This document shows positions 1-64,000 of a stretch of DNA of 64,000 bases, one piece after another. The position numbers and the translations under genes were made by a program. The notes under the pieces are model-generated. The model was not told where the DNA came from. It saw only the letters and a program-made list of their open reading frames with translations, and searched no databases. Each line of letters starts with the position of its first letter. Within the stretch, counting starts at the first letter, position 1. Source of the DNA: a virus. The stretch lies in IMG/VR virus record IMGVR_UViG_3300043811_000032, positions 1 through 64,000 of that record; one strand, written 5' to 3'.

Positions 1-1700
1 TCGCCGTTGACCTTGACCACGCGGGCGATTTTGCCTTCGACCGACTTGACGACGCACAGGTTGCCCCGCTTGGTGCGGACGAGTTTGCCGGCGGCGACGG
101 ACTTCTTCTTGTCCTTGTCGTCATCGTCGGCCTTGGACACGCTCTTGGAAAGTTGCTCTGGTTTGAACCACACGTGTCCTGTCCCCCTTGCCCCTTCAAT
201 AGCAACGCCGATCTTGCCGGGTTGGCCCATCGAACTTCCGTCTGCGTTGGTCACGGTTCCCTTTTCTCCTGCACTCGGACCGGAGACGACCTTGACTGAA
301 TCACCCTCGCTGAATGCAGCTTTGTTGACCATCTTGAGCAACGCCAGGTGCTTGATGCCCACGCGCATCGACTTGGGCAGGCCCCGCTCCTCCATCGCCA
401 TGTCCACGGCGGGCTCGTTGGCGATGCCGCTGCCGGTCAGATCGGTAGCACGCATGGCCACGTCGTCGGCGATGTCCTCGGCCTTGCCGCCGGGAGGCAT
501 CGCACCGGTGTCGCTACCAATCGGCGGGGCCATGTCCTCGGCCATCTGGACGTAGCCGTCGTCGGCCTTGGGCGGGGCGTCCTCTACCTGCACCTCGTCG
601 AGGCCGCGCATCTGCAAGTAATCTTTCATCTCGCCGTCGAGCATGCCGTTCCCGTCGGCGACGGGTCCGTCGCTCTTGAGCACCCACAGGGACTTGCCGT
701 AGTAGCTCGTCCCGTCCTGTCGCTTCATCAGCACTTTGGGGTTGACCCACGCCTTGCGCTTACGCATACTGTCTCCCTTCTTGTTAAGGCGATGGATCTC
801 ACCGCCGGATAGTGACTTGTAACCGGGATGCGACTGCCTGACGCCGATGCGCTCAGCACGGAAAGCAGCCGACCGCTTGTCGGAGAACGGTCCGATGTTC
901 AGCCGCTTCCCGCCTTCTTCGAGCCAGTAATGAGTGCCATCCCATACGATGTCGAACCCGTTGACCGTGTCCTGTACGCTGCCTGCCTTGTTCACGCTCT
1001 TGCTCCTTGACGCTGCCATGTAGCCCTCTTGCCACGCCTTCCACGCTGGTCCGCCCGGTGTGTATGGATTCGCCGACGGTTGGTAGCCACTGTCCGCTGC
1101 TGCCCAGCCTTCCTTGTAGGACGCCGAGCCCTCGTACATCTTGGGCAACGCGAGATGGTGTACCTTGCACTCGCACTTCGCCTTGCAGCGTAGGCACTTC
1201 TTGCTGGTGGCTACTGCGCTCGGGTTCGACCCCACGGAACACAGGGTGAACTCCAACAGCTTCCACTCGGGGTAGTGGTTGCCACCGCCGCTGTTGCGCT
1301 TGGTCTGGCCGGTCGGGACGAAGCTAATGCTGCCCCCCTTGACCGTGCCCTCCTGCACCTGTCCCCATATCTGTTCGGCCTTCGGGTTGGCCCGACTGAA
1401 TTGCACGCGACCGAGCAGGGCCATCCGCTTCGGGCCGAGGATCTCGGGGTAGTTGGTGCCCTCGCCCACGTAGTCGTTGAACGGCTGTCCGACGATCTGG
1501 CCGATAGGCTCGCTGTCCGTGTCGTGGTTCCACTGCACAGTTGGGTTGAGCGAGAACTCACTGAAGTTGCCGCCAGTCGGGTCTACCGTTTCTCCGTCGC
1601 GATCTGTGTCGCCCGTCGTCATGACCCAGACACGGGTCCGGGCCTGCTGGTCGACTTGATTGGTCGGCTGACCCTTCAGTTTCTTCAGTACTTTGTCCAC
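1..1700 (-). CDS. Prohead (capsid maturation) protease with long C-terminal extension, 3' end beyond left edge
   Basis: A GTG start at 1700 directly follows the TAA of the upstream gene, with an AGGAGG ribosome site about 12 bases before it. The frame stays open to the window edge (566 codons). Residues about 20-165 match the HK97/U35 prohead protease fold: the N-terminal 'after a stated position in the protein' block ending in NPTVQWNHD with the candidate catalytic His59, the IGQIVG strand, and GGSISFVPTG with the candidate Ser124 or Ser126, closing with SNPSAV. This enzyme trims scaffold and capsid during head maturation. After the protease come a Cys cluster (about 169-178, CLRCKAKCEC), a segment with the spacing of ribosome-modulation-factor-like repeats (EGW...NPY...AW..GY), a GlyMet-poor acidic stretch, and KOW-like sequence (GDSVKVVSGPSAGEKGTV). 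Such a long extension is unusual; it could act as fused scaffold. Confidence 0.85.
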   Translation of the reverse strand, partial: MDKVLKKLKGQPTNQVDQQARTRVWVMTTGDTDRDGETVDPTGGNFSEFSLNPTVQWNHDTDSEPIGQIVGQPFNDYVGEGTNYPEILGPKRMALLGRVQFSRANPKAEQIWGQVQEGTVKGGSISFVPTGQTKRNSGGGNHYPEWKLLEFTLCSVGSNPSAVATSKKCLRCKAKCECKVHHLALPKMYEGSASYKEGWAAADSGYQPSANPYTPGGPAWKAWQEGYMAASRSKSVNKAGSVQDTVNGFDIVWDGTHYWLEEGGKRLNIGPFSDKRSAAFRAERIGVRQSHPGYKSLSGGEIHRLNKKGDSMRKRKAWVNPKVLMKRQDGTSYYGKSLWVLKSDGPVADGNGMLDGEMKDYLQMRGLDEVQVEDAPPKADDGYVQMAEDMAPPIGSDTGAMPPGGKAEDIADDVAMRATDLTGSGIANEPAVDMAMEERGLPKSMRVGIKHLALLKMVNKAAFSEGDSVKVVSGPSAGEKGTVTNADGSSMGQPGKIGVAIEGARGTGHVWFKPEQLSKSVSKADDDDKDKKKSVAAGKLVRTKRGNLCVVKSVEGKIARVVKVNG

Positions 1701-4700
1701 TTACGCCACTCCTCCTACGTGTTCTATCCCGCTCGCCCCTATCGTCGCCGGCTTGCCGCTCGGATCGTTGGGGAAGATAGCCCCGCCACCACCCTTATCC
1801 TTCTCCCAGTCTCGCTTGACTCCCTCCGCATCCCACAGGGCACAGCAGTCGCGGTCGGTCACGGCAAACTGGACCCGAGGCTCGGTGCAGAATCCGTCCT
1901 TCACCCAGCGACAGTTGCCGCAGTTCGTACCCTTCACGCTGGGCGGCAGGTGCACGAAGTCGACCTTCTCTGCCCGCTGTACCTCGTCCGGTGACAGGGC
2001 CTTCCCCATCCGCCAGTCGTAGTTCTCACCTGAAGGATAATCATCGGTGTTCGCTTTGCTCAACGACTTCAACGCATAAAGGGTTCCGCCAGGTTTCTTT
2101 AGATCGTCGATGTCGTGAGCCATGCCCATGCGCAGCATTCGGGAGAGGATGACCTCCATCAGCTTTGGCTCGCTGAACTTGGTGCGCAGCTCCTGCAGGG
2201 ACCGAGGACGCTCACGGAGCATGTTAGTTAGCCAACGTTCGTACTTGTCGTAATCCTCGTGCTCGTCCCACTTGTCTTCCCACGAAGCCTTGTTCATCAG
2301 TCGGTCCGCAGCCGAGTCCGCCTGCTCGAACGAGTCGAACGGTCCGTGCTCGTTCCAGGTGCCGACCGGTCCCAGCGTCCACCAGCCGTCCTCGCGACGC
2401 TCGGTGGAGAAGGGTGAGGTCTTGAACTGTTCTGGGACAGCACTACTGGGGACTCCTCGACGAGACAATTCATCATCTACCGCGGTTCGCCAAGCTAACG
2501 CATAAGTTCCTGCTTCGTCACTCCACTCAGCGTAAGTCATTGCGTCTAAGCGTGCCCCGTTTGAACGTCGACTCTCTAACAATTTGCGAGTGCTCATTTG
2601 ATGAGCTATCTGCCTCTGCTTTGCGTCAGGCTCAACCCTACCTCCGGCCTTTCCCTTCCACCCGCCGATCCACGCTGCCGGCCACGGATGGTCGTCGGGT
2701 GCGGTTCCTGGAAAGTAGTCGACGCTGTCGGGCTCGGGCGGCGGCTGCTCCGGGTAAATCTCGCCGTCCTTGTCCTTGACCTGTGGAGCGGAGCCGCTGT
2801 TACCGTCTTGCCAGCCAGCGGTCCATCCACTTGCTTTGTATGGTTCACCAACTATGTAGGGGTTGTCCTCAGGACGTTCGCCTGACTCGGCGGCTCGGTA
2901 CCCTTCGGAGTACGCCACCTTGATGTCCCGCGTGATCGTAGGATCATCGCTGAACCGCATCAGCGCTGGACCCGGACCCTCAGGACCGTCGCCGACTTTC
3001 TCCTCAGCTCGCATGTCCGGCGTGCCAGGCACCATCACCAGATCACCCACAGCGAACCTGCCCATCCGATCCACGCTCGTCACCCGCACCTTGGCTGTGT
3101 CGCGGTCCGTGCCCTCGACGACGCCGGCCACGGTCTGGTCGGGCGTGGTGAACAGCACTGGCCAGCCATCGCCGCCCACCTTGCTGATCGACTGCGCCTG
3201 CACCGGTGCCTCGTCTAGTCCCGTGCCGCTCTCCGCGTGGCTCAGGTCGGACGGCTGCACACCCTCGGCGGTGCCGGCTGCCCGCACCTGCGGTCGCATG
3301 TCGTCGGCCAGATCGCCCGCTGCCGCCAGGTTCCACGGTGCGTTGCCGAAGCGATCCCCGAGGAGTTCTTCCGCGTTAGGAGCGACCTCACCCGACTTCT
3401 CCGGCGGCTTCCCCGTCGCCAGCGCCTGCCCGGTCTGCGCCTGAGCGATGCGTGCTGCCGACCCCTCGTCGTGCCCCTCGCGGAGCAGTGCCTGGTAGAC
3501 GTCATCGACCTTGGTGCCGGAGGGCTTCGTCACCACGTTGTCACCACTCGGCGTGGCGAACCCGTTGGCGTATAGCGGCGGCTTGGCGGTCTGTGGCGCA
3601 CGCTCCCCGAACTCCTCGGCCGGCGGCAGCGTCGGGTACGCCTGCACGGGGGCCTTGGTCTTGTCGTCCGCCACTTGCACCTTGCCACTGCCGAGGCAGG
3701 TCGGGCAGTTGCTGCCGCCGTCCGGTGCGACGCCCTTGCCGCCGCAGTCCTCGCACGTGACCTCCTTGGCCTCCTTGTCCTGCGGCTCGAAGTAGATCCT
3801 CGGCGTGGCGGTGCTGTTGCCGGGCGGCACATTGACGCCGAGCACGCCGCCTGCGGTCGCCTTCGTCTCTGGCTCCAGCAGCCGCAGCTTGTCGAGGATC
3901 TTGTCGTACTTGCCCTTGAAGCGCATGCCGCGGTCGTCGAGGTAGACCTTGACCTTGGGCTTGTGGTCCTCTATCGCATCGATGTGCCGGTCGAACTTCC
4001 ACTTGGTCAGCCACGCCTCGATCTGCTGCGGCGGGCGGCAGGAGAAGATGACCACCCGCCCGACCTTGGAGTAGAGTTTGGCCACGAACTCCTGAGCACC
4101 CTTCTGCGGGGGTGGCACGGCGTCGCCGAACTCGTCGTCGGTGCCGGCCATCCCGTAGGTGTTGAGCGTGGCATCGAAGTCTAGTGCCACGCTATCGATC
4201 TCGTACTTACCCTTGAACCACCACGGCTCGAAGTCGAGGATGGCGTCGAGGGCCTCGTCGTAGTCACCCTTATACCGCACCATCCGATCGTCGATGTACT
4301 TCTCCGCCCTCGGCTTCTCGGATATGACCTTCGGGTACGGTTGTCCGCCCATCGGGTCCGCTGTGCCGCCGCTGATGAGGTCATAGAGCTGGTATTTCTG
4401 GAGCCACTGGGTCACCTCGTCGACAGGGTGCGCGCTGTTGATCACCGTGCCGACCCGGTGCTCGCGGAGCGCCTCCAGGAACTCCTTGCATCCTTCCAGT
4501 GGCTCCAGGTGTGCGTAGTCCTCGCTCGTGTCCTTGTTCGCCAGCACGCCGCCCACGTCGAGGCACACGAGGCGGGAGACGCCGGGGAGCTTCTGCACTA
4601 TCAGGCTCTTATCCAACACAGAACCCTCTCGGCAAGTTATCGTTCCTGCACTGAATCGCCTGACAGTACCAGGGCGGGCATCTCTAAGCCACCTAGCCGC

Positions 4701-4979
4701 CGCTTCCTTCTCGCCCTCCGTCATCTGAGTCTTATCCAGTAGCTCGTCGGTCTCCCCCTCTGTATATTTCTCGCTCGGGTTGCCAAGCGAAGGAGAGACT
4801 ATAAAGTGTCTGTCGGCTGCTTTTTGCTCAGGCGGAGACTGCACCGTGTCCTCCGTCATCACGCTGCCCGGCATCTCCGTGCCGACCCGGTCCGCCACCG
4901 CCGCGTTATCGGTGTCGAGGACGAAGCGATCCGTGTACGGGAACTGGCTGCCGGGGTGCTCTACTCGGTAGGTCGGCAT
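1701..4979 (-). CDS. Tandem HAD-like domain protein with zinc-finger motifs, head operon
   Basis: The ATG at 4979 overlaps the previous stop (TGATG); a GTG one codon earlier is also possible. Numbering from that GTG, residues about 138-250 and 262-370 are two copies of a HAD phosphatase-like domain. Copy 1 has LDVGGVL (second Asp replaced by Gly), a Ser after INS, and YIDDR. Copy 2 has the canonical LDFDATL, IFSCRP and YLDDR. Both end in a similar RYKGDYD / RFKGKYD stretch, so they arose by duplication. Residues about 410-434 hold a DnaJ-type CxxCGGKG / CPTCLGSGK zinc motif. A later segment resembles a ribosome-modulation-factor repeat (EGYRAAESG..NPY..GWTAGW), and a CxxC...C...CC cluster lies near the C-terminus. 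It sits between prohead protease and other head genes. HAD copy 2 could hydrolyse a phosphate ester; the substrate is unknown. Confidence 0.7.
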   Translation of the reverse strand: MPTYRVEHPGSQFPYTDRFVLDTDNAAVADRVGTEMPGSVMTEDTVQSPPEQKAADRHFIVSPSLGNPSEKYTEGETDELLDKTQMTEGEKEAAARWLRDARPGTVRRFSAGTITCREGSVLDKSLIVQKLPGVSRLVCLDVGGVLANKDTSEDYAHLEPLEGCKEFLEALREHRVGTVINSAHPVDEVTQWLQKYQLYDLISGGTADPMGGQPYPKVISEKPRAEKYIDDRMVRYKGDYDEALDAILDFEPWWFKGKYEIDSVALDFDATLNTYGMAGTDDEFGDAVPPPQKGAQEFVAKLYSKVGRVVIFSCRPPQQIEAWLTKWKFDRHIDAIEDHKPKVKVYLDDRGMRFKGKYDKILDKLRLLEPETKATAGGVLGVNVPPGNSTATPRIYFEPQDKEAKEVTCEDCGGKGVAPDGGSNCPTCLGSGKVQVADDKTKAPVQAYPTLPPAEEFGERAPQTAKPPLYANGFATPSGDNVVTKPSGTKVDDVYQALLREGHDEGSAARIAQAQTGQALATGKPPEKSGEVAPNAEELLGDRFGNAPWNLAAAGDLADDMRPQVRAAGTAEGVQPSDLSHAESGTGLDEAPVQAQSISKVGGDGWPVLFTTPDQTVAGVVEGTDRDTAKVRVTSVDRMGRFAVGDLVMVPGTPDMRAEEKVGDGPEGPGPALMRFSDDPTITRDIKVAYSEGYRAAESGERPEDNPYIVGEPYKASGWTAGWQDGNSGSAPQVKDKDGEIYPEQPPPEPDSVDYFPGTAPDDHPWPAAWIGGWKGKAGGRVEPDAKQRQIAHQMSTRKLLESRRSNGARLDAMTYAEWSDEAGTYALAWRTAVDDELSRRGVPSSAVPEQFKTSPFSTERREDGWWTLGPVGTWNEHGPFDSFEQADSAADRLMNKASWEDKWDEHEDYDKYERWLTNMLRERPRSLQELRTKFSEPKLMEVILSRMLRMGMAHDIDDLKKPGGTLYALKSLSKANTDDYPSGENYDWRMGKALSPDEVQRAEKVDFVHLPPSVKGTNCGNCRWVKDGFCTEPRVQFAVTDRDCCALWDAEGVKRDWEKDKGGGGAIFPNDPSGKPATIGASGIEHVGGVA

Positions 4980-5233
4980 CACTCACCATCCTTGAAGTGC
5001 TTGAAAGCTTCTTCGACCGCCTTATCTTTCTCCTGCTCTGTCGACCCGTTGAATGCACAGGCGATTAACCTGTTCATCGCCTTTTTCTTGTCAGCGGGCA
5101 TCGCTTTCATCCAGCAGGAAGAGCATTGCCCTGCCTCGGCTTCTCGCAAGGAATGGAGAGTCCTGCCGCACCCGTCGGTTCGGCAAACGTCCCACACCGT
5201 CGTGGTTCGACTTTCTGGTATTCGATTCTTCAT
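4979..5233 (-). CDS. Small Cys-rich protein, unknown function
   Basis: This 84-residue protein starts at the ATG at 5233, which overlaps the preceding TGA as ATGA. The N-terminal half has a zinc-binding pattern, CRTDGC then CSSC, about 20 residues apart. The C-terminal half (DKKKAMNRLIAC...EQEKDKAVEEAFKHF) is helical and charged. It could be a small nucleic-acid or protein-binding zinc finger. No family was recognised. Confidence 0.6.
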   Translation of the reverse strand: MKNRIPESRTTTVWDVCRTDGCGRTLHSLREAEAGQCSSCWMKAMPADKKKAMNRLIACAFNGSTEQEKDKAVEEAFKHFKDGE

Positions 5234-5652
5234 GCCGCTCCCTCCGGTCCGTTGGCTGCTACCTCCCTGTACTTGTCCAGCACCGCCTGTGCGATGGCGT
5301 CGCGAGTCTCTCGATCCAGCGGGTGGCACACGTCTCGGTGCACGTCCAGCTTGCCGTTAGGCTTGCGATAGTCACGGGTACGTTCGTCGAACGACGGCAT
5401 TAACTCGCCGCAACGCCCGCAGAAATCGTCGGTCACCGCCGGCCCCGCGACGCCGTCCCAGCCGGTGGCGTGGCACTTGGGGCACTGCATCGTCACCTTG
5501 CGGTTCGGCATGCACACGGTCAGCCGGCCGGGCAGAGTCTCGATCACCTTGCAGCCGTGGACGGCAAAGCGGTCGTCGAGGACGAAGCTCGCGTATGCCC
5601 GCAGCTTGCCGCTCTGCTCGACCGGGTAGATCGTGACCTCGGTGACGTTCAC
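5230..5652 (-). CDS. SpoVG-like nucleic-acid-binding protein with inserted zinc ribbon
   Basis: A GTG start at 5652 lies inside the GTGA overlap with the preceding gene and has an AGAGGAAG ribosome site. Residues about 1-45 match the start of SpoVG (VTEVTIYPV...GKLRAYASFVLDDRFAVHGCKVIE...LTVCMPNRK). The C-terminus matches the end of SpoVG (HRDVCHPLDRETRDAIAQAVLDKYRE). Between them, about residues 48-72 add a CPKC...CGRC zinc ribbon absent from ordinary SpoVG. SpoVG binds DNA and RNA and regulates expression in Firmicutes and others. Here it lies among head genes, so it may regulate late expression. Assignment from both conserved halves is firm; the zinc role is inferred from the four cysteines. 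Confidence 0.8.
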   Translation of the reverse strand: MNVTEVTIYPVEQSGKLRAYASFVLDDRFAVHGCKVIETLPGRLTVCMPNRKVTMQCPKCHATGWDGVAGPAVTDDFCGRCGELMPSFDERTRDYRKPNGKLDVHRDVCHPLDRETRDAIAQAVLDKYREVAANGPEGAA

Positions 5653-6221
5653 CGTAACTTCCTCTTGGACGTCAGACTCACTTCGACCGTGGAGCACTTG
5701 CAGAACGGATGACTCGGGGCATGGTACACCACTTGTCCGTTGACGATACCGAACGCTTCGCCCGGCCTGACGATCTTCCTCGCCAGATTCTTGCACTCCT
5801 TGCACGGCTTGCTGTCCACATCCCAACGCAGTCCGTTGCCCTTCGCTTTCGCCGCTATGCCTAGACACCGTTGCCTTGCCACGTTGTCCTCCTGCACGCC
5901 CACCGCAGCGGCACGGTCGGGACCAAACACCTCACCCAGCGGCCGGTCGTTGGCGAGCATGTTGCCCGTGGCTTCGTTGAGCTGTGCCGCCAGCTCCTGA
6001 GCGTGGGCCTTGGCCTGTGCCAGCGCTTCGTCAGCTCGGTCCGCCGGGGCCTTGGCTGATTTCAGTCCGGCAAGGTAACTGTTCACGAGAGCGTCAGTCA
6101 GCTCGGTGGCGAACGCGGCCGTGGCCCCGTAGGCCCTGCGCGTGCCGGTCTCCTTGATCATTTGCCGCTGGCGGCGGAACCAAGAGGAACAGACTCGGGC
6201 CACCTGCTGGGCGGTTCTCAT
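5649..6221 (-). CDS. Phage head morphogenesis protein (Mu gpF / SPP1 gp7-like)
   Basis: 190 residues. The C-terminal signature is typical of the phage minor head protein family: KPCKECKNLARKIVRPGEAFGI, then a short loop and HPFCKCSTVEV, i.e. CxxC and HPxCxC. The N-terminal half is helical with an Ala-rich coiled stretch. Members of this family sit at the portal vertex or are injected with DNA and help head assembly. It is shorter than Mu gpF, so only the C-terminal domain is recognisable. It lies between the FN3-type protein and the SpoVG-like protein, overlapping both by 4 bases. Confidence 0.7.
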   Translation of the reverse strand: MRTAQQVARVCSSWFRRQRQMIKETGTRRAYGATAAFATELTDALVNSYLAGLKSAKAPADRADEALAQAKAHAQELAAQLNEATGNMLANDRPLGEVFGPDRAAAVGVQEDNVARQRCLGIAAKAKGNGLRWDVDSKPCKECKNLARKIVRPGEAFGIVNGQVVYHAPSHPFCKCSTVEVSLTSKRKLR

Positions 6222-6766
6222 GCTCCTGTATACCTGACCGGGACTTCAATAGCACCCATTAACGCAGTCTCCTGACCACCGATCACCGCCGTCACCTTGT
6301 AGAAGTAGATCGTGTTGTGAACCAAGCTGGTGTTGTCCGTGTAGGTCGTCGTGGTGTTGCCGGTGTGCAGCAGGGTCTCTCCGCCGCTGACCGTGCCTCG
6401 ATATATCTTGTAGCTCGCCGCCCCCTGCACCGCGTTCCACAGCAGGACCACGGTGTTGCCGACTGTGCTGCCAGTGAGTCCAGACACTCCCAAGAAGCCG
6501 CCGACGCTGTCCACCTCGCTATCCCGCATCATGATCAACCGCCGTAGGTGGGCGTCGATATGGTGGTGCCGGTGCGTGTGCCGCTGACCGACCGTGAAAT
6601 CCAGCGGTGGCATTTTCGGGCTGGGTTGCAGGTGCTCGGGACCGTCCCTCGGCAACGTCTGCGCTTCGGCGATGGTCTCCTGCATGTTGTAAGTGGAGAG
6701 GACCTGGTTCCTCGGCACCTCCTGCAACGTGTAGCGGTTGAACAGCTTGTCGATGGAGTTACGCAT
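6218..6766 (-). CDS. Virion-associated protein with fibronectin type III-like domain
   Basis: Start chosen at ATG 6766, just after the capsid gene's stop (TGAGATG), giving 182 residues. Residues about 95-180 have the fibronectin type III pattern: VVLLWNAVQGAASYKIYRG, TTTYTDNTS and YFYKVTAV. A His-rich patch (HTHRHHHIDAH) lies near residue 60. Such Ig-like or FN3 domains decorate phage capsids or tails and can bind carbohydrate on cell surfaces. Immediate position after the major capsid gene favours a head decoration or head completion role (inference). Confidence 0.6.
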   Translation of the reverse strand: MRNSIDKLFNRYTLQEVPRNQVLSTYNMQETIAEAQTLPRDGPEHLQPSPKMPPLDFTVGQRHTHRHHHIDAHLRRLIMMRDSEVDSVGGFLGVSGLTGSTVGNTVVLLWNAVQGAASYKIYRGTVSGGETLLHTGNTTTTYTDNTSLVHNTIYFYKVTAVIGGQETALMGAIEVPVRYTGA

Positions 6767-6767
6767 C

Positions 6768-8012
6768 TCAGTTGCCGCTCGCGTCGCCGAGCCCGACGTA
6801 CGCCGACACCGTAGTTGCACTCTGGTTGGCTAGCGTCATCGGCTTGGAGAGTGCCGGCAGACCATCGCCCCGCCATACTACTCGGAACGCCGCTTGGTTC
6901 TGCAGGAATGCCCACTGGTCGCTGTAGTCGATAAACAGCCCGCGATGGCCGATGATGTAGAGAGCCGGATCAAACAGCACCACGCAGCCGTCTTGCGGCG
7001 CGGCCACGCCGACATCCGGCAGCTTCTCGGTCTCGTAGAACGGCCGACCGTAGAGCAGGCCCTGGCTACCATCCTCACCGGGGATGTAGTAGAGAATGCC
7101 GCCGAGGCCGGTGAGGTTGGCGATGAACTGCATGGCGCCGGGGCTCATCGCCCACACTGCCCGCTTCTTGCTCTGTGGCAGAAGCCGCTGGTACATGTTA
7201 CTCAGGTCGGTCTGCGTCACGGTGCCGTTCACTTGCCGTGCCACCTTGAGCAGGCCGGGACATTGCAGGATGCCCTGCGGACCCGAGCTGTCGAACTGAC
7301 CGGTGAAGAAGTTCTGGTCCGTCCACCACGCCACGGCCCTCGTCGTGAACTGACGGATGAAGGCGTCGAGTCCGGGGTAGTCCTGCATCAACTGGTTGCT
7401 CGCCAGCAGATAGCCGTCGAGGTCGGTCGTGGTCAGTTCTACGGACCTGAACGATGGCTCGGTCTCGCTGATACCGCTGCCCTGCGTCTGGTTGAAGCTC
7501 ATCACCATGCCGGCGAACAGGTTGGTGATGCCGCTGGACGCGCTGGGTGTGGCAGCAGAGCCGGTCGGTGCCTTGTTGGGTGCCGTCACCGTCGGGTCGG
7601 GCAGCGGCATCATCAGCGTGTTGCTGGTCATCGGTTGGACGAAGGCGCGGGGCCAGAAGATGGAGTCCTCCGCCACGTCCTGCATCAGACCGTAGGCGTA
7701 CTCGTAGGGCACGAGGGCTCCGCCGGTGCCGAGGGTCAGCTCCGACAGGCTCGGGCTGGCCACCTTCTGCACGCCCCAGCCGGAGCGGTAGACCTTGTCG
7801 ATGCGCCGCACGGCCTCTTCGCGGACGATGCCCGGTCCCTTGTCGATCCCCTTGCCGCGGAGATCGTCGGAGATGGACTCGCACAGCTTGTAGCTCTTGG
7901 CCTTGACGACGCAGTGGAGCCACTCGCCGAATGACTTTTCCACGTTGCCAACCATCTCAGGTGGTGGAGCGTTGACTCCGGCCATTGTCTTGGTCTTCAT
8001 TTCGATCCTCAT
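6768..8012 (-). CDS. Major capsid protein, HK97 fold
   Basis: 414 residues from ATG 8012; a second ATG lies four codons in (8000), and neither has a strong ribosome site. The sequence follows the HK97-type pattern: a helical N-terminal delta-like region (1-90), then SELTLGTGGALVPYEYAYGLM, SIFWPRAFVQPMTSNTLMMPLPD, an E-loop-like strand set, a central DGYLLASNQLMQDYPGLDAFIRQ spine helix, NFFTGQFDSSGPQGIL, and a P-domain end including GCVVLFDPALYIIGHRGLFIDYS. It lies in the expected position between portal and protease genes on the same strand. It forms the icosahedral shell. Confidence 0.9.
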   Translation of the reverse strand: MRIEMKTKTMAGVNAPPPEMVGNVEKSFGEWLHCVVKAKSYKLCESISDDLRGKGIDKGPGIVREEAVRRIDKVYRSGWGVQKVASPSLSELTLGTGGALVPYEYAYGLMQDVAEDSIFWPRAFVQPMTSNTLMMPLPDPTVTAPNKAPTGSAATPSASSGITNLFAGMVMSFNQTQGSGISETEPSFRSVELTTTDLDGYLLASNQLMQDYPGLDAFIRQFTTRAVAWWTDQNFFTGQFDSSGPQGILQCPGLLKVARQVNGTVTQTDLSNMYQRLLPQSKKRAVWAMSPGAMQFIANLTGLGGILYYIPGEDGSQGLLYGRPFYETEKLPDVGVAAPQDGCVVLFDPALYIIGHRGLFIDYSDQWAFLQNQAAFRVVWRGDGLPALSKPMTLANQSATTVSAYVGLGDASGN

Positions 8013-8029
8013 GTTCTGTCGGCCGATTC

Positions 8030-8257
8030 TCAGACGTCCAATTTCGCAGTTGGGAAGTACAACACGAGATCATTACCGCTGCTGCTGGTGTTAACCGCGG
8101 TGACCAAGATAATGTTCGGCACTAAACTGGACGCCTCCGGCCCAGTTACCATGCCCCAGTAGAGGCTGGCGGTGTGCCAAAAGACGCCGCCGACAGGCAG
8201 GGTCGAGAGCGCAACCGGAACAGGAACGATCACGGGTAACTCCTTTGGAACGATCAT
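8030..8257 (-). CDS. Small protein upstream of capsid gene, unknown
   Basis: 75 residues from ATG 8257, which overlaps the preceding stop as ATGA. The sequence is beta-rich (VPVPVALSTLPVGGVFWHTASLYWGMV...GNDLVLYFPTAKLDV) with no clear motif. Position just before the major capsid gene suggests a capsid decoration or stabilisation protein, but this is only synteny. Confidence 0.6.
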   Translation of the reverse strand: MIVPKELPVIVPVPVALSTLPVGGVFWHTASLYWGMVTGPEASSLVPNIILVTAVNTSSSGNDLVLYFPTAKLDV

Positions 8258-9111
8258 GGATACGTAAGAGTCCAAGTGTTTTTCAGGTACGCCATTGCTT
8301 TGGTATCATCGATGGCATCAGTTGTTGGGGCGTCCGTGTTGGTCAGAAACTGCTCGCCGATGTATTGACCAGTGTCCGTGACGTTGCCACCCTGCACCCC
8401 GCCAACAATTGTGTTAATCGTGAAATTGCCGGACAGAGTGCCGAGAGAAGCCTCGCCCATACCAGTGGACGTGAAATGAATCACGTTCGAGGCGTCACGG
8501 CGCACCCGAATCAAGATCCAGCCCGTCGATCCGGTAAATGCCGTACTGACAAATGACGACGCGTCATTCTGGGAATACAGGTTGTTGTCGGAGAACATCA
8601 AGATCAAGATGCCGTTGGTCGTGGTGTTACCGGCCGGATTCATGATCTTGCTGGCGGCGCGCGACACTGCGGCATAGAGGGTGAACGTTCCGCTGAGGAC
8701 CACCGCACTTCCTTGGCTCATGAAACCGCTGCCGGACAACCCCTGCACAGCGGGCAAGTTGTTCTGCTGGTTCGTGTTGAAAGTCGGTCTGTTGCCGCCG
8801 GTGGTCTGCGTGGCGTTGTCCGCATTGGTGCTCTGGTCGTTCCATTGCTCGATCAGCTGACCGTTGGTAGCCGGGGTCGATCCAAGGTCGCTGTAGACGT
8901 TCTTGTACGCCGCGAACCACCACTGCAGAGCGGCGCCGAATGTCAGCGGGGACCATGCAGCAGGTGGGGAGGAAGGCTTGCTCCCACCCACCCCGTACAG
9001 CTGCATCATCCGCCGTCGATCCCGCTTCGCCCGCCTGCTGACGACGGGCTCCCGCTTCGGCTGCATCAGCTTCAGTGCAGTCTGGTAGTCCTCCCAATCA
9101 CTCGGTAGCAT
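8254..9111 (-). CDS. Concanavalin A-like lectin/LamG-type structural protein
   Basis: 285 residues from ATG 9111. After a basic N-terminus (RRAKRDRRRMMQLYGVGG), residues about 60-285 follow the LamG/ConA jelly-roll pattern seen in phage structural proteins: WWFAAYKNVYSDLGSTPATNG, WNDQSTNADNATQ, RPTFNTN..NNLPAVQGLSGSGF and repeated beta-strand blocks, ending in GEQFLTNTDAP. Such domains bind glycans or sit on virion surfaces. It lies between the coiled-coil protein and the capsid gene, so a virion location is likely; the ligand is unknown. Confidence 0.65.
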   Translation of the reverse strand: MLPSDWEDYQTALKLMQPKREPVVSRRAKRDRRRMMQLYGVGGSKPSSPPAAWSPLTFGAALQWWFAAYKNVYSDLGSTPATNGQLIEQWNDQSTNADNATQTTGGNRPTFNTNQQNNLPAVQGLSGSGFMSQGSAVVLSGTFTLYAAVSRAASKIMNPAGNTTTNGILILMFSDNNLYSQNDASSFVSTAFTGSTGWILIRVRRDASNVIHFTSTGMGEASLGTLSGNFTINTIVGGVQGGNVTDTGQYIGEQFLTNTDAPTTDAIDDTKAMAYLKNTWTLTYP

Positions 9112-10012
9112 CGACTTCCTCGCACACCACGGAGCCGTCGTACTGCTGCGTAAACGTCTTGGTCACCTTGCGCGCCGGTGGTGGTGCCGGCTGCTCGGAC
9201 AGCTTCTCCACGAGGGATTTCTGGATCGCCTGCTGCCGCTCCTCGTTCTTCTCCATCCGCTCCAGGGCCTTGCGGACCTGTCTGATCGCTTCGGTAGACT
9301 GCTCTGCTTGCACCCGCATATGCTCGGCCATCTCCGCCATCGCCTTGGCCACCGCGGCGTTGTCGTTGATGATCGGGTTCGGTAGTGGTTGCGGTCTCTC
9401 CAGCGACTTCTCGATCAGCCGTCCCTGCTCGCTGATGCTCTCTAGTACCGAGGTCAAGTCGACCGGTCCCGGCATCGCCTTGAAGATCGGGGCGAACGAC
9501 TCCGTCAGGGACTTGGCGATGCCCGTTGCCATCGTAGCGGTGTCTACGTAGACCACCGGCTTGACCACCACCGGCTCCACATTCTGTGCCAACCCCTCGC
9601 TGATCGACTTGGCCACCGGTGCCATGTCGATGTTGAGCTTGACGTTCTTGAGTGCCTTCTTGATCGCCAGCCCGGTCGCCCACGACATCGCCTTGCCGAT
9701 CTGGTCAGCGAGGTGGTCCGTGTCCATGTTCATCTGGACCGGCGGGTTCTTCTCCAGCCGCTCGACCGCCTTCTCTAGCAGTTGCACCTTGACCGTCAGT
9801 TGCCGGTTCTCGTCGGTCAGTCGGCGGTTGTCAGTGACCAGCTCATTGACTTTGGGAGGCAGGTCGAGCACCCCGGACTGCTCCAAGATATCCGCCGTGC
9901 CGTCTACCATTGCCTCGATGGCGGAACGGTCCACGGCGGGCAGCATCGAGTCACCGGAGGCTGCCGGGTCATAGTCGTCCCTGCTCAGCCACCTATCAGA
10001 AGTAGGTGTCAT
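9098..10012 (-). CDS. Long coiled-coil protein, scaffold candidate
   Basis: 304 residues from ATG 10012, overlapping the portal gene's stop (TGATG). Residues about 50-90 (VNELVTDNRRLTDENRQLTVKV...) and 225-280 (AEMAEHMRVQAEQ...ALERMEKNEERQQAIQKSL) predict coiled coils. The middle is amphipathic with repeated VEP/VDT strands. There is no zinc or catalytic motif. A helical protein between portal and capsid genes is where phages place an assembly scaffold, but the protein has no recognised family. Confidence 0.6.
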   Translation of the reverse strand: MTPTSDRWLSRDDYDPAASGDSMLPAVDRSAIEAMVDGTADILEQSGVLDLPPKVNELVTDNRRLTDENRQLTVKVQLLEKAVERLEKNPPVQMNMDTDHLADQIGKAMSWATGLAIKKALKNVKLNIDMAPVAKSISEGLAQNVEPVVVKPVVYVDTATMATGIAKSLTESFAPIFKAMPGPVDLTSVLESISEQGRLIEKSLERPQPLPNPIINDNAAVAKAMAEMAEHMRVQAEQSTEAIRQVRKALERMEKNEERQQAIQKSLVEKLSEQPAPPPARKVTKTFTQQYDGSVVCEEVDATE

Positions 10013-11994
10013 CAGTGTACCCTTCCGTTGCCGTTGGTAGATGGCCGCAGCAAGCCCTTGAACCGCTTGCTGAGCAGCTCTCGGACGTCCTGCTGTACCC
10101 GGCGCCTGTCCTCGATGCTCACACCAGTCGGTGGCAGCACGTCAGCTCCGTCGAGGGCCGAGTGCCCCGAGTGAGCAGTACTGTTTGGCACGTAACGCTG
10201 ACCAAAGTTGCGGGTCTCCAGTTGCTCGACCGGCACCGTGTAGCCCCCGGCCGCGCCGCTGCCCTCGCCCATCGCCTTGGGAGCGGATGGGGTTGGACTT
10301 GCAGTGCCGGTGCCGACCGACCCGCCGATGGCCTTATTCTCCTCGTCCTCGGCGAACTTCTTGAGCAGCCCGCACGCCTGCGATTCGTTGAAGTGGGTAC
10401 CGTCCTTGTGCAGTACGTAGCCCTCCGGCGTCCGCTCGATGAACCAGCGCCCGCTCTGGCCGTGGGCCTCTTGGTGACCATCGCGGGTCTTGAACCAGCG
10501 GAGCAGTGGACCGGCGTCCTGGTCCTCGTCCTTGTCCACGATCAGCGGGTCATCGTCCTCGGGGTTCGGGTTGAGCGCGATCTGACCGCCCGAGGCCCGC
10601 TGCATGGCCTGGTCCAGCTCGGCGTCGTCCTGCTGCTTCTCGCCGGTGACCCACGGCAGGATCTGGCCGTTGACGATGGGGTCATCACCGCCGAATGGAT
10701 AGGGCTCCTGGTTCTGCATCGTCCTTGCTTCGTTCGGGCTGCGCAGGCCGTTGGCCATCGCCAGCGCAATGTCAGCACGAGTATTCTCCTCGCTGTACAG
10801 CACCCGGTCGTCCCAGAAGCAGATGCCGGTCTCGCAGTTGGGCGTACGTCGAATCAACCCATGCGTGATGCGCTGGCTCAGGAAGCCGAGGAACGGGTTG
10901 ATATGGTAGCGGCAGAACGAGCGGAGCGGTGCGTAGTCCGAGACGTTGCCGCCTTGGTCGAGCCCCAGCAACTCAGGCGGCACCCCGAACGCGGCGAGGA
11001 TGTTCTCACGGAGCTGCTTCTCGTTCTCCACGTACTGCATGTCGACAGGGCTGAGACCGAGCGGCTTGACCTCCACGCCGGGACCGGTGATCAGCGGCTT
11101 GCCGGTGTTGTCCTCGCCCTGGAACCGACCGAACCACTTGCTGTAGTAGCGATTGAGCATCGACTCGTCGGGGTCGACGTAGTCCTCGCTCAGCGCCACG
11201 TGGAACGTCGGGATGGCTCCGTTCTTGTACTGGGCCAACCGGGCGCGAACGTGGGCGTTGTAGGTATCGATCCACTCGTTGATCATCAACGGCACACCCC
11301 AACCCTCGTAGCGGTTGAGGGGGCTGTGATCGTAGAACGACAGCACGTCATCGTAGGGGGCATACTGCAACGTGCCCCACGGACTCTGGATCGCGTACGC
11401 CTCGGGCATGCCATCCCGTCCGGTGACGAGCCGCATCCAGTGCGTGGGAATCACCCACACCTCGACCGGCACCCCGAAGGCGTTCCGCATCACCCACCAG
11501 TGAGCCTCACCGGTAAGCTTGAAGAACATTGTGGTGAACGCCCACAGGTCGTAGCTGCAGTCGAGCAGGTTCGGCAGGTTGAACAACCGCACGATGGGGT
11601 GGTCGTCGTCCCACGCCTCGAACTCCTCGTGCTCGCGTGGTCCGCCCAGCGCCTTCTTGCGCAGGCCGCGATACTGCTGCTGCTGGTTGCGGTGCCTGTG
11701 CAGCTCGGCGTAGGACTTGCGGTTGTCCATGCCGAGCGACTTGCACTTGCGGAGAACCTTCTGCTCACCCTCGTCCTTAGGAGTCAGGTTGCCAAGCTTC
11801 GGTCCCTCGCCGCCGGCCACCTCGGCCATCCAGGCCTTGATCGCCACGCCGACCCAGAAGTACATGCTGATGGCTTCTTGCCACTTGTACGCCTGGCCGA
11901 AGTAGGTCGCTCCACCGTATGGCGCATTGAAGACGCGGGGCACGAGCTGGCGACTGCTCGTAATGCGGGCTCGGGCTTTCTGTAGTATCTTCAC
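10012..11994 (-). CDS. Phage portal protein
   Basis: 660 residues from GTG 11994, which overlaps the previous stop (GTGA). The portal signature is clear: TYFGQAYKWQEAISMYFWVGVAIKAWMAEVA at the N-terminus, the central WVIPTHWMRLVTG...EAYAIQSPWGTLQYAPYDDVLSFYDHSPLNRYEGWGVP block, VEVKPLGLSPVDMQYVENEKQLRENILAAFGVPPELLG, and the NRYY and LNEART-like (SPNEARTMQNQEPYPFGGDD) segment. The last 150 residues are a low-complexity extension. The portal forms the dodecameric DNA channel at one capsid vertex. The terminase genes, usually adjacent, are here 35 kb upstream. Confidence 0.9.
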   Translation of the reverse strand: MKILQKARARITSSRQLVPRVFNAPYGGATYFGQAYKWQEAISMYFWVGVAIKAWMAEVAGGEGPKLGNLTPKDEGEQKVLRKCKSLGMDNRKSYAELHRHRNQQQQYRGLRKKALGGPREHEEFEAWDDDHPIVRLFNLPNLLDCSYDLWAFTTMFFKLTGEAHWWVMRNAFGVPVEVWVIPTHWMRLVTGRDGMPEAYAIQSPWGTLQYAPYDDVLSFYDHSPLNRYEGWGVPLMINEWIDTYNAHVRARLAQYKNGAIPTFHVALSEDYVDPDESMLNRYYSKWFGRFQGEDNTGKPLITGPGVEVKPLGLSPVDMQYVENEKQLRENILAAFGVPPELLGLDQGGNVSDYAPLRSFCRYHINPFLGFLSQRITHGLIRRTPNCETGICFWDDRVLYSEENTRADIALAMANGLRSPNEARTMQNQEPYPFGGDDPIVNGQILPWVTGEKQQDDAELDQAMQRASGGQIALNPNPEDDDPLIVDKDEDQDAGPLLRWFKTRDGHQEAHGQSGRWFIERTPEGYVLHKDGTHFNESQACGLLKKFAEDEENKAIGGSVGTGTASPTPSAPKAMGEGSGAAGGYTVPVEQLETRNFGQRYVPNSTAHSGHSALDGADVLPPTGVSIEDRRRVQQDVRELLSKRFKGLLRPSTNGNGRVH

Positions 11995-12314
11995 TTGCCC
12001 AGCACCTCCCACCCCAAGAACCTGTCCCCGTCCCACCGCGGCTCTACCGTAGGCAACTGATGCATCGTCAACGTAGCAGGTAGGTCGCGGTGCTCGATCA
12101 TGAACTCCAGCGCGTCGCCCTTAGGGTACGGTACCACGATCACCACGCGGGCGTCCTCGGGTATACCGAGCCCACGCTGGTCGAAGTCCTCGGTGACCTC
12201 GCAGCACTGCTGCTTGTAACCGTTCTGCCCGACGGTGCGCTGAAACATCCGCACCTTCTGGCACTGCGGGTGGTCGATAGGTGCCAGCATCAGTCCCATG
12301 CGGACGGTTGTCAC
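11991..12314 (-). CDS. Small protein upstream of portal, unknown
   Basis: About 107 residues. The start is uncertain: GTG 12314 has a GAGG site 4-5 bases upstream, and ATG 12299 is in frame. It contains three Cys (PQCQKVRMF...QQCCEV) and a beta-rich centre (ARVVIVVPYPKGDALEFMIEHR). It begins just after the terminator at 12331-12385. No family recognised. Confidence 0.5.
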   Translation of the reverse strand: MTTVRMGLMLAPIDHPQCQKVRMFQRTVGQNGYKQQCCEVTEDFDQRGLGIPEDARVVIVVPYPKGDALEFMIEHRDLPATLTMHQLPTVEPRWDGDRFLGWEVLGK

Positions 12315-12330
12315 ATTACCTCGATGCAAA

Positions 12331-12385
12331 AAGAAAGGGACCGCAAGCAGCCACGGGAGTGTGTCCCATGTCCGCCCGCGGTCCC
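12331..12385 (-). terminator. Rho-independent terminator upstream of portal operon
   Basis: On the minus strand GGGACCGC (12385-12378) pairs with GCGGTCCC (12345-12338), and the enclosed loop contains a second 7-bp stem (CATGGGA with TCCCGTG). The stem is followed by TTTCTTTTTG. Length, stability and T-tract fit an intrinsic terminator after the gene at 12479-12925, so portal and downstream head genes need a promoter after this point or antitermination. Confidence 0.7.
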
Positions 12386-12478
12386 TGACTGGACCTACGA
12401 GTCGTCAGCCTCTTCCCGATGATCAGTCGAGTTCAGGCCCTAATCAGATTGTCGAGCGGATCTCGCCGCCCCGGTCCC
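12386..12478 (-). other. Intergenic stretch before terminator
   Basis: Between the stop of the coiled-coil gene and the terminator stem I see no open frame, promoter or repeat that I can support. Confidence 0.4.
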
Positions 12479-12925
12479 CTATCCCCTCCTAAATGGTTTC
12501 ACCTTACCGTTGCCGTTCGGTTCCTCGGTCGCCTCCAGCATCTTCTCCGAGCGTTCGTCCAGTGGCATCTGGTAGCCGAACTGCCGCAACTGCATCTCCA
12601 GCGCCTTTGTGCTCATCACGTTCTGGAACGTCCGCTTCTCTGATGTCGTGATCATCTCGGCCACCAGCTGGTTCAGGAACCGCCACTTCTCGGTCAGCAG
12701 CTCCACGGTCTCGTTGGCGACCTCCAGCTTGCGGTTGGCCCGGCCGAGCTTGCGATAGAGCTTGTCGACCAGCCGCTGGTGCCGCTTGTGCCTCTTCGCG
12801 GCCAGCTCGGCTACCTCGACTGCCTCCTTGGTCGTCCGATGGCACTCAGTGTTAGTCTCACGCTCCTTGGCGAGTAGCCGCTCCAGACGCTTACACCGCT
12901 CGCGGAGGCGCTTCTTCTTGGTCAC
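12479..12925 (-). CDS. Coiled-coil protein, unknown function
   Basis: 148 residues from GTG 12925 in a GTGA overlap. Residues 1-100 are highly charged heptad-type helix (KKKRLRERCKRLERLLAKERE, KRHKRHQRLVDKLYRKLGRANRKLEVANETVELLTEKW). The C-terminal third has a short conserved-looking domain (NVMSTKALEMQLRQFGYQM). It resembles small phage coiled-coil proteins that bind structural partners; no family is assigned. Confidence 0.6.
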   Translation of the reverse strand: MTKKKRLRERCKRLERLLAKERETNTECHRTTKEAVEVAELAAKRHKRHQRLVDKLYRKLGRANRKLEVANETVELLTEKWRFLNQLVAEMITTSEKRTFQNVMSTKALEMQLRQFGYQMPLDERSEKMLEATEEPNGNGKVKPFRRG

Positions 12926-13122
12926 TCGATCACCCCGTACCGTTCCTTACAAGCCCTACACCATCCCAAATAATCCCGCCGCTCAGGAGAGTGGGGCAGC
13001 ACAGCCATCTTCGGGTAGACGATCCAGCTCTCGGCCTGCGCCGACTTGAGACTGATGATCGTGCGGCAACCGGGACCGACGCACTCGACCCTAGCCGGCT
13101 TTGGTTTGACTACGAGTACCAT
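12922..13122 (-). CDS. Small zinc-ribbon-like protein
   Basis: 66 residues from ATG 13122, preferred because GGAGAG lies 8 bases upstream; ATG 13158 would add 12 residues and overlap more of the neighbour. The pairs CVGPGC and CRAC about 35 residues apart look like a zinc ribbon. It overlaps the preceding gene by about 30 bases. Function unknown. Confidence 0.55.
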   Translation of the reverse strand: MVLVVKPKPARVECVGPGCRTIISLKSAQAESWIVYPKMAVLPHSPERRDYLGWCRACKERYGVIE

Positions 13123-13426
13123 CTGGCCGCTCTCCGTTGGGGAGTACGAGGTGGTCATAGTGCTCTAGCGGGTAGTGGGTTTCTAAGTTCGTCAGCATCT
13201 CGGTCGGATCATCGCCGCCCGCTGTCGCGTGCCATTCGGTCGGCTTGCCTAGAGTATCGCAGCGGCTCCAGGCGATGAACATGAACGTGCTTGGGCCGAC
13301 CGGTGGTGGTTGCTCCATCTCGCAGTGGAACAACTTGCGGATGACAGCGATGGCGCTTGCCGCCCAGCACACCACGAACGTCAAGGCTATCAGGGCAGCG
13401 AGGATGCCGATCACATCGTCGCTCAT
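13091..13426 (-). CDS. Small membrane-anchored protein, unknown
   Basis: 111 residues. Residues about 4-29 (VIGILAALIALTFVVCWAAS) form one hydrophobic helix, followed by a soluble domain (STFMFIAWSRCDTLGKPTEWHA, ETHYPLEHYDHLVLPNGE). The soluble part probably faces the cytoplasm or periplasm; topology is not certain. It overlaps both neighbours. Confidence 0.6.
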   Translation of the reverse strand: MSDDVIGILAALIALTFVVCWAASAIAVIRKLFHCEMEQPPPVGPSTFMFIAWSRCDTLGKPTEWHATAGGDDPTEMLTNLETHYPLEHYDHLVLPNGERPDGTRSQTKAG

Positions 13427-13701
13427 GAGCCACTCGTCACCGGATTCTGGCCGATGTTGCCGAGGAGCTGGAGCAGGACGGGTAGCAGCGTGGTGAGAAG
13501 CTGGCCCCAGTTGATGTTCGGCGCGGCTTTCGGGCTCAGGCGAGCAGCGGGCGCAGCTGGTCCGAGGCTGGCGACGTAGCCAACCACGATCCAGGCTGCT
13601 TTGATCGAGCTGGGGGTGTTCAGCTGGCCCGTCGTCAGCGCCGTCACCTCGGCGGCCACCGCGGCTTCAGCTTCGGTCAGTGTCGGGTAGTTAGGTGTCA
13701 T
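13423..13701 (-). CDS. Small hydrophobic C-terminus protein, unknown
   Basis: 92 residues from ATG 13701 with AAGGAGA 6 bases upstream. It is Ala-rich with a helical N-half (TEAEAAVAAEVTAL) and an amphipathic or membrane-active C-terminal segment (WGQLLTTLLPVLLQLLGNIG). It directly follows the sedolisin gene, so a partner role is possible but unproven. Confidence 0.6.
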   Translation of the reverse strand: MTPNYPTLTEAEAAVAAEVTALTTGQLNTPSSIKAAWIVVGYVASLGPAAPAARLSPKAAPNINWGQLLTTLLPVLLQLLGNIGQNPVTSGS

Positions 13702-13712
13702 GACTGTCTCCT

Positions 13713-15095
13713 TTAATGTGGCCACACGGCCGAGATCGCGTTGAACAGATCCTGCCCGACCGCGGCGATGAACGACGGTCGGTGCACGATGCCGATGCCT
13801 GGGTTGTTCGCCTCCAACCGTTGGCACTCCTTGACCATCACCGCTCCCACCTGAGCTAGGCTAAGTCCAGTCGGCAACGGCGTCGGAGGTGGAGCGGGGG
13901 GCGAGGTGGGCACCGGTGGAGTTGGTGGTGGAGCCGGTGCCGTCCCGCCCAGTGCCACACTGGCGAACGCTTGACCCTTGATCGAGCCAAGCCCGCTCGC
14001 AGTGTCCCATCCCGTGGTCGCTGGGAATCCGTTGCCAATCGAACCCGTCACAACATCAGTGAAACACGTCGCTTCGTTGGCGTACATCAAGGCATTGGGC
14101 AGGCCGAGCGGCGGCTTGCCGGCGGCGAGCAGCAGGGCGTTGACCCCGGCGAAGTACGCCGCCATGAACGGGGCCACTGCGCTTGTGCCACCGACGACTC
14201 CGAACGGCGTGTCCCAGCCCGTGGCCGGATCGCCGTTGGCACAGCAGTCAGGCTCTCCGCGATACCCGTTGGCTACCCCTACACTACTCTGCCAATTCGG
14301 TCGGGCGATGATCTTGCTGTACCCGCCGCCGCTTGCACCGCCGCCGGAGTTCCACGGCACCTGGTTGGCGATGCTGCCGTCGCTGTTGAGTGTGATCGTC
14401 GTCGCCCCGCAGTCCACACCCCAGGCACTGCAACCTGGATAGTCCGTCACCGGGATGCTCGTGCCGTCGTCGGGACCGTTGTCTCCGCTGGCGAAGGTAC
14501 AGGTGATGCCCTTGACCGCGAGTTGCTGGAGCAAGGACTCCATCGTCTGGATGTCGCTGCTGCTGTAACTGCTCTCCGGTCCACCCCAGCTCAGGCTGCA
14601 CGTGTCACCCGGCTTGGCATTGGCAAGCACGTACTGGTACGCCTCGGGCATGCCGCTCTCGGTATTCGGGGCGAAGACCACAGTGATATTGGCCGGTCGC
14701 GTGCTGCCGAACATGTAAGCGAGCGTGCCGATGACGTTGACGATGTCCAGCTCGACCTCGACGTCTGCGCTCTGCGGGTCGCCGGTGTAACTGTTGGTGG
14801 CGCCACCCACGCCAACTGCCATCAGGTTCGGCATCGGGAAGCTATGGGACTTGCACCAGTTGGCGATCTCCGTGCTGTCGAAACCGCCGCCCAGCTCTGG
14901 AATCCATACTGTAGGCATCGGGGCTGTGGTAGGCACGGACGGGAATCCGTACGCCTTGGCCATGTTGGCACCGGTGTAGCCGTTGCTGGGCACGGTCGCC
15001 AACTTGCCAAGACTGAGTCGATGGTAGTGATGGAAAACCCCGGTCGGCTTGGCCAGCACTCGCGGCATCACTCGCTTCGGTCTCACGGTGTACAT
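13713..15095 (-). CDS. Sedolisin-family (S53) serine-carboxyl peptidase
   Basis: 460 residues from ATG 15095 (AGGAGA upstream). The full sedolisin catalytic set is visible. EVELD holds Glu113 and Asp117 (kumamolisin Glu78/Asp82). Asp205 in ASGDNG is the oxyanion Asp, and Ser305 lies in GGTSAVAP. The calcium site appears as DVVTG...NGF...GWD..SGLG. The core starts at WIPELGGGFDSTEI (about 64). The usual propeptide of about 180 residues and a signal peptide are absent. Residues about 383-405 are a Pro-rich linker to a 55-residue C-terminal domain (LSLAQVGAVMVKECQRLEANN). Sedolisins are acid-active endopeptidases, normally secreted. Here the gene lies in a phage accessory region near virion genes, suggesting a virion-borne or lysis-related protease. 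Confidence 0.88.
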   Translation of the reverse strand: MYTVRPKRVMPRVLAKPTGVFHHYHRLSLGKLATVPSNGYTGANMAKAYGFPSVPTTAPMPTVWIPELGGGFDSTEIANWCKSHSFPMPNLMAVGVGGATNSYTGDPQSADVEVELDIVNVIGTLAYMFGSTRPANITVVFAPNTESGMPEAYQYVLANAKPGDTCSLSWGGPESSYSSSDIQTMESLLQQLAVKGITCTFASGDNGPDDGTSIPVTDYPGCSAWGVDCGATTITLNSDGSIANQVPWNSGGGASGGGYSKIIARPNWQSSVGVANGYRGEPDCCANGDPATGWDTPFGVVGGTSAVAPFMAAYFAGVNALLLAAGKPPLGLPNALMYANEATCFTDVVTGSIGNGFPATTGWDTASGLGSIKGQAFASVALGGTAPAPPPTPPVPTSPPAPPPTPLPTGLSLAQVGAVMVKECQRLEANNPGIGIVHRPSFIAAVGQDLFNAISAVWPH

Positions 15096-15233
15096 CGTCG
15101 TCTCCTGTAAGCGGGCGCTGAGCAAGGAGTCGCACCTTGCCGCCCAACCTATACCCTCAAGCCTAGTTGCGTTACGCCGTAGGCCGGGAATTAACCGTGG
15201 TCAGGGTAAAGGGAGCGTCAACTCGAACGCCCG

Positions 15234-15440
15234 TCAAAATGTCCCCACCCGTTGCCCGTTCCGCCACAGCTCCGTCCACTGCTTGCCGTTCGCTTCGATC
15301 ACTATCAACTTGTCACCAGCCTGGAACTGCTGCTCGGCAGCGGCGGCTAATACGCCCTGTCCCGCCCGATATGCCGCCACGCTGTCGTACTCGGCCACCT
15401 TGCGGGGTGGGCTGGCGCCAGACAGTGGTTGACTGCTCAT
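15234..15440 (-). CDS. Small protein, unknown
   Basis: 68 residues from ATG 15440. The C-terminal half (GDKLIVIEANGKQWTELWRNGQRVGTF) resembles an SH3-like or beta-barrel strand set; the N-terminal half is AE-rich helix. A strong inverted repeat lies 8 bases upstream of the start and no good ribosome site is seen, so expression may depend on that structure. Confidence 0.5.
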   Translation of the reverse strand: MSSQPLSGASPPRKVAEYDSVAAYRAGQGVLAAAAEQQFQAGDKLIVIEANGKQWTELWRNGQRVGTF

Positions 15441-15447
15441 GTTAAGA

Positions 15448-15489
15448 CCCCGGCGGCGAAGAGACGCCCTATTCCCGACACCGCCGGGG
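15448..15489 (-). promoter_or_regulatory. 9-bp inverted repeat before small gene (hairpin; weak terminator or leader control)
   Basis: CCCCGGCGG at 15448-15456 and CCGCCGGGG at 15481-15489 are perfect inverted repeats. On the minus strand the hairpin ends 8 bases before ATG 15440 and is followed by TCTTAAC rather than a T-tract. It could be a weak terminator of the secreted-protein gene or a structure controlling translation of the next gene. Confidence 0.5.
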
Positions 15490-15538
15490 GCTCTCCCTCT
15501 GATCGGCATGCGCCGACCCTACACGCAACGAGCGTGGA

Positions 15539-16183
15539 TCAACGACGTCCTCGACGGACGTTGACGTTCACGGCGTTAGCTCCCGCGGTACTAACGGCCT
15601 GCACGTTCACGTTGCTGCGACGCAGACCGAACAGTCCACGACGCTCGTTCACGTTCACGCTGACCGCATTGCCGCCGAGCCCTCCTACCAATCCGCTCCT
15701 GAACCCGAGTCCGTTAAACCCAAGCCCATTGAACCGGTTGAACCCGAATCGATTGTAGTTCACGCCGAGGATGCCTCGGTCGAAGAACAGCGGTGCCCCG
15801 TAGCCGGCTCCCGTCGCGTAGGACGTCGCCCCGTAGAAGAGCGGCGAGCTGTAGGTCACCTGCGGCGCGAGGTATGCCGCCTGCACCTGCACCGGCTGCT
15901 GCACCAGGTACTCGGTGGAGAACTCGGCCGGCGCACCGACGCTGGCAGCGATCTGCGGCTGGGTCACGGTCCAGGTCGACTGCACCACCCCGGTCGGAAT
16001 GGCGCTGGCGTAGCTGTAGGTCACGGGAACGGAGTAGGCACCGAACGACGGAGCCAGCACGCCACCACCGTAGAACGCGCGGTTGAAGAAGTTCCGGTGG
16101 AAGGCGTTGAATCCAAAGTGCGATGCCTGCGACGGGCTTGCCATCGCGAGCAATGCGACGACTGCGAGAATGATGCGGTACAT
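15539..16183 (-). CDS. Secreted repeat protein, Tyr/Gly/Asn-rich
   Basis: 214 residues. The N-terminus is a signal peptide (MYRIILAVVALLAMASPSQA, cleavage about 20/21). The mature part is low in charge, with Tyr/Phe-rich and Asn/Gly-Phe repeats (NRFGFNRFNGLGFNGLGF) and Asn-Val repeats (SVNVNERRG, NVNVQAV, VNVNVRRG). Together with 16553-16978 and 17667-18404 it forms a set of secreted Tyr/Gly-rich proteins typical of planctomycete exoproteins. Function unknown; outside-cell location inferred. Confidence 0.6.
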   Translation of the reverse strand: MYRIILAVVALLAMASPSQASHFGFNAFHRNFFNRAFYGGGVLAPSFGAYSVPVTYSYASAIPTGVVQSTWTVTQPQIAASVGAPAEFSTEYLVQQPVQVQAAYLAPQVTYSSPLFYGATSYATGAGYGAPLFFDRGILGVNYNRFGFNRFNGLGFNGLGFRSGLVGGLGGNAVSVNVNERRGLFGLRRSNVNVQAVSTAGANAVNVNVRRGRR

Positions 16184-16239
16184 GTCAAGTCTCCTCTGTT
16201 TGGAATAGAGCGGTCGCCTAATCCGAGGTTGCCGCTAAA

Positions 16240-16253
16240 CGTGTCGGAACACG
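16240..16253 (-). terminator. Possible weak hairpin terminator
   Basis: CGTGT-TCCG-ACACG forms a 5-bp stem followed by TTTAG on the minus strand, 13 bases after the stop of the gene at 16266-16556. It is short; terminator function is doubtful. Confidence 0.25.
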
Positions 16254-16265
16254 CTACGTAGTCGT

Positions 16266-16556
16266 TCAGGGCTTATTGGCCAACGGCGGAGTCGCAGCCG
16301 GGTCAACCGGCGTGGCGATGGTGGTCTCGATGCTGGTCAGTGCCGCCTCCAGCGCTGTCGTATCGATGGGTGCTGGGTTGGCAATGATCTGCCGCAGCTG
16401 GGCGATGTCCGCCGCGATGGCGGTCAGCTTGTTGGTCAACGTGGTGTTGTCCGCCGTCAAGCGGGCGACGTCCTGTGCTAGTGTGGCCATGTTAGTCTCC
16501 AATGTGGTCAGACGATCTAGTATGTCGTCCAGACCGGGTAAATGGTGGGGACTCAT
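16266..16556 (-). CDS. Coiled-coil protein, unknown
   Basis: 96 residues from ATG 16556 in an ATGA overlap. A heptad-rich helix spans most of the protein (LPGLDDILDRLTTLETNMATLAQDVARLTADNTTLTNKLTAIAADIAQLRQII), followed by a Pro-rich tail. The pattern resembles trimeric coiled coils of phage fibres or small membrane-associated structural proteins. No family assigned. Confidence 0.6.
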   Translation of the reverse strand: MSPHHLPGLDDILDRLTTLETNMATLAQDVARLTADNTTLTNKLTAIAADIAQLRQIIANPAPIDTTALEAALTSIETTIATPVDPAATPPLANKP

Positions 16557-16978
16557 TTCGCTACCGGTGGTTGAGGCTTGCGCAGTTCCTTGAGCAGTTC
16601 TTTGAGGTCGGCGATGTCCTGAGCGGACAGTCCATTCTTCGGTGCGACGGTCTGGGCGGGTGGTGCCGGTTGCAGAGTCGTCATCTGCGGGAGTCCTGCT
16701 GGTAACGTGAGCACCTGCGTGGTCAGCGGGGCGGTCGGCAGGATGATGCCGTAGTCGTATCCGTAGCCCTGCCGGTAGTAGCCGTTCCAGTAGCCGGCGG
16801 CGAACCAACGACCTCCGTAGATGCCAGCGGCGTAGTAGGTAAATTGCGGCGCATAGTATCCACCACTGTAGTAAGGTTGGGCATATCCATAGCTGTAGTT
16901 TGCAAAGTAGCCATACCCACCTGCCAAAGAGACCGCAGGGGATATTGCCAGCACCAGCATCGCAACTAGCTTGAACAC
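16553..16978 (-). CDS. Secreted Tyr/Gly-rich protein with C-terminal helix
   Basis: 141 residues with a signal peptide (MFKLVAMLVLAISPAVSLAG). Mature residues about 20-80 are Tyr/Gly-rich (GYGYFANYSYGYAQPYYSGGYY); the C-terminal helix (LSAQDIADLKELLKELRKP) resembles the helix before haem motifs in planctomycete cytochrome-like proteins, but no CxxCH is present. Function unknown. Confidence 0.6.
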   Translation of the reverse strand: MFKLVAMLVLAISPAVSLAGGYGYFANYSYGYAQPYYSGGYYAPQFTYYAAGIYGGRWFAAGYWNGYYRQGYGYDYGIILPTAPLTTQVLTLPAGLPQMTTLQPAPPAQTVAPKNGLSAQDIADLKELLKELRKPQPPVAK

Positions 16979-17583
16979 AGAGACCTCCTCTTTCTTCGCT
17001 TAACCAGAGAAGCCATCAACTGCAACTCCTCCGGCGAGAACAAGTGCCGCCAAAGAATCCCCCGCTTGATCCCAGAGATGGGGCACGTCGATACAGAAAA
17101 GTGTCTGGCTATATCCTCTAGATTTCTACCAGCGACGATCATCACAAATGCTTCTCTGACTTGTTCCTCGGTCAGTTTAGCACTGGCGTTTTCTACTCCT
17201 ACCTTGATTGGAGGGTCTTTAGGAGTCCCATGACGCAGGGCGTCTTCCCTGTTTTGTAACTGAGTACCCCAAGCCAGATTGTCTTTCGTATTGTCTAACT
17301 TGTCGCCATTTAGATGCCTGCACTCTTGCCCATCTGGGCACGGTCCGTGAAAAGCCAACGCTACTAACCTGTGGACGGTGATCGAACGCCTTCTGCCGTC
17401 TGCTGTAGTAAGTCCGACGTGTAGATACTGCTTTCCTTTAGTTCCTTGCAGACCCGGCTTAAGTCGTTTCCACCAGTCTCTAAATCCGTGCCTAGCGTTC
17501 TTACAGGTCCATACTGACCCGTCCGCACCAACCCTGTAACCCGGAAATCCTAATGACTCCAAGTGTCTGTAGACTACTGGCAT
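16966..17583 (-). CDS. HNH homing endonuclease, free-standing
   Basis: 205 residues from ATG 17583 (AGGAGA 7 bases upstream). Residues about 70-115 carry the phage HNH pattern TVHRLVALAFHGPCPDGQECRHLNGDKLDNTKDNLAWGTQ (split: TVHRLVALAF, then CRHLNGDKLDN and NLAWGT). A NUMOD4-like N-terminus and a C-terminal helix-turn-helix-like region (LTEEQVREAFVMI...DIARHFSVS) complete it. It would nick or cut DNA and spread itself between related phages. It lies between two secreted-protein genes with its own -10 box and an RBS-occluding hairpin. Confidence 0.8.
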   Translation of the reverse strand: MPVVYRHLESLGFPGYRVGADGSVWTCKNARHGFRDWWKRLKPGLQGTKGKQYLHVGLTTADGRRRSITVHRLVALAFHGPCPDGQECRHLNGDKLDNTKDNLAWGTQLQNREDALRHGTPKDPPIKVGVENASAKLTEEQVREAFVMIVAGRNLEDIARHFSVSTCPISGIKRGILWRHLFSPEELQLMASLVKRRKRRSLCSS

Positions 17584-17591
17584 CGTCTTCT

Positions 17592-17629
17592 CCTGGAAAG
17601 TTGCCGTGGATGCCGTACCGCTTTCCAGG
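17592..17629 (-). promoter_or_regulatory. Hairpin overlapping the ribosome-binding site of the homing endonuclease
   Basis: CCTGGAAAG (17629-17621 on minus) and CTTTCCAGG (17600-17592) form a perfect 9-bp stem with a 20-base loop. The last CCAGG of the stem runs directly into AGGAGAAGACG and the ATG at 17583. Pairing would mask part of the ribosome site, so translation would be low unless transcription starts inside the hairpin. Confidence 0.6.
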
Positions 17630-17660
17630 GACAGCACAGCACCACACGGCGTAGAAGGTT

Positions 17661-17666
17661 ATTATA
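17661..17666 (-). promoter_or_regulatory. Possible -10 box (TATAAT) for homing endonuclease
   Basis: TATAAT on the minus strand immediately after the stop of 17667-18404, with TTGAGG 15 bases upstream as a poor -35. An almost identical TAGTATAATA string precedes the plus-strand gene at 49880. Confidence 0.4.
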
Positions 17667-18404
17667 CTATTTCGTACCCCTCCTCAACTCATCCCAGATC
17701 ACCTTACGCTGAGCCGCCGGCACCTTCTTCGTCACGTCCGTGCCCGAGCCTGGCGGCATTGGCGTCACACAGCCGGGACACTTGGCGTCGCCCTCGACCG
17801 CCTGCAGCACGTCGAGCATCGTGAGCCGACCCTTCTTGCTGACCAACTGCACCTGTCCCTGATCGTTGAGCAACGTCACCCCGCCCGAACCGTTCGCCCC
17901 CTGGTGGCACTTGGCACAGTTCTGCTTGAGCACCTGGACCAGTTGCCCGCTGCCACCACCGACTGACGTGCCCCTAAAGCTCGTGTCGGCAGTCTCGGCT
18001 GATGCCACTGGCAACCCGTCGCCGATCTGCTGCGGCTGACCGGGCGTCACGGTAGTCACCCCGCCCACACCGATCTGTGCTCCCGCGTTGCCGTTGATCG
18101 TCTGCGTCTGCACTGTGCCGTTGCTCACTGCGCTGGTCGTGGTGGTAGTCACCGTCGAGCTGGTGATCTGCGGCACGCCGTAGACCTGGAGCAGTGCCTG
18201 TGGGGGCACATACTGGAACGAGAATGGCTGATAGAGCTGGACCGAGTTCACGTACGTCAGCTCGACCTGCGGCGGATAGTAATACTGCTGCGGAGCGTAG
18301 TAGGTCGGTGTATAGTAGCAGCTCCCGCAACTGCCGTAGTAGTGGGCGGCACCGGCGAAGGTCGGCATCAGCAGGAGCAGTGCAACCAGCAACGTCTTCA
18401 TCAT
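17667..18404 (-). CDS. Secreted protein with c-type cytochrome motif
   Basis: 245 residues with a signal peptide (MMKTLLVALLLLMPTFAGAA). The mature N-half is Tyr/Pro-rich (YYGSCGSCYYTPTYYAPQQYYY). Residues about 160-230 hold one haem-binding motif, QNCAKCHQG, followed by GVTLLNDQGQVQLV and MPPGSGTDVTKKVPAAQRKVIWDEL, the Met-Pro-Pro-Gly segment that supplies the axial Met in planctomycete cytochromes. A mono-haem c-type cytochrome in the cell envelope is the straightforward reading. The planctomycete host must supply haem and cytochrome maturation. An envelope cytochrome on a phage is unusual. Confidence 0.75.
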   Translation of the reverse strand: MMKTLLVALLLLMPTFAGAAHYYGSCGSCYYTPTYYAPQQYYYPPQVELTYVNSVQLYQPFSFQYVPPQALLQVYGVPQITSSTVTTTTTSAVSNGTVQTQTINGNAGAQIGVGGVTTVTPGQPQQIGDGLPVASAETADTSFRGTSVGGGSGQLVQVLKQNCAKCHQGANGSGGVTLLNDQGQVQLVSKKGRLTMLDVLQAVEGDAKCPGCVTPMPPGSGTDVTKKVPAAQRKVIWDELRRGTK

Positions 18405-18775
18405 GGCGCCTCCACGCAGTCCATCAGACCGTCTTCAATGTACTCGTATCCAGTCCCCTTGACAGCTTCTATAATCGCTTCAGCTTCCAGACGACCTATC
18501 CTTACCTGCCGCTTCTCGTGCGGGCTCGGCTCATTGCCCCTGATCGCGACTACACCGGCAGCCATTGGATACTCGTGATCGCCGTTAGCGACATACTCTC
18601 GTATATGGTTGGCCCAGGCACTACCCTGCTCTTCGAGCCAATCTGCAAACGCAAGATAGAGCATCACATCACCCGGTGGAGACAGATGCGACCACGACCC
18701 ATCCTTTTTCCACTTGGCCCAACGCTTGTCTCTGTCAACTCGCAGCGCCCGTATCCAGTCAGCAGGTCCAATCAC
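18401..18775 (-). CDS. TIGR02996-like (planctomycete repeat-companion) protein
   Basis: 124 residues from GTG 18775 (GTGA overlap). The segment DVMLYLAFADWLEEQGSAWANHIREYV fits the TIGR02996 signature (LVYADWLEE.GD...AEFIRLQ), a domain expanded almost only in Gemmata-type planctomycetes. Function of the domain is unknown. Its presence is one of the clearest host hints in the window. Confidence 0.65.
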   Translation of the reverse strand: MIGPADWIRALRVDRDKRWAKWKKDGSWSHLSPPGDVMLYLAFADWLEEQGSAWANHIREYVANGDHEYPMAAGVVAIRGNEPSPHEKRQVRIGRLEAEAIIEAVKGTGYEYIEDGLMDCVEAP

Positions 18776-20406
18776 CGTTGCCTCCCTCCGTCGCGTGCCT
18801 TTATTTTATCCTCACGAGCCCTCATCAGCTCCTCCCACGTGCGGCCTTTCTTTTGCTCTTGGTCGAGGAGTTGGCACAATTGCAGCGCGTGGTGATGGGC
18901 AGTTGCCTCGTAGTTATCCCTTCGGATGCCGCGACCCGAACCAATAGCGTTGCTGAGGCGAGGATCGATTCCAACTCCGAGAGCAAGAGCCTTCCGCGTG
19001 TGCTCTGGGCTGTAGCAACAGTTGATCGCGATCTCGTTGATCGTGAGCTGGTCTTGATGGTAGCCATAGACGATCCTCGCGATGTTGGCCGCGTTGTCCT
19101 GCGGGCTCATGCCGTTGCAGGAGAACAGTGCCTTGGCGTAGAGTGCTTGGTCGTCCTTGAGTGCTGCGTCAAAGTCCTGCTGGAAGAGCTGCTGCACCAG
19201 GTAGGAGTCGTCCTCATCCAGCACCAGTAGCCGCACGTTCTTCCGTATGTCCGTGACTAACCGCACCTCGTCGGCCACCTCCTTGAGTCCCTTGTCGTGG
19301 CAGATGATGCAACTCGCCCCCGGATAGATGCCCTTGTACTTGAAGTGCGTCTTCCGGTCCACGACGATGTTGGTGTCGCCAACATTGACCAGCTTGTCGT
19401 TCGCATCCGTGATCGCGTAGTACTGGAGCCGGTTGGGCAGACTCGCTATGAACTCCCCGGCGTCCCGCACCTTTTTCTTGCCATCGACCTTCTTTCCCTT
19501 GATGAACAGCAGCACGTTCAGCAGCAAGTCGTTCTCGTCCACTGAGGTCAGGTAATCGAAGCTGCTGTGCCGGTAGCCGAGGTTGGTGGTCTCTCGCACC
19601 AGTGCCCGGTTGTTGAGGCTCACCTCCGTGCTGTCGATCACCGTGCCGGCTGCCTTGATGTCCTCGTTGTCCTCGGGATGGTAGCGACCTATCTTGTCCC
19701 AGCTCTTCAGGTCCTTGCCGGCGCCGAGCAGCTCGTAGTAGATCGGCGCGAACAGGGCGTTGGCCACGAACCAGTCGGCCCGCACTATCGGGAAGTCGGT
19801 GCCCGTCAGCTTCGCCAGCTTGGCCACGCTCTGCTGGTTTAGTTCCGGTGCATGCTTCGTGACGAGAGTAAGCTTCTTCTCCCAGCACCAGTTGTACGTG
19901 TAGCCGTTGTGGACGTATGGCTCGCACTTCGTCTTGCACCATCCAAGGGCTTGTTCTTGCTGATGAAAGTACGGTTCGGGGAAGTCTTTGTCCGGCCTCG
20001 CCACCCGCAGCGGTCCGCCGCCATGCAGCCCCAGATTCTCCCACGCCTCGGGACTGATGCAGGCGTCCTTGAGGTTGAACCGCATCAGCCGGCCCTTGTC
20101 GACCGGCACAAACCCAAGCATCAGGACGTTGCGGCTCAGCGAGTTCCACGTGAACAGCACCGCCTGCACGAGTGCGAAGTACTCGTCGGGATGGATACCA
20201 GAGAGCGCAACGTACCGAGAGCAGTAGGCTTCGTTGGAATCAAGCGTGCCAGCGTCTGCGAGTGCCGATTCCACCGCCGCATCGTACCTGTAGACCTCCT
20301 TGTACGGGTCGAGCGGTTGGGCCGTGGGCGGCTCGCTCCGCAGCGGCGTCGAGAGCAGCGACCCGATCCCAGCTGCCAGCGTCTTGAGTGCTTCTCGGCG
20401 GTTCAT
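18772..20406 (-). CDS. Tat-exported cytochrome c-like protein
   Basis: 544 residues from ATG 20406. The N-terminus has a twin-arginine signal (NRREALKTLAAGIGSLLS). A single haem motif CIICH lies at about residue 365, after FKYKGIYPGAS. Residues 80-350 have a planctomycete-specific helical domain (TWNSLSRNVLMLGFVPVDKGRLMRF, WFVANALFAPIYYELLGAG). It is predicted to be exported folded to the periplasm or paryphoplasm and to bind one haem. It lies directly upstream of the other haem-motif gene, so the two may form an envelope electron-transfer or oxidoreductase pair. Function not proven. Confidence 0.7.
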   Translation of the reverse strand: MNRREALKTLAAGIGSLLSTPLRSEPPTAQPLDPYKEVYRYDAAVESALADAGTLDSNEAYCSRYVALSGIHPDEYFALVQAVLFTWNSLSRNVLMLGFVPVDKGRLMRFNLKDACISPEAWENLGLHGGGPLRVARPDKDFPEPYFHQQEQALGWCKTKCEPYVHNGYTYNWCWEKKLTLVTKHAPELNQQSVAKLAKLTGTDFPIVRADWFVANALFAPIYYELLGAGKDLKSWDKIGRYHPEDNEDIKAAGTVIDSTEVSLNNRALVRETTNLGYRHSSFDYLTSVDENDLLLNVLLFIKGKKVDGKKKVRDAGEFIASLPNRLQYYAITDANDKLVNVGDTNIVVDRKTHFKYKGIYPGASCIICHDKGLKEVADEVRLVTDIRKNVRLLVLDEDDSYLVQQLFQQDFDAALKDDQALYAKALFSCNGMSPQDNAANIARIVYGYHQDQLTINEIAINCCYSPEHTRKALALGVGIDPRLSNAIGSGRGIRRDNYEATAHHHALQLCQLLDQEQKKGRTWEELMRAREDKIKARDGGRQR

Positions 20407-20431
20407 CGTTGCTCGTCTACGGTTGCTTAAA

Positions 20432-20609
20432 GGCTGAGGATGGAATCGAACCACCGCCCTCCGGTTTATCAGACCGGTGCTCTTGCGACGGGGCCTACGG
20501 GGTAGCAGACGACCCGGTACCAGGCCCGCCCTTTCAACTTCCGCCGCCCCAAGACCCTACCGAAGCGTCCTCCGGTAAACGGCTCCTTGGCCTGCTGAGC
20601 TACTCAGCC
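20432..20609 (-). tRNA. tRNA-Ile(GAT)-like gene interrupted by about 105 nt in the D-loop
   Basis: On the minus strand the 5' part reads GGCTGAG-TA-GCTC-AGCAGG (20609-20591). The 3' part reads GAGC-A-CCGGT-CTGATAA-ACCGG-AGGGC-GGTGG-TTCGATT-CCATC-CTCAGCC (20482-20432). Both acceptor strands pair perfectly (7 bp), the anticodon stem is perfect, the anticodon is GAT (Ile), and both promoter-like boxes (TAGCTCAG and GGTTCGATTCC) are canonical. The D-stem halves GCTC and GAGC are 106 bases apart instead of about 9. The insert is structured (TCTTGGGGC with GCCCC...CAAGA; GGGCCT with AGGCCC) and contains a second GAGC and ACCGGAGG. It could be an unusual intron, a tandem tRNA remnant or a disrupted gene. 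The stop codon of 20600-21373 overlaps its first bases. Confidence 0.55.
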
Positions 20610-21373
20610 ACCTTCCTCACCAGCGCCGCCAGCCCGTCGGCCGTGGTCGGCACCTTCAGGGCACGACCCTCCGGCAGCACATGGCCGGCGGAGTCGAGGA
20701 TGATCAGGGCCGGCACGCCGCCACCGCCCGGCTTGGTAGCTATCTCGGTCAGCTTCCGTCGCACCGCCGCCTCGCTGCGGAAGTCGTAGGCGTGGAAGGC
20801 ATGACCCTCGGACTGAAGCCGCTTGGCCACGTCGCTGTTCAGGATCGCGTCCAGCTCGGGCGTCTTCTTGTCGACGTCGTAGACCAGGTTCACGTCCACC
20901 CGCTGGCTCGGTGCCTTGGTCGTCGGCTCCTTGGCCGTAGATGCCTCGCCGCCCTTGGCCCGCACCCGCACTTGAGCGCTGAACGGCTCGTCCTTCACCG
21001 CGCTGATCGCCGTCACCAGCACGAACCCTTGCCGCGGCACCGCCACGATGAGGATCGGTGCACCTGGGTATGCGAAGGTCTTGATCGGCTTGTCGTAGCC
21101 GTCGACGTGCACCAGCCACTTGACCTTACCCTGCGTCTTGGCCGGGATCACCACGAACGGGTCCGTGTCTGGATCCACCTCGATGTCGCCGAGTGGCTTG
21201 CCACTCGGGTCCACCAGTTGGATCGGTGGCTCGCTCGTCGGCGCCGGTGCGTCTGCCACCTTGGCGTCGGGCTCCTTCTGGCTGCGAGCGGCGAGCAGGC
21301 CACCGAGCATCAGGAGCAGGATGGCGACCGACACTACCGACAGCCGAAAGCCTCTAACCACGTTGATTGCCAT
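20600..21373 (-). CDS. Membrane-anchored protein with thioredoxin-like C-terminal domain
   Basis: 257 residues from ATG 21373. One signal-anchor helix (SVVSVAILLLMLGGLLAA, about 12-30), then a Pro-rich linker, a beta-rich domain (GKVKWLVHVDGYDKPIKTF, PILIVAVPRQGFVLVTAIS) and a C-terminal alpha/beta domain with GVPALIILDSAGHVLPEGRA, which resembles a thioredoxin fold without a CxxC. Probably extracytoplasmic. Function unknown. The stop codon lies inside the interrupted tRNA. Confidence 0.6.
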   Translation of the reverse strand: MAINVVRGFRLSVVSVAILLLMLGGLLAARSQKEPDAKVADAPAPTSEPPIQLVDPSGKPLGDIEVDPDTDPFVVIPAKTQGKVKWLVHVDGYDKPIKTFAYPGAPILIVAVPRQGFVLVTAISAVKDEPFSAQVRVRAKGGEASTAKEPTTKAPSQRVDVNLVYDVDKKTPELDAILNSDVAKRLQSEGHAFHAYDFRSEAAVRRKLTEIATKPGGGGVPALIILDSAGHVLPEGRALKVPTTADGLAALVRKVAE

Positions 21374-21434
21374 TGTTGCCTCTCTGCCAGGAGCAGATTT
21401 CCACCAGTAGCACGTAAGCGATAACGAACAGCAC
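21354..21434 (-). CDS. Possible 26-residue single-pass membrane peptide
   Basis: From GTG 21434 the frame encodes VLFVIAYVLLVEICSW followed by a Gly/Asn-rich tail. Upstream codons CTG and GTA leave the true start open. It fills the gap between two genes on the same strand. Weak support. Confidence 0.3.
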   Translation of the reverse strand: MLFVIAYVLLVEICSWQRGNNGNQRG

Positions 21435-21457
21435 GCCAACCGTGAACAGTTGCAGGG

Positions 21458-21724
21458 TTACCCAGGTCGATGGACGTCCGGGTCGAGCTTCACTTGGGCC
21501 ATGAAGTGGACAGCTAGCCCAATGACACCGAACTGAATGATCGTCAGCAGCACCCACGCCAGCCACGGATTCGCTCGGCAGTAGTCGGTGATCGTGCCCT
21601 CGTTCCCGTACTCGCGGTACAAGTACAGATCGAAGGCAAGCACCAGCAGGATGCCAACCGCCGTGGTCACGAAACTGGTCAGGCCGAGTACTTGCCACGT
21701 CAGGTTATTCCACCATTGAATCAT
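21458..21724 (-). CDS. Small two-pass membrane protein
   Basis: 88 residues from ATG 21724. Two hydrophobic helices: about 12-32 (GLTSFVTTAVGILLVLAFDLYL) and 53-73 (LAWVLLTIIQFGVIGLAVHF), with Trp/Tyr-rich flanks (MIQWWNNLTW). Possible holin-like or envelope protein; no family recognised. Confidence 0.6.
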   Translation of the reverse strand: MIQWWNNLTWQVLGLTSFVTTAVGILLVLAFDLYLYREYGNEGTITDYCRANPWLAWVLLTIIQFGVIGLAVHFMAQVKLDPDVHRPG

Positions 21725-21915
21725 TCCTTGACCTCACGCACCCTGCCACGAACCATACGGTACTTCTTCTGCGGCTTCTCCGTCCTGACGACGTTCAACC
21801 CGGCTAGCGTCTTTGGATCGTAATCAGTAACGAACTTGCGGAACCCTTCCTCTGTACCAGTCCACCACCACTCGCCAAAACCCTTTGGGTCGCCCATGTC
21901 GCTTATCTGGATCAT
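21721..21915 (-). CDS. Small charged protein, unknown
   Basis: 64 residues (GFGEWWWTGTEEGFRKFVTDYD...KPQKKYRMVRGRVREVKE). ATG 21915 and ATG 21897 are both possible. Trp-rich centre and basic tail. No family. Confidence 0.5.
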   Translation of the reverse strand: MIQISDMGDPKGFGEWWWTGTEEGFRKFVTDYDPKTLAGLNVVRTEKPQKKYRMVRGRVREVKE

Positions 21916-22136
21916 TCGTCCCTCGCCTTCAGCCCGAACTTCTCTTCATTTACCACGCTCCGGTGCCCCTTGTATGCGTATGGGTCCGTGACGCCGACGT
22001 GGTCCAGCCGCTTCTGCCGGTCACAGCGCTTGTGCCCGGCGTCGATGCACTTGGTGCAAAGGTGACCCTTGTTGGCCGTCTCCTTGGTGCACATGCAGGT
22101 CACGCACTGACAGGACGGATGGCGTTCGTGGCTCAC
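21912..22136 (-). CDS. Small Cys-rich protein, unknown
   Basis: 74 residues from GTG 22136 (GTGA overlap). CQCVTCMC then CTKC (about residues 7-28) form a compact zinc-finger-like cluster; the tail is basic. No family recognised. Confidence 0.55.
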   Translation of the reverse strand: MSHERHPSCQCVTCMCTKETANKGHLCTKCIDAGHKRCDRQKRLDHVGVTDPYAYKGHRSVVNEEKFGLKARDE

Positions 22137-22564
22137 TTCTTGCTTGCCTCCACCTCGGCTCGGTATCGCAGCGCATCTTTGCGCACGTTCGGGTTGATTC
22201 GCTTGTAGTCGCCGAGGTGCCCGAACAATAGATGACAGTTGTGACTGTCCGGTGCCGGTCCGCAGAGGGTTATAAGATTGTTCGGGTCTAGCTCCAGCTC
22301 GGGGTGCTCGTGGAAGTCCTCCACATGGTGCACCTGCAGGTTGTGCGTATGGCCGCAGAACGCACAGGCGGGCTCCTTCTCCAAGTGAGCCTTCTGCACC
22401 GCCGGCCACTTGCCGCTGCGTGCCTCCTCATGTCCAACCAGCATCGGCACGGCAGGCGGCTCAGCCTTCTCCAACCAAGCCGTCAACGCCACGCTACCGA
22501 TGGCGGCGAGCACCACGCACACGATGCCGATTGCCGCGAGGGCGTCGAGGGTTCGTTGCTTCAC
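22133..22564 (-). CDS. Membrane-anchored HNH endonuclease, planctomycete type
   Basis: 143 residues from GTG 22564. An N-terminal membrane helix (LAAIGIVCVVLAAIGSVALTAW) precedes an HNH domain: KWPAVQKAHLEKEPACAFCGH, LQVHHVEDFHEHPELELDP, NNLITLCG and NCHLLFGH. Proteins with this KWP...VHHV...NCH..FGHL pattern are common in planctomycetes. Tethering a nuclease to the membrane suggests action on incoming DNA or in superinfection, but this is inference. Confidence 0.7.
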   Translation of the reverse strand: MKQRTLDALAAIGIVCVVLAAIGSVALTAWLEKAEPPAVPMLVGHEEARSGKWPAVQKAHLEKEPACAFCGHTHNLQVHHVEDFHEHPELELDPNNLITLCGPAPDSHNCHLLFGHLGDYKRINPNVRKDALRYRAEVEASKK

Positions 22565-22800
22565 TTCTCGATCCTCTGTTGCGCCAATCGGCTTTTGGCT
22601 GCTGCTAACCGGATCTCCGCCACCCGTACCGCGCTCTTGGCCTGCTGAACGGACAGCAGCACCTTGCTGATCTCTTCGGGAGACTCGGGCACGCTGCGGA
22701 CCCGGTCCAGCTCGTCCCGCCAGTACGCCATCGTGGTCTGGGCCAGCTGTAACTCGACCTCCTTGACGGCGACGTCCTCTTCCTGCTCGGTCACGTTCAT
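22561..22800 (-). CDS. Coiled-coil protein, unknown
   Basis: 79 residues from ATG 22800. Nearly the whole protein is charged helix (DVAVKEVELQLAQTTMAYWRDELDRVRSV, VRVAEIRLAAAKSRLAQQRIEK). No family. Confidence 0.55.
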   Translation of the reverse strand: MNVTEQEEDVAVKEVELQLAQTTMAYWRDELDRVRSVPESPEEISKVLLSVQQAKSAVRVAEIRLAAAKSRLAQQRIEK

Positions 22801-22994
22801 TCCTCGTCGAACTCGCGGCACCCGCAGAGACTGCAAGGAGCCGTGGTACCGCAATGATGCAGCCGTTCATGCCCGCAGGAGCAGATGGCTCGATTCAACA
22901 ACCGCCATCTCTCGATGCCTCCATCCGCCTTAATCTGATCTTCGGTGGGCTTAACAGCAGCCAGAATATCTGCTTTAGTAATGATAACGGTCAT
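22797..22994 (-). CDS. Small zinc-binding protein, unknown
   Basis: 65 residues. N-terminal helix (IITKADILAAVKPTEDQIKADGG) and a C-terminal CSCGHERLHHCG...CSLCGC cluster that may bind one or two zinc ions. Similar short Cys/His proteins are common in phages. Function unknown. Confidence 0.55.
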   Translation of the reverse strand: MTVIITKADILAAVKPTEDQIKADGGIERWRLLNRAICSCGHERLHHCGTTAPCSLCGCREFDEE

Positions 22995-23350
22995 CGTACC
23001 GTCGCTCCTCTAGCTATCGCATCGATCCGTTGCAGCAGGGCGTCGGGGTCCACCGGCTTGTGCATAACGTAGGCGGCGTCGCTGACCCTCGCACCCTCGG
23101 GGTAGTAGGCACTGATCACCATGAGCGGGCAGTTGAGCAACTTGGCATCCTTGGCCTTGGCGATGAACGCGATACCGTCCATGTGTGGCATCAACAGATC
23201 GGTAATCAGCAGGTCCGGCTTGAACTCGGCCAGCATCTTCAGTGCTATATCGCCGTCCGCCGCGTCACTCACCAGGTGCCCGTGCCTGGCGAACAGCTTG
23301 ATCAACGATTCGCGCGATCCCTTGTCGTCATCCACTAGCAGTATGTGCAT
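22991..23350 (-). CDS. Stand-alone response regulator receiver domain
   Basis: 119 residues from ATG 23350. All receiver features are present: acidic pocket LLVDDD (7-9), phosphorylation Asp51 in LLITDLLMPHMDG, Ser in MVISAY and Lys in VMHKP. There is no output domain, so it resembles CheY-type or host-signalling decoys. Such genes are rare in phages; it could be phosphorylated by a host histidine kinase and redirect a host pathway. Confidence 0.85.
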   Translation of the reverse strand: MHILLVDDDKGSRESLIKLFARHGHLVSDAADGDIALKMLAEFKPDLLITDLLMPHMDGIAFIAKAKDAKLLNCPLMVISAYYPEGARVSDAAYVMHKPVDPDALLQRIDAIARGATVR

Positions 23351-23888
23351 CGTCGACCCTCCCGTTCTTGGCCACCGCCAACGCGATGAGCAGGCACTCA
23401 CCGTGGGTCATGTTGTACGGCTCGCACAGGTGCTCCACGAGGTAGTCGTCGAAGTTGCGGACGATGGCCAGCGTCATTACTCGGTCTCGTTCCGGCTGTG
23501 CTATGCCGGAGATGCTGGCGTAGAGGTCCGCTAGCTGGTTGCGTATCGGCGCCAGCGCGTCCCTCGCCTCGACCAGCACATCAGCGATGGCGGTGCCGTT
23601 CTGTTCCAGCCGCTTGTACTCTGTCTTGGCTCGGTTCATCTGGAATTTCCACATAGCCGCTTTGTCCTGACGCTCCCGCTCCAGTTCCCCGCGGATGCCG
23701 CTGAGCAACAATCCGTACTCGCGCATGACCTGGTCACGGTCGGAGAGTTTGGCATCGGCGTCCGCTTTGGCTATCGTCACCTTGGCCTCCGTCTTGCCGC
23801 GGATGATGCGGACATAGGCGATGGAGAGTGCCGCGGTCAGGATGGCCGCTCCCGACAAGGCGGTGTTGATCCAGGAATGCAGGTCCAC
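23328..23888 (-). CDS. Membrane-anchored coiled-coil protein
   Basis: 186 residues. N-terminal membrane helix (ALSGAAILTAALSIAYVRII), then a long charged helix (about 32-110, TIAKADADAKLSDRDQVMREYGLLL, ELERERQDKAAMWKFQMNRAKTEYKRLEQ) and a short C-terminal domain. Topology of an i-spanin or membrane scaffold; no family recognised. Confidence 0.55.
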   Translation of the reverse strand: MDLHSWINTALSGAAILTAALSIAYVRIIRGKTEAKVTIAKADADAKLSDRDQVMREYGLLLSGIRGELERERQDKAAMWKFQMNRAKTEYKRLEQNGTAIADVLVEARDALAPIRNQLADLYASISGIAQPERDRVMTLAIVRNFDDYLVEHLCEPYNMTHGECLLIALAVAKNGRVDDAHTASG

Positions 23889-24110
23889 TCATTTGGTCTC
23901 CGGCTTTTCCTTTTCCTTGCTGACTGCTAAGGCATCACGCAGACCGTCGATCTTGGCTTCCATAGCCGTGCGTTGGCTGTTGACGATCTCATGGGTGAGT
24001 TCAGTGGTCTTGCCAATGCTGCGGAGCTTTAGCGTCATCCACACCTGCATGCCGCCAAGGATGATGGACACCACTCCACCGACGATGGCGGTGATTACCG
24101 AGTCGCTCAT
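23889..24110 (-). CDS. Small membrane protein, holin-like
   Basis: 73 residues from ATG 24110 (TGATG junction). One N-terminal membrane helix (VITAIVGGVVSIILGGMQVWM) and an amphipathic C-terminal helix with TTELTHEIVNSQRTAMEAKI, a pattern common in small phage membrane proteins annotated near lysis genes. Holin role is possible but not shown. Confidence 0.5.
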   Translation of the reverse strand: MSDSVITAIVGGVVSIILGGMQVWMTLKLRSIGKTTELTHEIVNSQRTAMEAKIDGLRDALAVSKEKEKPETK

Positions 24111-24361
24111 CAACGGAACTCGATGAGCGGGTGCCCGATGAGAGACATCAGGATCGCTATGCACAGAAGCACGATGAGCACGACGAAAATAACGCGGATG
24201 ACCTTGAACGCTTGCGGCGGTCCCCAGCCCTGGGCCTCGACGTAACCGATCAGCCACCAAAGCAGGCCAAGCACCACCACCGCAATGAGCAGGTAGACGA
24301 TAAAAGTCACGATGCCTTCGAGCGACACCACCAGTCCGAGAGTAGCGAGCGCGGGTAACAT
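24110..24361 (-). CDS. Two-pass membrane protein, holin-like
   Basis: 83 residues with GAGGAGG upstream of ATG 24361. Two hydrophobic segments (about 15-40 IVTFIVYLLIAVVVLGLLWWLIG and 57-77 IFVVLIVLLCIAILMSLIG). Size and topology fit a class II holin. It is paired with the gene at 23889-24110. Confidence 0.5.
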   Translation of the reverse strand: MLPALATLGLVVSLEGIVTFIVYLLIAVVVLGLLWWLIGYVEAQGWGPPQAFKVIRVIFVVLIVLLCIAILMSLIGHPLIEFR

Positions 24362-24461
24362 GACAAGCCTCCTCTCTGTTCCAACCCCGAGTAACCGGAA
24401 GTGCGGCCGTGCTGTCTACGCCGTTGTCCGGCAGGGCAGCCGCAGCGACCGGCAAGAAACA

Positions 24462-24899
24462 CTACTTCTTCGTCTCTGGAGGCGTATCAACGATACACCG
24501 CGCGACCATCCCGGTCCGGCCGTCCACAAACAACTCGACCTCGTCGTCGGTCTTCAGGGCGGTCAGGTCCGAGGAGACCCCACCCTTCTCAACGTAGCAA
24601 CCACCGATGCCCGTGGTGAGCGTACCCGAGTCCAGCGGCATTGACCACGTACCGTCGGCGTTCTTGCCCGGTGCCGCGAGCATCTTGCCGGACACCGCGT
24701 AAAAGCCCTTGTGCAGCTCTTCCTTCGCCGCGTTGGCGTTCGCCGCCATCGTCGATCCTTCGAGGATCTTGTCGTCGTGATCCTTCATCTGCTTGTCGTA
24801 GTCTTCCTTCGTGACCACCTTGTGCCCGTCTACGATGCGGTCCTTGGGTTTCTCGGGCGTCTTGTGCATTGGCTGCGGATGAGCGTGTGAGTGCGACAT
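24462..24899 (-). CDS. Unknown protein
   Basis: 145 residues. His-rich N-terminus (MSHSHAHPQPMHK), helical centre (KEDYDKQMKDHDDKILEGSTMAANANAAKEEL) and a beta-rich C-half (GTLTTGIGGCYVEKG, DEVELFVDGRTGMVARCIV). No family recognised. Confidence 0.55.
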   Translation of the reverse strand: MSHSHAHPQPMHKTPEKPKDRIVDGHKVVTKEDYDKQMKDHDDKILEGSTMAANANAAKEELHKGFYAVSGKMLAAPGKNADGTWSMPLDSGTLTTGIGGCYVEKGGVSSDLTALKTDDEVELFVDGRTGMVARCIVDTPPETKK

Positions 24900-24985
24900 A
24901 GGTCAACTCCTTCACAGGGCGATTCTAGACCTACCGCTCAACCATCGCTCGGGCAACACTGGCCGCTTCGAGGGTCGCTCAGTAA

Positions 24986-25693
24986 CTAACGACGCTTCTT
25001 GCCCGTGTAGGGCTGTTTCGGTTGTTCGACCGGCTTGTTTACTAGTCTCTCGCCGTCTGCGTCTTCCACGACATACTTGCCGGGCGGCTCACCGTCACTC
25101 TTCTCCAGCGGACCGATCAGCCCCGGCGGCAGTGACCGCTCCGCCTCAGCAGCCATCTCGAACGTCGGTCCCCACTTCTCGACAAACTCCTGAATGACCT
25201 GAGGGGTCGTGTTGCACATCGTTCGGCCGTGAGCCTCGCTGTGCGGGCGCGTGGCATTAAGGCAGTAAGCGAACAGCTTGGGCTCCATCGTCGGGTCCTT
25301 GAACAGCTCCGGTGTGCCGTCACGTCCTTGCAGGATCAGACCAAAGATGTCCTCAGGCAGTGGGTTCGGCGTGGGCAACGTCTCCTCGGCCTTGACGTCC
25401 ACGCGGGGATCGCCCCACATCGCCACGAAGTCACCGATGATGTCGGGCAGGCTGCGGTAGAAGCTCCACGGGTCGATGAAGATGTGCGGGTTGGTAGTGC
25501 CGAACACGTGCCCCCAGAGCCTCGCCTCCATGCCCAACTGCTTGAGAGTCTGCGGGTGATCGCGGACGGCCGCAGTCACCATCTCGCATATCTCGGTCAT
25601 GTGATTGTCGCTGCTCACTGTTCGCTCCTTGCTTCTCGGTGCGGATTGGTCAGCCCACGCTTCCATCAGGCGACCGGCTAGTAACTCGTTCAT
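24986..25693 (-). CDS. Unknown protein at downstream end of glycan cassette
   Basis: 235 residues. It contains an aromatic-rich segment (ARLWGHVFGTTNPHIFIDPWSFYRSLPDIIGDFVAMWGDP) and a Pro/Lys tail. It overlaps the glycosyltransferase-like gene by ATGA. No family recognised. Confidence 0.5.
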   Translation of the reverse strand: MNELLAGRLMEAWADQSAPRSKERTVSSDNHMTEICEMVTAAVRDHPQTLKQLGMEARLWGHVFGTTNPHIFIDPWSFYRSLPDIIGDFVAMWGDPRVDVKAEETLPTPNPLPEDIFGLILQGRDGTPELFKDPTMEPKLFAYCLNATRPHSEAHGRTMCNTTPQVIQEFVEKWGPTFEMAAEAERSLPPGLIGPLEKSDGEPPGKYVVEDADGERLVNKPVEQPKQPYTGKKRR

Positions 25694-26466
25694 CGTTGGT
25701 GGCTAGCGGGGAAGCCCCACTGCTCCGGCCGCAGGGCGTTGGTGTAGAGCAGGCAAGAGAAGCATGGTGTCATCCCGTGCTTGCGGCACAGTCGCTCGAC
25801 CATGAATCCATCGGCGCACCACAGTGGTCCGAATCGCTCCTCGCGCAGCAGGTCTGCCCGCACGGTCAACACCTCGAACTTGGTCACGAACGTCCGGCAC
25901 GAGTTGAACTTCCAGTCGTCCCACCCCTCCACCTTCTTGTACGTCGGCGGGCACATGTTGCTGCCGGCGATGTAGCCGTTGATGATGACCTTGGGCGACT
26001 CGCCCTTTAGCTGCGGTGCCTGCTGCCAACCGTGCTCCTGCGGTGCGATCGCCTCGAACGTCTTGCGGATCTCCAGCAGCCCCTGATCGTTCCAGAGGCA
26101 GTCATCGGTGGCGAAGGTGACGTAATGCTTCGGCGAGAAGAATCCCGGATCGACGCTGGCCATCTTTCGGTCTTCAACAAGCATCGCGTCGAGGAACCGG
26201 TCGCACACCCAATGACCGACGTTGTACTCCGCCTTGCTCTCACAGCGCCACGGCTTGATCCACTCGGCGTCCTTCAGATCACTAGAGAAGTCGGCCTGCT
26301 CAAATCGGCATCCGGCTCGTTTCTCCGTGCCTTTGTCATCCTCCACTCGCAGTATGTTATCGTCACAGAGCGGTCGCCACTCGACCTTCTGCCCGCGCAT
26401 GTGTTCACGGAGTATACCGGCGAACCGCAGACGGGCGAAGGGCATAAGGACAGTATGACGTATCAT
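25690..26466 (-). CDS. Glycosyltransferase-like protein (GT-A type)
   Basis: 258 residues. The start (VLMPFARLRFAGILREHM) and a central acidic segment (HYVTFATDDCLWNDQG, with a DDC in place of DxD), plus SNMCPPTYKK and LWCADGFMVERLCRKHG, resemble GT-A sugar transferases. Metal-binding and catalytic residues cannot be fixed by eye. Context supports a glycan role. Confidence 0.5.
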   Translation of the reverse strand: MIRHTVLMPFARLRFAGILREHMRGQKVEWRPLCDDNILRVEDDKGTEKRAGCRFEQADFSSDLKDAEWIKPWRCESKAEYNVGHWVCDRFLDAMLVEDRKMASVDPGFFSPKHYVTFATDDCLWNDQGLLEIRKTFEAIAPQEHGWQQAPQLKGESPKVIINGYIAGSNMCPPTYKKVEGWDDWKFNSCRTFVTKFEVLTVRADLLREERFGPLWCADGFMVERLCRKHGMTPCFSCLLYTNALRPEQWGFPASHQR

Positions 26467-26471
26467 AGATG

Positions 26472-26762
26472 CTACTCCTTCTGTTGCGTTGCCACTTCGG
26501 TCAACCTCTCGAACGCCTCAGTCATCCGCTCTTGGGTACTCGGTTTATCCTCCGGGATGTACATGCCTATGATGTACCGATTCAGCACGGCGTAGTCTAA
26601 ACCAGCCAACAACTGAATGTTCCCATCGACGTCCTCGCCACGCTCTAGCCGTTCCTTGTGCCCCTGCACCCAGGCATTGACGAAGTCACGTGCCATCTGA
26701 TGCTTGGCGAAGTAAGCCGTGGCAAAGTTGCCGCCATGAGTCAGGATTATCACGCGGGTCAC
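26472..26762 (-). CDS. Small protein, unknown
   Basis: 96 residues from GTG 26762. An N-terminal strand (TRVIILTHGGNFATAYFAK) resembles the start of a nucleotide-binding domain, then a helical charged remainder. No family recognised. Confidence 0.5.
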   Translation of the reverse strand: MTRVIILTHGGNFATAYFAKHQMARDFVNAWVQGHKERLERGEDVDGNIQLLAGLDYAVLNRYIIGMYIPEDKPSTQERMTEAFERLTEVATQQKE

Positions 26763-26767
26763 CGGAG

Positions 26768-27778
26768 TTACTCCTCGAATGTATGTTTCACAGACTCGTA
26801 AGAGAACTCCTCGGGCCGCAGGAACATGTTATCTCGGATGAACGCTCGCAGCGGTCCAGCAGTCAGGCAGTTACCCTCGGAGTCATACAGCGACGGATCG
26901 TGCGGCAGCACTTGCTGACATAGCTCATAGCCGAAACCTACCCGTTTGCCCTCGTCGAAGATCCGCCGCCGGAACTCGTCCATTTCGATCTTGAACGTCA
27001 ACGGCTTGCCGCGGAAGCCGACGCTGGCGCCGTCCATGCTGTGCTCGTGCCTGACCGTCGGCTTGCCCATCAGCAGGAACCGGCGACCGATGGCGGCGGT
27101 CATGAACGTGAAGATGCTCTCGCCCGTGTCGCTGGCGAACACGTCCGGCAGGATGCGGCCGTAAGCCTGCCGCAGATCCTCGCTGAACGCCTGGCTGTGC
27201 AGGTTGATGGTCCGACCGACCGGGATCACGAAGTCCTCACCCCGTGGTGGTCGCAGGCCCCACCACTCGTAGCCGGTGTCCTCGTCGACGCCGACGGCAA
27301 CCATCGCGTTCTGCGAGTGCAGCATCCCTTCACACGGCACGTCGTGTAAGAACCCTCCATCACTAATCTCGACGTTGGACATCGCCACGACTTCGGAACG
27401 GATACGTTGGTGCAAGTTACGGAAGACTCCAACACGCTCGTCCTCCTCGTGCGGCCACGGCCCGGCGCCGATGTCCACGCCACTGTCGAGGTAGACATAG
27501 CCGTCGAAGGCTCCCCACCGCTGCACGCACTGGTCCACCGTGTGATTACAGGTCGTGAAGACGGGCAGCACCTGATCGATCCAGTTGAAGCTGACCCGGT
27601 TGCCCAGCTTCTGCCGCAACACGCTCTTGCAGGTCCGCGTCGAACAGCAGCCACTGACCACCACCCGCCAGCCGTCACCCTCTTGACGCAGGCACGACTC
27701 GATGTGACGGACGTAGCGATCGAGTCGTTCCAATCCGCGCACGCCACATACGTTGAAGATACAGAGAAGTTTATTCAC
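26768..27778 (-). CDS. Glycosyltransferase-like protein (GT-A type)
   Basis: 336 residues from GTG 27778. The N-half follows a GT-A layout: LLCIFNVCGVRGLERLDRYVRHIE, WRVVVSGCCSTRTC, then FDGYVYLDSGVDIGAG, where DSGVD replaces DxD. The C-half has EWWGLRPPRGEDFVIPVGRTINLHSQ and TVRHEHSMDG. Probably transfers a sugar to a glycan built by this cassette; donor and acceptor unknown. Confidence 0.55.
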   Translation of the reverse strand: MNKLLCIFNVCGVRGLERLDRYVRHIESCLRQEGDGWRVVVSGCCSTRTCKSVLRQKLGNRVSFNWIDQVLPVFTTCNHTVDQCVQRWGAFDGYVYLDSGVDIGAGPWPHEEDERVGVFRNLHQRIRSEVVAMSNVEISDGGFLHDVPCEGMLHSQNAMVAVGVDEDTGYEWWGLRPPRGEDFVIPVGRTINLHSQAFSEDLRQAYGRILPDVFASDTGESIFTFMTAAIGRRFLLMGKPTVRHEHSMDGASVGFRGKPLTFKIEMDEFRRRIFDEGKRVGFGYELCQQVLPHDPSLYDSEGNCLTAGPLRAFIRDNMFLRPEEFSYESVKHTFEE

Positions 27779-27957
27779 TTGGCCGGCTCCCATGGTGAGA
27801 CGTTCTCTGGCACAGTCAACACCACAGTCCCCTTCTTGTCCGTGTCCAGCGCTATGGCTTTAGCGTTAGGGCGATACTCCTCGCCCCAGTCTGCCAGCTC
27901 CACCTTGGCGGTAGGATCACATTGCATTAACCGACTGATCAGTTCCATGACAGTCAC
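27775..27957 (-). CDS. Small conserved-type protein, unknown
   Basis: 60 residues from GTG 27957 with GGAGAG 5 bases upstream. The opening VTVMELISRLMQCDPTAKVELADW matches a widespread short family in phages and bacteria that begins xTVxELIxxLxxxPxDAxV. It overlaps the end of the interrupted radical SAM gene by 41 bases. Confidence 0.55.
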   Translation of the reverse strand: MTVMELISRLMQCDPTAKVELADWGEEYRPNAKAIALDTDKKGTVVLTVPENVSPWEPAK

Positions 27958-29718
27958 TGGTGCTCTCCTTCGGTTTGACTCTGTATCGCTGTGACCGCCG
28001 CCCGTGCCACATCGTCTCGATGCCCCACTGAATCGGGTCGCCCTCAGGCTTGGAAATCCGGCTCATCTGCTCAGTAACGTGGGGGAGCAAGTACGGGTAC
28101 TCTTCCTTAATGAACCCCTTGATCTCTTGCCGCAACTTGCTCGGGTCGCGAGCTAACCGCAGCCAGCTCGCTTCCTCCATCGGCCAAGTTACATCACCTA
28201 GCTCAGGATCGTAGTGGTCCCAGCCCTTGCCGTCGTACCCCTTCTGAGCGTGTTCCCAAGCCTTGCTGTACTCCTCACCGAAGAGGCTATGCTTGCACAA
28301 CCCGTCGCTCCTCCAGCAGTAGTTAGCTAGCGACTCGTAGAAGTCTGTGAACGTCTCACCGCTCTGTCTTGCCAGCAGGTTGGTCAGCCCGAACGCATGG
28401 AACGTCAGCATCAGCCAGTTCCACACGTAGACCTCGATGATGTCGTCGCCCGGCAGCGTCCTGGTCCGCCTGACCATCCGCTCGTACTCGCCCGTCGTTT
28501 CGCCCGGCTTGCTGTGGGCCACGAACATCGGGCTGTCGAACGTCTCGATGCCATGCTCGGTCAGGTACGCCGGATCGTTCATCGGGGCGTTGACGAACAC
28601 CGAGCAGTTCCACGTCATGATCGCCGGTGCCGGGTCCAGTGCCGCCAGCGTCTCCCACGTCCGCTTGAAGCTCTCGGCCGTCTCGCCGGGCAGGCCGAGG
28701 ATCAGCTCCGTGTAGCTCCGCAGGCCCTCGGCGTCGAAGCGGTCGATCAGTCCCTTGAAGCTGTCAAACTTCACGTTGCTCCTCTTGACGATCCGCAAGA
28801 CATCGGAGTCGAGGCTCTGCACAGATAAACTCACACCCCGTAGGAGTCCAGATGAGGCGAGTACCCTGGCTATCGGGATGATCCTCTCTGAAGAGGATTT
28901 CACCCATGTCAGCCCCAGTGCCTCGGGATATCCGGTTCGCTGCTTCGTCTCCGCGAGCTTCGTCGCTATCCACTGGTCACGCTCCTGGAACATCCCGAAG
29001 TTGGCGTCACAGCAGTCCACGTACGCGATCTCGTTGTCGCCGAACCACTCGATCTCCGCCTCAAGCCGCTCCTCGGAGAACTTCCGCACCTTGCTCTTCG
29101 TGGCCGATCCCCAGTCGCAGAAGGCTTCCTTCAGGTACAGGCGAACGGACATCCCCGGTTGGATTCCCAGGATGCCACCCACCTGTACCTACTCCTTTCT
29201 GCTAGCTTCCACATCAAGCCTGTTGTGAACGGCGACGGGATGCTTTCGAGGTCTTTGATACGTTCGCGCGGCAGTCCTTTACCTTCTCTCGTTTCGATAC
29301 CAAGGACCAGTCCACCACCTCGCCTGTAATAACTATCGGCTTGGAGAACTTCCGATAATGAAACCTCGCCTTCCCCGTGGACGAGTACATCAACATAGCT
29401 ATGCCGTTCAAAGAAACCTTCGGCATGGTCGGGCACCTCCGGGCCGCCGAACACCACTTTGAGCCGCGGGTTCAGTTCCTTGGCCCGCCTCGCCAGTCGG
29501 TTCGTCGCCCGCCAGTTCCAGCAGTAGCACGAGCACAGCAGCCAGTCGGAGTCGCGGCACGCCTCGGCGTCGGCGTCGATGTTCCGCTTGTCCACGAACG
29601 TCGGCTGCAGGTCCATGTCCACGAACTGCAGCGCGTAGCCGACCACCGTGGCGATGCTGCAGGGCAAGTGCAGCTGGTCGCCGAAGAAGACGCCGTACTG
29701 GGAGGAGGAGACTTTCAT
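27917..29718 (-). pseudogene. B12-binding radical SAM enzyme, interrupted inside the CxxxCxxC motif
   Basis: Two frames together make one B12-binding radical SAM protein. Frame 1 (29718-29131) holds the Rossmann-type B12 domain (VVGYALQFVDMDLQPTFVDKRN, LKVVFGGPEVPDHAEGF) and ends SNRGCPFACT-stop. Frame 2 (to 27917) resumes FCDWGSATKSKVRKF...CCDANFG, the usual continuation of this family, and ends with a helical tail. Removing 11 bases (29123-29133, TGAAGGAAGCC on minus) would restore CPFACTFCDWG exactly. Enzymes of this class methylate or rearrange sugars or unactivated carbons. As written it cannot make an iron-sulfur cluster unless ribosomes skip the insert; it may be a recent pseudogene. 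Confidence 0.8.
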
Positions 29719-29721
29719 GCC

Positions 29722-29949
29722 TCACCTTGCAGGTTCAACGATTGGCGTCTGTCCGCGAGATACGATTCGTCTTGCCTGTTGCATTGCCTCTTCCTTGGTC
29801 TCCGCATAAACGGATTGAAGGAAGGTTTTCATATCACCGCGGTTCGGGTTGAAGACCATCTCAAAAACGTTCCACTTCATCAACTTCGACCGGTCACCAT
29901 CAGCCTTTCGCCACACCTCCGGCGACTTGCTCACTTGTACCCAGCTCAT
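29722..29949 (-). CDS. Small protein, unknown
   Basis: 75 residues from ATG 29949. Trp/Lys-rich (MSWVQVSKSPEVWRKADGDRSKLMKWNVFEMVFNP) with a C-terminal helix (YAETKEEAMQQARRIV). No family. Confidence 0.5.
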   Translation of the reverse strand: MSWVQVSKSPEVWRKADGDRSKLMKWNVFEMVFNPNRGDMKTFLQSVYAETKEEAMQQARRIVSRGQTPIVEPAR

Positions 29950-30881
29950 AGTCCTAGCTCCTTGAACACCTTGGCCCACCGTTCCGGGTAACTCTCGCAG
30001 TCGTGATCCCGCCGCTGCCGTTCCAATGCACCTCGGGACAATGCCGGCAACTGCTCGGGCAGCCGGCTGCACCGCTCCACCAGATCGTCGAAGTCCCTGG
30101 CGATGATGCCGTTCACGCCGTCCTCGATCAGCTCCCGCAGTGCCCAGTGCTCCAGGCCGACAGTCGGGATGCCGAAGCTGGCCGCGTAGGGCACGCTGAT
30201 GAAGTGGGCCTTTGAACTCGGCAGGAGCAGCACGTCGGAGCGGCGGTGGATGTCGTCAAGTTCGGCGTCAGACAGATAGTCGTGGTGCATTTCAACGTCG
30301 TCCGGCCACACCGCCTTGCTGATCAGGTCCGCATCCTTCGGTGCTCGCAAAATCAGCTTGCAATGGAACTTTGTATGAAGCCGGATGAAGAGATCGCAGA
30401 CCAGTTGTCCGCCCCGGTCCTTCCACGCCTTCTGCTCCCTGTCGTTGTGCGAGCCCCAGAAGAGGAACGTGATTAGAAATGCCGGTCCAGTCTTGTATAA
30501 GAAGTCCTGCCTCGGCACCCCCACCGGCACGTGGAACCTCGGCTTGCTCGGCAGCAGCGTGGCGAACTCGTCTAGGGTCTTCTTCGTGTGGCTGCACACG
30601 CCGAGGCATGCCGGCTGGCGGTCGATGTTACTAACGAACTTGGCATCGCAGTAGTCAGTCAGCCAAAACGTGCTCTCCATGTAGAGAAGAAACGGACGAC
30701 CTGCCATAACGTAGTTGGCGATCCGCTCTTGGCTCCTGCTGTTCTCCAGTGCCAGTATGGTTACGTCCGCATGCCCATCGTCATGCTTCGGCAGCCACTC
30801 GAACTTCTTCGGCTGACCGCTCCGCATGTAGCGATACAGCGTGTGCTCCGGCAGTTGCGCGTCGATGGTGACCTTCAACAT
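29946..30881 (-). CDS. GT-B type glycosyltransferase (family 4-like)
   Basis: 311 residues. The C-half has the retaining GT-B nucleotide-sugar signature: LRAPKDADLISKAVWPDDVEMHHDYLSDAELDDIHRRSDVLLLPSSKAHFISVPYAASFGIPTVG, then a Glu-rich GVNGIIARD. The N-half is a shortened Rossmann domain. It probably adds one sugar to a lipid- or protein-linked acceptor. The N-terminal domain is divergent. Confidence 0.7.
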   Translation of the reverse strand: MLKVTIDAQLPEHTLYRYMRSGQPKKFEWLPKHDDGHADVTILALENSRSQERIANYVMAGRPFLLYMESTFWLTDYCDAKFVSNIDRQPACLGVCSHTKKTLDEFATLLPSKPRFHVPVGVPRQDFLYKTGPAFLITFLFWGSHNDREQKAWKDRGGQLVCDLFIRLHTKFHCKLILRAPKDADLISKAVWPDDVEMHHDYLSDAELDDIHRRSDVLLLPSSKAHFISVPYAASFGIPTVGLEHWALRELIEDGVNGIIARDFDDLVERCSRLPEQLPALSRGALERQRRDHDCESYPERWAKVFKELGL

Positions 30882-30885
30882 GATG

Positions 30886-30978
30886 CTACTTCCTGTTGTT
30901 CCGTATGATGCTTACTGCTATCAAGATTCCAAACAAGCACGCGCCGAGCCAGATTACTTGCTGATAGATTACTGGCAT
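30886..30978 (-). CDS. 30-residue single-pass membrane peptide
   Basis: ATG 30978 has TAGGAC 6 bases upstream and the stop is at 30888-30886. The product MPVIYQQVIWLGACLFGILIAV...RNNRK has one hydrophobic helix and a basic tail. It overlaps the preceding gene by 10 bases and its stop lies 5 bases before the next start. A real coupled microprotein is likely, though untested. Confidence 0.5.
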   Translation of the reverse strand: MPVIYQQVIWLGACLFGILIAVSIIRNNRK

Positions 30979-31901
30979 TTGAGTCCTACCAACCCCAGCA
31001 CCTTCGTCCAGAAGACCACCGGAGCGTGATTCCTTCGTACCTTGTCGCGGAGGCGGTCCGCCATTGCCTGTGCACGCGGCAGATCCGCCAGCAGGGCCTG
31101 CGCCTTAACGGCAGCGTCCGCAGCATCCGCATACTCTTCGTAGTCCTCTCCGGACATGAACCAGTGCCGTGAAGCCGAGTTCTGCGTCTCCAGCAGGCAG
31201 CAGCTAGCAGCACCGGCGTCGAGTACCCGACCCTTGACCTGCCTGGCGCCCGGCATATGGGCTACATTCAAGGCCACCTTATAGGTCGTCATCCGCTCGT
31301 AGTAGTCGCTGTAGTCCACCGTCGCGTCAACCCCCGGATGCTTGTCAGGGAAGTGCGGCCGGTGCGTGAAGGCCAGCCCAGCGGTGCGCCGCAACTCCTC
31401 GATGATCTCGTGCCGCGGGTGTCCCGGCCCTCCCGTGCCGCCGCTGAATCCGAAGTCCGTGGGTCGGTCCACCATCCGCTTGGTCTGCATGTCGGGGTAG
31501 CGGTTCGGAATCAGTTCGGACATGCAGTTGGGTCGGTTGGCTAGCGGCCAGTCCAAGCAGCCGTCGGTGTTCACCTGAGCCGAGAAGCAGCCGAGTCGGT
31601 CGTAGTGCCACAGGGTCTGCTCCCATCCTGGAATACCGCCGTCGAGCACCACGTGGACCAGTGGGGCTTGGTTTCGGAGCCTACGCAAGGTGGCGTCATC
31701 CAGTGCCCACTCTCGTGGTTCCAGATTCGGTCCAAGCGGTATGCCAAGGTAGACGATCACGTCGGCTTGGAAATCCGGCAACATCGCCCGGCCACCACCG
31801 ACGTGACTCCTCTGGTACCGGAACAGCCCCTTCTCCCACGGCCAGCTGTCGCTGACCAGATCCGCCAGACCGGGCATCGGGTTAAGGAACAGGACCTTCA
31901 C
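30969..31901 (-). CDS. Glycosyltransferase, tandem paralogue 1
   Basis: 310 residues from GTG 31901. This is one of four related genes (see 32512, 33703 and 35818). Shared blocks: VKVLFLNPMPG start, PWEKGLFRYQ, a VVLDGGIPGWEQTLWHYD segment, DFGFSGGTGG...HEIIEELRRTAGL and a C-terminal QVKGRVLDAGAASCCLLET...WFMSGEDYEEY that fits a glycosyltransferase family 4/1_2-type domain. It should transfer a sugar in a glycan path. Confidence 0.65.
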   Translation of the reverse strand: MKVLFLNPMPGLADLVSDSWPWEKGLFRYQRSHVGGGRAMLPDFQADVIVYLGIPLGPNLEPREWALDDATLRRLRNQAPLVHVVLDGGIPGWEQTLWHYDRLGCFSAQVNTDGCLDWPLANRPNCMSELIPNRYPDMQTKRMVDRPTDFGFSGGTGGPGHPRHEIIEELRRTAGLAFTHRPHFPDKHPGVDATVDYSDYYERMTTYKVALNVAHMPGARQVKGRVLDAGAASCCLLETQNSASRHWFMSGEDYEEYADAADAAVKAQALLADLPRAQAMADRLRDKVRRNHAPVVFWTKVLGLVGLKCQ

Positions 31902-32515
31902 TTGGTACATTCCACGTTGAGCGAGAGCAGTCGTCCTTTGCGATACTCCACCATGTCCTTGCAGTCACGGATGTGGGGTAGGTAGCAGGCACTGGCGTCA
32001 TCCACATCCGCGTGCTCGGTCTTGTCGCGGTCGTAGCGGCGGATGTCCTTGAAGCCGGCCTCCAGCAAGTCGCAGGTCAGGCTCGCCTCGTCCCAGCCCA
32101 TCTTGTGGTAATCTAGCGGCGTCCGCTGCCCGCCGTACAAGAATCCAAGGAACTCGTCCAACTTATGCGCCGGCCTTATCTGAAGCTCTCCGGTCTCCGA
32201 CTCACCCCAGGACAATCGCATGTGCGTCGCAAACACCCATCCTAGGTCCGGCACCGACAGCCGCAGCGTACCGCCCAGCTTAAGCACCTCGTGCCAGCGC
32301 CTGAGCACCGCCCGGTACTCGTGTCGCCCGGCATGCTCCAGCACGTGACAGGCATAGATGACGTCGACCGATTCTTCTACCCAGCCACTGACCCGACCGT
32401 GACCCTCCAATGTGAAGGCGTCTGCTACCACGTCCGGCTCGCAACGCGAGTCAGCGTCTACGTTGATCCATGGCGGCGGCAGTCTACGTTTCCCGCAGCC
32501 CAAATGAAGCTTCAC
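31898..32515 (-). CDS. SAM-dependent methyltransferase (class I)
   Basis: 205 residues from GTG 32515. KLHLGCGKRRLPPPWINVDAD is the SAM-binding motif of the small methyltransferase family, followed by VDVIYACHVLEHAGRHEY and LKLGGTLRLSVPDLG. Similar enzymes in polysaccharide clusters O-methylate sugars. Lies between two paralogous glycosyltransferases. Confidence 0.8.
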   Translation of the reverse strand: MKLHLGCGKRRLPPPWINVDADSRCEPDVVADAFTLEGHGRVSGWVEESVDVIYACHVLEHAGRHEYRAVLRRWHEVLKLGGTLRLSVPDLGWVFATHMRLSWGESETGELQIRPAHKLDEFLGFLYGGQRTPLDYHKMGWDEASLTCDLLEAGFKDIRRYDRDKTEHADVDDASACYLPHIRDCKDMVEYRKGRLLSLNVECTK

Positions 32516-33462
32516 TTGATGCCTGCCTTGCCCAGTACGCTGGTCCAGAATCGCTCGGCGTTGTACTGCTCGTTGACCTTCTTGCGGAGGTTGTCGGCGA
32601 ACACCTGACTACGATGCAAGTCGGCGAGTAACTCCTGTGCCAGCCCTGCCGCGTGTCCTGCGTCTTCGTATTCGATATAATCAACCCCCGGCGTAAACCA
32701 CTCCTTGGCCCAACTGCCCCGGTTCTCCAACAAGCAACAGCCGGCGAACCCGTACTCCAACACCCGTCCCTTGACGTGCAGGCAGGTCTCCATCCCGCTC
32801 CACGCCATGTTCAGGGCGATCTTGAACTCGCTGATCCGTCGGGCGTACTCGTTGTACGGCATGGTACAAGGATCACTGACGCAGCCGCGCGCATGAACGC
32901 TGAGTCCTGCCGTTCGCTTCAGCTCCTCGCACATCTGCCAGCGCCGGGAGCCCAGCCCTAAGGCACCGTGGAAGCCGAAGTCTACTGATCTCCGACTCAG
33001 AGCCTTGATCGGCAAGTCTGCCGGCCACGGCCACGGGTTCAGTCCCACGAAGCAGCCGGGCTTGTCCTTCAGCGGCCAGTCGAGCACACCATCGATGTCC
33101 ACCATCAGGTCGAAGCAGTTGCCGTCGTGGTAGCGGTGCAGCAGCCGCTCCCAGCCCACGTCACCACCGTCGCAGCAGATCATCACACTCGGGCAGGTAT
33201 CACGGACCTTGCGGAACGTGGAGTCGTAGGGCACGCCTTTATGGGGCTCGCTGCCGTCGAACTGCTTGGGGCTCAGGCACACCGCGATGTAGATGCAGAC
33301 GTCCGGCGCTTCCTCCTCGACGCGGCGGATCAGCTCGTCGTCCTTCTGCCGCGTGTCACCGTTAGCCTCATCCTCGAAGCGGAAGAATGTCTTCTCCCAC
33401 GAATAGCTGTTCATGATGACCGTCGAGTGCCCCGGACGGCCGACGAGGAAGAGTGCTTTCAC
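32512..33462 (-). CDS. Glycosyltransferase, tandem paralogue 2
   Basis: 316 residues from GTG 33462. N-terminal VKALFLVGRPGHSTVIMNSYSWEK, VMICCDGGDVGWERLLHRY, DFGFHGALG and the C-terminal HVKGRVLEYGFAGCCLLENRG...WFTPGVDYIEYED. The acceptor- and nucleotide-binding halves correspond throughout to the other three paralogues, with the closest match to 33703. Confidence 0.65.
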   Translation of the reverse strand: MKALFLVGRPGHSTVIMNSYSWEKTFFRFEDEANGDTRQKDDELIRRVEEEAPDVCIYIAVCLSPKQFDGSEPHKGVPYDSTFRKVRDTCPSVMICCDGGDVGWERLLHRYHDGNCFDLMVDIDGVLDWPLKDKPGCFVGLNPWPWPADLPIKALSRRSVDFGFHGALGLGSRRWQMCEELKRTAGLSVHARGCVSDPCTMPYNEYARRISEFKIALNMAWSGMETCLHVKGRVLEYGFAGCCLLENRGSWAKEWFTPGVDYIEYEDAGHAAGLAQELLADLHRSQVFADNLRKKVNEQYNAERFWTSVLGKAGIK

Positions 33463-33752
33463 AGTTGCTCTCCCTTCGCCGGCACTCCCGCTTCGGTGTA
33501 GTACCGGTTAGCGTCATCCAGCTTCTTCATCGCCTCTTGATACAGCTCCTGTCCCCGCCGCAGAGCTAGGTCCCTCCTATCGGTCGAGCAATCCTTAACG
33601 TTACAGAGTACAAACTGCTCTGAATGGCCACCATAGTCTATGACCACCGCGTTCTCTTTGATAGTCACCACCTTGCCGGAACAGATACTCTCGCTATAGT
33701 TCCTAATGAAGTAGATTAGCGTACCCGGCGCCGTGTCTGCTGCTATCATCGT
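33459..33752 (-). CDS. Small protein, unknown
   Basis: 97 residues from ATG 33752 (AAGGAGA upstream). N-half beta-rich (GTLIYFIRNYSESICSGKVVTIKENAVVIDYGGHSEQ), C-half helical (RRGQELYQEAMKKLDDANRYY). It overlaps the 3' end of the preceding gene by about 50 bases. Function unknown. Confidence 0.5.
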   Translation of the reverse strand, partial: TMIAADTAPGTLIYFIRNYSESICSGKVVTIKENAVVIDYGGHSEQFVLCNVKDCSTDRRDLALRRGQELYQEAMKKLDDANRYYTEAGVPAKGEQL

Positions 33753-34704
33753 TGCTCTCCTTGATGCTGACTCCCACCAACTCGCACGCCTGTTGCCAGA
33801 ACTTCCTCGGGTTGTGATTCTCCATTGCCTTCCGTCGCAAGTTGTCGGCCAAATGCTGCGAGATATCGGTAGCAAGAAGCTCCTTAACCATCTTCGCCGC
33901 TTCAGCAGCATCTTCATACTCCCAGTAGTCAACCTCGGGAGTGAACCAATCTCGCGTCTTGCTGCCAGCGGTCTCCAGCAAGCAGCAACCCATCCAGCCG
34001 CTCTCAACCACCCGGCCCTTGACGTGGGTGTGCTGCTCGTCGCCGCTCCAGGCCGTGTTGAAGCTGATGCGGAAGCACCGCAGATGAGCACAGTAGTCTT
34101 CGTAGGAGTCCGCTGCCGCAGACGACAGGCACTTCCTGACCCAGACCTTGAGCCCTGCGGTCCGCTTCAACTCCTCGCACAGGGCATGTCGCTTGGTGCC
34201 GACCCCCATCGAACCGAAGTAACCGAAGTCGACCTGACGGTAGCTGAGTGGCAGCACCTGCACCTCTACCGGCGGGCATGGAGTCAAAGCCACCATCGCG
34301 TTCTTCTTGCCCGCCAGCGGCCAGTCCTTCACCCCATCGATGTTCACGTGAGCGGAGAAGGTGTCGACGTAATGCGCCAACCCATTGATCCAGCCAGGAT
34401 CGCCGCCATCGCTGCACACGTGAACCGTCGGAGCTATCTCCCGCAAGTGCCTCAGCGTCGAGGTTCGCGGTATGCCTTCCAAGTTCTCGTGCCCGATGAT
34501 CTGCCCGTCTCGTGGGCATACGCTCATGTAGAAGATGACGTCCGGCTTGTACTGCTTGGCGTGCTCCAGCAGATCGGCGTCCTTCTGCCTGACATCGCCC
34601 GCCGGTGCGTCCTCATAAACGAACACGTCCTTATCCCACAGCCAGCTCGGAATCATCACGGTAGAGCTGCCGGGTCGGCCGCGGAGGAAGAGTGCTTTGG
34701 TCAC
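33703..34704 (-). CDS. Glycosyltransferase, tandem paralogue 3
   Basis: 333 residues from GTG 34704. Shared blocks: TKALFLRGRPGSSTVMIPSWLWDK, VHVCSDGGDPGWINGLAHY, DFGYFGSMGVGTKRHALCEELKRTAGL and HVKGRVVESGWMGCCLLETAG...WFTPEVDYWEYED. A C-terminal Asn/Asp tail extends past the next gene's start. Confidence 0.65.
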   Translation of the reverse strand: MTKALFLRGRPGSSTVMIPSWLWDKDVFVYEDAPAGDVRQKDADLLEHAKQYKPDVIFYMSVCPRDGQIIGHENLEGIPRTSTLRHLREIAPTVHVCSDGGDPGWINGLAHYVDTFSAHVNIDGVKDWPLAGKKNAMVALTPCPPVEVQVLPLSYRQVDFGYFGSMGVGTKRHALCEELKRTAGLKVWVRKCLSSAAADSYEDYCAHLRCFRISFNTAWSGDEQHTHVKGRVVESGWMGCCLLETAGSKTRDWFTPEVDYWEYEDAAEAAKMVKELLATDISQHLADNLRRKAMENHNPRKFWQQACELVGVSIKESNDDSSRHGAGYANLLH

Positions 34705-35516
34705 TTCACCCTCCTCGCCCACTGCTGCGGCTTGTCGGCATCGGGGCTGATCGGTAACACAGCTTGCCTCGGTTCTCGCCACAGGTGCTTGTACCGCTTC
34801 TCGTCTTCCTCGTAGGCACCTTGCAACGGCCCTCTCTCGGCCTTGGGTTCGTAGCCGAGGGCCTGCACGATGTGCTGCCAGACCATGAACTTGGTCCCGT
34901 TAGCCTGGAGCCGTAGCCCGAGGTCGATCTGTGCCTGCGCCGCCGTCTCGTACCCTTCGTCGAAACCACCCACGCTCAGCACCAAGTCCCGCTTGAGGAT
35001 GCCAAGGAGGAGCAGATTCGCGTTGGGAGTCACACCGGAGACCCGAGCACCCTTGTGGTAGCCGATGGTCCAGAAGTCATCCGACGCCACCATGTCTGGG
35101 TTCAGACCGACGTCACCCCGAGCAAACGCGATGACGTCCATCCGCGTGACCGGATCGACACCCTGCCATCGCTGGTCACGCAGGTCCGGTCTGCCCTCCA
35201 TGTACTTGCACAGGATCGCGTCGTCGTCCCAGTCGCGGTCGAGGCTACCGGGGAGCCACACCCCGTCGTCCGCCGCCCAGGTGACGTACTCGCCTCGACA
35301 GTGGAGCAGTGCCCGCTGCTGGCAGTGGCACGGGCTGCCATCGTCGGCGATGAATCGCCATCGGCCTCCCACCCACTCTGCCCCGCTCTCGACGTCTCGT
35401 GGACCTATCGCCGCCATCTCCCACGGGTAGCGGCCGTTGACTGCCTTCTCAGTGCTGGTCCACAGTTCGCGCAGGTTGTGGGGGCGGATGGTCGGTACGA
35501 TGATGCTGAGCTTCAC
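34701..35516 (-). CDS. Family 2-like glycosyltransferase
   Basis: 271 residues. KLSIIVPTIRPHNLRELWTSTEKAV and the DDG segments (FIADDGSP, TWAADDGVWL) fit GT2 with a metal-binding Asp pair. The C-half keeps GGFDEGYETAAQAQIDLGLRLQANG, the usual acceptor-site block. It likely adds a sugar from a nucleotide donor by inversion. Confidence 0.75.
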   Translation of the reverse strand: MKLSIIVPTIRPHNLRELWTSTEKAVNGRYPWEMAAIGPRDVESGAEWVGGRWRFIADDGSPCHCQQRALLHCRGEYVTWAADDGVWLPGSLDRDWDDDAILCKYMEGRPDLRDQRWQGVDPVTRMDVIAFARGDVGLNPDMVASDDFWTIGYHKGARVSGVTPNANLLLLGILKRDLVLSVGGFDEGYETAAQAQIDLGLRLQANGTKFMVWQHIVQALGYEPKAERGPLQGAYEEDEKRYKHLWREPRQAVLPISPDADKPQQWARRVK

Positions 35517-35821
35517 GATGGATCGAATCTCCGGTATGGCGCCATCAACTGCTCGTATGCCGCTCGGTCGCTAGCACGTAAAAAAGCGTAGATAGAACTT
35601 TCCGAGGCACCTACCAACTCCTTCGGGATCCCGAACGCCTTTAGAATCATGTTCCGCATTCGCCGCACAAAAGCATCAGGCGTATCGTCTACAAGCAACG
35701 GCACCCGGTACAGTTCCGCCAACTCCGTCTCGCCGTCCTCCATCAAGGCGTCGACCAGAGCGAACCGACAATCGGCACCGGCGTCGAGGGCGTCACGGAG
35801 AGCGGTGCAAGTCGCGTTCAT
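35513..35821 (-). CDS. Small protein, weakly TIGR02996-like
   Basis: 102 residues. RFALVDALMEDGETELAELYRVP weakly resembles the planctomycete TIGR02996 block. No other motif. Function unknown. Confidence 0.45.
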   Translation of the reverse strand: MNATCTALRDALDAGADCRFALVDALMEDGETELAELYRVPLLVDDTPDAFVRRMRNMILKAFGIPKELVGASESSIYAFLRASDRAAYEQLMAPYRRFDPS

Positions 35822-36696
35822 TCGCCCATCACCGTTGCCCAGAACTTCTGAGGCGGGTACTTGTCCCTGACCTTCTGCAGCATCCGCTTGGCGTACAGCG
35901 TACAGATGTCGTGGTAGCCACGGGACTGCACCACGTCAAGGATGTCCCGTGGCCGCTCCTCGTCGAACTCGAAGTAGTCCACGTTCGGCTCAAACCAGTG
36001 GGCCAGCGGGCTGCCCTTCGCCTCGAACAGGGCACTGCCGCCGAGCGCCGCCTCGATGCACCGGCCCTTCACGTGTCTAGCCATCGCCCGTCGCGGGTCG
36101 CCGATCCAGGCCGAGTTGAGCGTGGCCCAGCACCGCTTGACGAACCGAACGTACTCGGCGTCCGGTCCCGGTGGATTGCCTTTGTCACGCACGGTCACGA
36201 AGTCGGCTAGCTGCCGGAAGAGCCTCGCACGCGGATGGTCGTCGCTGATGCCGCCGCCGAAGCCCAGCTCGATATTCTTAGCTTCCGATGGACCTACCCA
36301 CCTGTCCGGGTCATTAGGGCTCGGGAACACGAAGTCCACGTCCACTCCAGGTGTACCATCCACCGCCGTCGTCAGGTCGAACACCTGCTGCTCACGGTAC
36401 GCTTTCAGGTGCGACCACCAATCGGGGCAGGCCGCGTCCCAGCAGATGAACACCGAGCGACACTGGGTGCGTACCCACTTGAGCGAGTTGAGCAGTGGCT
36501 GTCCCACTCCCAACGAACCGCTGAACACCGCCACGTCCGGCTTGTGCTTGGTTACCGCTTGGTGGATGCGTAGATCAGAGCAACCGGGCAGGAAGCCGTA
36601 GTGCTCGACGATGGCTCCTAGATGCCGCTCCGCCCAGCGCAGACACACGTCCCTTATCTGTGAGTCTTCTTGGATCAGCAGGAGCAGTTTCTTCAT
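35818..36696 (-). CDS. Glycosyltransferase, tandem paralogue 4
   Basis: 292 residues. More divergent N-terminus (KKLLLLIQEDSQIRDVCLRWAERH), then VFICWDAACPDWWSHLKAYREQ, ELGFGGGIS, and the conserved HVKGRCIEAALGGSALFEAKGSPLAHWFEPNVDYFEFD. It lacks part of the first domain seen in the other copies but keeps the C-terminal domain. Confidence 0.6.
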   Translation of the reverse strand: MKKLLLLIQEDSQIRDVCLRWAERHLGAIVEHYGFLPGCSDLRIHQAVTKHKPDVAVFSGSLGVGQPLLNSLKWVRTQCRSVFICWDAACPDWWSHLKAYREQQVFDLTTAVDGTPGVDVDFVFPSPNDPDRWVGPSEAKNIELGFGGGISDDHPRARLFRQLADFVTVRDKGNPPGPDAEYVRFVKRCWATLNSAWIGDPRRAMARHVKGRCIEAALGGSALFEAKGSPLAHWFEPNVDYFEFDEERPRDILDVVQSRGYHDICTLYAKRMLQKVRDKYPPQKFWATVMGE

Positions 36697-37562
36697 CGCG
36701 GTGTATGCTCAGGGCAACGCCAACCATTCGCAAACTGGGGATACTCACAGTGCCCAACCATCCAAGGTTCGGGTCTGCCTCCCTCTTGCCACGGCTTCAT
36801 TTCTCGCGGGCATACTCGACAATTACGACCGCCCACACCAACGAAGTTTCCTTTCACCTGGCAGCTCCAAGGCAACGCTTCTTGCCCTACCTTGAGACCG
36901 ACCCCAAACCACGACTTGTCTTGATCATACTGCTCAACGAACTCCAACCACTCCTGATCCTTTGCAGTGATTTCGTTCCAGTGCCGGCCTACGTCTGGAT
37001 CAAGACACGAGCAAATATCATGGAACGCCACGTGCTTGCAATGTGGAGATACCAGCCGATGGTCTCGTCGCACGCTCGCGAGGTCGTGGCTGGCATCGAT
37101 GAAGCACAGGTCCCATTTGGTATCCCGCAACTCGGCTCGCACTTCGTCGCTATCCGTATCGGCTTCGATGTAACTAAACCGTCGCATCGAGCCATACTCC
37201 TTCACGTTAGGATATGGCGGTCGGCGGTCGACCCCGCAGGCTCGCTTCACCTCCCAGAACTTGCCGAGGAACTCCACCGTCGCCACGAAGCTGCCGCCCG
37301 GCCCAACGCCCAGCTCCATGTAACTCTCGATGGGTCCGAGGTCCAGCAAGGCGAGCAAGTAGCGGGCAAACTGGTTCGGGTACTGGCACAGGTGCAGTCC
37401 ACAGTCGGTCGGCATCCAGCGCGGGTAGACCCGGTCACTGTAGCCCTTGACCCACGTCCGCACGCCGCAGTGGCATAGCAACCCGTGCAGGTAGTCGTAG
37501 CAACGTAGTTCCCGCTGACTGCTGGCACGGAACAGCGACACGCACTCGGAGAAGCTGATCAC
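36693..37562 (-). CDS. SAM-dependent methyltransferase (class I)
   Basis: 289 residues from GTG 37562. YMELGVGPGGSFVATVEFL is the SAM-binding motif, with WDLCFIDASHDLASVRRDH as the acidic motif typical of Methyltransf_24-type enzymes in surface glycan clusters. The last 80 residues add a Cys/Trp-rich segment (CQVKGNFVG..NCRVC...GHC...WRC) of unknown role. Confidence 0.75.
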   Translation of the reverse strand: MISFSECVSLFRASSQRELRCYDYLHGLLCHCGVRTWVKGYSDRVYPRWMPTDCGLHLCQYPNQFARYLLALLDLGPIESYMELGVGPGGSFVATVEFLGKFWEVKRACGVDRRPPYPNVKEYGSMRRFSYIEADTDSDEVRAELRDTKWDLCFIDASHDLASVRRDHRLVSPHCKHVAFHDICSCLDPDVGRHWNEITAKDQEWLEFVEQYDQDKSWFGVGLKVGQEALPWSCQVKGNFVGVGGRNCRVCPREMKPWQEGGRPEPWMVGHCEYPQFANGWRCPEHTPR

Positions 37563-38494
37563 AGCAGCTGCACCGCCTTCGCCACTTCTTTGATCCCGTC
37601 CTCCAACGACCGCTTGGCCTCGAAGCCGGTGGCACGGAGCCGAGCACTGCTCACCTCGTAGTCACGCTTATCGGGGTCATTACTGTGTATCGCTTCGTGA
37701 ATGACGAACGGCTCGCCAACTATGTGGTACACTTTCCTAGCCATCTCCAGCTTCGTGCAATTCGCTGAGTCATTGCCGAGGTTCCACGGCTTGCCGACCA
37801 TCTTCATGGTCACATCACACCAATTCATCTCACTGCTCCGAACCGCCCACGCAAAGCAGTCCGCCACGTCCTGCACGTGGACGTAGTTGCGGCGGGCGTG
37901 GCCCTCGAACAGCACTATGGCTCGGTCCTGGACGGCCCGACGGGTGAAGTCGTTCACCAGCAGGTCCCAGCGCATCGCCGGGCTGACGCCGAACACCGTG
38001 GCGAGCCGGAAGCTGACCGTGTTGGGTGAGTCGAGCACCATCTCCTCGGCCATCTTCTTGCTCTTGCCGTAGACGCTCACCGGTTCCAGTGGCGTGTCCT
38101 CGTCACAGACCTTACCCGGCGCCGTCCTACCGTAACCCGAGTTGGTCATCGGGAACAAGAGCAACTGACCCGTGCGGCGACGTGCCAGCAGCATGCGGAT
38201 CGCCTGGCTGTTGACCTTCCAAGCGTTGTCAGGGTCACGGTCGCAGGCGGTCAGGCCAACCACACCGGCCAGCGGGATCACCGCATCAGCCTTGTCGAGC
38301 AACGGCTGCAAGACATCCTCATCGAAGCACTGGCCGCGAACGAACTCGAAGTTGGGATGCCCGCATACCGGCAGCAGACCGGCACCGCCCCGACTCAGGT
38401 TGTCGAGCACCGTCACCTCGTGCCCATCGGCCAGCAGCCGCGGCACCATGACGCTCCCGAGGAATCCGCAACCCCCGGTAATGAGGATCTTCAC
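37559..38494 (-). CDS. NAD-dependent epimerase/dehydratase (extended SDR)
   Basis: 311 residues from GTG 38494. The Rossmann motif TGGCGFLGS lies near the N-terminus. NSGYGR and YGKSK place the catalytic Tyr/Lys, and RLATVFG and RNYVHVQDVADCF are typical SDR strands. Acts on a nucleotide sugar in this cassette. Epimerase versus reductase cannot be told. Confidence 0.85.
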   Translation of the reverse strand: MKILITGGCGFLGSVMVPRLLADGHEVTVLDNLSRGGAGLLPVCGHPNFEFVRGQCFDEDVLQPLLDKADAVIPLAGVVGLTACDRDPDNAWKVNSQAIRMLLARRRTGQLLLFPMTNSGYGRTAPGKVCDEDTPLEPVSVYGKSKKMAEEMVLDSPNTVSFRLATVFGVSPAMRWDLLVNDFTRRAVQDRAIVLFEGHARRNYVHVQDVADCFAWAVRSSEMNWCDVTMKMVGKPWNLGNDSANCTKLEMARKVYHIVGEPFVIHEAIHSNDPDKRDYEVSSARLRATGFEAKRSLEDGIKEVAKAVQLL

Positions 38495-38661
38495 TTGCAA
38501 GCCCTCGCAAGAAGGACTTGCAAAGCCGTCATGATGATTACTTGATTTGACATCACAAAGCTAAAGCATTCACCCGAGTTAGTATACTTATCAGAGTTCG
38601 CGAACTTCTCCGTTAGTTTAATGGCCTCAGCTAGGATTCTGATCGCTTCTTCAATCTCCAT
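38491..38661 (-). CDS. 56-residue helical protein, unknown
   Basis: From ATG 38661 to TGA 38493-38491, overlapping the next gene's GTG start (GTGA). The sequence is one amphipathic helix (MEIEEAIRILAEAIKLTEKF) followed by a hydrophobic segment (VMSNQVIIMTALQVLLA). It ends exactly at the coupled junction, which supports that it is real. Confidence 0.55.
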   Translation of the reverse strand: MEIEEAIRILAEAIKLTEKFANSDKYTNSGECFSFVMSNQVIIMTALQVLLARACK

Positions 38662-38674
38662 GTTTCATGCTCTC

Positions 38675-39598
38675 CTACAGTTGCTGCTCCACCGTTGCAC
38701 CTTCGTCGTCGAACTCTACCGCCTCGGGCCTGCAGTCCAGTCTCTCCATCGCCAGCATCACGTCCAGCCGCCGCTCCTCGGGAACGCACAGCAGCAGGTA
38801 GCCGCCGAGTCCCGCCCCGCACAGCTTGCCGCCCCAAGCACCAGTATCCATCGCGGCGGCGTACAGTATGTCCGCTCGCTCCGTCGTGCAGTTGCTAGAG
38901 CGCTTCTTCGCGTTCCAAGCATAGTGCAGATGCCTGCCGAACTTCTCAAGGTCGTCGTTGAGCAGTGCCGAAGTCATCACGAACGCTTGCCCCTTGAGGA
39001 TCATCATCGTCTCGAACTGACTGCCAACGTTCTCCGCCAACCGCTTCTGTATCCCAGCATGCGTGCGGGCGGCACCGGTGTGGACCAGCACCAGGCTACG
39101 TTGTAACGCCTCCCTGGTCTGGTCCGGCAGCACCACCGGCGAGACTTGGATCACCTCCTTAGTAAGAGAAGAGTCAGCTGCATTTGCATGCGGTGCCTCC
39201 TTCTTGCTAGGGAACTCGATCAGGTTCAGGCCGCCGAACGCCGCTGCATACTGGTCCTGCTTGCCGCCCGCTATCCGCAAGTGCTTCCGTTCCATCACAT
39301 ACGCGGCCTCAGCAAGATCGTGCTTGCTCCGCTCGATGCCGAGGCGGGCATCCATCGCCCTTATGATCGCCACGCACACACTGGAGCTGCCGCCAAGACC
39401 GCTGCCGGGAGGGGCGTCACACTTGACGTTGACGCTCAGCTCGCCGTTGTACGTCAGCTCGCAATGAGCATAGCGTTTGATGGTTGCGCTCAGCACCGCG
39501 CCGCCGTGGACGTCGCTGAACTCTGGCAGGTCCGTACCACCGCCGGCGAAGCTGACCCGCAACGGGGCTCGGGTACGGACGGTCGAGTGGTGAATCAC
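38675..39598 (-). CDS. GHMP kinase, D-glycero-D-manno-heptose 7-phosphate kinase-like
   Basis: 307 residues from GTG 39598. GHMP motif 1 RTRAPLRVSFAGGGTDLPEF, motif 2 PPGSGLGGSSSVCVA (ATP loop) and motif 3 WGGKLCGAGLGGYLLL match HddA/LmbP-type sugar 1-kinases. It phosphorylates a heptose 7-phosphate or related sugar, supplying a nucleotide-sugar path. A heptose substrate is family inference only. Confidence 0.85.
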   Translation of the reverse strand: MIHHSTVRTRAPLRVSFAGGGTDLPEFSDVHGGAVLSATIKRYAHCELTYNGELSVNVKCDAPPGSGLGGSSSVCVAIIRAMDARLGIERSKHDLAEAAYVMERKHLRIAGGKQDQYAAAFGGLNLIEFPSKKEAPHANAADSSLTKEVIQVSPVVLPDQTREALQRSLVLVHTGAARTHAGIQKRLAENVGSQFETMMILKGQAFVMTSALLNDDLEKFGRHLHYAWNAKKRSSNCTTERADILYAAAMDTGAWGGKLCGAGLGGYLLLCVPEERRLDVMLAMERLDCRPEAVEFDDEGATVEQQL

Positions 39599-39819
39599 TT
39601 CTTCCGCACCCTCGTAACCTTGTACTTTTTACCGATATCTACGCCTGCTTCCAAGTCGTCCGCAAACTGTCGCAACCGACTGGCTATCTTCTCTACCACG
39701 GATGGCTTTGCCTTCTCTAAGCAGTCGCAGGGCATCATGTCAGCGAACCTGTTGCAGCATCCAATCGTGGCGTGGCTCCTCGCTTCCATCACTTCTGCCC
39801 GCGTTCGTTGCTTCGCCAT
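39595..39819 (-). CDS. Small protein, unknown
   Basis: 74 residues (MAKQRTRAEVMEARSH...CCNRFADMMPCDC, ADDLEAGVDIGKKYKVTRVRKK). Basic with four Cys. No family. Confidence 0.5.
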   Translation of the reverse strand: MAKQRTRAEVMEARSHATIGCCNRFADMMPCDCLEKAKPSVVEKIASRLRQFADDLEAGVDIGKKYKVTRVRKK

Positions 39820-39820
39820 G

Positions 39821-40786
39821 CTATATCCTCACGTTGGGGTACTCGGATGCGAACCAATCGTACGCACGATTGAGCGCCTCGCCCAGCGGCTCGAACCGGA
39901 AGTCGGGCAGCAGGGACCGCAGCAGGCTCGTGTCGGTCGGGCGGCGGCGCTGGCCGTTGGGCTTGTCGGTCTCGTACGTTGGAAACGGCTCGCGTCGTCC
40001 AACCGCCTTGTGGAGCTGGTCCACCAACTCACGGATCGTCACCGATTCACCGCTGCTCACGATCAGCCGCGGTGGTAGCTCGGGTAGGTCGACCAGCCGC
40101 ATCACGATCCTCGCCACGTCATCACTGCTCAAGAACTCTCGCTCGCTGCTGCCGTCGCCCCACACCCGCAGGGGCTCGCCGTTCTTGCGTGCCTGGTAGA
40201 GCTTATGGATCAAGGCGGGTACCACGTGGCAGGTGCCGAGGCGGTAGTTGTCGTGCGTACCGAAGATGTTGGCCGGGATGAGCGTGCATCCCTGGAGCCC
40301 GTGCTGCTTAGCCGCTCCGTCGATCAGCACGTCAATCATCCGCTTGGCGTGACCGTAGTGCCAGTTCTGGACCGGAGGCATTCCTCGGTGCAGATCGCCT
40401 TCCTCCAAGCCTCGTATGTTTGCACGTTCTGCGTCCAGAGCGACATAAGCAGGCATCGCACACACGCTGCTGAACGCGATCAACCGTGCCTTGTGACGGA
40501 CGCAGGCATCGACCACGTTGCAGGCCATCAACAGGTTCTTGTGGCACAGGTCGTAGGGCGCCTCCGTCTGCTGGCCGATGCCGCCCACGAAGGCCGCGGC
40601 GTGGATGACAACGTCGGGCTTGACTGCATCAAAGGCTTCATCAATATGTGACGGATAGCACAGGTCACCGAACTTGCCAGCATAAGCACCCTTGACACGA
40701 ACCGAGAACACCATCTCGTGCTTCGTCTCGACCCGCCGCAGGGCCTGTCCTACAAGTCCGTCGCTGCCCGTACAAAGTATCCTCAT
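39821..40786 (-). CDS. GDP-L-fucose synthase-like enzyme (extended SDR)
   Basis: 321 residues from ATG 40786. RILCTGSDGLVGQALRRV is the NADP-binding motif; the catalytic FSSVCAMP Ser and WHYGHAKRM Tyr/Lys follow; ANIFGTHDNY...HVVPALIHKLYQA is typical of the Fcl/WcaG family. It epimerises and reduces a 4-keto-6-deoxy nucleotide sugar. It could act after the 3-dehydrase in this cassette. Confidence 0.85.
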   Translation of the reverse strand: MRILCTGSDGLVGQALRRVETKHEMVFSVRVKGAYAGKFGDLCYPSHIDEAFDAVKPDVVIHAAAFVGGIGQQTEAPYDLCHKNLLMACNVVDACVRHKARLIAFSSVCAMPAYVALDAERANIRGLEEGDLHRGMPPVQNWHYGHAKRMIDVLIDGAAKQHGLQGCTLIPANIFGTHDNYRLGTCHVVPALIHKLYQARKNGEPLRVWGDGSSEREFLSSDDVARIVMRLVDLPELPPRLIVSSGESVTIRELVDQLHKAVGRREPFPTYETDKPNGQRRRPTDTSLLRSLLPDFRFEPLGEALNRAYDWFASEYPNVRI

Positions 40787-40959
40787 GGCTGCTCTTCCGT
40801 AGAGATGGCGAACACTGTTCCAGACAACTTGGCCGTCTTGAAGTTCTCGATGAGCACTTGCTTCACTGCCTCTGTCTGCTTCAAGTCGCTGATCTTAAAC
40901 GGCCCCACCGACTGCAGACCGTGTTCCTGTGTCAGGATGCAGTACGTCACTAGTACCAT
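40783..40959 (-). CDS. 58-residue protein overlapping two genes
   Basis: ATG 40959 has AGGG 8 bases upstream, and the stop at 40785-40783 overlaps the next ATG (ATGA). It overlaps the last 65 bases of the upstream radical SAM gene in another frame. The product (MVLVTYCILTQEHGLQSVGPFKI...TVFAISTEEQP) has no motif. The coupled junction supports it. Confidence 0.45.
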   Translation of the reverse strand: MVLVTYCILTQEHGLQSVGPFKISDLKQTEAVKQVLIENFKTAKLSGTVFAISTEEQP

Positions 40960-42583
40960 CACCGTTGCCCTCCAGCAGGTTGCGTTGCAGTCGCTTGCCG
41001 TTCATCGCCTCGACCTGTGCCTTCGCGTCGGTGCCGAACTCCCGCTCGACGAGTGCCAGGTACTCGGGACGGGAGAAGTAGAAATTGTGAGCGTAGTCCC
41101 GGAATCGCAGCACTTGTCCGCTGGTTAGATGCTTCGTGGCCATCGGAGTGCAGTCGCGGCTGTGCTGGCTGAACGCGCTCCACTCCAGACCATGGTGGCT
41201 GGGTGTCTGCTTCCACAGGGCACTGCCTGGATATGGCATAGCGCTGTAGAAGTTGGCCCACGGCGTGTTCAACATCGTCGCCAACTTCAACGTCTGATCC
41301 ATCGACGTGTGGTCGTCCTCGGGTAGACCAAAGATGTAGTTGGCGAGCACGTGAATGCCAGCCGCTTGGATGCGGTCAACGCACTGACGGATCTGATCAT
41401 CGCCACCCTTGTAGTCTTTGTCCACGCCTGCTCGCACGTTGGTCGCTGCCGACTCGATGCCCAGCGCCAGCCAGCGGAAGCCGGCACGACGCATCCGTTC
41501 CAGCAGCCCACGGTCGTTGGCCGTATCCACCCGTGCGTACGCCCATACATTCAAAACTTCAGCTGGATCCTTGATCCGCTGCATGATGGCGTCGCACACG
41601 CCCTCGACGTGGCGCTTGTTCAGGACGAACATCTCGTCGGCGATCTTGATGTTGCCGACACCGTGATCGTAGTGGAGCTTGGCGATCTGCTGGCCAACGT
41701 GCTCGGGGCTCCAGGTGCGGTAGCTGTTGGGCACCTCAGCACCCGGCTTGAACTTGCCGGCCAGCTTCAGTGCGACCTTCTCGCCCTCCTTGAACGGCGA
41801 TTGTATACAGCAGAAGCTGCAGGCGAACGGACAACCAAGACTGGTGTAGATGGCGGCGTAGGGCGAGCGGGTTCTTGTTGCCTTGTTGCCTTTGTACGTT
41901 ATCCCACCAGCATCTTGAGCAAAGTACTCCAATCTATGAGCGACATCCCAAGTAGGTGAGGTCCAGCCGTGCCAATTGTGACAGCGATACTTACCGTAGC
42001 TCTCGATGCCGTGCATCGCCGGCATGTCCGCGTTCACGTCCGTCACGTTCGGGGCGCTGGTCGTCTCGAAGTAGGTCCGTGCGGCGAACGGGCTGGGACC
42101 GTAGAAGCCGATGCCACGGACGTCGTGATGGTTACGCCCTTGGAGCAACTCCGCGATGCTGGTGCAGCCCTCGCCCGTGCACACGTAGTCAGCACCTGAC
42201 TCCCGCAGCGTGCGGTCGGGCAACGCGGCGACGTGTCCGCCTACCATCACCACCTTGGTCGCCTCGTCCCACGCCTTGGCTGAGTAGCTGATCCGGTACG
42301 CCTCGGGCATCGTCTGCGTGCTGGCCGATGGGTTCTGGCCGTAGCACACAACGGCTGTGAGTCGGGGCTTGCGGTCCGCCGCCACCTTGCCGGCGTCACC
42401 AGCGTCCAGCCCCTCGGCGTTGGCATCGAGGATCTCCACGCTGAAGCCCTTGCGACGGACGTACTCGGCGATCAGACCGGCCCACACAGGCGGCTCTATC
42501 GCGGTCAGGTCTTCGGCGAGGTCTTGATAAACTTCTCGCCTGCCTCCCGGTGAGACTAACAACAAGTCGATTTGCTTGGTCAT
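40895..42583 (-). CDS. B12-binding radical SAM enzyme
   Basis: 562 residues from ATG 42583 (ATGA overlap). The B12 domain spans about 1-180 (LLLVSPGGRREVYQDLAEDLTAIEPPVWAGLIAEYVRRKGF, VMVGGHVAALPDRTLRES, GEGCTSIAELL). The radical SAM core has TSLGCPFACSFCCIQ, supplying the CxxxCxxC cluster. The C-half keeps RRAGFRWLALGIESA and GIHVLANYIFGLPEDDHTS. Such enzymes add or shift carbon groups on sugars or lipids. It is intact, unlike the copy at 27917-29718. Confidence 0.9.
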   Translation of the reverse strand: MTKQIDLLLVSPGGRREVYQDLAEDLTAIEPPVWAGLIAEYVRRKGFSVEILDANAEGLDAGDAGKVAADRKPRLTAVVCYGQNPSASTQTMPEAYRISYSAKAWDEATKVVMVGGHVAALPDRTLRESGADYVCTGEGCTSIAELLQGRNHHDVRGIGFYGPSPFAARTYFETTSAPNVTDVNADMPAMHGIESYGKYRCHNWHGWTSPTWDVAHRLEYFAQDAGGITYKGNKATRTRSPYAAIYTSLGCPFACSFCCIQSPFKEGEKVALKLAGKFKPGAEVPNSYRTWSPEHVGQQIAKLHYDHGVGNIKIADEMFVLNKRHVEGVCDAIMQRIKDPAEVLNVWAYARVDTANDRGLLERMRRAGFRWLALGIESAATNVRAGVDKDYKGGDDQIRQCVDRIQAAGIHVLANYIFGLPEDDHTSMDQTLKLATMLNTPWANFYSAMPYPGSALWKQTPSHHGLEWSAFSQHSRDCTPMATKHLTSGQVLRFRDYAHNFYFSRPEYLALVEREFGTDAKAQVEAMNGKRLQRNLLEGNGDGTSDVLHPDTGTRSAVGGAV

Positions 42584-42828
42584 TCTGATGCTGGCCCGCC
42601 GCAAGAGTAGCGATGCACTTCTACGTCAACACCCAAAGCCTTCAACTCATCGGCTTGTTCCGTCGCCTGTTTCTCGTCGGTATAGGCATAATCTTCCATC
42701 TTGATCGGGTTCTTCACCGTTGGCTGCATTGGTAGAAAAGCCAGTGCCTCACGACTCCACACCAAACTACCATAGCCGATGACGTAGATATCTGGAGGTA
42801 GTTCCTCGCCAATCTTCTCCTCGCTCAC
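42580..42828 (-). CDS. Small protein, unknown
   Basis: 82 residues. IYVIGYGSLVWSREA resembles only the opening of gamma-glutamyl cyclotransferases; the rest is too short for that fold. No family. Confidence 0.5.
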   Translation of the reverse strand: MSEEKIGEELPPDIYVIGYGSLVWSREALAFLPMQPTVKNPIKMEDYAYTDEKQATEQADELKALGVDVEVHRYSCGGPASE

Positions 42829-43316
42829 GTTACTACCCTCATAGACTTCTCGCCGGCCACCAGTTGCTCCGCCAGTCTGCGGGTCTCCTCCTTCACCTCT
42901 TCGGCGGTCCAGTAGTATTGCTGTCGACCGAACAGCCCACCTAGCCTCAATGAGTAAGACGGAGACATGTCATCGCAGTGGGCGCAGTCAAAACCGAACC
43001 ACCAGACGTCGTCCGGCTCCCCTGGATTCGGCACATGACAAACGCAACCGGCACACTGGTGAGCGTAGGTGATACCACCGTGTGCTTCTAGGTGCTCAGT
43101 CTCCGGCTCGCTATATCCTTTGCCGTGTAGCGGATGCTCTGGCGGTATCCCAACGTAACCGCACCACGAACCTCCACCACCGCGATGGATGATGCACGGG
43201 AAACCGGCGTGCTCGAACTGTTGTCGGTCCGGTCCCTCGTCCTGCCAAGGCCCGGGACCCCAGCTCGTCTTATCCGCATACTGTTCGCAAGAAGGACAAG
43301 AATGCTGCTCGCTCAT
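42825..43316 (-). CDS. Widespread phage/bacterial Cys-rich protein, unknown function
   Basis: 163 residues from ATG 43316. The blocks WCGYVGIPPEHPLHGKGYSE, HGGITYAHQCAGC and DVWWFGFDCAHCDD follow a pattern found in many phages and bacteria but without assigned function. Cys and His could bind metal. Role in this cassette unknown. Confidence 0.65.
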   Translation of the reverse strand: MSEQHSCPSCEQYADKTSWGPGPWQDEGPDRQQFEHAGFPCIIHRGGGGSWCGYVGIPPEHPLHGKGYSEPETEHLEAHGGITYAHQCAGCVCHVPNPGEPDDVWWFGFDCAHCDDMSPSYSLRLGGLFGRQQYYWTAEEVKEETRRLAEQLVAGEKSMRVVT

Positions 43317-44542
43317 GATGCTACCCTCGCTGGTGCTAGTTCGTTCAACTCCTCGCACAGTCGCAATATCGCCTCTCGTTCCAGCCCCGGATGATTGCCG
43401 ACGTACCATCCGTAGTGGTGGATGTGCTCGGCGACCGGGAACCGCTCGTGGTAGTGCTCGCCGTAGATCCGCTTCAGGTACGGCTGCCTAAGTTGATTGC
43501 CACCACCGGCAACACCTCGCCTAAACTCAACACCGTGACGTCGCAGTAGTCCCTCCACCGCATCCCGCAGGGTTGTATCAGGGCGCTGGAGGACGAGGGT
43601 GAAGGCGTAACTAGAGCACCCTTCGATGGCAAAGTCCGTTTGGTAGACTTCCGGGTCGAGGTGCTGCAGGAACGTCTTGAGATTCTCGTTGCGTTTCGCA
43701 TTGTTCTCGTCCAGTCGCTTGAGCTGCTCGATGCCCAGCACCGCGCCGATCTCAGTGTTGCGGCAGTTGAAGCCAGGCAGGGCGAACACAAACTCGGGGT
43801 TGAGGTCGGGATGCTTGTGGTGCACGTGCCGCTTGTAGCCATCGCCGCCGCACTCGCGGGTCATGCCGTGGCCCCGCAGCATCCGCACCGTGCGGGCAAA
43901 CTCGTCGTCGTCAGTCGCTACGATCCCACCCTCTATCGTCGTCATGTGATGGGCGTAGTACGTCGAGAAGTTCGATGCGAGTCCGAACGAGCCAACCTTC
44001 TTGCCCCAATATAGGGTCTCGGTGTTGATTGCACCGACAGCCTCACAGCAATCCTCAATGACCACCGGCCCCCAATCTTCCGGCGACTTGTTACAGACCA
44101 CGTCCAGCGCCGCGTTGTTGAAGGCATTGTATCCCATGCAATGCGTTGGGAAAATTGCGAGCGGTCGCTCATCCTTGAGCGACTTCGCTACCGACGATCC
44201 ATCCATCCCCAGCGTCCGTCTGTCCACGTCCACGAACACCGGCTCCAGCCCGGCGTGCAACACGCTCGTGATGTCGCTACTCCACGTCAGCGTTGGCACC
44301 ACCACCTTGCCCGGTCCGCGTAGCTCCTTGAGGGCGTGCATAGTCAGGAGGTTAGCGCTGCTGCCCGAGTTGACGAACACCGAGTGCTTGACTCCCAGCC
44401 ACTCGCTGAACTTGGCCTCGAACTCGCGGACCTTCGTGCCCTGCGTCAATCGCGGATCGTCCTGCGAGAGCAGCGCCTTCACCGCGTCGAGGTCCGAGCG
44501 GTGGAAGTTCTGTTGCATCAGGGGCCAGTTGAACTTGGTCAC
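43313..44542 (-). CDS. DegT/DnrJ-family sugar 3-dehydrase-like (PMP-dependent E1/ColD type)
   Basis: 409 residues from GTG 44542. The fold is the DegT/DnrJ/EryC1 aminotransferase: SVFVNSGSSANLLTMHAL, PTLTWSSDITSVLHAGLEPVFVDVD and VVIEDCCEAVGA. In the PLP-lysine motif the lysine is replaced by His (FSTYYAHHMTTIEGG), as in CDP-4-keto-6-deoxyglucose 3-dehydrase and ColD. Those enzymes use PMP to remove a 3-OH rather than transaminate. So the product may be a 3,6-dideoxy nucleotide sugar. Substrate nucleotide (CDP or GDP) cannot be set. Confidence 0.85.
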   Translation of the reverse strand: MTKFNWPLMQQNFHRSDLDAVKALLSQDDPRLTQGTKVREFEAKFSEWLGVKHSVFVNSGSSANLLTMHALKELRGPGKVVVPTLTWSSDITSVLHAGLEPVFVDVDRRTLGMDGSSVAKSLKDERPLAIFPTHCMGYNAFNNAALDVVCNKSPEDWGPVVIEDCCEAVGAINTETLYWGKKVGSFGLASNFSTYYAHHMTTIEGGIVATDDDEFARTVRMLRGHGMTRECGGDGYKRHVHHKHPDLNPEFVFALPGFNCRNTEIGAVLGIEQLKRLDENNAKRNENLKTFLQHLDPEVYQTDFAIEGCSSYAFTLVLQRPDTTLRDAVEGLLRRHGVEFRRGVAGGGNQLRQPYLKRIYGEHYHERFPVAEHIHHYGWYVGNHPGLEREAILRLCEELNELAPARVAS

Positions 44543-44805
44543 TTGCTCAGCTTTCTCTTGAGTCGAGTGTCTGGTCCACCAGTTGGATAGCAACGATACC
44601 CACCGCCACACGCCTCCCGTCCCTGTTCCGGCTTGTCGATGCGGTTGTCACGTCGCACAGTAGCATTCTTCGGCAACCGAAAGTGCTTCTTCCTCACAGT
44701 GGTATCTCCGTTCAGCCAGTCGGGATCGTTGCGTGCATAGTAAGCATCCAACGACGACCACCGCTTCCAGGTCCCATCCTGCCAAACCGTGATGCACTCA
44801 TCCAT
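44539..44805 (-). CDS. Small protein, unknown
   Basis: 88 residues from ATG 44805. Trp-rich N-half (ITVWQDGTWKRWSSLDAYYARNDPDW) and basic C-half. No family. Confidence 0.5.
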   Translation of the reverse strand: MDECITVWQDGTWKRWSSLDAYYARNDPDWLNGDTTVRKKHFRLPKNATVRRDNRIDKPEQGREACGGGYRCYPTGGPDTRLKRKLSK

Positions 44806-45136
44806 AAGTGATCGGACTCCTGATCTCACCCTTGCGCTTGGCGTCGCGGTGCCAGTCTTCGAGGATCACGTTCTCGCCGCTGCTGATGTCGGCCGTCGCC
44901 AGCCAGGCGCTGAACGCCTTGAGCTTGGCCTTGTTCGCAGGGTCACTGCTCTGCAGCACCTTGGCCACCGCCTCCTGCAACAGCCGCTTATTCTCCTGCT
45001 CCTCGTCCGTTAGCTGCCGCTTCTGCTCCACTCGGAACCATCGGTGCAGAGCGATCAGGTTGCGGAAGGTCTGACTCATCAGCTCTCCGAAGAGCTTCTG
45101 GACGTGTGCCTTCTCGGCCCGTTGCTCCTGGTTCAC
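44798..45136 (-). CDS. Helical protein, unknown
   Basis: 112 residues, mostly helix (QRAEKAHVQKLFGELMSQTFRNLIALHRWF, EEQENKRLLQEAVAKVL). No motif. Confidence 0.5.
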   Translation of the reverse strand: MNQEQRAEKAHVQKLFGELMSQTFRNLIALHRWFRVEQKRQLTDEEQENKRLLQEAVAKVLQSSDPANKAKLKAFSAWLATADISSGENVILEDWHRDAKRKGEIRSPITYG

Positions 45137-45765
45137 AACAGATCCCCCTGCTGCACCAGCACGGTCGAGCCATCGGACTCCACTGCGTCCACAAACTCCT
45201 CGTAGACGGCGCCGTCACGACCCGGGCCACCGCACAAGTCGACGACCGGAATGTTGGTAAGCATCTGGTCCAAGGCATGACAGTAGTTGCCGCTGTGCTG
45301 CGGTCCCGGATCGAGCGGCTCGGTAGCACCGGTCTGCGTGACGATGATGACCTTGATCGGCTTGCCCGTCATCTGCTCGTACTTGTCGAGATGGTTGACG
45401 AGCTGGTCGGTCGCACAGAGCAGGAAGTTGATCCGCGGCACCACGCAGATCGGCAGCATCCCCGCCATCGCCATGCCCATCGCCATGCCGAGCTGCGTGT
45501 TCTCGAACACCGGCAGCTCTAACTTGCGGTCGTCGGGCAGGCCCAGCTCCGCGATCTGCTTGCTGATGGCATGAGCAGGATAGCGAACGCCTTGGCCAAG
45601 AAAGATTGCGTTGGACTGCTCGGCCAGCAGCTTCATCCCGCGCATGATCTCGGTGCGGTAGTTCATCTTTGGTAGCTGAACTAGAGTCTCCCCGTGGGAC
45701 ATAGCCTCTTGCAGCCGCTTGATGCGACCGGCATCTTTCGACCGAGGGTCAGTACAGTCGTGCAT
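45133..45765 (-). CDS. TPP-dependent E1 beta-like subunit (transketolase pyrimidine-binding)
   Basis: 210 residues with AGGAG before ATG 45765. The pyrimidine-binding domain is visible: AIFLGQGVRYP...LPVFENTQLGMAMGMAMAGMLPICVVPRINFLLCATDQLVNH with the conserved Glu of FENTQLG, plus HSGNYCHALDQML. The transketolase C-terminal domain is missing. It pairs with the alpha-like subunit at 46060-46743, separated by a small unknown gene. Together they would transfer an activated aldehyde (for instance acetaldehyde or glycolaldehyde) to a sugar. Confidence 0.75.
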   Translation of the reverse strand: MHDCTDPRSKDAGRIKRLQEAMSHGETLVQLPKMNYRTEIMRGMKLLAEQSNAIFLGQGVRYPAHAISKQIAELGLPDDRKLELPVFENTQLGMAMGMAMAGMLPICVVPRINFLLCATDQLVNHLDKYEQMTGKPIKVIIVTQTGATEPLDPGPQHSGNYCHALDQMLTNIPVVDLCGGPGRDGAVYEEFVDAVESDGSTVLVQQGDLL

Positions 45766-45774
45766 CGTTGCTCC

Positions 45775-46041
45775 TCACTGTTGCTCTTCTCGCTGTATGA
45801 GTTGGTCCAGCGGGCTCAGCTCCTCGCTCGCCAGCCAGTGCATCGTCATCCGTCGGAAGTTCCGCTGTCGCAACGTCGGTCGTCGCTCTGGCTCGTGCGG
45901 CCCCTCGTAAGTATCCCGCCTCAGTACCACCGGCTTGCCCATCACAAAGTTGGGCGGTCCTAGCAGATCATCGATTTCCCTGAGCGTCAGGCCCTGCATC
46001 CGCAACTGGAACCGGCTGCGGTCGCGTGCGTAGGCTGGCAT
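45775..46041 (-). CDS. Small protein, unknown
   Basis: 88 residues. SRFQLRMQGLTLREIDDLLGPPNFVMGKPVVLRRDTYEGP resembles a small helix-turn-helix, but no family is recognised. It lies between the two TPP-enzyme subunits. Confidence 0.5.
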   Translation of the reverse strand: MPAYARDRSRFQLRMQGLTLREIDDLLGPPNFVMGKPVVLRRDTYEGPHEPERRPTLRQRNFRRMTMHWLASEELSPLDQLIQREEQQ

Positions 46042-46059
46042 TCCGTTGCCCTCGTTAGT

Positions 46060-46743
46060 TTACATCCCGCCTGTAGGTTGAAGTTGCTTGGCGCCAAAGT
46101 CGATAAAGCGACCAGCACCCATGTGCGGCCAGCCGAGTTCGTAGCGGTAGCGCACGCTAGTCAGTCTTCTGCTGCCGTACATCGCCTCGATGCCGGGGTC
46201 AGAAGACCTGGTCTTACCCCATACCTCCGCCGTCGGCGTGTTCACGCACTTGCCGTTATCCTCGACCACGTAGGTGATCGGCAGATCGTGGTTGGCGGCA
46301 TAACGGGTGCACTCGGCGAACGCTCCCATCTCCGCGGCCATGTCGCCGACGAAACACCAAACGTGTCCTAGCTTGTAGACTCCGTCATTATCTCGGCTCA
46401 GCAACTTCTCGTGTTTGATCGACCACGCCACACCTAGTGCGATGGGCAGGTTGCCGCCGCAGATGGCACTGCTGTAGAACCGCCGCTCGGGCACGCAGAT
46501 CGTGATGGACTCGCCCTTGAGGATCTTCGCCATCAGCTCGTCGCGGGGGATGCCGTGGAGTAACGCATGGTAGTGACTTCTCCACGTTGAAAATACGTAG
46601 TCATGCGGCTTGACTCGCTTGAAGACCTCGATGAGCTGATCTTCGTTGCCAGCGCTCAGGTGCACTGGTGCGCGGATCTTACCGGCGTTGTAGGCCGTGG
46701 CGACCTCTTGCTCGAAGTCGATCAGTTCCTGCTTGGTGACCAC
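46060..46743 (-). CDS. TPP-dependent E1 alpha-like subunit
   Basis: 227 residues from GTG 46743. The TPP/Mg motif is GDMAAEMGAFAECTRYAANHDLPITYVVEDNGK, the counterpart of GDG...N in pyruvate dehydrogenase E1 alpha. Other blocks are THR-like RSHYHALLHGIPRDEL, SAICGGNLPIALGVAWSIKH. It is shorter than E1 alpha (about 360 aa). No E2 or E3 gene is near, so it is more likely a sugar-path transketolase or acetaldehyde transferase than an oxidative dehydrogenase. Confidence 0.75.
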   Translation of the reverse strand: MVTKQELIDFEQEVATAYNAGKIRAPVHLSAGNEDQLIEVFKRVKPHDYVFSTWRSHYHALLHGIPRDELMAKILKGESITICVPERRFYSSAICGGNLPIALGVAWSIKHEKLLSRDNDGVYKLGHVWCFVGDMAAEMGAFAECTRYAANHDLPITYVVEDNGKCVNTPTAEVWGKTRSSDPGIEAMYGSRRLTSVRYRYELGWPHMGAGRFIDFGAKQLQPTGGM

Positions 46744-46748
46744 TGGTG

Positions 46749-47120
46749 CTAGTCCTCTTCGGGGATGCTGCGAAGCCTCGACATATCCATCACGGGCACT
46801 GGTGCATGGGGCACAGCCAAGTCTGCTCGCTTGCGGGCTTCCCGTTCCCGCGTCTCGCGAGTCAACCGCTCCTCCGCCAGCTCCTGCAACAACTCAGGGG
46901 GACCCGACAGCGTGCCGGTGTCGTCGAACTCCGCCACCCGGTCACCGATCTGCACCGAAATACTGCTGGTACCGCCGACGTGAATGCCTTGGCTACGACG
47001 GTCGAGTGGACGTGCCTGGCAAGCCATAATACCTTGCAGCAAGTCGCACTCCAAACCGGCGAACGCCTCGTTGAAGCCCTTGATGAAGTTGCGGACCCAA
47101 CGCTCGGTAATCTGGCTCAT
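46749..47120 (-). CDS. Unknown protein
   Basis: 123 residues from ATG 47120. N-terminal helix (ITERWVRNFIKGFNEAFAGLECDLLQGIMAC), a beta turn (GGTSSISVQIGDRVAEFD) and a charged tail. No family. Confidence 0.5.
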   Translation of the reverse strand: MSQITERWVRNFIKGFNEAFAGLECDLLQGIMACQARPLDRRSQGIHVGGTSSISVQIGDRVAEFDDTGTLSGPPELLQELAEERLTRETREREARKRADLAVPHAPVPVMDMSRLRSIPEED

Positions 47121-47305
47121 CGATGCCTCCTCCGCTGTTGCTGCCGCCACTTGGTAACGGCGCAGGCGTTCTGGTGCTGGTCGTCGTCGAGTCCTTGCAG
47201 GCGGAACGTGCAAGTGCAGGCCGGCTCTTTGCCTAGATAGCGAGAACAGTCTTTGTCATGCTCTCCTCGCAGATCTCGTTCGCACTCGCTGCACTCAACA
47301 CTCAT
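47117..47305 (-). CDS. Small Cys-rich protein, unknown
   Basis: 62 residues from ATG 47305. CSECERDLRGEHDKDCSRY and CTCTF suggest a zinc ribbon; the rest is basic. Its start overlaps the stop of the terminase nuclease gene (TGATG). Confidence 0.5.
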   Translation of the reverse strand: MSVECSECERDLRGEHDKDCSRYLGKEPACTCTFRLQGLDDDQHQNACAVTKWRQQQRRRHR

Positions 47306-48387
47306 CACTTGCCTCCCACGTGCATCACCAGTCGCCTGTTGCCGATGCCAACATCGTACAGGGCGTTGGCACACGCCATCGTCAGGTCGCCGTGGTGCCG
47401 CACCCCACCGGCCGTGCCGCGGTGCTCCAAGTGAGTGTTGACCGCGTCGACCCCGCCCTTACGGATGTCCTGGAAGCTCTTCAGCTCCGCCATGAAGTGC
47501 TGGTACTCGCCCTTGAAGTACCGCTGCTCATATTCGTCGTCTCCCTCGTAGCGGAACCGCAGCTTGCGGCAGGCGGTACAACCGAAAGCATGCTGGCCGC
47601 TGACTCGGGTTAGCTCCGCTGCATCGTACTCCAGCCCCTCACCGTCGCTGAACTGCACACCCACACCATCGCTGCCAACGTAGACTACCGTGCCCGTCTC
47701 GCCCTCACGCTCGCCCTTCCACACCTTGGCCAGGTCCTTGATCTTCCAGTCCCGCAGGCCGACAGGGAAGTCGCAGTTGCGGCATGGGCTGGCGATGCGT
47801 GCCTGCTGGTACAGGTTGAGGATGTTAACCAGCTCCAGCTTCGGCACCGTCCTGCGCTGACGTCCCTTGCGGTCCGTGTGCATCATCGGGTTGGCGTTGC
47901 TCGTGATGCTGGTGATGGGGCTGACCCTACCGTGGAACCCCATCTGCTGGAGGAGCAGCCTGAGTTCGGCGCACCAACTCACCCCGCTGCCGTCGGGGAC
48001 AACCGACACGTCGCCCGTGTTCTGCAATCCGACAGCGAGTGCCGCCACGTCGTTCTTGATATCGAGGTAGAAGTCCGGGTCACCGGTCGGCCAGCGCTGC
48101 AGCCAGATCACGTCCACGTGCGGATCGCGCGGCCCCATGAACCGCTCGTCGTAGATCCGGGTCCGCACCACCGCCATCGCCGCCGGATCGACCATCGCCC
48201 CCAGGTCGACACCGATCACGAACAGCTGCCGCACTAGGTCGCCGCTGTCCTCGGCCCGCAGCCGCAGCTCGTGGCGATGCTGCCCGAGCCGGTAGTCACC
48301 ATCGATAGGCCGGTCGCGCTGCTGCTGACCGGAGCGACCAAGTACTCCGGGGCGGCGCTGCGGCATCATGTGGCTGGGGAAGATCAT
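47305..48387 (-). CDS. Terminase large subunit, nuclease part (separate gene)
   Basis: 360 residues from ATG 48387. It has the RNase-H-like nuclease of phage terminases: FVIGVDLGAMVDPAAMAVVR (motif with Asp) and HHGDLTMACANALYDVG near the end (motif III Asp). A CxxC pair (SPCRNCDF..) and CTACRK suggest a zinc insertion. The ATPase domain lies in the separate upstream gene 48496-49311, with only a 36-residue membrane peptide gene between. It cuts concatemers during packaging. Confidence 0.8.
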   Translation of the reverse strand: MIFPSHMMPQRRPGVLGRSGQQQRDRPIDGDYRLGQHRHELRLRAEDSGDLVRQLFVIGVDLGAMVDPAAMAVVRTRIYDERFMGPRDPHVDVIWLQRWPTGDPDFYLDIKNDVAALAVGLQNTGDVSVVPDGSGVSWCAELRLLLQQMGFHGRVSPITSITSNANPMMHTDRKGRQRRTVPKLELVNILNLYQQARIASPCRNCDFPVGLRDWKIKDLAKVWKGEREGETGTVVYVGSDGVGVQFSDGEGLEYDAAELTRVSGQHAFGCTACRKLRFRYEGDDEYEQRYFKGEYQHFMAELKSFQDIRKGGVDAVNTHLEHRGTAGGVRHHGDLTMACANALYDVGIGNRRLVMHVGGK

Positions 48388-48494
48388 CGATCCAACCCAT
48401 AGAACCAACGACCAAGCGGGGACCACGATGGATCAAACAAAATACCCCATACAACCAACCCCATCGCTGCCCAGAAGAACCAAGGAGCATCCAT
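48384..48494 (-). CDS. 36-residue membrane peptide between terminase halves
   Basis: ATG 48494 lies just after the ATPase stop and its TGA overlaps the nuclease ATG (ATGA). The product MDAPWFFWAAMGLVVWGILF...GRWFYGLDR is a single Trp-rich membrane helix. Its exact fit between the coupled genes supports translation. Role unknown; it may anchor nothing and simply be a microprotein, or it may link packaging to the membrane. Confidence 0.6.
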   Translation of the reverse strand: MDAPWFFWAAMGLVVWGILFDPSWSPLGRWFYGLDR

Positions 48495-48495
48495 C

Positions 48496-49311
48496 TCAGT
48501 TGCTCTCGTACAGTCCACCCCAGCCGCGGTCCACGTCGCCGAAGAAGCTGTGGACCTCTGCCAGGAACTCGGTCTCGTACTCTTGCTTGATCCACCAGTC
48601 ACCATGCGACTGCCGCTCCGTCTCGATGAACTGCGGTGTGATACGTGGGCAGTCGCGCCACGTATACCTGTGCCGCATCCAGTCCTTGCGGCGATTACCT
48701 TGCCACTCCTCGTAGAAGAACCCCCGCTGCCCATATGGTGTGGATAGCAGTGCCAGCCTCGACTTGATGCCTGTAGTAGCCTCGCTCACTGCCAGCATGG
48801 GCGTCACCACCGCGTAGAACTCGTCCTTGATGCGGGCTGCCTCGTCGATGCCCAGCAGCGTCACGCCGTGCTCGCCGATGATCGTATCGCCCGAGCAGGG
48901 CAGCGCTACCATCCTGCCACCGTTGGCTAGCTCCAACTCGTGCATCGTGTCCCGTGCGATATCTACCAAGTTAAGCCGCTGTGCGTACCCCTTAGCTCGA
49001 GCGATCAACCGCATCGCTTGTCGATCCGAGCGGCTCAGAATCATGGCGAAGCCGCCCAGTGCCGCTTCCAAGTACGCCGCACACGCAAACGTCTCTGTCT
49101 TGCCTCCTCCACGAGTAGTGCACATAAGTACGTTGTCTTGGCGCGTGACCAGTTCAACCAGAGCCTTCCGCTGCCACGGGTCTGGAGTCGGCATCGCCCG
49201 CCACGGTTGCAACCACAACCGAGCGGCGGAATCTCCTCGCAACGCCCGGCTCAACAGTTGCTGCTGCCGGCTGCTCAAACGGGACAGTTGGCTTGTCCAA
49301 TCCGCTGACAC
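48496..49311 (-). CDS. Terminase large subunit, ATPase part (separate gene)
   Basis: 271 residues from GTG 49311 (ATG 49194 is a shorter alternative). Walker A is CTTRGGGKTETF, Walker B VTLLGIDEAAR, and motif III LALLSTPYG; a DPWQ adenine-binding motif precedes Walker A. The frame ends right after the Trp/Arg arm (WWIKQEYETEFLAEVHSFFG) where the nuclease normally starts. It powers DNA packaging. The first 158 bases overlap the preceding gene in another frame. Confidence 0.85.
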   Translation of the reverse strand: MSADWTSQLSRLSSRQQQLLSRALRGDSAARLWLQPWRAMPTPDPWQRKALVELVTRQDNVLMCTTRGGGKTETFACAAYLEAALGGFAMILSRSDRQAMRLIARAKGYAQRLNLVDIARDTMHELELANGGRMVALPCSGDTIIGEHGVTLLGIDEAARIKDEFYAVVTPMLAVSEATTGIKSRLALLSTPYGQRGFFYEEWQGNRRKDWMRHRYTWRDCPRITPQFIETERQSHGDWWIKQEYETEFLAEVHSFFGDVDRGWGGLYESN

Positions 49312-49840
49312 CGTTCACCTCTGGAGGAAGGGAGCCGAGCAAGCCGGCGACTGCCGTGGCCAAGTCCGCTCGGTCATCCTCGGCCTCAACCTTCTGTTCC
49401 GACCCCGATCCCAGTTGCACCGCCACCGCCGCTTTGAGGAAGTTCGCCTTGCGGTCCGACGCCCGCTTGTCCCACTCGCCCAGTGCCATCCGAGATAACC
49501 CACACAGCGGGCTCTCTGGGTCTAGCGCGTCTTCCAGCTCAGCCTCGATGATCGCTCGGCGTTCACTGGGAGTCAACCCATCATCAGGGTCGCTCAGCGT
49601 TACCAGCGTCTGCCGCAACCGCTCCTGCAAGTCTACCTGTGCCAGCGGGATAGCCTCAGCCAACAACCTCTCCGTCGTCGCTGCCCGTCGCTTACGTCGA
49701 GCTGCGTTCTTCTTGCTCCTCTTGGCCTGCTGCTCGGCCTTGGTGTGGGTCTTGAGAGGCTTCATCTGTGATCGGGTCCGTTTAGTCCCGTTACTACCCC
49801 GCCCGCTCGTTTTTCTGGTCCGTTTCTTACCTAAGCCCAT
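49154..49840 (-). CDS. Basic protein, small-terminase candidate
   Basis: 228 residues from ATG 49840. The first 55 residues are strongly basic (KKRTRKTSGRGSNGTKRTRSQ, KRSKKNAARRKRRA). Then comes a helical region (TPSERRAIIEAELEDALDP...LSRMALGEWDKRASDRKANFLKAAVAV). It sits where the small terminase usually is, directly upstream of the ATPase. No helix-turn-helix is proven. The last 50 residues overlap the ATPase gene in another frame. Confidence 0.5.
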   Translation of the reverse strand: MGLGKKRTRKTSGRGSNGTKRTRSQMKPLKTHTKAEQQAKRSKKNAARRKRRAATTERLLAEAIPLAQVDLQERLRQTLVTLSDPDDGLTPSERRAIIEAELEDALDPESPLCGLSRMALGEWDKRASDRKANFLKAAVAVQLGSGSEQKVEAEDDRADLATAVAGLLGSLPPEVNGVSGLDKPTVPFEQPAAATVEPGVARRFRRSVVVATVAGDADSRPVAAEGSG

Positions 49841-49844
49841 GCGA

Positions 49845-49868
49845 TGTATAGTATAATAGCCGAAAACA
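49845..49868 (+). promoter_or_regulatory. Bidirectional -10 region between divergent genes
   Basis: The 39-base gap between divergent ATGs at 49840 and 49880 holds TATAGTATAATAG. Read plus, TATAAT lies about 20 bases before ATG 49880; read minus, TATACT lies about 12 bases before ATG 49840. -35 boxes are poor. Likely a shared, divergent promoter. Confidence 0.5.
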
Positions 49869-49879
49869 AGGGGCCGCTC

Positions 49880-50365
49880 ATGACCACCGCATACGCCGCC
49901 GATGCCGCCCACCTCATCCGCGTAGCCCGCAAGGTATGCCGCCGTGCCGGCTTCCCCGTAGACGCCGACCCCGAGTACGATAGCGCCATCAACTACGCCG
50001 TATGCCTCGCTGTGGCCAAGTACAAGCCAGGCAAGAAGTCCCTGTGCACCACTGCCTGCGACTACGCCATCCACAAGTGCATCCAGGCGAGGAAGACCAT
50101 AGCCCGTTGGCGTCGTCAGGACGCTGCTGGGGCTAGCCGTCCGCAAGCCCTGGACCGTGGCCGTGCCCTGCTACCCGACCCCTTCCCCATCGCCATCCCG
50201 CTCCTCGACCGGCAAGTGCTGGACTTCGTTGCCGCCCAGATCGGCACCGGCTGTCCCAACCGCGGGCGGAGCCGTGCTGCTCGGCTGCTCCAAATGACCC
50301 GCCCCTCCCTCGACCGGTTGCTGGACGACATCTTCCTGCGCAACCCGAGCCTGCTCAGCCTTTGA
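49880..50365 (+). CDS. Sigma-factor-like small transcription regulator
   Basis: 161 residues from ATG 49880 (AAGGGG upstream). Residues about 30-85 (DSAINYAVCLAVAKYKPGKKSLCTTACDYAIHKCIQARKTIARWRRQD) have the spacing of sigma-70 region 2, and a C-terminal helix-turn-helix (LDRQVLDFVAAQIG...RAARLLQMTRPSLDRLLDDIF) the spacing of region 4. This is one of three plus-strand genes in the window and has its own promoter. It may turn on phage genes. The match is by pattern only. Confidence 0.5.
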   Translation: MTTAYAADAAHLIRVARKVCRRAGFPVDADPEYDSAINYAVCLAVAKYKPGKKSLCTTACDYAIHKCIQARKTIARWRRQDAAGASRPQALDRGRALLPDPFPIAIPLLDRQVLDFVAAQIGTGCPNRGRSRAARLLQMTRPSLDRLLDDIFLRNPSLLSL

Positions 50366-50872
50366 CCTGTTTCGCCCGCTGCCCGATGGCGTGGTCGGCT
50401 TCACCACCACCCCTACGCCGTGCCCGTTCTTCTCCGCCTCGATCTTCGCCGCTCGGCCATTGCGGTACTCCTCGATCTGTGCCGCCCGCAGCTCCGCCGC
50501 CTTCGCCTTCGCCGCCTTGCGCAGCTCACGCCGGATCTCTTTCGCCTCCAGCTTGGCTCGTGCCTCGTCCTGCCGAGCCCGCCGCTTCTCCGCGATGCTG
50601 CGCAGGCGCTTGTCCTGCAGGTTCTGCGGCTCCTCCCAGTAGGCTGTCGCCGAGACCTGCGCGACGATCTCCCGCACCCGCAGGGCATCGTCGTTGAAGT
50701 ACTCCACCACCTTGTCGCAGTGGGCGATCAGCCGATGCCCCGGTTGGTAGCAGCCGAGCAGGTAAGCCAGCAGCTCCGCCTCGTCCTCGGTCACCTGCAG
50801 CGGGCGCCACTGTGGCTGGAGGACGTAGCCCGTGGTCTGCTTCTTCTGGTGCTTGCGCTTCTTGCGTGGCAT
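50171..50872 (-). CDS. Basic helical protein overlapping convergent gene
   Basis: 233 residues from ATG 50872 (TGATG). Residues 1-20 are very basic (RKKRKHQKKQ), the middle has EAELLAYLLGCYQPGHR and a long charged helix (AEKRRARQDEARAKLEAKEIRRELRKAAKAKAAEL). The last 65 residues overlap the plus-strand sigma-like gene. Function unknown; a nucleic-acid role is possible. Confidence 0.5.
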   Translation of the reverse strand: MPRKKRKHQKKQTTGYVLQPQWRPLQVTEDEAELLAYLLGCYQPGHRLIAHCDKVVEYFNDDALRVREIVAQVSATAYWEEPQNLQDKRLRSIAEKRRARQDEARAKLEAKEIRRELRKAAKAKAAELRAAQIEEYRNGRAAKIEAEKNGHGVGVVVKPTTPSGSGRNRSKAEQARVAQEDVVQQPVEGGAGHLEQPSSTAPPAVGTAGADLGGNEVQHLPVEERDGDGEGVG

Positions 50873-53112
50873 CACTTCCTCTTGGGTATGAGGTGGCGAT
50901 ACGCAGGATACTTGTACAGGGCTCCCTCTATCCGTGGCACAGCGTTACAGCGCAGATATCGCTCCGATAGGTCGATCCCTACCGAATGTCGGCCGTGGTC
51001 GATACTGACCTCGCACGTAGTACCGCTCCCACAGAAGGGGTCCATAACTACGCACGGCACCACGTCGTAGTCGTAGCCGCAATGGCAACCCGGCTTCCAG
51101 CCCACCGTCTTCACCTCGACGCCGGCCACCGAGTTGGCGCAGCTGTTGCCCGTGCCCTCCTCGCCGGTCCGCTTGACGTAGTCGTTGGGTCGCTCCCGCT
51201 TCAGCTTCTTCTCCTCTGTCACCCGCTGCCACGGTGTGCCGCAGAAGCCGCAGGCGCCCTTCGCACTAGTGCCGGCGAGGATGCACGGCTCGATCAGTTT
51301 AGGTGGAAACGTGGCGAAGTGGGCACCAGGGTATCCGCCTGCACTAATAAGCCATACTGACCTCTTGTTCCGATTTGGTACACGGCCTAATACCGCTGAG
51401 GCGTGGTCTTCGTTGTGCGACACCTTCCCGTCGAACTCAGTGGACGCTTGCTTCGGAGCAAGCGTTCGAGGAGGTAAGTTAGCTGTGTCTGCCGGCTCCT
51501 TGATCGCCTCCGCGTCATAGAAGTAGTCCATCCCCTTCGTCAGCAGGAACACGTACTCATGCGCCTTGGTGCAACGGTTCCGCACGCTCTCGGGCATCGG
51601 CGACGGCTTGCTGTTATGGGTCAACACACCCGAAGCCAGTGCGAGCAGGTGTGGCTCGTCCTCAACGCCCAGTTCGTACACGTATCGCGACTTCGCCTTG
51701 CGGACCTCCACAACCTCCAGCCGGTCCTTCTCGTTCCAGTGCCCGCTTCGTGCCTTCCTGATCTCCCCCTTGTATCCTTTCCGCGGTTTGCCTTTGTATA
51801 TCCCGACACACGGATTCAATGTCAAGCAGTAGCCAAGCCGAGCGCAGACTGTCCGCAGATCCCTTTCCAAGTTAGCGTTCCTTGTGAACCCGAGTCGCCA
51901 GCGAACACCACCGTCGCTACCGTCTCCACTCAGGTAGCCGTCCAGCATCGCCTCCAAAAAGTCGTTGCCATACCGCCACACTACCGGCGAGAAGCCCTTG
52001 TCGTAAGCATCGACACCACTTACCAACTCCCTGATGACAGCACAGATTAACTTGCCATATACTCGGATGGTCTGATTGTTGCCGTCTACAGTCAACGTGG
52101 CAGAACCGCCGTAGTCCTCAGCAATCTTCTTTACAAACTCCCACCTGCTTACTTCGTTGACATGGCCCGACAGGCTGAACTTGTCCTTCCTATCTCGCGT
52201 AACACCGCTGCCTTCGGCGATGTAGAGCCCTGCCAACCATGCCGCATCAAGCCCTACGTGTGACGGATCTCTTGGTTCCTTTGGTGCCGGCAGGCGACAG
52301 CCTTCCAGTACATCGCCAACCCTAATGTCTTTGGATTCAACAAGACCACGATCCTTTACTGGGAACCTATGCGTTGGCGTGCAAGAAATGCGCTCACCAC
52401 TTCTAAGCACTAGCGTCCTCTCATCTCCGCACCGTGGCGACTTGCTCATCCCCTTGAGCTGTGTCCACTTATTGCCGTTCCATAGTTTGACCGTGCTCGG
52501 TTTGAGCCGGTACAGATCCTTGAGTGTCATTGGCATGTCGCCCTTCTGCGTGCGAGCGTAGACCCACGTGCCACCACTCAGGCACCAAATTATGTCCTGT
52601 CGCAGCACCCATCCATCAGCTTGCAACGCGAGGGCGACGCGCCACGGGACGCCGACGAGGTTGCCTGATCTTAAGCCGCTGGTGCCTCCGTCTTTTGGCC
52701 ACGAGCCGGCCGATTCCGACTGCTTATCGTTCTCGAACTTCTTGCCAAAGTAGCGTTCGTTGAACCCGCTTTTCACGTCTCCACCACCTCCCGCTCCGCC
52801 GTAACTGTCACCTAAATTAAGCCATAGCACCCCGTCGTCCCGCAGCACCCGCCGCACCTCGCGAAACACCTCGACCATCGTGGCGACAAACTCCTGCGGT
52901 GTCTTCTCACTGCCGATTTCCTGATGCTTGCTATCGTGCCCGTCCTCTAAGTACGAGCGGAGGCCCCAATAAGGCGGACTAGTCACGACACAGTGAACGC
53001 TCTGGGTCTTGAGCCCGCGCAGGACGTCTGTGACGTTGCCGTGATATATCTTCACGGTCTCTTGGTCCGAGGTCATCCAGTAGGGCGGCACTGCCCTGAC
53101 GTGTATCGGCAT
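50872..53112 (-). CDS. DNA methyltransferase (N4/N6 class beta) containing an intein
   Basis: 746 residues from ATG 53112. Extein motifs are in class-beta order: motif IV TSPPYWGLRSY early, motif I DPFCGSGTT at the end. SPPY fits N4-cytosine or N6-adenine methylation. The intein follows DIIW; after splicing DIIW joins SKPSPMPESV, the usual methyltransferase sequence. A CGFCG zinc pair lies in the C-half. It would protect phage DNA from restriction or mark it. It may act on the same DNA as the hypermodification block downstream in the opposite direction of transcription order. Confidence 0.88.
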   Translation of the reverse strand: MPIHVRAVPPYWMTSDQETVKIYHGNVTDVLRGLKTQSVHCVVTSPPYWGLRSYLEDGHDSKHQEIGSEKTPQEFVATMVEVFREVRRVLRDDGVLWLNLGDSYGGAGGGGDVKSGFNERYFGKKFENDKQSESAGSWPKDGGTSGLRSGNLVGVPWRVALALQADGWVLRQDIIWCLSGGTWVYARTQKGDMPMTLKDLYRLKPSTVKLWNGNKWTQLKGMSKSPRCGDERTLVLRSGERISCTPTHRFPVKDRGLVESKDIRVGDVLEGCRLPAPKEPRDPSHVGLDAAWLAGLYIAEGSGVTRDRKDKFSLSGHVNEVSRWEFVKKIAEDYGGSATLTVDGNNQTIRVYGKLICAVIRELVSGVDAYDKGFSPVVWRYGNDFLEAMLDGYLSGDGSDGGVRWRLGFTRNANLERDLRTVCARLGYCLTLNPCVGIYKGKPRKGYKGEIRKARSGHWNEKDRLEVVEVRKAKSRYVYELGVEDEPHLLALASGVLTHNSKPSPMPESVRNRCTKAHEYVFLLTKGMDYFYDAEAIKEPADTANLPPRTLAPKQASTEFDGKVSHNEDHASAVLGRVPNRNKRSVWLISAGGYPGAHFATFPPKLIEPCILAGTSAKGACGFCGTPWQRVTEEKKLKRERPNDYVKRTGEEGTGNSCANSVAGVEVKTVGWKPGCHCGYDYDVVPCVVMDPFCGSGTTCEVSIDHGRHSVGIDLSERYLRCNAVPRIEGALYKYPAYRHLIPKRK
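51613..52584 (-). mobile_element. Intein with DOD (LAGLIDADG) homing endonuclease, in methyltransferase
   Basis: 324 residues from Cys1 (CLSGGTWVY) to the final VLTHN, with Ser as the +1 residue. Block B is TPTHRFPV, and the two DOD helices are WLAGLYIAEGSG and MLDGYLSGDGSDGG, with intact acidic residues. So both splicing and homing look functional. Insertion is between IW and SKP in the active-site region, a typical conserved site. Confidence 0.9.
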
Positions 53113-56100
53113 TAGCCTTCTCCCATTACTTCGCGGTACAACCCCGCCATCCTTCGGGTAAGTCTCCACCGAGTCCTCAGATTGACTCCGTTCTTCAGCG
53201 GCTGATGCGGCTCGCAGGCACCGATCCGCTTGAGGAACTTGAGCAGCCCGCGTTCCTTGTCCTCTCCTTCGTGAGTTAGGTGGATGAGTGCAGCCACCTC
53301 CAGTCCCATGTCCCCCGCCGCTGCCAAATGCCGGATGATCTCGTACGTGCGGCCCCGAGCCGTATCCATCGCCACCCGTCGCACGCGGACCATCACCTCG
53401 CCGTCAATGGCGGTGCGGTTGAGTACGATGGCGAGGCAGTACGCCAGCTTGCCGATCTGGGACGTGAGCCGAGCACTCATCTCTCGGCTTGTCTCCTCGT
53501 CCTGCTTCTTGCTAGGGCGGGCACGCAGGTACGCCACGAACTTGGCGTAGGCCATGCAGAGCCTTGCCGCCTCGTCGGTCATCGTGATGTGGGGTAGTAA
53601 CCTACCCACGTTCTGCCGCAGCCACTCGACGTAGCCGCCGGTGATGCGCTTGGCGGCGATCATTTCCGGCGTGTCGGTGGTCTCGACCTTGCCATCCACC
53701 TCGTATAGGTTCATGCGCACCTGGTTGATCTTCCGCCAGCTGATCTCGTCCTCCAGCGAGTCGTCGATCACGTCCATGATGCGGCAGCACAGGAACCGCT
53801 CGCCCAGCTCACTGGTGTCCAGCGCACGCAGCGCCCCCGTACCGCAGAGTATCCAGGCGAAGCGGATACCCTCGTAGTCGCGGGACATCTTGTTGTTGAA
53901 AGCCGACCTACCCACCGTGTCGTACAGGTCGCGGGCCTGCCCCAGCACCTGATCGCGGTTAGGTAATGTCAACACCGTGTCGCCATCTTTGACAACGAAC
54001 GCCTTGTCGCGGAGCTTGTTCACCAATCCGAGGTCCTCCGTGCCCTCCTTGTCCGTCTGGTAGCCGCTGTAGAAGCCGCGGAACGTGCTCTGGGCCTTGA
54101 CGTACTCGCGAGCCACGCTAATCGCCTCGCACAGGATACTCTTGCCGGTAGACGGAGGCGACACCGCCATGATCCAGATCTGGTCCCCCACCACCTTCAC
54201 CGAGGCGACCGCCGCCATGATGATGCTGAAGCCGTAGTCCAGCCCGTCCGTCCACTTCATCGCCTTGCGCCACGCCTGCACGCAGTCCCGCCAGTTGTCG
54301 CAGGGCTGGGTCGTGAGTAGGTCGCGGTGTGGCCCGGCCTCGCTCTTGACCAGCCACTCGGCAGGCACCGGCTCGATCCGGTCGTTGAGCCTCTCCTGTA
54401 GTTCGATGCGCTCCTCCGCCGTCGAGCCCTGCGTGAGCCAGTCCCGCACGTCGTAGCCGCTCGGCAGCTCGGGGTCGTAGCCGTCCGCGCCCCAGCGAAT
54501 GTACCTGATCTCCTTGGGTGGTGCCTCCTGGCTCGCCAACAGCCGGGCGACGCGCTCCATGCCGTCTAGTCCGGCCTTGGTGACTCGTCCCTGATGCTCG
54601 CGAGGATGGTCGTTGTCGAACAGTAGTACCACCGTCTTGCCTGCCAGCAGCGAGGCCCAGCTCGGGTTGAACACGCTACAGCCCGGCACCGCCAGCACGT
54701 TCGCCCGCTGGCCGAGTCCCGCACTGCGAGCCGCCTGTAGCGTCTCCCACCACGCCATCCCGTCCCACGGCCCTTCACAATTTCCAGACACCACCGCCTT
54801 GCCGTTCCGGCGGACCACCACAAACCCAGTGGAGACAGTCACGCAGTAGACCTTACCTTTGTAGTGCTCTCTAGTCGGTTTATTGACAATCACTCTCCAA
54901 GGTTTCTTGATCATACAGAGGACGTACTGGTCGTTGCAGTTCTCCTCCTCGGACGGTATGCGGTTGGTACCGCTGGAATAGCCGGAGATCACAGCCATCC
55001 TTGAGATGACGTCTGCGTTGGCAGCGTTGGAGGTAAAATACCGGATACAGTTCTGGCCCTTGTCGCCGTCCCAATGAGGAATCTCCTCAATGATAGTCTG
55101 GCGGGTCTTGAGCGGCCAAGCTAGCTCCTTGCCTGTCCATATCTTCTTAGGGCAGCATTCCAATAAGAATTGAGCCTCCGGCTGTCGCTTGTCTATGAGG
55201 ATAGACTCAGACTCGTCCACGCTCCCCCAGTGGTGAGTCTTGAACTTTATGCCAAGTTCGTTGAGCAGGCTCTTTAGCCGCTCTTTCTTGCGATCCTTGT
55301 AGAAGCTGAACTCGATCTGGAATCCGCCTCGGATACAACCGTCGGCTACGAAAGCCGTCAACAACTTGGCTTGCGTTTCTGATGGACCTGCTTCTTCCCC
55401 CACCATAGTACCGCTGACTGGCAACTGGAAGCCGGCACCAACGTCTTGGGCCTTTCTGACTTGGCTCTTGGTAGCCTGCTGCCTTTTGCACAGCATCCTG
55501 TGGTCTGGCGTAACCAACAGGTCACACCAGCGGCTGGCGAAGTTGACCATCTCTCCGTGGAAATCTAGGACCTGCTTGGCTCTAGGCCGCTCGAACCTTA
55601 TGCTCTCGTTCTCTGGTTTGTAGGAGGCCACTCTGTCCTCCTCTCCCAATTCCTTGAACAACATCCATCCACGGTTAGTAAGGATCTCTGTGTCGTCCGA
55701 GTAGCAGACGTAACACATCTCCTTGCTCGCGTCGAACAGCGGCACGCCATGAAGCCCGTGTCCAACGTGCTCTCCGCCTGATAGAGTCGTAGGAAGCAAC
55801 TTCATTCTCTTACTTGTATAGTCTCGCACGTAGCGGTACAGCTGGACGAGGTTGCCCTCGCGGTTGTACCCCGGCAGCGCGTAGTCAAGAGTGAGCGGAT
55901 GCCGAATAGCTCCCCACTTGACGAGCGTGTCGACACTGAGCAGCTTGCGATCCTCGGCCAGCTCCTCCAGATCCGTCGGCGGTTGTGCCGCAGCCCACAG
56001 CTCGCGTAGGAACGTAACCTGGTTACCAGCACGTCCGCAGACCTTACAGTCCCAGAGCCCGCTCGCTGTTGCCACTCGCCATTTGAGCTTACCGCAGAAC

Positions 56101-56201
56101 GGACACTCTGCCTCCGACTGGTCCTGCCCCTCCCACGACAGGTCCATCCCGTGTTGGACGTATGCTTTCAATACCGCAGGAACGGTCTTGACGACAGGCA
56201 T
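53112..56201 (-). CDS. Primase-helicase with TOPRIM domain and intein
   Basis: 1029 residues from ATG 56201 (TGATG). N-terminal zinc ribbon (CPFCGKLKWRV...WDCKVCGRAGNQ), then primase TOPRIM sequence with YVCEGPWDGMAWWE (interrupted by the intein before Cys) and VVLLFDNDHP (the acidic metal site). The C-half is a P-loop helicase, VSPPSTGKSIL as Walker A, with a CGTGALR sensor-like loop. It primes and unwinds DNA for the family A polymerase nearby. Closest by layout to phage bifunctional primase-helicases; the helicase subclass is uncertain. Confidence 0.85.
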   Translation of the reverse strand: MPVVKTVPAVLKAYVQHGMDLSWEGQDQSEAECPFCGKLKWRVATASGLWDCKVCGRAGNQVTFLRELWAAAQPPTDLEELAEDRKLLSVDTLVKWGAIRHPLTLDYALPGYNREGNLVQLYRYVRDYTSKRMKLLPTTLSGGEHVGHGLHGVPLFDASKEMCYVCYSDDTEILTNRGWMLFKELGEEDRVASYKPENESIRFERPRAKQVLDFHGEMVNFASRWCDLLVTPDHRMLCKRQQATKSQVRKAQDVGAGFQLPVSGTMVGEEAGPSETQAKLLTAFVADGCIRGGFQIEFSFYKDRKKERLKSLLNELGIKFKTHHWGSVDESESILIDKRQPEAQFLLECCPKKIWTGKELAWPLKTRQTIIEEIPHWDGDKGQNCIRYFTSNAANADVISRMAVISGYSSGTNRIPSEEENCNDQYVLCMIKKPWRVIVNKPTREHYKGKVYCVTVSTGFVVVRRNGKAVVSGNCEGPWDGMAWWETLQAARSAGLGQRANVLAVPGCSVFNPSWASLLAGKTVVLLFDNDHPREHQGRVTKAGLDGMERVARLLASQEAPPKEIRYIRWGADGYDPELPSGYDVRDWLTQGSTAEERIELQERLNDRIEPVPAEWLVKSEAGPHRDLLTTQPCDNWRDCVQAWRKAMKWTDGLDYGFSIIMAAVASVKVVGDQIWIMAVSPPSTGKSILCEAISVAREYVKAQSTFRGFYSGYQTDKEGTEDLGLVNKLRDKAFVVKDGDTVLTLPNRDQVLGQARDLYDTVGRSAFNNKMSRDYEGIRFAWILCGTGALRALDTSELGERFLCCRIMDVIDDSLEDEISWRKINQVRMNLYEVDGKVETTDTPEMIAAKRITGGYVEWLRQNVGRLLPHITMTDEAARLCMAYAKFVAYLRARPSKKQDEETSREMSARLTSQIGKLAYCLAIVLNRTAIDGEVMVRVRRVAMDTARGRTYEIIRHLAAAGDMGLEVAALIHLTHEGEDKERGLLKFLKRIGACEPHQPLKNGVNLRTRWRLTRRMAGLYREVMGEG
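54780..55706 (-). mobile_element. Intein in primase-helicase
   Basis: 309 residues from CYSDDTEILTNRGW (classic block A) to GKAVVSGN followed by Cys as +1. Block B is LVTPDHRM. The endonuclease region (LLTAFVADGCIRGG, IEFSFYKDRKKERL) has a degenerate LAGLIDADG helix (AFVADG), and the second is unclear. Splicing residues look intact. The insertion interrupts the TOPRIM EG motif, so activity needs splicing. Confidence 0.88.
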
Positions 56202-56749
56202 CAATAGCTCCTTACTTCCCACACGATCATCCGACGTTGGAGTACGCCACAGTGCACGCGATAGTGCGAGAACTCGACCACGTGGTCCTCGTAGGTATCC
56301 AGCAGCTCCATCAGCCAGTCGTAGTCGCCGGGGTCGAGCGTTGTCCGCAGTAACGAGGTAGCAATTATACCGTAAACCTCGGCCGAGCGGGTGGCTAAAG
56401 CGGGCCGCATCGGCATCGGCAACGTGCTGTAGAGCAAATAGAGCCCGCGATTGCTCTGCATCACCTCCCCTTGCAGCACCGTCGTCGCCGTGGGCGCCAT
56501 CTCGCTGCAGTACCAGTCCTGCGGATCACTCATCCGTAGCCACAGTCCTCGCACCGCGGAGTAGCTCTGGTCATAGTACGTCGCCCCAGCCGCCACCCGA
56601 TTGCGCAGGTGGTAGCTGCCCATCTGGTTAGCCCCACTCTCAAACGCAACGCGGTCGTGCCACGTGTTGGTGCGGTTGCCGAACTCCAGCGCTTGGTATC
56701 GCTGGGTGAAGTCCGTTTTACTTAGCACCGGCGGTCTGCTTGGCCACAT
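56201..56749 (-). CDS. Unknown protein in DNA-modification block
   Basis: 182 residues from ATG 56749, chosen for GGGAGG 7 bases upstream. It overlaps the thymidylate synthase homologue by 32 bases. Motifs include RYQALEFGNRTNTWHDRVAFESGANQMG, WLRMSDPQDWYCSEMAP and YDWLMELLDTYEDHVVEF. No family recognised. Neighbours suggest a nucleotide or DNA role. Confidence 0.55.
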   Translation of the reverse strand: MWPSRPPVLSKTDFTQRYQALEFGNRTNTWHDRVAFESGANQMGSYHLRNRVAAGATYYDQSYSAVRGLWLRMSDPQDWYCSEMAPTATTVLQGEVMQSNRGLYLLYSTLPMPMRPALATRSAEVYGIIATSLLRTTLDPGDYDWLMELLDTYEDHVVEFSHYRVHCGVLQRRMIVWEVRSY

Positions 56750-57821
56750 AGTTCGCCTCCCGTCTACAGAGCCACTCTACCGCCGCCAGACGCCAGTCAT
56801 CTCCCCAACACATCTGCGCCGCCTTGAGTGCGTGGGTGTAGTTCCTGCTCTTGCGGTGATGGAACGCCATCATCAGCGGCTGGGCGACGTTCCGCAGGAA
56901 GCTGCAGTGGTACGAGCCTGCCAGTGCGTCCTTGCTGTGCCGCTCGACAAATTCACTACACTCCTTGTCGAAGATTTCCAGCTCGTTGGGCGAGAGCAGC
57001 GGCCACTTGAGGTCGCGGTCGGTGTAGAAGTCGTCGTGCTTGGTGTCGGCGAGCCAGACCTCCGGTTTCCAATTGCTTTCGTACACGTGGCCATTCGTCG
57101 TGATCTGGTGGTACTGCCCTACGGCGACGCCGAGGTGCGCGGCGACGTATTCAAGCAAGACGCTGAAGTGTACCGCATTCGCTCCCAGCAGCCCCCAAAT
57201 CAAATCGTTAGAGCGATTGAACACCGTAAGGTTCAGCTGCCGCGGCTCGCCGTGCGTCCAACCCCCCGACATCTGGAACGTCGCGGCGAGGTTGCAGCAG
57301 ACATCGCGGCTACGGTCGATAGCCAATAGGTCCTGATCCACCGTCCACATCTGGAGCACTGCCCGCCGGCTCTCCGGCTTCTCCTTCAAGTGTCGTATGA
57401 TCTGGGCTATCTGGTCCCAAGGCTCTAGGGCGTACCTATCGCCGGCGCTGTCGATCTGGTCATCGGTCAAGGCGTAGCTCTTGCTGTGCCGCCATCGCTT
57501 TCCGTAGCCGCCATTGAACGTCTCGCCGTCGTCCGTGTACTCCTTGAACTGCTTAGCGTAGTAGACGAGCGGGCTTACATCGTTCCGCCCCGCCAACATG
57601 TATAACGCTTCGTAGAGCATCATGAATGGATTCGCGTCCCGAGCCCCATTCATCAAGACTCTTTCACATGGCCGCTCGTACGTCACCGTCAACGGCTCCT
57701 CGATGACCAACACCGACCCGTTGCGGCTAGGGCTGGGTGTAGTTGGAATCGATCCGTCGTGTATGCCCTGCACTATCGTCCTGAAGGCGGTTCCGACGTT
57801 GCGTGTCTTGATCTGTGGCAC
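56718..57821 (-). CDS. Thymidylate synthase-family enzyme (ThyA fold), dUMP-type
   Basis: 367 residues from GTG 57821 (AAAGGAGAG upstream). ESRRAVLQMW carries the phosphate-binding Arg pair, the nucleophile is Cys175 or Cys176 in SRDVCCNLAATF, and FNRSNDLIWGLLGANAVHFSVLLEYVA is the conserved dUMP block. Asn215 in GAN corresponds to the Asn that selects dUMP; dCMP hydroxymethylases have Asp there. So it uses dUMP, either as thymidylate synthase or as a dUMP hydroxymethylase making 5-hydroxymethyl-dUMP. The PCH-type catalytic context is altered (VCCN). Length is 100 residues above E. coli ThyA. Confidence 0.8.
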   Translation of the reverse strand: MPQIKTRNVGTAFRTIVQGIHDGSIPTTPSPSRNGSVLVIEEPLTVTYERPCERVLMNGARDANPFMMLYEALYMLAGRNDVSPLVYYAKQFKEYTDDGETFNGGYGKRWRHSKSYALTDDQIDSAGDRYALEPWDQIAQIIRHLKEKPESRRAVLQMWTVDQDLLAIDRSRDVCCNLAATFQMSGGWTHGEPRQLNLTVFNRSNDLIWGLLGANAVHFSVLLEYVAAHLGVAVGQYHQITTNGHVYESNWKPEVWLADTKHDDFYTDRDLKWPLLSPNELEIFDKECSEFVERHSKDALAGSYHCSFLRNVAQPLMMAFHHRKSRNYTHALKAAQMCWGDDWRLAAVEWLCRREANYVAKQTAGAK

Positions 57822-58392
57822 GGTGCTCTCCTTTGTAAAGTTGCTCGAACGCGGCCAAGAACTCTACCTCGCTCTTCTGCCACGTCCACGGTATCCAATA
57901 CTTGACGCTGGCGATCTCCTCTGCCGTCAGCGGCGGGTAGTTCCGCTCCTGGTCTGGCTGCATCAGGGCGACGGTGCAGCCCGGTAGTAACTTGCTCATC
58001 TCGTAGCGGACCAGCACCCGGTCGGCGCGTTCCACTACCTCCGCCGTCTCCTCCGCGCAACCATACTTGCGGTAGATCGTCCTCTGCAGCCGGTCCTCCG
58101 CCGCTCGGTAGCCAGCCATCTCGGGCGTCTTCTTCAGCCACTTCGTCACATCCCCGAGATAGGTCTCACTGGCGTCGTGGAGCAGAGCTTGGAGCGCGTG
58201 GGGCGTGTCCCAGCAGATCCGAGCCGCGTAGACGCTGTGCTGGGCGACGCTGAGCGGCACCTTGGTTGCGCCTGCGAAGCGGTTGCATAGGGCAAGATGG
58301 TGGGCGATGTCCTCGATGACGATGTCCGCCGGCTGGACGTCGAGGGGGTTGATCTTGCGGCCGGTGAACGAGTACATAAAGGGCTGAGTCAT
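57727..58392 (-). CDS. HD-domain phosphohydrolase (YfbR-like)
   Basis: 221 residues from ATG 58392. HSVYAARICWDTPHALQALLHDASETYLGDV supplies the H...HD...D metal ligands, as in YfbR-type 5'-nucleotidases acting on deoxynucleoside monophosphates. The 3' 95 bases overlap the thymidylate synthase homologue. It may remove unwanted dNMPs so that a modified nucleotide dominates. Substrate is inferred from family only. Confidence 0.75.
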   Translation of the reverse strand: MTQPFMYSFTGRKINPLDVQPADIVIEDIAHHLALCNRFAGATKVPLSVAQHSVYAARICWDTPHALQALLHDASETYLGDVTKWLKKTPEMAGYRAAEDRLQRTIYRKYGCAEETAEVVERADRVLVRYEMSKLLPGCTVALMQPDQERNYPPLTAEEIASVKYWIPWTWQKSEVEFLAAFEQLYKGEHRATDQDTQRRNRLQDDSAGHTRRIDSNYTQP

Positions 58393-58451
58393 CCTGAACT
58401 CCTTATGGATCAACGGGATCGGAAAACTTGGTTCAATCTAGATATTTCGCC

Positions 58452-58479
58452 TTGCTTCAGGCTACAGTCGGCGTATACT
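58452..58479 (+). promoter_or_regulatory. Sigma-70-like promoter for winged-helix gene
   Basis: TTGCTT at 58452-58457 and TATACT at 58474-58479 are separated by 16 bases, about 55 bases before ATG 58534. It is the best sigma-70-type promoter in the window. Confidence 0.6.
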
Positions 58480-58533
58480 TTACCAAGGCGACAGGGGGCA
58501 CACCGCCACCCGGCCACCATCTGGAGAACCGCA

Positions 58534-58944
58534 ATGACCGCTACCATGACCGAAGCCCCCGTCAGCACCAATGGCCACACCAGCAGCACCAAGCCGGTTG
58601 CCAAGAAGACTCGCAAGGCCAAGCCTGCCGCCACCAAGACCGAGGCCCAGTACGGCATCGACCGCAGCCACGACCTGCCGTGGCACGACAAGAAGGTTGC
58701 CATCTTCAAGGCACTGAAGGCGCTGGGTGCCACCAAGAGCGGTGACGCCGTGTCGGCCGTGCAGGTTGCTGCCAAGGCCAAGGTGACCGCCCGCGACGTC
58801 CGCCACTACTGCTACCACGCCAAGGCGGCTGGGCTGGTTGACTTGGCCACCATCGAGGACGTTCGCGGCCACGCCTTCTACCTGACCGCCAAGGGCCGCA
58901 ACATCGACCCCGTGCAGGCACAGAAGGCTGAACAGGCCGAGTAA
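58534..58944 (+). CDS. Winged-helix-like DNA-binding protein
   Basis: 136 residues from ATG 58534. Lys/Thr-rich N-tail (1-35), then a winged-helix domain: KKVAIFKALKALGATKSGDAVSAVQVAAKAKVTARDVRHYCYHAKAAGLVDLATIEDVRGHAFYLTAKG. It is expressed alone on the plus strand and ends at a clear terminator. It probably regulates the divergent modification block or another phage operon. Confidence 0.65.
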   Translation: MTATMTEAPVSTNGHTSSTKPVAKKTRKAKPAATKTEAQYGIDRSHDLPWHDKKVAIFKALKALGATKSGDAVSAVQVAAKAKVTARDVRHYCYHAKAAGLVDLATIEDVRGHAFYLTAKGRNIDPVQAQKAEQAE

Positions 58945-58971
58945 CGCTGCCACCATTACCAACCCCCTTAC

Positions 58972-59005
58972 AGGCCCGTACAATGGTGTGCGGGCCTTTA
59001 TTGTT
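58972..59005 (+). terminator. Rho-independent terminator after winged-helix gene
   Basis: AGGCCCG (58972-58978) pairs with CGGGCCT (58991-58997) plus inner pairs, followed by TTATTGTT. It lies 27 bases after the stop of the gene at 58534-58944 on the same strand. Confidence 0.75.
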
Positions 59006-59015
59006 GGAGCCACTT

Positions 59016-59249
59016 ATGGAACTCAACCGCGCTCAGCTCTGCCTGCTCCGCAGTATCAAGTCCACCGGCTTCCCTGCCGAGTTACTGCAGATCTTCCTCG
59101 GTCGCTGCGGTGCCACCGTTGCCGAGTGGCAAGCCCTGCTGGATGCCGACTTGGTTACTGCCGGCAAACGTGCCGAACGTGGTCGCTACGTGATTACCAA
59201 GGCTGGCACCACCGCTTACAACCACCGCCCGAAGCACATCTACTTCTAG
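59016..59249 (+). CDS. Small winged-helix-like protein
   Basis: 77 residues from ATG 59016. RAQLCLLRSIKSTGFPAELLQIFLGRCGATVAEWQALLDADLVTAGKRAERGRYVITKAGTTAY has the helix-wing pattern. It lies 11 bases after the terminator and ends 4 bases into the convergent radical SAM gene. No promoter of its own is clear; read-through of the terminator could express it. Confidence 0.55.
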   Translation: MELNRAQLCLLRSIKSTGFPAELLQIFLGRCGATVAEWQALLDADLVTAGKRAERGRYVITKAGTTAYNHRPKHIYF

Positions 59250-60211
59250 CCCATCTCCCACGGCTGCAGTACCGGCAAAGTATAACAACCTTTGCCGAGT
59301 GCTGTGGCTATCGCCCGCTCATCCTCTGCTGTTGGCAGCGGCAGGCTCTTCTTACCCTTCTTGTCCGGTAGCAGCCCCGGTCGATAGCTCAGTGCATCGC
59401 AGCCGGCACACGGACCGAAGTCACGCAGCCCGTGGTACAGCTTGCGCCGTGCCGCTCGCATTGCCGGCCCCTGCCAGATCTGCTCTAGTGTCTGTTGCAC
59501 CACGTTGCCACACTGGTACTCACCGCGCCAGTCGTTGCAGCATACTGCCACGCTACCATCCCAGCGTATGCTCAGCTCCCTGAACGGTTTGGCACACCGC
59601 TTGCCCATCGCGTTGTCGTTCTTGGGGCTGCCGCAGCCCGCGTGGTTGTTCAGACTGGCGTGGGTGCCCTTGGTCGCCTCGGCGATGTCCTGCACGATGA
59701 CCAGGTCGTGCTCGTCTGGCTTGCGGCGCCGGTGCGGGTTGCCCGACTTGTCTGCTGGGTACATCGTCGGCTCGTGCTTGCCGCTGTACCGCTGCAGGAT
59801 CTTGGGCACGATTTGCACCCCTTCGTAGGCATCCAAGGCCAGCACGTTCAGGCTCTGCAGGGCAGTGTCGATTGTCTCCGTCGGTGTCCTCAGGAACCCC
59901 GCCCCGTTGCTGGTCATCATCAGGTGAGCACGCTTGGGCAGTCGTCGCCGGAACGTGCCAAGTATCTCCAGCATCTGTGGGTTAGCACTAGGCTCACCGT
60001 GCATAGCAAACTCGATGCGTGGCAGCCAATTGTCCTGCTTGAGCAAGTACACAATCCGCTCCGCTAGCAACACAGTCATGAACTTGTAGTCGTTGTCCTT
60101 ACCGCGGATGCCGTTTAACCCACAGAACTGACAGCGTAGCTGACACCCTTCAGTGAGTTCTACTTGTAGGGCGAACGGCGGTTCCTGTCGCTCAGGATTG
60201 TGAAGAGGCAT
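59246..60211 (-). CDS. SPASM-domain radical SAM enzyme
   Basis: 321 residues from ATG 60211 (GGAG upstream). Radical SAM cluster CQLRCQFCGLNG (CxxxCxxC); FAMHGEPSANPQM is the SAM-binding GE motif; SPASM Cys are in RCAKPFRELSIRWDGSVAVCCNDW and FGPCAGCDAL. Such enzymes alter peptides or unusual carbon centres. Here it is coupled to a TET-associated-type glycosyltransferase and HMUDK-family proteins, which suggests a step in base hypermodification. Confidence 0.85.
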   Translation of the reverse strand: MPLHNPERQEPPFALQVELTEGCQLRCQFCGLNGIRGKDNDYKFMTVLLAERIVYLLKQDNWLPRIEFAMHGEPSANPQMLEILGTFRRRLPKRAHLMMTSNGAGFLRTPTETIDTALQSLNVLALDAYEGVQIVPKILQRYSGKHEPTMYPADKSGNPHRRRKPDEHDLVIVQDIAEATKGTHASLNNHAGCGSPKNDNAMGKRCAKPFRELSIRWDGSVAVCCNDWRGEYQCGNVVQQTLEQIWQGPAMRAARRKLYHGLRDFGPCAGCDALSYRPGLLPDKKGKKSLPLPTAEDERAIATALGKGCYTLPVLQPWEMG

Positions 60212-60983
60212 ATGCTTTGCTCCAGTAGACAACCACGTCGGTACGCTCCTCCATCCCCTGCCAGTTCTTCGTCTGCTTCTTGACCACCTTGACGAACCCG
60301 GGATGTAGCTCGGCCAGCCGCTCGGCTGCTTGGCTCTGCATCGCTGTTGTCCGGTACTGACTGCATCCGCCTGGCAGATTGCTGCCGCCTTGGTTCCAGC
60401 ACCATCGGTAGATCATCGCGTTGGGCAAGCCCTTGCGCAGCATCTGCAGGGTCAGATCGAAGTCCTCCATAACCGGCAACCGCCCTGCCTCCACACCGGC
60501 TTGCCGCACCTGCTCCAAGTCATACATGTAGGTATTGAACATGCGACGACACTCGGCCACGTCTTCGGTCTCTCGGTTGTTCCCCTGCCGTGCCGACAGT
60601 CCCACATGAGCGTACTTGTCTAGCAACAATCGCCAGTACTCAAACAGCTCGGTGATCATCTTGCTCTGCGGTTCCAGACTTACCAGCTTGGGAGACGCCA
60701 TATCCGGTCGGTACGCGAACGTCATGTCGTCGTCGATCATCGCTAGGTAGCGAGTCTGACACGTCTCCATCAAGTACTTCCTAGTGCCGCTGATGCCCTT
60801 GACGGTGCTTGGGACATACCACAACGGTGCCAGCGCTCCCCATGACCTGTACGACGGCGTCTCGTTGTTGGGAATAGCCAGCTTGGTGACCCTGAGCAGC
60901 TCATTGGGCAACTGCTCCAAGGTTGTCTGCTTGGACGATCTGCCCGAGCTGGGGATCACAATGGTAACGTCTTCAAGCCCCAT
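60192..60983 (-). CDS. TET-associated-type (DNA base) glycosyltransferase, GT-A
   Basis: 263 residues from ATG 60983. TIVIPSSGRSSKQTTLEQLP opens the domain; LAMIDDDMTFAYR holds the DDD metal site; VMEDFDLTLQMLRKGLPNAMIY and NQGGSNLPGGCSQYRTTAMQ match the TET-associated glycosyltransferase family of phages. That family adds sugars to hydroxymethylated bases in DNA. No TET oxygenase is in this window, so the substrate may be 5-hydroxymethyluracil or a further modified base. Confidence 0.7.
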   Translation of the reverse strand: MGLEDVTIVIPSSGRSSKQTTLEQLPNELLRVTKLAIPNNETPSYRSWGALAPLWYVPSTVKGISGTRKYLMETCQTRYLAMIDDDMTFAYRPDMASPKLVSLEPQSKMITELFEYWRLLLDKYAHVGLSARQGNNRETEDVAECRRMFNTYMYDLEQVRQAGVEAGRLPVMEDFDLTLQMLRKGLPNAMIYRWCWNQGGSNLPGGCSQYRTTAMQSQAAERLAELHPGFVKVVKKQTKNWQGMEERTDVVVYWSKAYASSQS

Positions 60984-61836
60984 TGTACTTCCTCTTCAGG
61001 TGCCCATCCCTACTTAGTGCCCGCTCCATCTTATCGTACTCACATAATGAATGTTCAACCTCGCGGGCCTCGAACGGCGGCATCTTGGGCAGTTGCTTGG
61101 TCAACACGCGCAGCAACCGCTGGCTCTCCTCTTGCCACAGATCACGGGACACCGGTTCATTCAGCCCACGCCCTAGCAATCGGTTCAGCCCACGCTTGGC
61201 ACCTGGCCCTGGATTGGACCACGTCAGCTTGTCTGTGGCGTGCTCCAGCAGTGTCGTGTACCGCAGGTCGCACACCACTTCGTACGCCATGAAGCCGCTG
61301 CCGCCCAGCCCTAGATACTGTTTGAGTCGGCTGTGTGCCTGCTGCATCGTCCGCCACTTGGCAGCATCCGCCAGCAGGCTTGGCAGGTCATCCCACACTG
61401 GCTGGATGTAGTCGTCACACACACGGTCGATCTTGGGCTTGGTGCTGCCGCTGTTGCTGATGTTGAACGCCCCCGTGAACACACGGTCCAACTTGCGCAG
61501 GTGTTGCTTGGCGTAGCCGAGCCGCCAATTGGTCAGCAGATCGTGCTCCAGCAGCAGCTCGCCGGTCGGTATCCAGTTAAACCACCGGAAGCACACGGTA
61601 GCGAACAGCACCGCAGGGTCGTCCCGCATCGGCTCACGCACATGCTCTCTGAACCATGCCGTCACCTTGTCGTTCTCGCGGTATGGATTGGTGAAGAATG
61701 TCAAACGCAACACGGCATCATCTGTCCACGGCTTGGGCTTGCCGGCTCGCCGCTTAAGATAGATCTGGTGGCGTTCACGCACCCAGTAGATGAACCGGTC
61801 GAGCGGGCTCAGCTTGATTACTTCTGACGTTATCAT
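60973..61836 (-). CDS. HMUDK-helical/base pyrophosphorylase-family protein, copy 1
   Basis: 287 residues from ATG 61836. Shares with copy 2 the blocks SPLDRFIYWVRERHQIYLKRRAGKPKPWTDD, FFTNPYRENDKVTAWFREH, FRWFNWIPTGELLLEHDL, FMAYEVVCDLRYTTLLEHATD and WSNPGPGAKRGLNRLLG. The TNPYREND...FNR and GPG.RGL pattern is that of the helical domain linked to 5-hydroxymethyl-dU kinases and of pyrophosphorylases that replace a base phosphate in thymidine hypermodification. The exact reaction is unknown; no P-loop is present. Confidence 0.65.
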   Translation of the reverse strand: MITSEVIKLSPLDRFIYWVRERHQIYLKRRAGKPKPWTDDAVLRLTFFTNPYRENDKVTAWFREHVREPMRDDPAVLFATVCFRWFNWIPTGELLLEHDLLTNWRLGYAKQHLRKLDRVFTGAFNISNSGSTKPKIDRVCDDYIQPVWDDLPSLLADAAKWRTMQQAHSRLKQYLGLGGSGFMAYEVVCDLRYTTLLEHATDKLTWSNPGPGAKRGLNRLLGRGLNEPVSRDLWQEESQRLLRVLTKQLPKMPPFEAREVEHSLCEYDKMERALSRDGHLKRKYNGA

Positions 61837-62705
61837 CTTTTGCCGCCATACTTCTTAGTAGTGCCTTGCTCCAAGCTGGCTCGTTCGTATTTGTCGAACT
61901 CACAGAGGCTGTGTTCTATGTCTCGCATCTCAAACCGCATCCGTAGCCGTTTGGTAGCTACACTGAGCAGACCCTCTATCTTGTCCAATGCATTTGGAAC
62001 GTCGTCTTGCTTTGCGTACATCCAACCGACCTTTCCAGTGCGATGGTCTACGCCTGCCACTACCGGCATACCAAGCACTCTGCGCAGCCCGCGAAGACAT
62101 CCTGGTCCTACGTTGCACCATGTCATGGTGTCGTGTGCCTTATCTAGCAACGACGTGTGTCTGAGGTCACTCACAACTTCATAAGCCATGAAGTCCCCCA
62201 AGTATTTCTGCTGTCGTAGCTCCTTCCAAGCTCCTTGCAGGCTGTTAGATCTCAGAGTGACTGTCTTGAGCCATTCAATAGCTGTACATACGCCCTCTAT
62301 CTTAGACATCCCTGTCGGTGCTGCTATGACGAAGGCGCCAGTAAATACCGGACCATTTACAGTAGACAGCACGTGGATGGCCTTATTCTTGTCCCACGCA
62401 TGTAGCAGCCCATTATCAAGTAGTATCTGTCCAGTGTCGATACGGTTGAACCAACGGAAAACTATAGTTCCTAAGAGCACCCGCACATCACTCCTCATCG
62501 GCTCCCTGAACTGCGTTCTGAACCATGCTGTGGTTTTATCGTTCTCCCTATACGGGTTGGTAAACCAGAACTTTTGCATGACCGTATCGTCAGTCCAAGG
62601 TGGTAGCTTGCCTACCTTGCGCCTGCGGTATATCTGGTCTCTCTCTCTAATCCAGTAGAGAAACCTATCAACAGGGGATAGATTTCGCACGTCCTCGATC
62701 AGCAC
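61833..62705 (-). CDS. HMUDK-helical/base pyrophosphorylase-family protein, copy 2
   Basis: 290 residues from GTG 62705, overlapping the polymerase stop. It has the same blocks as copy 1 (SPVDRFLYWIRERDQIYRRRK, FTNPYRENDKTTAWFRTQFREPM, FRWFNRIDTGQILLDNGL, GPGCLRGLRRVLG) plus a short insert with a Cys. Two related copies side by side suggest sequential steps or two substrates. Confidence 0.65.
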   Translation of the reverse strand: MLIEDVRNLSPVDRFLYWIRERDQIYRRRKVGKLPPWTDDTVMQKFWFTNPYRENDKTTAWFRTQFREPMRSDVRVLLGTIVFRWFNRIDTGQILLDNGLLHAWDKNKAIHVLSTVNGPVFTGAFVIAAPTGMSKIEGVCTAIEWLKTVTLRSNSLQGAWKELRQQKYLGDFMAYEVVSDLRHTSLLDKAHDTMTWCNVGPGCLRGLRRVLGMPVVAGVDHRTGKVGWMYAKQDDVPNALDKIEGLLSVATKRLRMRFEMRDIEHSLCEFDKYERASLEQGTTKKYGGKR

Positions 62706-64000
62706 GCCTCCGCCTCCCCCCAGTTGCTCGGATGATAGTTAATCGCCACGCGGAGGGGCACGCCAATATCCACCCCCGACTCCTCCATCAGCTTTGCCAG
62801 CTTGCGCACCTTGGGCAGGTTCCGCTTGCCGCCGGCTGGGAAGTCGAAGTCGATCTCGTCGTGTACTTGCAGCACCATCCGCCCGTCGAAGCCGTCCTCG
62901 CGGCGCCACTTGTCCAGTTGCTCTCGGCAGCGGATCATAGCCTTGAGTGTGCACCACATCGCCCCGCCCTGCGTCCGGTAGTTCAGCGGGATCGTCGGAC
63001 TGATCTTACCCCACTCGGTCCGAGTGCACATCAGCGGATAACCGTGGTGCGGGTCCACCGTCTTGTCGGGCGGTGTCTCAATGTAGCCGTGCTTGTTGGC
63101 GAAGTCTATGCAGTGCTGGTTCCATCGCGTCAGTTCTTTGAGCTTGTCGCTTACCGCCTTGCGGGCACCCTGCTTGTGGGCAGCTCGGTCCGCCGTCTCG
63201 TCGCCGGCCCCGTATTCATAACTGAACCCGAAGTTCTTGCACCACTGGTACCAGGTCGTGCTATACTTCTTCTTGAACGCCCCCTTGGTATCGGCTAGCG
63301 GCCAGAACAGGTCAGGGTAGATGATACTGGCATTCATCAAGTGGTAGCTGCCATAATACGGCGGCTCGTCTGGCTTCTCGAACAGGTCTATCATTAGCCG
63401 CTCGCCAGATTCCCAGGCCGGGATTCTGAGTTCTATGTTTTCATAGTCCAGTGCCCACCATTCGCGCCCTTCGGCTGGACCGAACGCATACCGCAGGCTC
63501 TGCGTCTCCAAGCCAGTTCCACAACACGCTGAGCAGCCTTCGCCCTCGCACTCGCTGCATTCAGCCTCCTGCTTCGACACGTTCTGGCTGTTAGGGTTGG
63601 ATGACGACCAGCGGAGCGTATCCGTGCCAGTCGGTGAGAGCGATGGGTGGATATGATACCAGTCCTCCTTGATTGGTATCCAGAACCGGCGATACGCCTC
63701 CATGTACGCGACCGACGTATCCCGCTTGCGCTTGCGTTGTATCGCCTTGACGAAGTCTAGTTGCTTACCTTCCAAGGTTAGTTCGTACTTATCCATCGCC
63801 ACCTTGTTCAGCGACGGGTTGCCAGTGTCCGTCCACTCCACCACCGGTAGCTTGAGGTATTGCTGCTTGGGACTACCCTCCTGCGGCTTACCGAAGCAGA
63901 AGTTCAGCAGCGAGTTGTTGTTCCCGCTCTTGGGCAGTTTCAGGTCGTAGTCCAGCCCTTTGGCTATCGCCACGCACTTGGCCCCTGCCTCGGCACTCTC
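62699..64000 (-). CDS. Family A DNA polymerase, C-terminal part (5' end beyond right edge)
   Basis: The frame is open past 64000, so the N-terminus is missing. Motif A is WWALDYENIELRIPAWESG, motif B region has CKNFGFSYEYGAGDETAD, and motif C VLQVHDEIDFDF. After PNSQNVSKQE an extra CSECEGEGCSACC zinc-type insertion separates it from SLRYAFGPAEG. It is the phage replicative polymerase. Whether a proofreading exonuclease domain is fused lies outside the window. Confidence 0.9.
   Translation of the reverse strand, partial: ESAEAGAKCVAIAKGLDYDLKLPKSGNNNSLLNFCFGKPQEGSPKQQYLKLPVVEWTDTGNPSLNKVAMDKYELTLEGKQLDFVKAIQRKRKRDTSVAYMEAYRRFWIPIKEDWYHIHPSLSPTGTDTLRWSSSNPNSQNVSKQEAECSECEGEGCSACCGTGLETQSLRYAFGPAEGREWWALDYENIELRIPAWESGERLMIDLFEKPDEPPYYGSYHLMNASIIYPDLFWPLADTKGAFKKKYSTTWYQWCKNFGFSYEYGAGDETADRAAHKQGARKAVSDKLKELTRWNQHCIDFANKHGYIETPPDKTVDPHHGYPLMCTRTEWGKISPTIPLNYRTQGGAMWCTLKAMIRCREQLDKWRREDGFDGRMVLQVHDEIDFDFPAGGKRNLPKVRKLAKLMEESGVDIGVPLRVAINYHPSNWGEAEAC

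Follow-up and report, generated by a model that had tools for sequence, protein, structure and literature searches.

The closest described relatives of the protein reported here are kumamolisin and kumamolisin-As (MEROPS S53; PDB 1T1E, 1GT9, 1SIO), which share its fold, its E/D/D/S active site and the acidic residues of its calcium site. In the kumamolisins a large prodomain is joined to the catalytic domain by a linker, whereas the protein described below has only the linker, together with a Pro-rich C-terminal tail. The sedolisin prosegment serves as both a folding helper and an inhibitor, and the known sedolisins are acid enzymes from which the linker is taken off at low pH (PMC6278154). 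Cellular pro-sedolisins of acid-soil bacteria (L045-L123 in our numbering) belong to the same family and, unlike the phage protein, carry the prodomain (Pro-kuma_activ, PF09286) in all 37 sequences that were scanned.

With respect to viruses, the S53-type fold is represented by the sedolisins of Homavirus, Barrevirus, Terrestrivirus and Sylvanvirus, giant viruses of eukaryotes. These proteins, which are larger than ours (521-972 aa), were the best matches to it in BFVD, and with the S53 matches coming from giant viruses, no phage sedolisin was found among the BFVD matches. Phages are known to encode serine proteases of the subtilisin fold, such as the subtilisin of Bacillus phage vB_BcoS-136, but these subtilases are S8-like and match the present protein only distantly in structure (12% identity). 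No protein match was obtained in 50,697 annotated phage records, and no papers on phage sedolisins were found in the open literature, most subscription journals lying outside that search. S53 enzymes as such have been described before; to the extent of these searches, a phage lineage without the prodomain has not.

The gene in question lies in the window, by which we mean the whole stretch of 64,000 nucleotides that was analysed, positions 1 to 64,000 of the IMG/VR record IMGVR_UViG_3300043811_000032 (L001). This record of 98,691 bp carries an exact direct terminal repeat of 127 bp, on account of which the genome, that of a tailed phage, is probably complete. The phage setting given by the first-pass annotation is further borne out by matches to a portal protein (E=1.8e-43) and an HK97-type capsid protein (E=5.6e-21), located 1.7 and 5.7 kb downstream of the sedolisin gene in the direction of transcription. 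The coordinates in that annotation (13713-15095) were also correct; the strand, absent there, is minus, and the product has 460 residues. Its ATG at 15095 is preceded by CAGGAGACGACG, which contains AGGAG, and the stop codon occupies 13715-13713. The features of the region are as follows, all on the minus strand.

6768-8012, minus: major capsid protein of HK97 type (sequence match)
10012-12036, minus: portal protein (sequence match)
13091-13426, minus: protein of 111 aa, in which a single strong transmembrane helix is predicted (hydropathy); a 26% homologue has the same place in phage L021
13423-13701, minus: 92-aa gene after the sedolisin, with its own AAAGGAG ribosome site and a C-terminal hydrophobic helix by eye
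13713-15095, minus: S53 sedolisin of kumamolisin type, 460 aa from the ATG at 15095 (sequence match, alignment, model)
14985-15095, minus: sedolisin N-terminal segment, residues 1-37, the retained pro/catalytic linker, with HHYHR (low model confidence)
13944-14984, minus: sedolisin catalytic domain, residues 38-384 (alignment, conservation, model)
14757-14759, 14745-14747, 14481-14483 and 14181-14183, minus: catalytic codons of E113, D117, D205 and S305, respectively (alignment)
13860-13943, minus: sedolisin Pro-rich linker, residues 385-412 approximately (model, sequence)
13716-13859, minus: sedolisin C-terminal helical hairpin, residues 413-460 (model, moderate confidence)
15539-18404, minus: block of small secreted proteins at 15539-16183, 16553-16978 and 17667-18404, between the sedolisin and the CxxCH protein (signal peptides by eye)
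18775-20406, minus: secreted protein, Tat-like, bearing a single invariant CxxCH (alignment)

The 92-aa neighbor matched no family. Further genes of the operon continue round the circle and include connector- and tail-like ones, as judged by eye. A related phage, L021, has a portal 53% identical to that of the window phage and the same gene order around it, and no sedolisin was found across its whole record, which marks the sedolisin as an accessory gene of this phage type. Two further relatives (L129 and L130) likewise showed none within the stretch of each that was fetched.

The window protein is an S53 peptidase of the kumamolisin type. Specifically, a phmmer search of PDB sequences matched its residues 38-382 to kumamolisin-As with E=6.7e-49 (42% identity over the catalytic domain in a pairwise alignment), and an AlphaFold2 model built with 40 related sequences, in which pLDDT exceeds 90 across most of the catalytic domain, retrieved kumamolisins as the first-ranking structures in Foldseek (1zvj, E=4.5e-32, TM 0.88 by target). 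Given these E-values, a chance match is excluded, and the family and the catalytic residues named in the first-pass annotation stand, as does the fold for which it had proposed structure prediction. E113, D117, D205 and S305 align with kumamolisin E78, D82, D164 and S278, the catalytic positions listed for 1GT9 (PMC11593635). The order characteristic of S53 enzymes (ExxxD, GD, GTS), comprising the Ser-Glu-Asp triad and the oxyanion Asp, is present, and the E/D/D/S set is invariant in 34/34 phage proteins compared, with the L044 protein discussed below counted as phage. The calcium site that had been read from the sequence is supported at the level of residues: D347 and D364, both more than 90% conserved, align with kumamolisin Asp residues that we take to be Ca ligands, and a Ca2+ site is accordingly predicted in the C-terminal part of the protein. 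These features support the earlier suggestion that the enzyme is probably active.

The absence of a propeptide and of a signal peptide, also remarked on earlier, was confirmed by profile searches and a hydropathy scan. In known sedolisins the prodomain is typical, although it lies outside the peptidase unit, and a secretion signal is common without being universal. In the window protein the catalytic domain begins after a mere 37 residues, and no PF09286 match was found in the protein; the best 19-residue hydropathy value within the first 60 residues is 0.16, and no signal peptide was recognized. Supply of the prodomain in trans was ruled out, as PF09286 had no match anywhere in the 98.7-kb genome. 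What remains at the N-terminus, modelled as disordered over residues 1-31, resembles the linker of pro-kumamolisin (1T1E). The sequence of that linker is ARPHFRLRRR, some 30 residues ahead of the start of the mature chain; the N-termini of many phage sedolisins coincide with it (MHPYFK, MHSYIKR, MTVHPYIKR, RPYYHFR), and the HHYHR of the window protein corresponds near PHFR. By these alignments, such phage sedolisins have lost the prodomain and retained the linker between it and the catalytic domain, and this linker may act as an active-site plug. In three phages (L003, L004 and L005) a conserved N-terminal segment of ~90-140 aa (GIITHLKK.F...) with no match to PF09286 replaces the prodomain.

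At the other end of the protein, the Pro-rich linker and small C-terminal domain of the first-pass annotation are found in the model as a linker at residues ~385-412 followed by a hairpin at 413-457, whose helices (413-430 and 440-457) are predicted with moderate confidence. Similar Pro-rich tails occur in 11 other phage homologues, and many phage homologues stop where the catalytic domain ends.

A pattern scan of viral contigs with the single protein returned no relatives, whereas alignment-based profile scans of IMG/VR brought up 17 viral contigs with sedolisins at first and 39 in the end, thereby supplying the homologues in other phages for which a search had been suggested. PF09286 was recognized in 5/34 phage proteins, against 37/37 for the cellular sedolisins, whose N-terminal extensions span 131-351 aa; the prodomain-bearing phage copies are L006, L016, L009, L019 and L029, as assigned by their N-extension. 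As a check on selection bias in the cellular set, the profile was also run against 149 Acidobacteriota genomes, and 19/19 matches lay in open frames of at least 527 aa; nine prodomain-less phage-type copies searched in the same manner gave frames of 344-533 aa. Among the best 80 genome matches, the sole short one was L044, from an Omnitrophota MAG, which encodes a protein 60% identical to the window sedolisin. Its contig, of 16.8 kb, has five proteins in common with the window phage and is dense in phage-like genes, and is most plausibly a fragment of a phage. The gene was thus not encountered as ordinary host sequence with host flanks, its sole close match in a bacterial assembly being on this phage-like contig.

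The phylogenetic tree unites 26 of the prodomain-less phage proteins in a single branch (UFB 95, aLRT 84), within which the window protein, L044 and L022 make up a tight subgroup; the adjoining cellular lineages are Bryobacteraceae, Ktedonobacteraceae and Chitinophaga. Three other prodomain-less proteins (L024, L025 and L031) fall among actinobacterial sedolisins (100/98), and the prodomain-bearing copies from tail operons (L006, L016, L009 and L019) form a separate branch. Although the best tree has two origins, a single origin of all 29 prodomain-less phage proteins was left unrejected by the AU test (p=0.51); we consequently dropped the claim of two independent losses, and a double loss of the prodomain is a possible reading. 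A lineage consistently without the prodomain amounts to a natural experiment on the function of this domain, and with 39 viral contigs in hand the question can be addressed immediately. Prodomain-free acid proteases could moreover be simple to express.

The neighbors of the phage sedolisins are late genes of three kinds, belonging to lysis, morphogenesis or a secreted cassette. With regard to lysis, a GH25 lysozyme lies directly upstream of the sedolisin in L024, as does a weak SLT match, just below cut-off, in L026. In L030 a holin follows immediately downstream and a GH108 gene lies 2.1 kb off; the corresponding GH108 distance in L042 is 3.4 kb, and Amidase_2 is found about 4-4.6 kb from the sedolisin in L003 and L005. 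The neighborhoods of L010, L011 and L031 contain an endolysin profile match, an Rv2525c-type hydrolase and a transglycosylase, respectively, and whole-record searches of L008, L037 and L038 gave endolysin-type matches far from the sedolisin. This association is suggestive, in a list that is partly biased because several members came from looking close to the sedolisin gene. Several further candidates were set aside: an endolysin brought near the L013 sedolisin by circularity (no terminal repeat was found), a small hydrophobic-helix neighbor as the partner fused in L040 (a likeness by eye, BLASTP E=0.15) and a general enrichment of small transmembrane proteins beside the sedolisin, which was weak (10/70 near vs 17/191 far). 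Searching the records of the homologues for TerL_ATPase yielded nothing informative.

Building from these observations, we tentatively favor, at somewhat under an even likelihood, a role for the window sedolisin as an envelope protease that is made late, lacks an inhibitor domain, lies idle in the cytoplasm and becomes active after release. The enzyme would be synthesized late in the host cytoplasm with neither signal nor inhibitor domain, and the neutral cytoplasm, low in free Ca2+, would hold a calcium-dependent acid protease idle, such that a zymogen stage would be unneeded; the short retained linker could plug the active site until release. Once holin or lysis genes had opened the membrane, the sedolisin would come into contact with an acid, Ca-rich envelope or with soil water, where it would cut host envelope proteins, aiding lysis or freeing progeny from debris. 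Idling of this kind would make the inhibitor dispensable and an export signal unnecessary, and would place the gene among late genes, as with the late-operon position beside the portal in the window; it also predicts that phage sedolisins fold alone. The acid gating is extrapolated from characterized sedolisins. Extended to the family, the proposal becomes one of a prodomain-free phage S53 class gated by outside acid pH and Ca2+, with the linker as a minimal plug, which would constitute a third late enzyme beside endolysins and spanins, attacking envelope protein in acid habitats; in this general form we give it a fairly low probability. Envelope-directed phage proteases are little known in comparison with enzymes that cut peptidoglycan.

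The role as a late envelope protease is weakened by the window locus itself, near which no endolysin or holin was recognized (among the first 25 of 46 Pfam families) and in whose genome four endolysin families, searched genome-wide, had no match. It is weakened as well by homologues in neck and tail operons (L043, L006 and L009), which favor a location in the virion, and by the accessory nature of the gene, none having been found in L021 or in the fetched stretches of L129 and L130. A close rival, albeit one to which we assign a fairly low probability, is a virion-borne entry protease, in which an enzyme of the neck or tail would cut surface or envelope proteins at adsorption and the Pro-rich linker and helical C-terminus would dock it to the particle. 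In L043 the start and stop codons of the sedolisin overlap its neighbors, a tail-completion/Neck1 gene and the next gene of the morphogenesis region. In L006 and L016 the sedolisin sits within a tail-fibre operon. The window gene itself is in a late operon, close upstream of the portal, and the recurrence of Pro-rich tails would suit docking. However, the tail-operon copies L006, L016, L009 and L019 retain the prodomain and branch separately, the C-terminal tails contain no recognizable virion-docking domain, and the many homologues that end at the catalytic domain have no such tail. The proteins of L009 (9470-13978) and L019 (3398-7894) are ~1500 aa long and combine a prodomain, the sedolisin catalytic domain and Ig/cadherin-like domains, next to a collagen-like tail fibre; they are counted in favor of a virion role, each being a protease built into a probable virion protein.

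The first-pass annotation had offered a virion or lysis protease, and as a class this is reasonable, with homologues either beside lysis genes (L024, L026, L030, L042 and the L003 group) or in neck and tail operons (L043, L006, L016 and L009). Its rationale of a protein-rich planctomycete envelope does not sustain the argument, because prodomain-less copies are also found in phages that do not look planctomycete-associated, including the actinobacterial-type trio. A planctomycete host for the window phage itself is suggested by a DUF1559 gene together with the small secreted Tyr-rich proteins. DUF1559 genes abound in planctomycetes; the one in this record (L001:15777-16562, plus strand) is a pilin-like SBP_bac_10 gene, and the phage record L023 has one too.

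The secreted cassette raises another, less probable explanation, namely that the sedolisin is an accessory host-takeover enzyme which, with the secreted CxxCH and Tyr-rich proteins, would remodel the envelope or degrade host proteins and serve neither lysis nor entry. The CxxCH protein lies ~0.7-3.7 kb from the sedolisin in six phage loci (the window, L022, L023, L027, L028 and L044) whose sedolisins fall in three different branches of the tree. In L021, L129 and L130 the cassette is present but no sedolisin was observed (for the latter two, in the fetched stretch), as expected of an accessory gene. Nevertheless, the sedolisin has no export signal, unlike its cassette neighbors, and most of the prodomain-less phage sedolisins, at ~20 loci, are without the cassette. 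We judge this explanation improbable on balance.

That the sedolisin is a host gene brought in by misassembly or misbinning, or else a decayed and functionless copy, is very improbable, for although sedolisins are common in acid-soil bacteria by our genome searches and the nearest relative is in a bacterial MAG, the record has its terminal repeat and structural operon, the gene has a codon usage unremarkable within the genome (ranking 41 of 92 genes), the ribosome site is its own, the catalytic residues are invariant, and the 26 phage copies share one supported branch, with the L044 contig itself phage-like.

Concerning the CxxCH protein, its family comprises members in the window, L044, L022, L023, L027, L028, L021, L129 and L130, with the CxxCH aligned in seven, and no relatives were found in Pfam or PDB. 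It is perhaps a mono-haem c-type cytochrome of planctomycete-type phages; a structural model was too poor to be used (pLDDT 43). The adjoining protein at 17667-18404 (minus strand) is a second secreted protein with a CxxCH motif (NCAKCHQ).

Elsewhere in the record, a Pfam scan identified two proteins with the 5-hmdU DNA kinase helical domain, along with a thymidylate-synthase-like protein and a uracil-DNA glycosylase, from which hypermodified thymine in the phage DNA is probable. At ~26-42 kb of the window, genes resembling those for sugar nucleotides and glycosyltransferases follow one another in a long series that has the appearance of a phage sugar-synthesis block, and the Pfam families in the record include epimerase, GDP-mannose dehydratase, DegT aminotransferase, radical SAM and B12-binding.

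Follow-up and report, generated by a model that had tools for sequence, protein, structure and literature searches.

What kind of RNA is encoded by a viral locus that contains all four stems of a tRNA-Ile(GAT) and extends over 178 nt? The window, the 64,000-nucleotide stretch analysed in this study, belongs to a virus record of 98.7 kb with genes for an HK97-type capsid, a portal protein and DNA polymerase I. The element in question (20432..20609) resides on the minus strand, with its 5' end at 20609 and its 3' end at 20432, and combines the cloverleaf of a tRNA-Ile(GAT) with an extra domain of 103 nt. It is located between two co-directional protein genes. The upstream gene (20600..21439, minus strand), whose product has no match in PHROG or Pfam, reaches into the element such that its stop codon TAG (20602-20600) coincides with T8, A9 and G10 of the tRNA. 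The downstream gene (18772..20406, minus strand) starts 25 nt past the element and its predicted product contains a CxxCH motif and a Tat-like start, with the only phage relative found belonging to a 595-kb uncultured phage record (LR756511). A search of viral_contigs for relatives of both flanking proteins returned none, no relative was found to bear this element at the corresponding site, and viral_contigs contained no match to exact patterns of the same acceptor or of a tRNA-Ile(GAT) with an insert in its D arm. Elsewhere in the window, a DNA methyltransferase gene (50872-53169) shows a match to an intein splicing domain that is below the cut-off of Pfam, and a 1093-aa protein (1701-4982) matches ribosome modulation factor (PF04957, residues 686-727) and a phosphoheptose isomerase PHROG.

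Anatomy of the tRNA-like element

Read from 5' to 3', the element proceeds as GGCTGAG-TA-GCTC-AGCAGGCCAAG-GAGC, followed by the 103 nt and by A-CCGGT-CTGATAA-ACCGG-AGGGC-GGTGG-TTCGATT-CCATC-CTCAGCC-T, with all features described here encoded on the minus strand. The two strands of the acceptor stem, GGCTGAG (20603..20609), whose assignment is based on this pairing and on the chance estimate given below, and CTCAGCC (20432..20438), which is evident from the sequence and the Rfam match, pair at seven of seven positions. The D arm GCTC-AGCAGGCCAAG-GAGC (20582..20600), recognized in the sequence and by ARAGORN on a shortened version, closes locally around an 11-nt loop with all four GCTC/GAGC pairs in place. 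The anticodon arm CCGGT-CTGATAA-ACCGG (20461..20477), with its anticodon GAT at 20468-20470, and the T arm GGTGG-TTCGATT-CCATC (20439..20455) are both found by Rfam and ARAGORN, and in each of them five of five positions are paired (CCGGT/ACCGG and GGTGG/CCATC). The well-paired acceptor, D, anticodon and T arms that an earlier note on this DNA had ascribed to a tRNA-Ile(GAT) are thus present. The discriminator of tRNA-Ile is usually A73, whereas the element carries U73 (T on the tRNA strand, at 20431), and no CCA is encoded.

The earlier note had further described the tRNA as split in the D-loop by about 105 nt, with the halves of the D-stem far apart. Removal of 103 nt (20581-20479) results in a canonical tRNA-Ile(GAT) in ARAGORN, as does removal of 104 nt in a shifted variant, leaving 75 or 74 nt with all four stems and the conserved residues in place. 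The insert is thus real, and its size has to be corrected to 103-104 nt. In the first of these placements, which rests on ARAGORN applied to the shortened sequence, the extra domain (20479..20581) has a second GAGC as its last four bases, and the D stem can close either locally on the first GAGC or distally, with separated halves, on the second. The repetition of GAGC makes two placements of the extra bases equivalent, one within the D loop and one separating the D arm from the anticodon arm. The two halves do belong together, and the interruption falls in the D-loop in just one of these placements.

A canonical tRNA forms a contiguous cloverleaf of about 70-95 nt, which is not the case for this element with its 178 nt. 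In its uncut form it is not recognized as tRNA in a standard ARAGORN search, the intron mode of the program proposes an unlikely tRNA-Ser(gga), and the 3' part alone does not give an ARAGORN tRNA either. A structure search with and without the insert, of the kind that the earlier note had proposed as a check, has thus returned a tRNA-Ile(GAT) for the shortened sequence and no standard call for the complete one. In Rfam, the match to RF00005 is limited to the 3' part (20495-20431), where it scores 34.6 bits against a cut-off of 29 bits with a mismatched 5' strand, and covariance scores that are too low for both halves, named in the note as speaking against its proposal, were hence not observed. 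According to a Markov model, chance would produce a fitting 5' half, defined by seven acceptor pairs, T8, R9, G10, A14 and GG, only 0.00055 times per 200 nt, and it is therefore very unlikely that the two tRNA halves pair by chance. The fold of the whole RNA is no better than that of shuffled sequences (z = -0.68). When the whole RNA is folded, the predicted structure of minimum energy retains the cloverleaf and places the extra domain within the D arm. Minimum-energy folding of the extra domain gives an 8-bp hairpin, UACCGGAG-GACG-CUUCGGUA (20558..20577), and a predicted long branched helix (20491..20557).

Related elements in the neighborhood of polA

For the polA gene of the window phage (G000 62705-64822), viral_contigs contains 46 relatives. 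Almost all of these encode, as located by tblastn, a lysine- and acid-rich protein upstream of polA and in the same orientation; there is no match in L044 and L053, whose analysed DNA starts inside polA. For the window record (L076), where tblastn gives no match, a similar protein was recognized upstream of polA by eye from its translation, and an open reading frame that reads like an HNH endonuclease (L076:929-1525; G000 64828-65424) is located between the two genes. An alignment of polA to genome_contigs identified one locus, on a contig of a MAG labelled as archaeon, which does not settle the host and in which ARAGORN finds no tRNA.

Rfam tRNA matches, 21 to 120 nt long, are found in 16 of 43 relatives. 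In the gap between the conserved gene and polA, a full T stem and a paired acceptor (score of 12 or more) were found together in 16 elements, two of which are identical copies, compared to 0.03 expected from a Markov null. Phages that share this DNA polymerase I contain tRNA-like elements, many of them in this gap, that combine intact acceptor and T arms with a remodelled inner domain (67-167 nt), which the earlier note had not anticipated. The first elements of the gap differ in their acceptors, which nevertheless pair fully (GGTCCTG/CAGGACC, GGCCCTG/CAGGGCC, GATCCTG/CAGGATC). Total lengths range from 67 nt in L005 and 72 nt in L046 over 86 nt in L032, 110 nt in L013 and 113 and 119 nt in L052 to 125 and 130 nt in L016 and 130 nt in L034. 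According to constrained folds, the element of L005 is devoid of a normal anticodon arm, a CCCA-GCAA-TGGG hairpin replaces this arm in L046, and extra hairpins are found in L013, L016, L045 and G018, while the anticodon loop or arm, read by eye, is longer in L032, L036 and L052. In L002, which is related through its portal protein (53% identity for the best segment), an element with a non-standard anticodon region is located upstream of the portal gene. Ordinary tRNAs are assigned by ARAGORN in L014, L020 and L031 (CAT) and for the first element of L029 (CTA). The latter (L029:7305-7375) is a phage tRNA with an amber anticodon and is accompanied by two more tRNA-like elements at 7643 and 7739. 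In two relatives, hairpins are located directly 5' of tRNA-like elements (L003:1459-1492 and L005:8102-8160).

The described pattern was compared to control phages that were searched identically, in each case starting from T arms. An acceptor partner is present for 22 of 29 clade T arms, well above the chance rate of 0.125 per site, which was obtained with a slightly different rule. A standard anticodon arm was scored in 6 of 22 clade elements compared to 45 of 50 elements from five control phages (p = 2e-7) and to 15 of 20 from phage T5 (p = 0.005), with a chance rate of the anticodon score of 0.11 per site and a mild bias in the clade set, which includes a few loci fetched for their tRNA matches. 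Inspection by eye shows that two of the six scores (L002, L035) look accidental and that one real arm (L014) was missed, placing the true figure at about five. For KVP40, considered as a further control, ARAGORN did not find a tRNA in the fetched stretch. We have found no paper on the elements of this clade in a literature search whose coverage was thin for subscription journals. Two unannotated regions in described phages bear a resemblance: a 107-nt segment of Citrobacter phage CkP1 with a T arm and acceptor pairing resembles the clade elements (L086:4686-4792), and a tRNA-Ile(GAT)-like 3' half in a tRNA array of Xanthomonas phage X1 (L087:5930-6057) resembles the 3' half found in the window.

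Competing explanations of the locus

We favor, although with less than even confidence, the assignment of the locus as a tRNA-derived and probably non-decoding RNA gene, in which a tRNA-Ile(GAT) cloverleaf bears an extra domain of 103 nt where its D and anticodon arms meet. With similar reservation we regard it as one of the many elements of the clade that have kept the acceptor-T half, with an inner half that is enlarged, shortened or rebuilt.

The main rival, which is a real if less probable possibility, holds that a recent insertion of 103 nt has broken a tRNA-Ile(GAT) gene and left a pseudogene that had no time to decay. All stems are still intact, U73 would be odd in a working tRNA-Ile, and short direct repeats at the ends of the insert (AAGGAGC/AAGAGC) suit an insertion or duplication event. 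The insert itself displays neither significant similarity to tRNA nor structure beyond chance, as its fold is no more stable than shuffles (z = -0.91), and it is present as a single copy in the 98.7-kb record, where a search for a second one found none. The relatives argue in the opposite direction, as they repeatedly keep the acceptor and T arms and change only the middle, an outcome that general decay would not lead one to expect. The intact anticodon arm, which distinguishes the window element from most relatives, counts against our preferred assignment and is also compatible with a recent insertion into a tRNA gene that was functional. Further points against the preferred assignment are the folds of the whole RNA and of the insert, which do not surpass shuffles, the failure to find a relative with this element at this site, and a search that selected elements for their T arm, albeit in the controls as well. 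Because of the intact anticodon arm and the lack of a close relative among the sequences analysed, the insertion explains the window element, taken on its own, almost as well as a non-decoding RNA would.

It is improbable that the extra sequence is a genuine intron, although its exact removal, by 103 or 104 nt, would yield the canonical tRNA. The catalytic core of group I and II introns comprises roughly 200 nt or more, and the insert is too short for self-splicing of either kind. It matches no RNA family in Rfam, intron families included. The earlier note was right to regard the interruption as unusual and as being too short and wrongly placed to represent a group I intron. Introns of the archaeal type were rejected as well, since none of the five equivalent boundaries shows a bulge-helix-bulge, with three loose matches nearby compared to 3.7 in shuffles. 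Moreover, the removal of an insert could not restore a normal anticodon arm in L005 and L046, which do not possess one.

About equally improbable is a working tRNA that retains the extra domain at its elbow and still enters the ribosome. The modelled minimum-energy fold would accommodate this arrangement, but a structured D-arm domain of 103 nt is expected to clash with the synthetase, EF-Tu and the ribosome, and both U73 and the relatives without an anticodon arm speak against it as well. Least probable is the fusion of two tandem tRNAs suggested in the earlier note: the repeats of GAGC and ACCGGAGG on which it was based are real and ACCGGAGGnCG occurs twice at a distance of 111 nt, but alignments of the insert to tRNA do not reach significance (p = 0.16 and 0.49), the sequence in front of the second GAGC is unlike the 5' half (p = 0.96) and a second set of tRNA halves is not visible.

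Proposed role and relation to known tRNA-like RNAs

If the locus encodes a non-decoding RNA, the element would be co-transcribed with its co-directional neighbors, and RNase P and 3'-end enzymes of the host would excise a stable tRNA-like RNA, which may separate the flanking mRNAs, provide a tRNA mimic that is free of the need to decode, or both. The coaxial acceptor-T helix is the main determinant for cleavage by RNase P and for 3' processing, and an RNA that only requires excision or likeness to a tRNA would consequently keep the acceptor-T half while the rest drifts, which fits the pattern found in the clade. The rebuilt middles between intact ends in distant relatives suggest that these RNAs are kept for a job besides the reading of codons. 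Somewhat more tentatively than for the single locus, we thus propose that phages of this polA-neighborhood clade maintain tRNA-like RNAs that form a non-decoding family, in which selection acts on the acceptor-T half and the inner domain evolves freely, and of which the window element would be an Ile-type member with an added domain. Such a family would serve mRNA processing or the mimicry of tRNA towards host factors. Many of these elements are missed or mislabelled by standard tRNA finders, and their recurrence across a phage group, often at one gene position, offers a comparative set to approach the role of T5-like RNAs.

Four of the 22 clade elements with paired acceptor look like ordinary phage tRNA genes (L014, L020, L031 and the first element of L029), whereas most of the others, like the window element, do not adopt a contiguous tRNA fold of 70-95 nt. 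With tmRNA (SsrA; PMC3985003), the window element shares tRNA-like ends and a large extra domain, but an assignment as tmRNA is not supported, since the element has no match to this family in Rfam and contains an anticodon arm and a C-G instead of the G3-U70 pair at position 3:70. The tRNA-like structures of plant viruses similarly illustrate the mimicry of tRNA by a virus (PMC4810235), although these constitute genomic 3' ends of RNA viruses and the clade elements are genes of DNA phages between protein genes. In archaea, inserts in tRNA, including those at unusual positions, are removed by proteins (PMC4090602), whereas the boundaries of the window insert are devoid of the bulge-helix-bulge.

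The closest correspondence is found in phage T5, whose record (AY543070) lists RNA1 and RNA2 under the label 'tRNA-like stable RNA with unknown functions' and RNA3 as putative. Our T-arm search matched inside RNA1 (144 nt) and RNA2 (125 nt), with best pairings that are short (84 and 67 nt), and inspection of their sequences and folds by eye reveals a T arm and a terminal acceptor pairing around an enlarged middle. The T5 RNAs, located among phage tRNA genes, thus combine a tRNA-type acceptor and T arm with an enlarged middle in 125-144 nt, and in the window element the acceptor and T arms are likewise intact and enclose a middle that is non-standard. They differ in that RNA1 has a Leu-type appearance with an enlarged anticodon region, whereas the window element is of Ile-type with an intact anticodon arm and an enlargement preceding it, and in that the T5 molecules are annotated as stable RNAs whereas the window element is predicted. 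Since acceptor pairing around an enlarged middle is a feature of RNA1 and RNA2, we classify the window element, by this comparison by eye, as a variant of the T5 kind of tRNA-like stable RNA rather than as an ordinary tRNA.

Follow-up and report, generated by a model that had tools for sequence, protein, structure and literature searches.

In the yersiniose pathway, which combines an RfbH-type 3-dehydrase with YerE, 3-deoxygenation precedes C4 branching. YerE is a single TPP flavoprotein (PMC4753412). In avilamycin and paulomycin biosynthesis, pairs of proteins resembling the alpha and beta subunits of pyruvate dehydrogenase (PDH) E1, AviB1/B2 and Plm8/9 (= Pau11/12), have been assigned to two-carbon branching at C4 from pyruvate (PMC4802897, PMC4753412). 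Among phages, mycobacteriophage glycosyltransferases decorate capsid and tail (Freeman et al. 2023, cited in PMC12619734), a system for which the open-licence literature, as far as it shows, describes no dedicated rare-sugar biosynthesis.

The window analysed here is a stretch of 64,000 nucleotides (positions 1 to 64,000 of the 98.7-kb virus record IMGVR_UViG_3300043811_000032), for which an original prediction had proposed a sugar and glycan cassette at 25690-46743. The gene block lies at that place, but three corrections are needed. There is good support for a pathway dedicated to an unusual deoxysugar, probably a branched one, because the genes stay together across viruses and bacterial phyla, and because E1 pairs that branch deoxysugars are known from antibiotics. 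That the cassette makes a rare C-branched deoxysugar for glycosyl transfer to a cytoplasmic acceptor, most likely virion proteins, is plausible, if somewhat short of probable.

Layout of the cassette

The cassette forms a minus-strand block of 21 kb, flanked by phage terminase and portal/capsid genes. The virus is a phage with a bacterial host, and places the cassette within its late (packaging/morphogenesis) gene block. Searches with the portal and polymerase returned phages of many hosts, only ~25% identical. The cassette genes are closely packed, with many neighbours overlapping by 4 nt, and the core co-occurs elsewhere, consistent with one coupled cassette as predicted. The block encodes E1-alpha/E1-beta-type TPP subunits, a ColD-type dehydrase, a B12-binding radical SAM enzyme (B12-rSAM), two SDRs, an HddA-like kinase, two methyltransferase-like proteins, seven supported glycosyltransferases and a broken second B12-rSAM, all on the minus strand.

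Recurrence of the core in viruses and bacteria

Loci around E1-alpha (80 virus and 39 bacterial) were compared with 41 ordinary PDH-E1 loci as controls, revealing a recurrent core of E1-alpha, E1-beta, 3-dehydrase, B12-rSAM and SDR. E1-beta was found beside E1-alpha in 78/80 virus and 39/39 bacterial loci, the ColD-like dehydrase in 47/80 and 26/39, the GalE-like SDR in 52/80 and 23/39, and the B12-rSAM in 30/80 and 23/39, while any core gene was present in at most 1 of the 41 controls. The association is not due to chance, since Fisher p values against the PDH-E1 controls range from ~1e-6 to 1e-30. The KedN5-type radical SAM gene, the methyltransferases and most of the glycosyltransferases are lineage-specific extras outside this core.

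Bacterial carriers include SAR11, SAR116, Nitrospira, Burkholderiales, Verrucomicrobia and Planctomycetes from marine, soil and freshwater settings. Their copies are often accompanied by an HddC-like nucleotidyltransferase and sometimes by GmhA, which points to a heptose-type nucleotide sugar. A search of the full text of open-licence papers found no published description of the gene set.

The E1-type TPP pair

The predicted TPP-dependent subunits are an E1-alpha-like protein of short form (46060-46743, 227 aa; E1_dh 2.9e-13) and an E1-beta-like protein consisting of the pyrimidine domain only (45133-45765, 210 aa; Transket_pyr). PDH E1-alpha is the best profile match of the former (1e-16), and PDH E1-beta the best PDB match of the latter (6e-9). 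TPP-binding residues are present in E1-alpha, with invariant G-D-M and D-N motif columns, and Glu87 and a QH motif are invariant in the E1-beta family. Phylogenetic analysis placed the short E1-alpha family in a monophyletic group separate from PDH E1-alpha (support 100/100), with at least nine exchanges between viruses and cells. Family median lengths are ~200 aa for E1-alpha and ~180 aa for E1-beta, which lacks the C-terminal domain. The pair thus has the alpha and beta subunits and TPP residues of PDH E1, but neither the full length seen in the PDH-complex E1 nor an E2 partner (2-oxoacid_dh), which was absent from all 49 virus records checked.

Database names, namely 'transketolase central region' in cyanophage S-SM2 and the PDH E1 models, would cast the pair as a viral pyruvate dehydrogenase or transketolase serving auxiliary central-carbon metabolism, and KEGG pdhB is named in virome surveys (PMC3877843). 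Such a role, already disfavoured, is scarcely credible given the missing E2, the constant association of the pair with nucleotide-sugar enzymes, and the scores of transketolases far under PDH E1 in profile comparison with E1-alpha. It was rejected on the lack of E2 and on a profile comparison in which PDH E1 outscores transketolase, with the family in a separate clade. Part of the genes labelled "pyruvate dehydrogenase E1" in viruses may be members of the sugar module; if so, assigning certain viral 'pdhA/pdhB' or 'transketolase' genes to central-carbon metabolism would need correction.

The pair is encoded alongside deoxysugar enzymes, as are the E1 types that carry out C2 branching. To our knowledge, no member of the short E1 family has a known product. 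By the precedent of AviB1/B2 and Plm8/9, the most likely role of the pair is to attach a two-carbon branch derived from pyruvate. Other TPP chemistry (a different 2-oxoacid as donor, or else an acyloin or decarboxylation step) that leaves the sugar without an acetyl or hydroxyethyl branch would suit the deep split from characterised PDH E1-alpha and the truncated beta subunit; it is nonetheless improbable, as all E1-alpha/beta precedents found in deoxysugar clusters perform C2 branching from pyruvate.

Dehydrase and radical SAM enzymes

The predicted sugar 3-dehydrase is present at 43313-44611 (DegT 1.5e-62), with ColD as its best PDB match (1.3e-47). At the position of the catalytic Lys, an AHH motif is found in 16/16 sequences, the invariant His aligning with that of ColD, which is the Lys-to-His replacement of ColD-type PLP sugar 3-dehydrases. 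Compared with ColD, the CDP-sugar 3-dehydrases of the PDB are more distant from the protein.

Of the two B12 radical SAM genes predicted, one is intact and one is not. The core enzyme (40895-42604; B12-binding and Radical_SAM domains) has invariant CX3CX2C cysteines, and its best PDB profile match is AprD4 (2.6e-23), a radical SAM diol-dehydratase by NCBIfam name. The second gene, of KedN5 type, is interrupted in the present assembly by an 11-nt insert (29123-29133). The insert falls within the CX3CX2C [4Fe-4S] motif and causes a stop and a frameshift, splitting the gene into a B12-binding half (29131-29718; B12-binding 3.5e-10, KedN5 model 2.2e-27) and a radical SAM half in another frame (27917-29182; Radical_SAM 1.3e-7, KedN5 model 2e-43); no single protein combines an intact motif with the B12 domain. 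In a relative, L102, 57% identical to the radical SAM half, the gene is one uninterrupted frame.

Kinase, SDRs and transferases

The GHMP kinase at 38675-39598 (GHMP_kinases), also anticipated, resembles the heptose 7-phosphate kinase family. HddA is its best NCBIfam model (1.8e-50), at 172 bits against an equivalog cut-off of 600, and its best PDB profile match is the heptose-7-P kinase 4n3o (3.9e-67). The two SDRs are a GalE-like core protein (37559-38500; Epimerase 1.9e-31) and a GDP-fucose-synthase-like protein (39821-40786; Epimerase 2.1e-38), whose Fcl match (7e-44), like that to HddA, lies under the curated cut-off.

One of the two predicted methyltransferases, a SAM methyltransferase at 31898-32515, matches Methyltransf_11 above cut-off (3.8e-5); the other, a possible O-methyltransferase at 36693-37562, is Methyltransf_24-like but weak, falling just under the Pfam cut-off (2.5e-5, 25.5 bits vs 26.3).

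Seven of eight predicted glycosyltransferase-like proteins are supported by sequence and model comparisons. Three are GT-B glycosyltransferases matching Glyco_trans_1_2, at 30969-31910 (Pfam 2.4e-12), 32512-33462 (1e-9) and 33703-34782 (3.5e-7; 48% identical to the 32512 protein), and a fourth GT-B protein at 35818-36696 is a divergent paralogue of this set (BLASTP 3e-23 to 32512). The others are a GT4-like protein at 29946-30881 (Glyco_trans_1_4 8.5e-7), a predicted GT-A (GT2-like) enzyme at 34701-35516 (profile match to 5tze, 3.7e-6, and also to 8bz4), and the product of 26768-27793, for which an AlphaFold model (pLDDT 81) supports a GT-A fold, with Foldseek matches to SpsA (1.5e-6) and TarP. 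The structure model of the 34701 protein is of low confidence (pLDDT 67). The eighth, at 25690-26466, has no match in Pfam or PHROGs and is left without an assigned function. For the 32512 protein, these methods found no relatives among viral contigs or phages, and hence no hint on origin.

Possible acceptors of the sugar

The window also contains a DNA-hypermodification module at 56.7-62.7 kb, comprising a thymidylate-synthase-family protein, two 5-hmdU DNA kinases (HMUDK) and a glycosyltransferase, TAGT, similar to T4-type DNA glucosyltransferases. Since the same phage encodes these kinases and TAGT, the sugar could be attached to hydroxymethylated thymines of phage DNA. However, the modules lie ~10 kb apart with the terminase in between, HMUDK or TAGT was found in 0/48 other virus records holding the sugar module or its rSAM, and the sugar module was absent from 22/22 HMUDK loci. 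The two occur together in this genome only and are not linked, making attachment to DNA quite improbable; DNA was rejected as the target on the 48 records.

Polytopic membrane proteins were detected in 20/25 bacterial loci vs 0/59 virus loci, and no membrane protein is predicted in the cassette, which thus encodes no polytopic flippase/glycosyltransferase of GtrABC type. This fits the prediction of a function beyond simple O-antigen conversion. The presence of export proteins in bacterial but not virus loci speaks for a cytoplasmic acceptor, namely a virion protein, rather than the host envelope. The case for a virion acceptor gains only moderately from their absence, since phages encode few membrane proteins in general. 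The same branched sugar might instead be placed on the lipopolysaccharide or capsule of the host, where it would mask receptors or keep out other phages. Glycan loci of bacteria, in which the module occurs beside polytopic membrane proteins, would suggest this, as would the similar cluster of cyanophage S-SM2, whose target is unproven. We consider host-envelope remodelling unlikely, since neither the cassette nor the 59 virus loci encode a flippase, polymerase, ligase or other polytopic membrane protein, and since the cassette lies among late genes, when altering the surface would help little.

Proposed pathway

For transfer to a virion acceptor, we infer the following order of steps. The starting compound would be a nucleotide-activated 4-keto-6-deoxy sugar, probably of heptose (HddA/HddC) type and supplied at least partly by the host. 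Its identity is only a guess, because no nucleotidyltransferase (NTP_transferase) was found across the 98.7-kb record, which also means that the cassette is not self-sufficient, and because no 4,6-dehydratase was identified in the phage. A phosphoheptose isomerase candidate within a 1093-aa protein (1701-4982), matched in PHROGs, was unconfirmed by Pfam and set aside.

In this pathway, the ColD-type dehydrase would remove the 3-hydroxyl, followed by transfer of an acetyl (two-carbon) unit from pyruvate onto the 4-keto carbon by E1-alpha/E1-beta, to give a C-branched sugar. A C-methyl group may then be added, or a further radical deoxygenation carried out, by the B12 radical SAM enzyme, and ketones may be reduced or epimerised by the SDRs. 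Finally, the methyltransferases and seven soluble glycosyltransferases would cap the sugar and link it to a cytoplasmic acceptor, most likely virion proteins. The branched or methylated deoxysugar pathway of the original prediction is therefore upheld in its conserved core and precedents, but weakened by the missing nucleotidyltransferase, the broken rSAM and the lineage-specific extras.

More broadly, it is possible, though rather doubtful, that the short E1 pair, ColD-type dehydrase, B12 radical SAM enzyme and SDR constitute an apparently undescribed, widely shared route from a heptose-type nucleotide sugar to a C-branched, possibly C-methylated deoxysugar, which many phages use without export genes on their own virions, and which includes part of the virome 'pyruvate dehydrogenase' genes. 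If so, a recurring bacterial and viral gene set would gain a chemistry, a branched sugar made by TPP, PLP and B12 radical enzymes, and a family of phage glycosylation systems would be gained, with the acceptor open to direct search.

Comparison with known systems

The mycobacteriophage system shares the idea of phage glycosyltransferases acting on the virion, a role that is predicted from genes in the present case. Cyanophage S-SM2 likewise carries a nucleotide-sugar/glycosyltransferase cluster with an E1-like 'transketolase' gene, and cyanophage ACG-2014f a comparable cluster with a ColD-like 'aminotransferase'. In S-SM2, the E1 alpha and beta parts are fused in one gene, unlike the two of the cassette, and annotation gives the phage nucleotidyltransferases and phosphoheptose isomerases of its own, the former lacking here.

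ColD, a GDP-4-keto-6-deoxymannose 3-dehydrase, is the nearest structural relative of the phage dehydrase, with the same PLP fold and His for Lys, but is only distantly related. AviB1/AviB2 and Plm8/9 are likewise PDH-E1-alpha/beta-like pairs within deoxysugar pathways. They belong to actinomycete antibiotic clusters, whereas the E1 pair of the cassette occurs in viruses and diverse bacteria, with subunits of ~200 and ~180 aa encoded beside a ColD-type dehydrase and a B12-rSAM. With the yersiniose pathway, the proposed route would share the scheme of deoxygenating a nucleotide sugar at C3 and then branching it at C4 with TPP, the branching step falling to one flavoprotein there and to E1-type subunits here.

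Phage record and gene content of the cassette

The virus record (98,691 bases in IMG/VR, with the window as its bases 1-64000) is clearly that of a phage, encoding a terminase (48496-49311), a portal (10012-12036), a head protein (6768-8012) and, in its other 35 kb, a Phage_capsid protein. The part following the terminase (47305-48426) is, in our reading of the sequence, nuclease-like. No close relative was found among 50,697 phage records searched; the portal and polymerase match proteins from phages with many different hosts, at ~25% identity. Close to the head gene lies a SpoVG-domain protein (5230-5868), and 1701-4982 encodes a protein of 1093 aa that contains a ribosome modulation factor domain; its PHROG match to phosphoheptose isomerase is not confirmed by Pfam. 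An N6/N4 DNA methylase (50872-53169) is apparently split by an intein-splicing domain, matched below the Pfam cut-off. A thymine hypermodification module (56718-62705), comprising a thymidylate-synthase-family protein, a radical SAM/SPASM protein, the glycosyltransferase TAGT and two tandem 5-hmdU DNA kinases (HMUDK), adjoins a family A DNA polymerase.

The sugar cassette has the terminase on one side and the portal/capsid genes on the other. Between 46743 and 25690 the minus strand carries almost every good reading frame, and many of these frames overlap by 4 nt. Searches of Pfam, NCBIfam and the PDB, together with fold comparison, identified a pair of TPP subunits (E1-alpha and E1-beta), a ColD-type dehydrase, one B12 radical SAM enzyme, an HddA-like GHMP kinase and two SDRs, bearing out the TPP-dependent subunits, sugar 3-dehydrase and GHMP kinase of the original prediction. 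The catalytic Glu of E1-beta is kept in 17/17 sequences, and the dehydrase has His at the transaminase Lys position in the phage protein and 15 relatives. The two methyltransferases predicted correspond to a Methyltransf_11 protein and a more weakly matched Methyltransf_24 protein, while seven glycosyltransferases, rather than eight, are supported: four GT-B paralogues, one GT4-like and two GT-A. In locus L002, two mutually related candidate GT-A glycosyltransferases (L002:3987-4823 and L002:9319-10701) lie amid capsid/tail genes and could have the virion as their target.

Two B12 radical SAM genes had also been expected. One is intact; the other, of KedN5 type, is broken by 11 inserted nucleotides, TGAAGGAAGCC (positions 29133 to 29123 on the minus strand), which lie between the codons of the second and third cysteines of CX3CX2C and both introduce a stop and shift the frame. 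The counterpart in the relative L102, 57% identical, is an uninterrupted frame. The insert and the CCTTC after it form a near-palindrome. It may be a true mutation or an assembly error; recoding is less likely.

Conservation of the module in viruses and bacteria

Scanning IMG/VR with the E1-alpha protein gave 198 relatives, 80 of which were retained for neighbourhood counts. E1-beta was found at 78/80 loci, the SDR at 37559 at 52, a ColD-like protein at 47, an Fcl-like SDR at 35 and the B12 radical SAM enzyme at 30. A bacterial/archaeal scan, using one genome per species, retained 39 true members from Nitrospira, Pelagibacteraceae, SAR116, Betaproteobacteria, Verrucomicrobia, Planctomycetes, Bacteroidota, Omnitrophota, Parcubacteria and others, with E1-beta at 39/39 loci, ColD-like at 26, kinase at 25, and SDR and B12 radical SAM enzyme each at 23. 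At ordinary PDH-E1-alpha loci from the same scan (n=41), each partner occurred in 0 or 1. All five core genes occurred jointly at 23 virus, 19 bacterial and 0 control loci.

In a phylogenetic tree, the short E1-alpha forms grouped together against PDH E1-alpha with support of 100/100, and at least nine virus/cell label changes are needed on well supported branches, indicating that the module moved repeatedly. Terminase_6N matched above cut-off in 16/49 virus records (this record counted; the screen misses this phage's own TerL) and the E1 gene is present in two cultured cyanophages; the carriers are therefore not merely mislabelled host contigs. In cyanophage S-SM2 (L003:14983-16191), the alpha and beta parts form a single protein of 402 aa, whose annotation reads 'transketolase central region-containing protein'.

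Predicted sugar and acceptor

The cassette is very probably a dedicated nucleotide-sugar tailoring module. By precedent, the E1 pair would transfer a C2 unit from pyruvate to sugar C4. The B12 radical SAM enzyme could C-methylate; a second deoxygenation is possible, since its nearest solved relative is AprD4, which NCBIfam names a radical SAM diol-dehydratase. A nucleotidyltransferase is added at 19/39 bacterial loci, 12 in a short same-strand form whose tested member, from bacterial locus L108, best matches HddC; GmhA occurs at 5/39 and an RmlC-like epimerase at 10/39. HddA, HddC and GmhA constitute the GDP-D-glycero-D-manno-heptose route, making heptose our best guess for the scaffold, from scores below equivalog cut-offs. 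NTP_transferase was absent from the whole record (98,691 bases), and a nucleotidyltransferase scored above cut-off in 1/48 virus records; its general scarcity suggests that virus carriers draw on the host's activated sugars.

Attachment to the host envelope is disfavoured by the distribution of polytopic membrane proteins, which a simple hydropathy count placed at 20/25 bacterial but 0/59 virus loci, only moderate evidence because phages are generally poor in such proteins. Attachment to phage DNA would suit a phage that itself carries a hypermodification module, but neither HMUDK nor TAGT occurred in any of 48 further virus records bearing the sugar module or its radical SAM gene, and none of 22 HMUDK loci contained the module. 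Among the three, a virion protein is the favoured acceptor, while the full reading, a branched sugar placed on the virion, is possible rather than probable. The soluble glycosyltransferases and position among late genes fit a virion protein, as does the virion glycosylation of mycobacteriophages, known through a citation in PMC12619734.

Comparison with known systems

No published account of this gene set was found in open-licence papers. In virome surveys, pdhB and E1 subunits appear under the TCA cycle (PMC3877843), and some of these genes may belong to the short E1 family. Phage sugar cassettes as such are already known from S-SM2.
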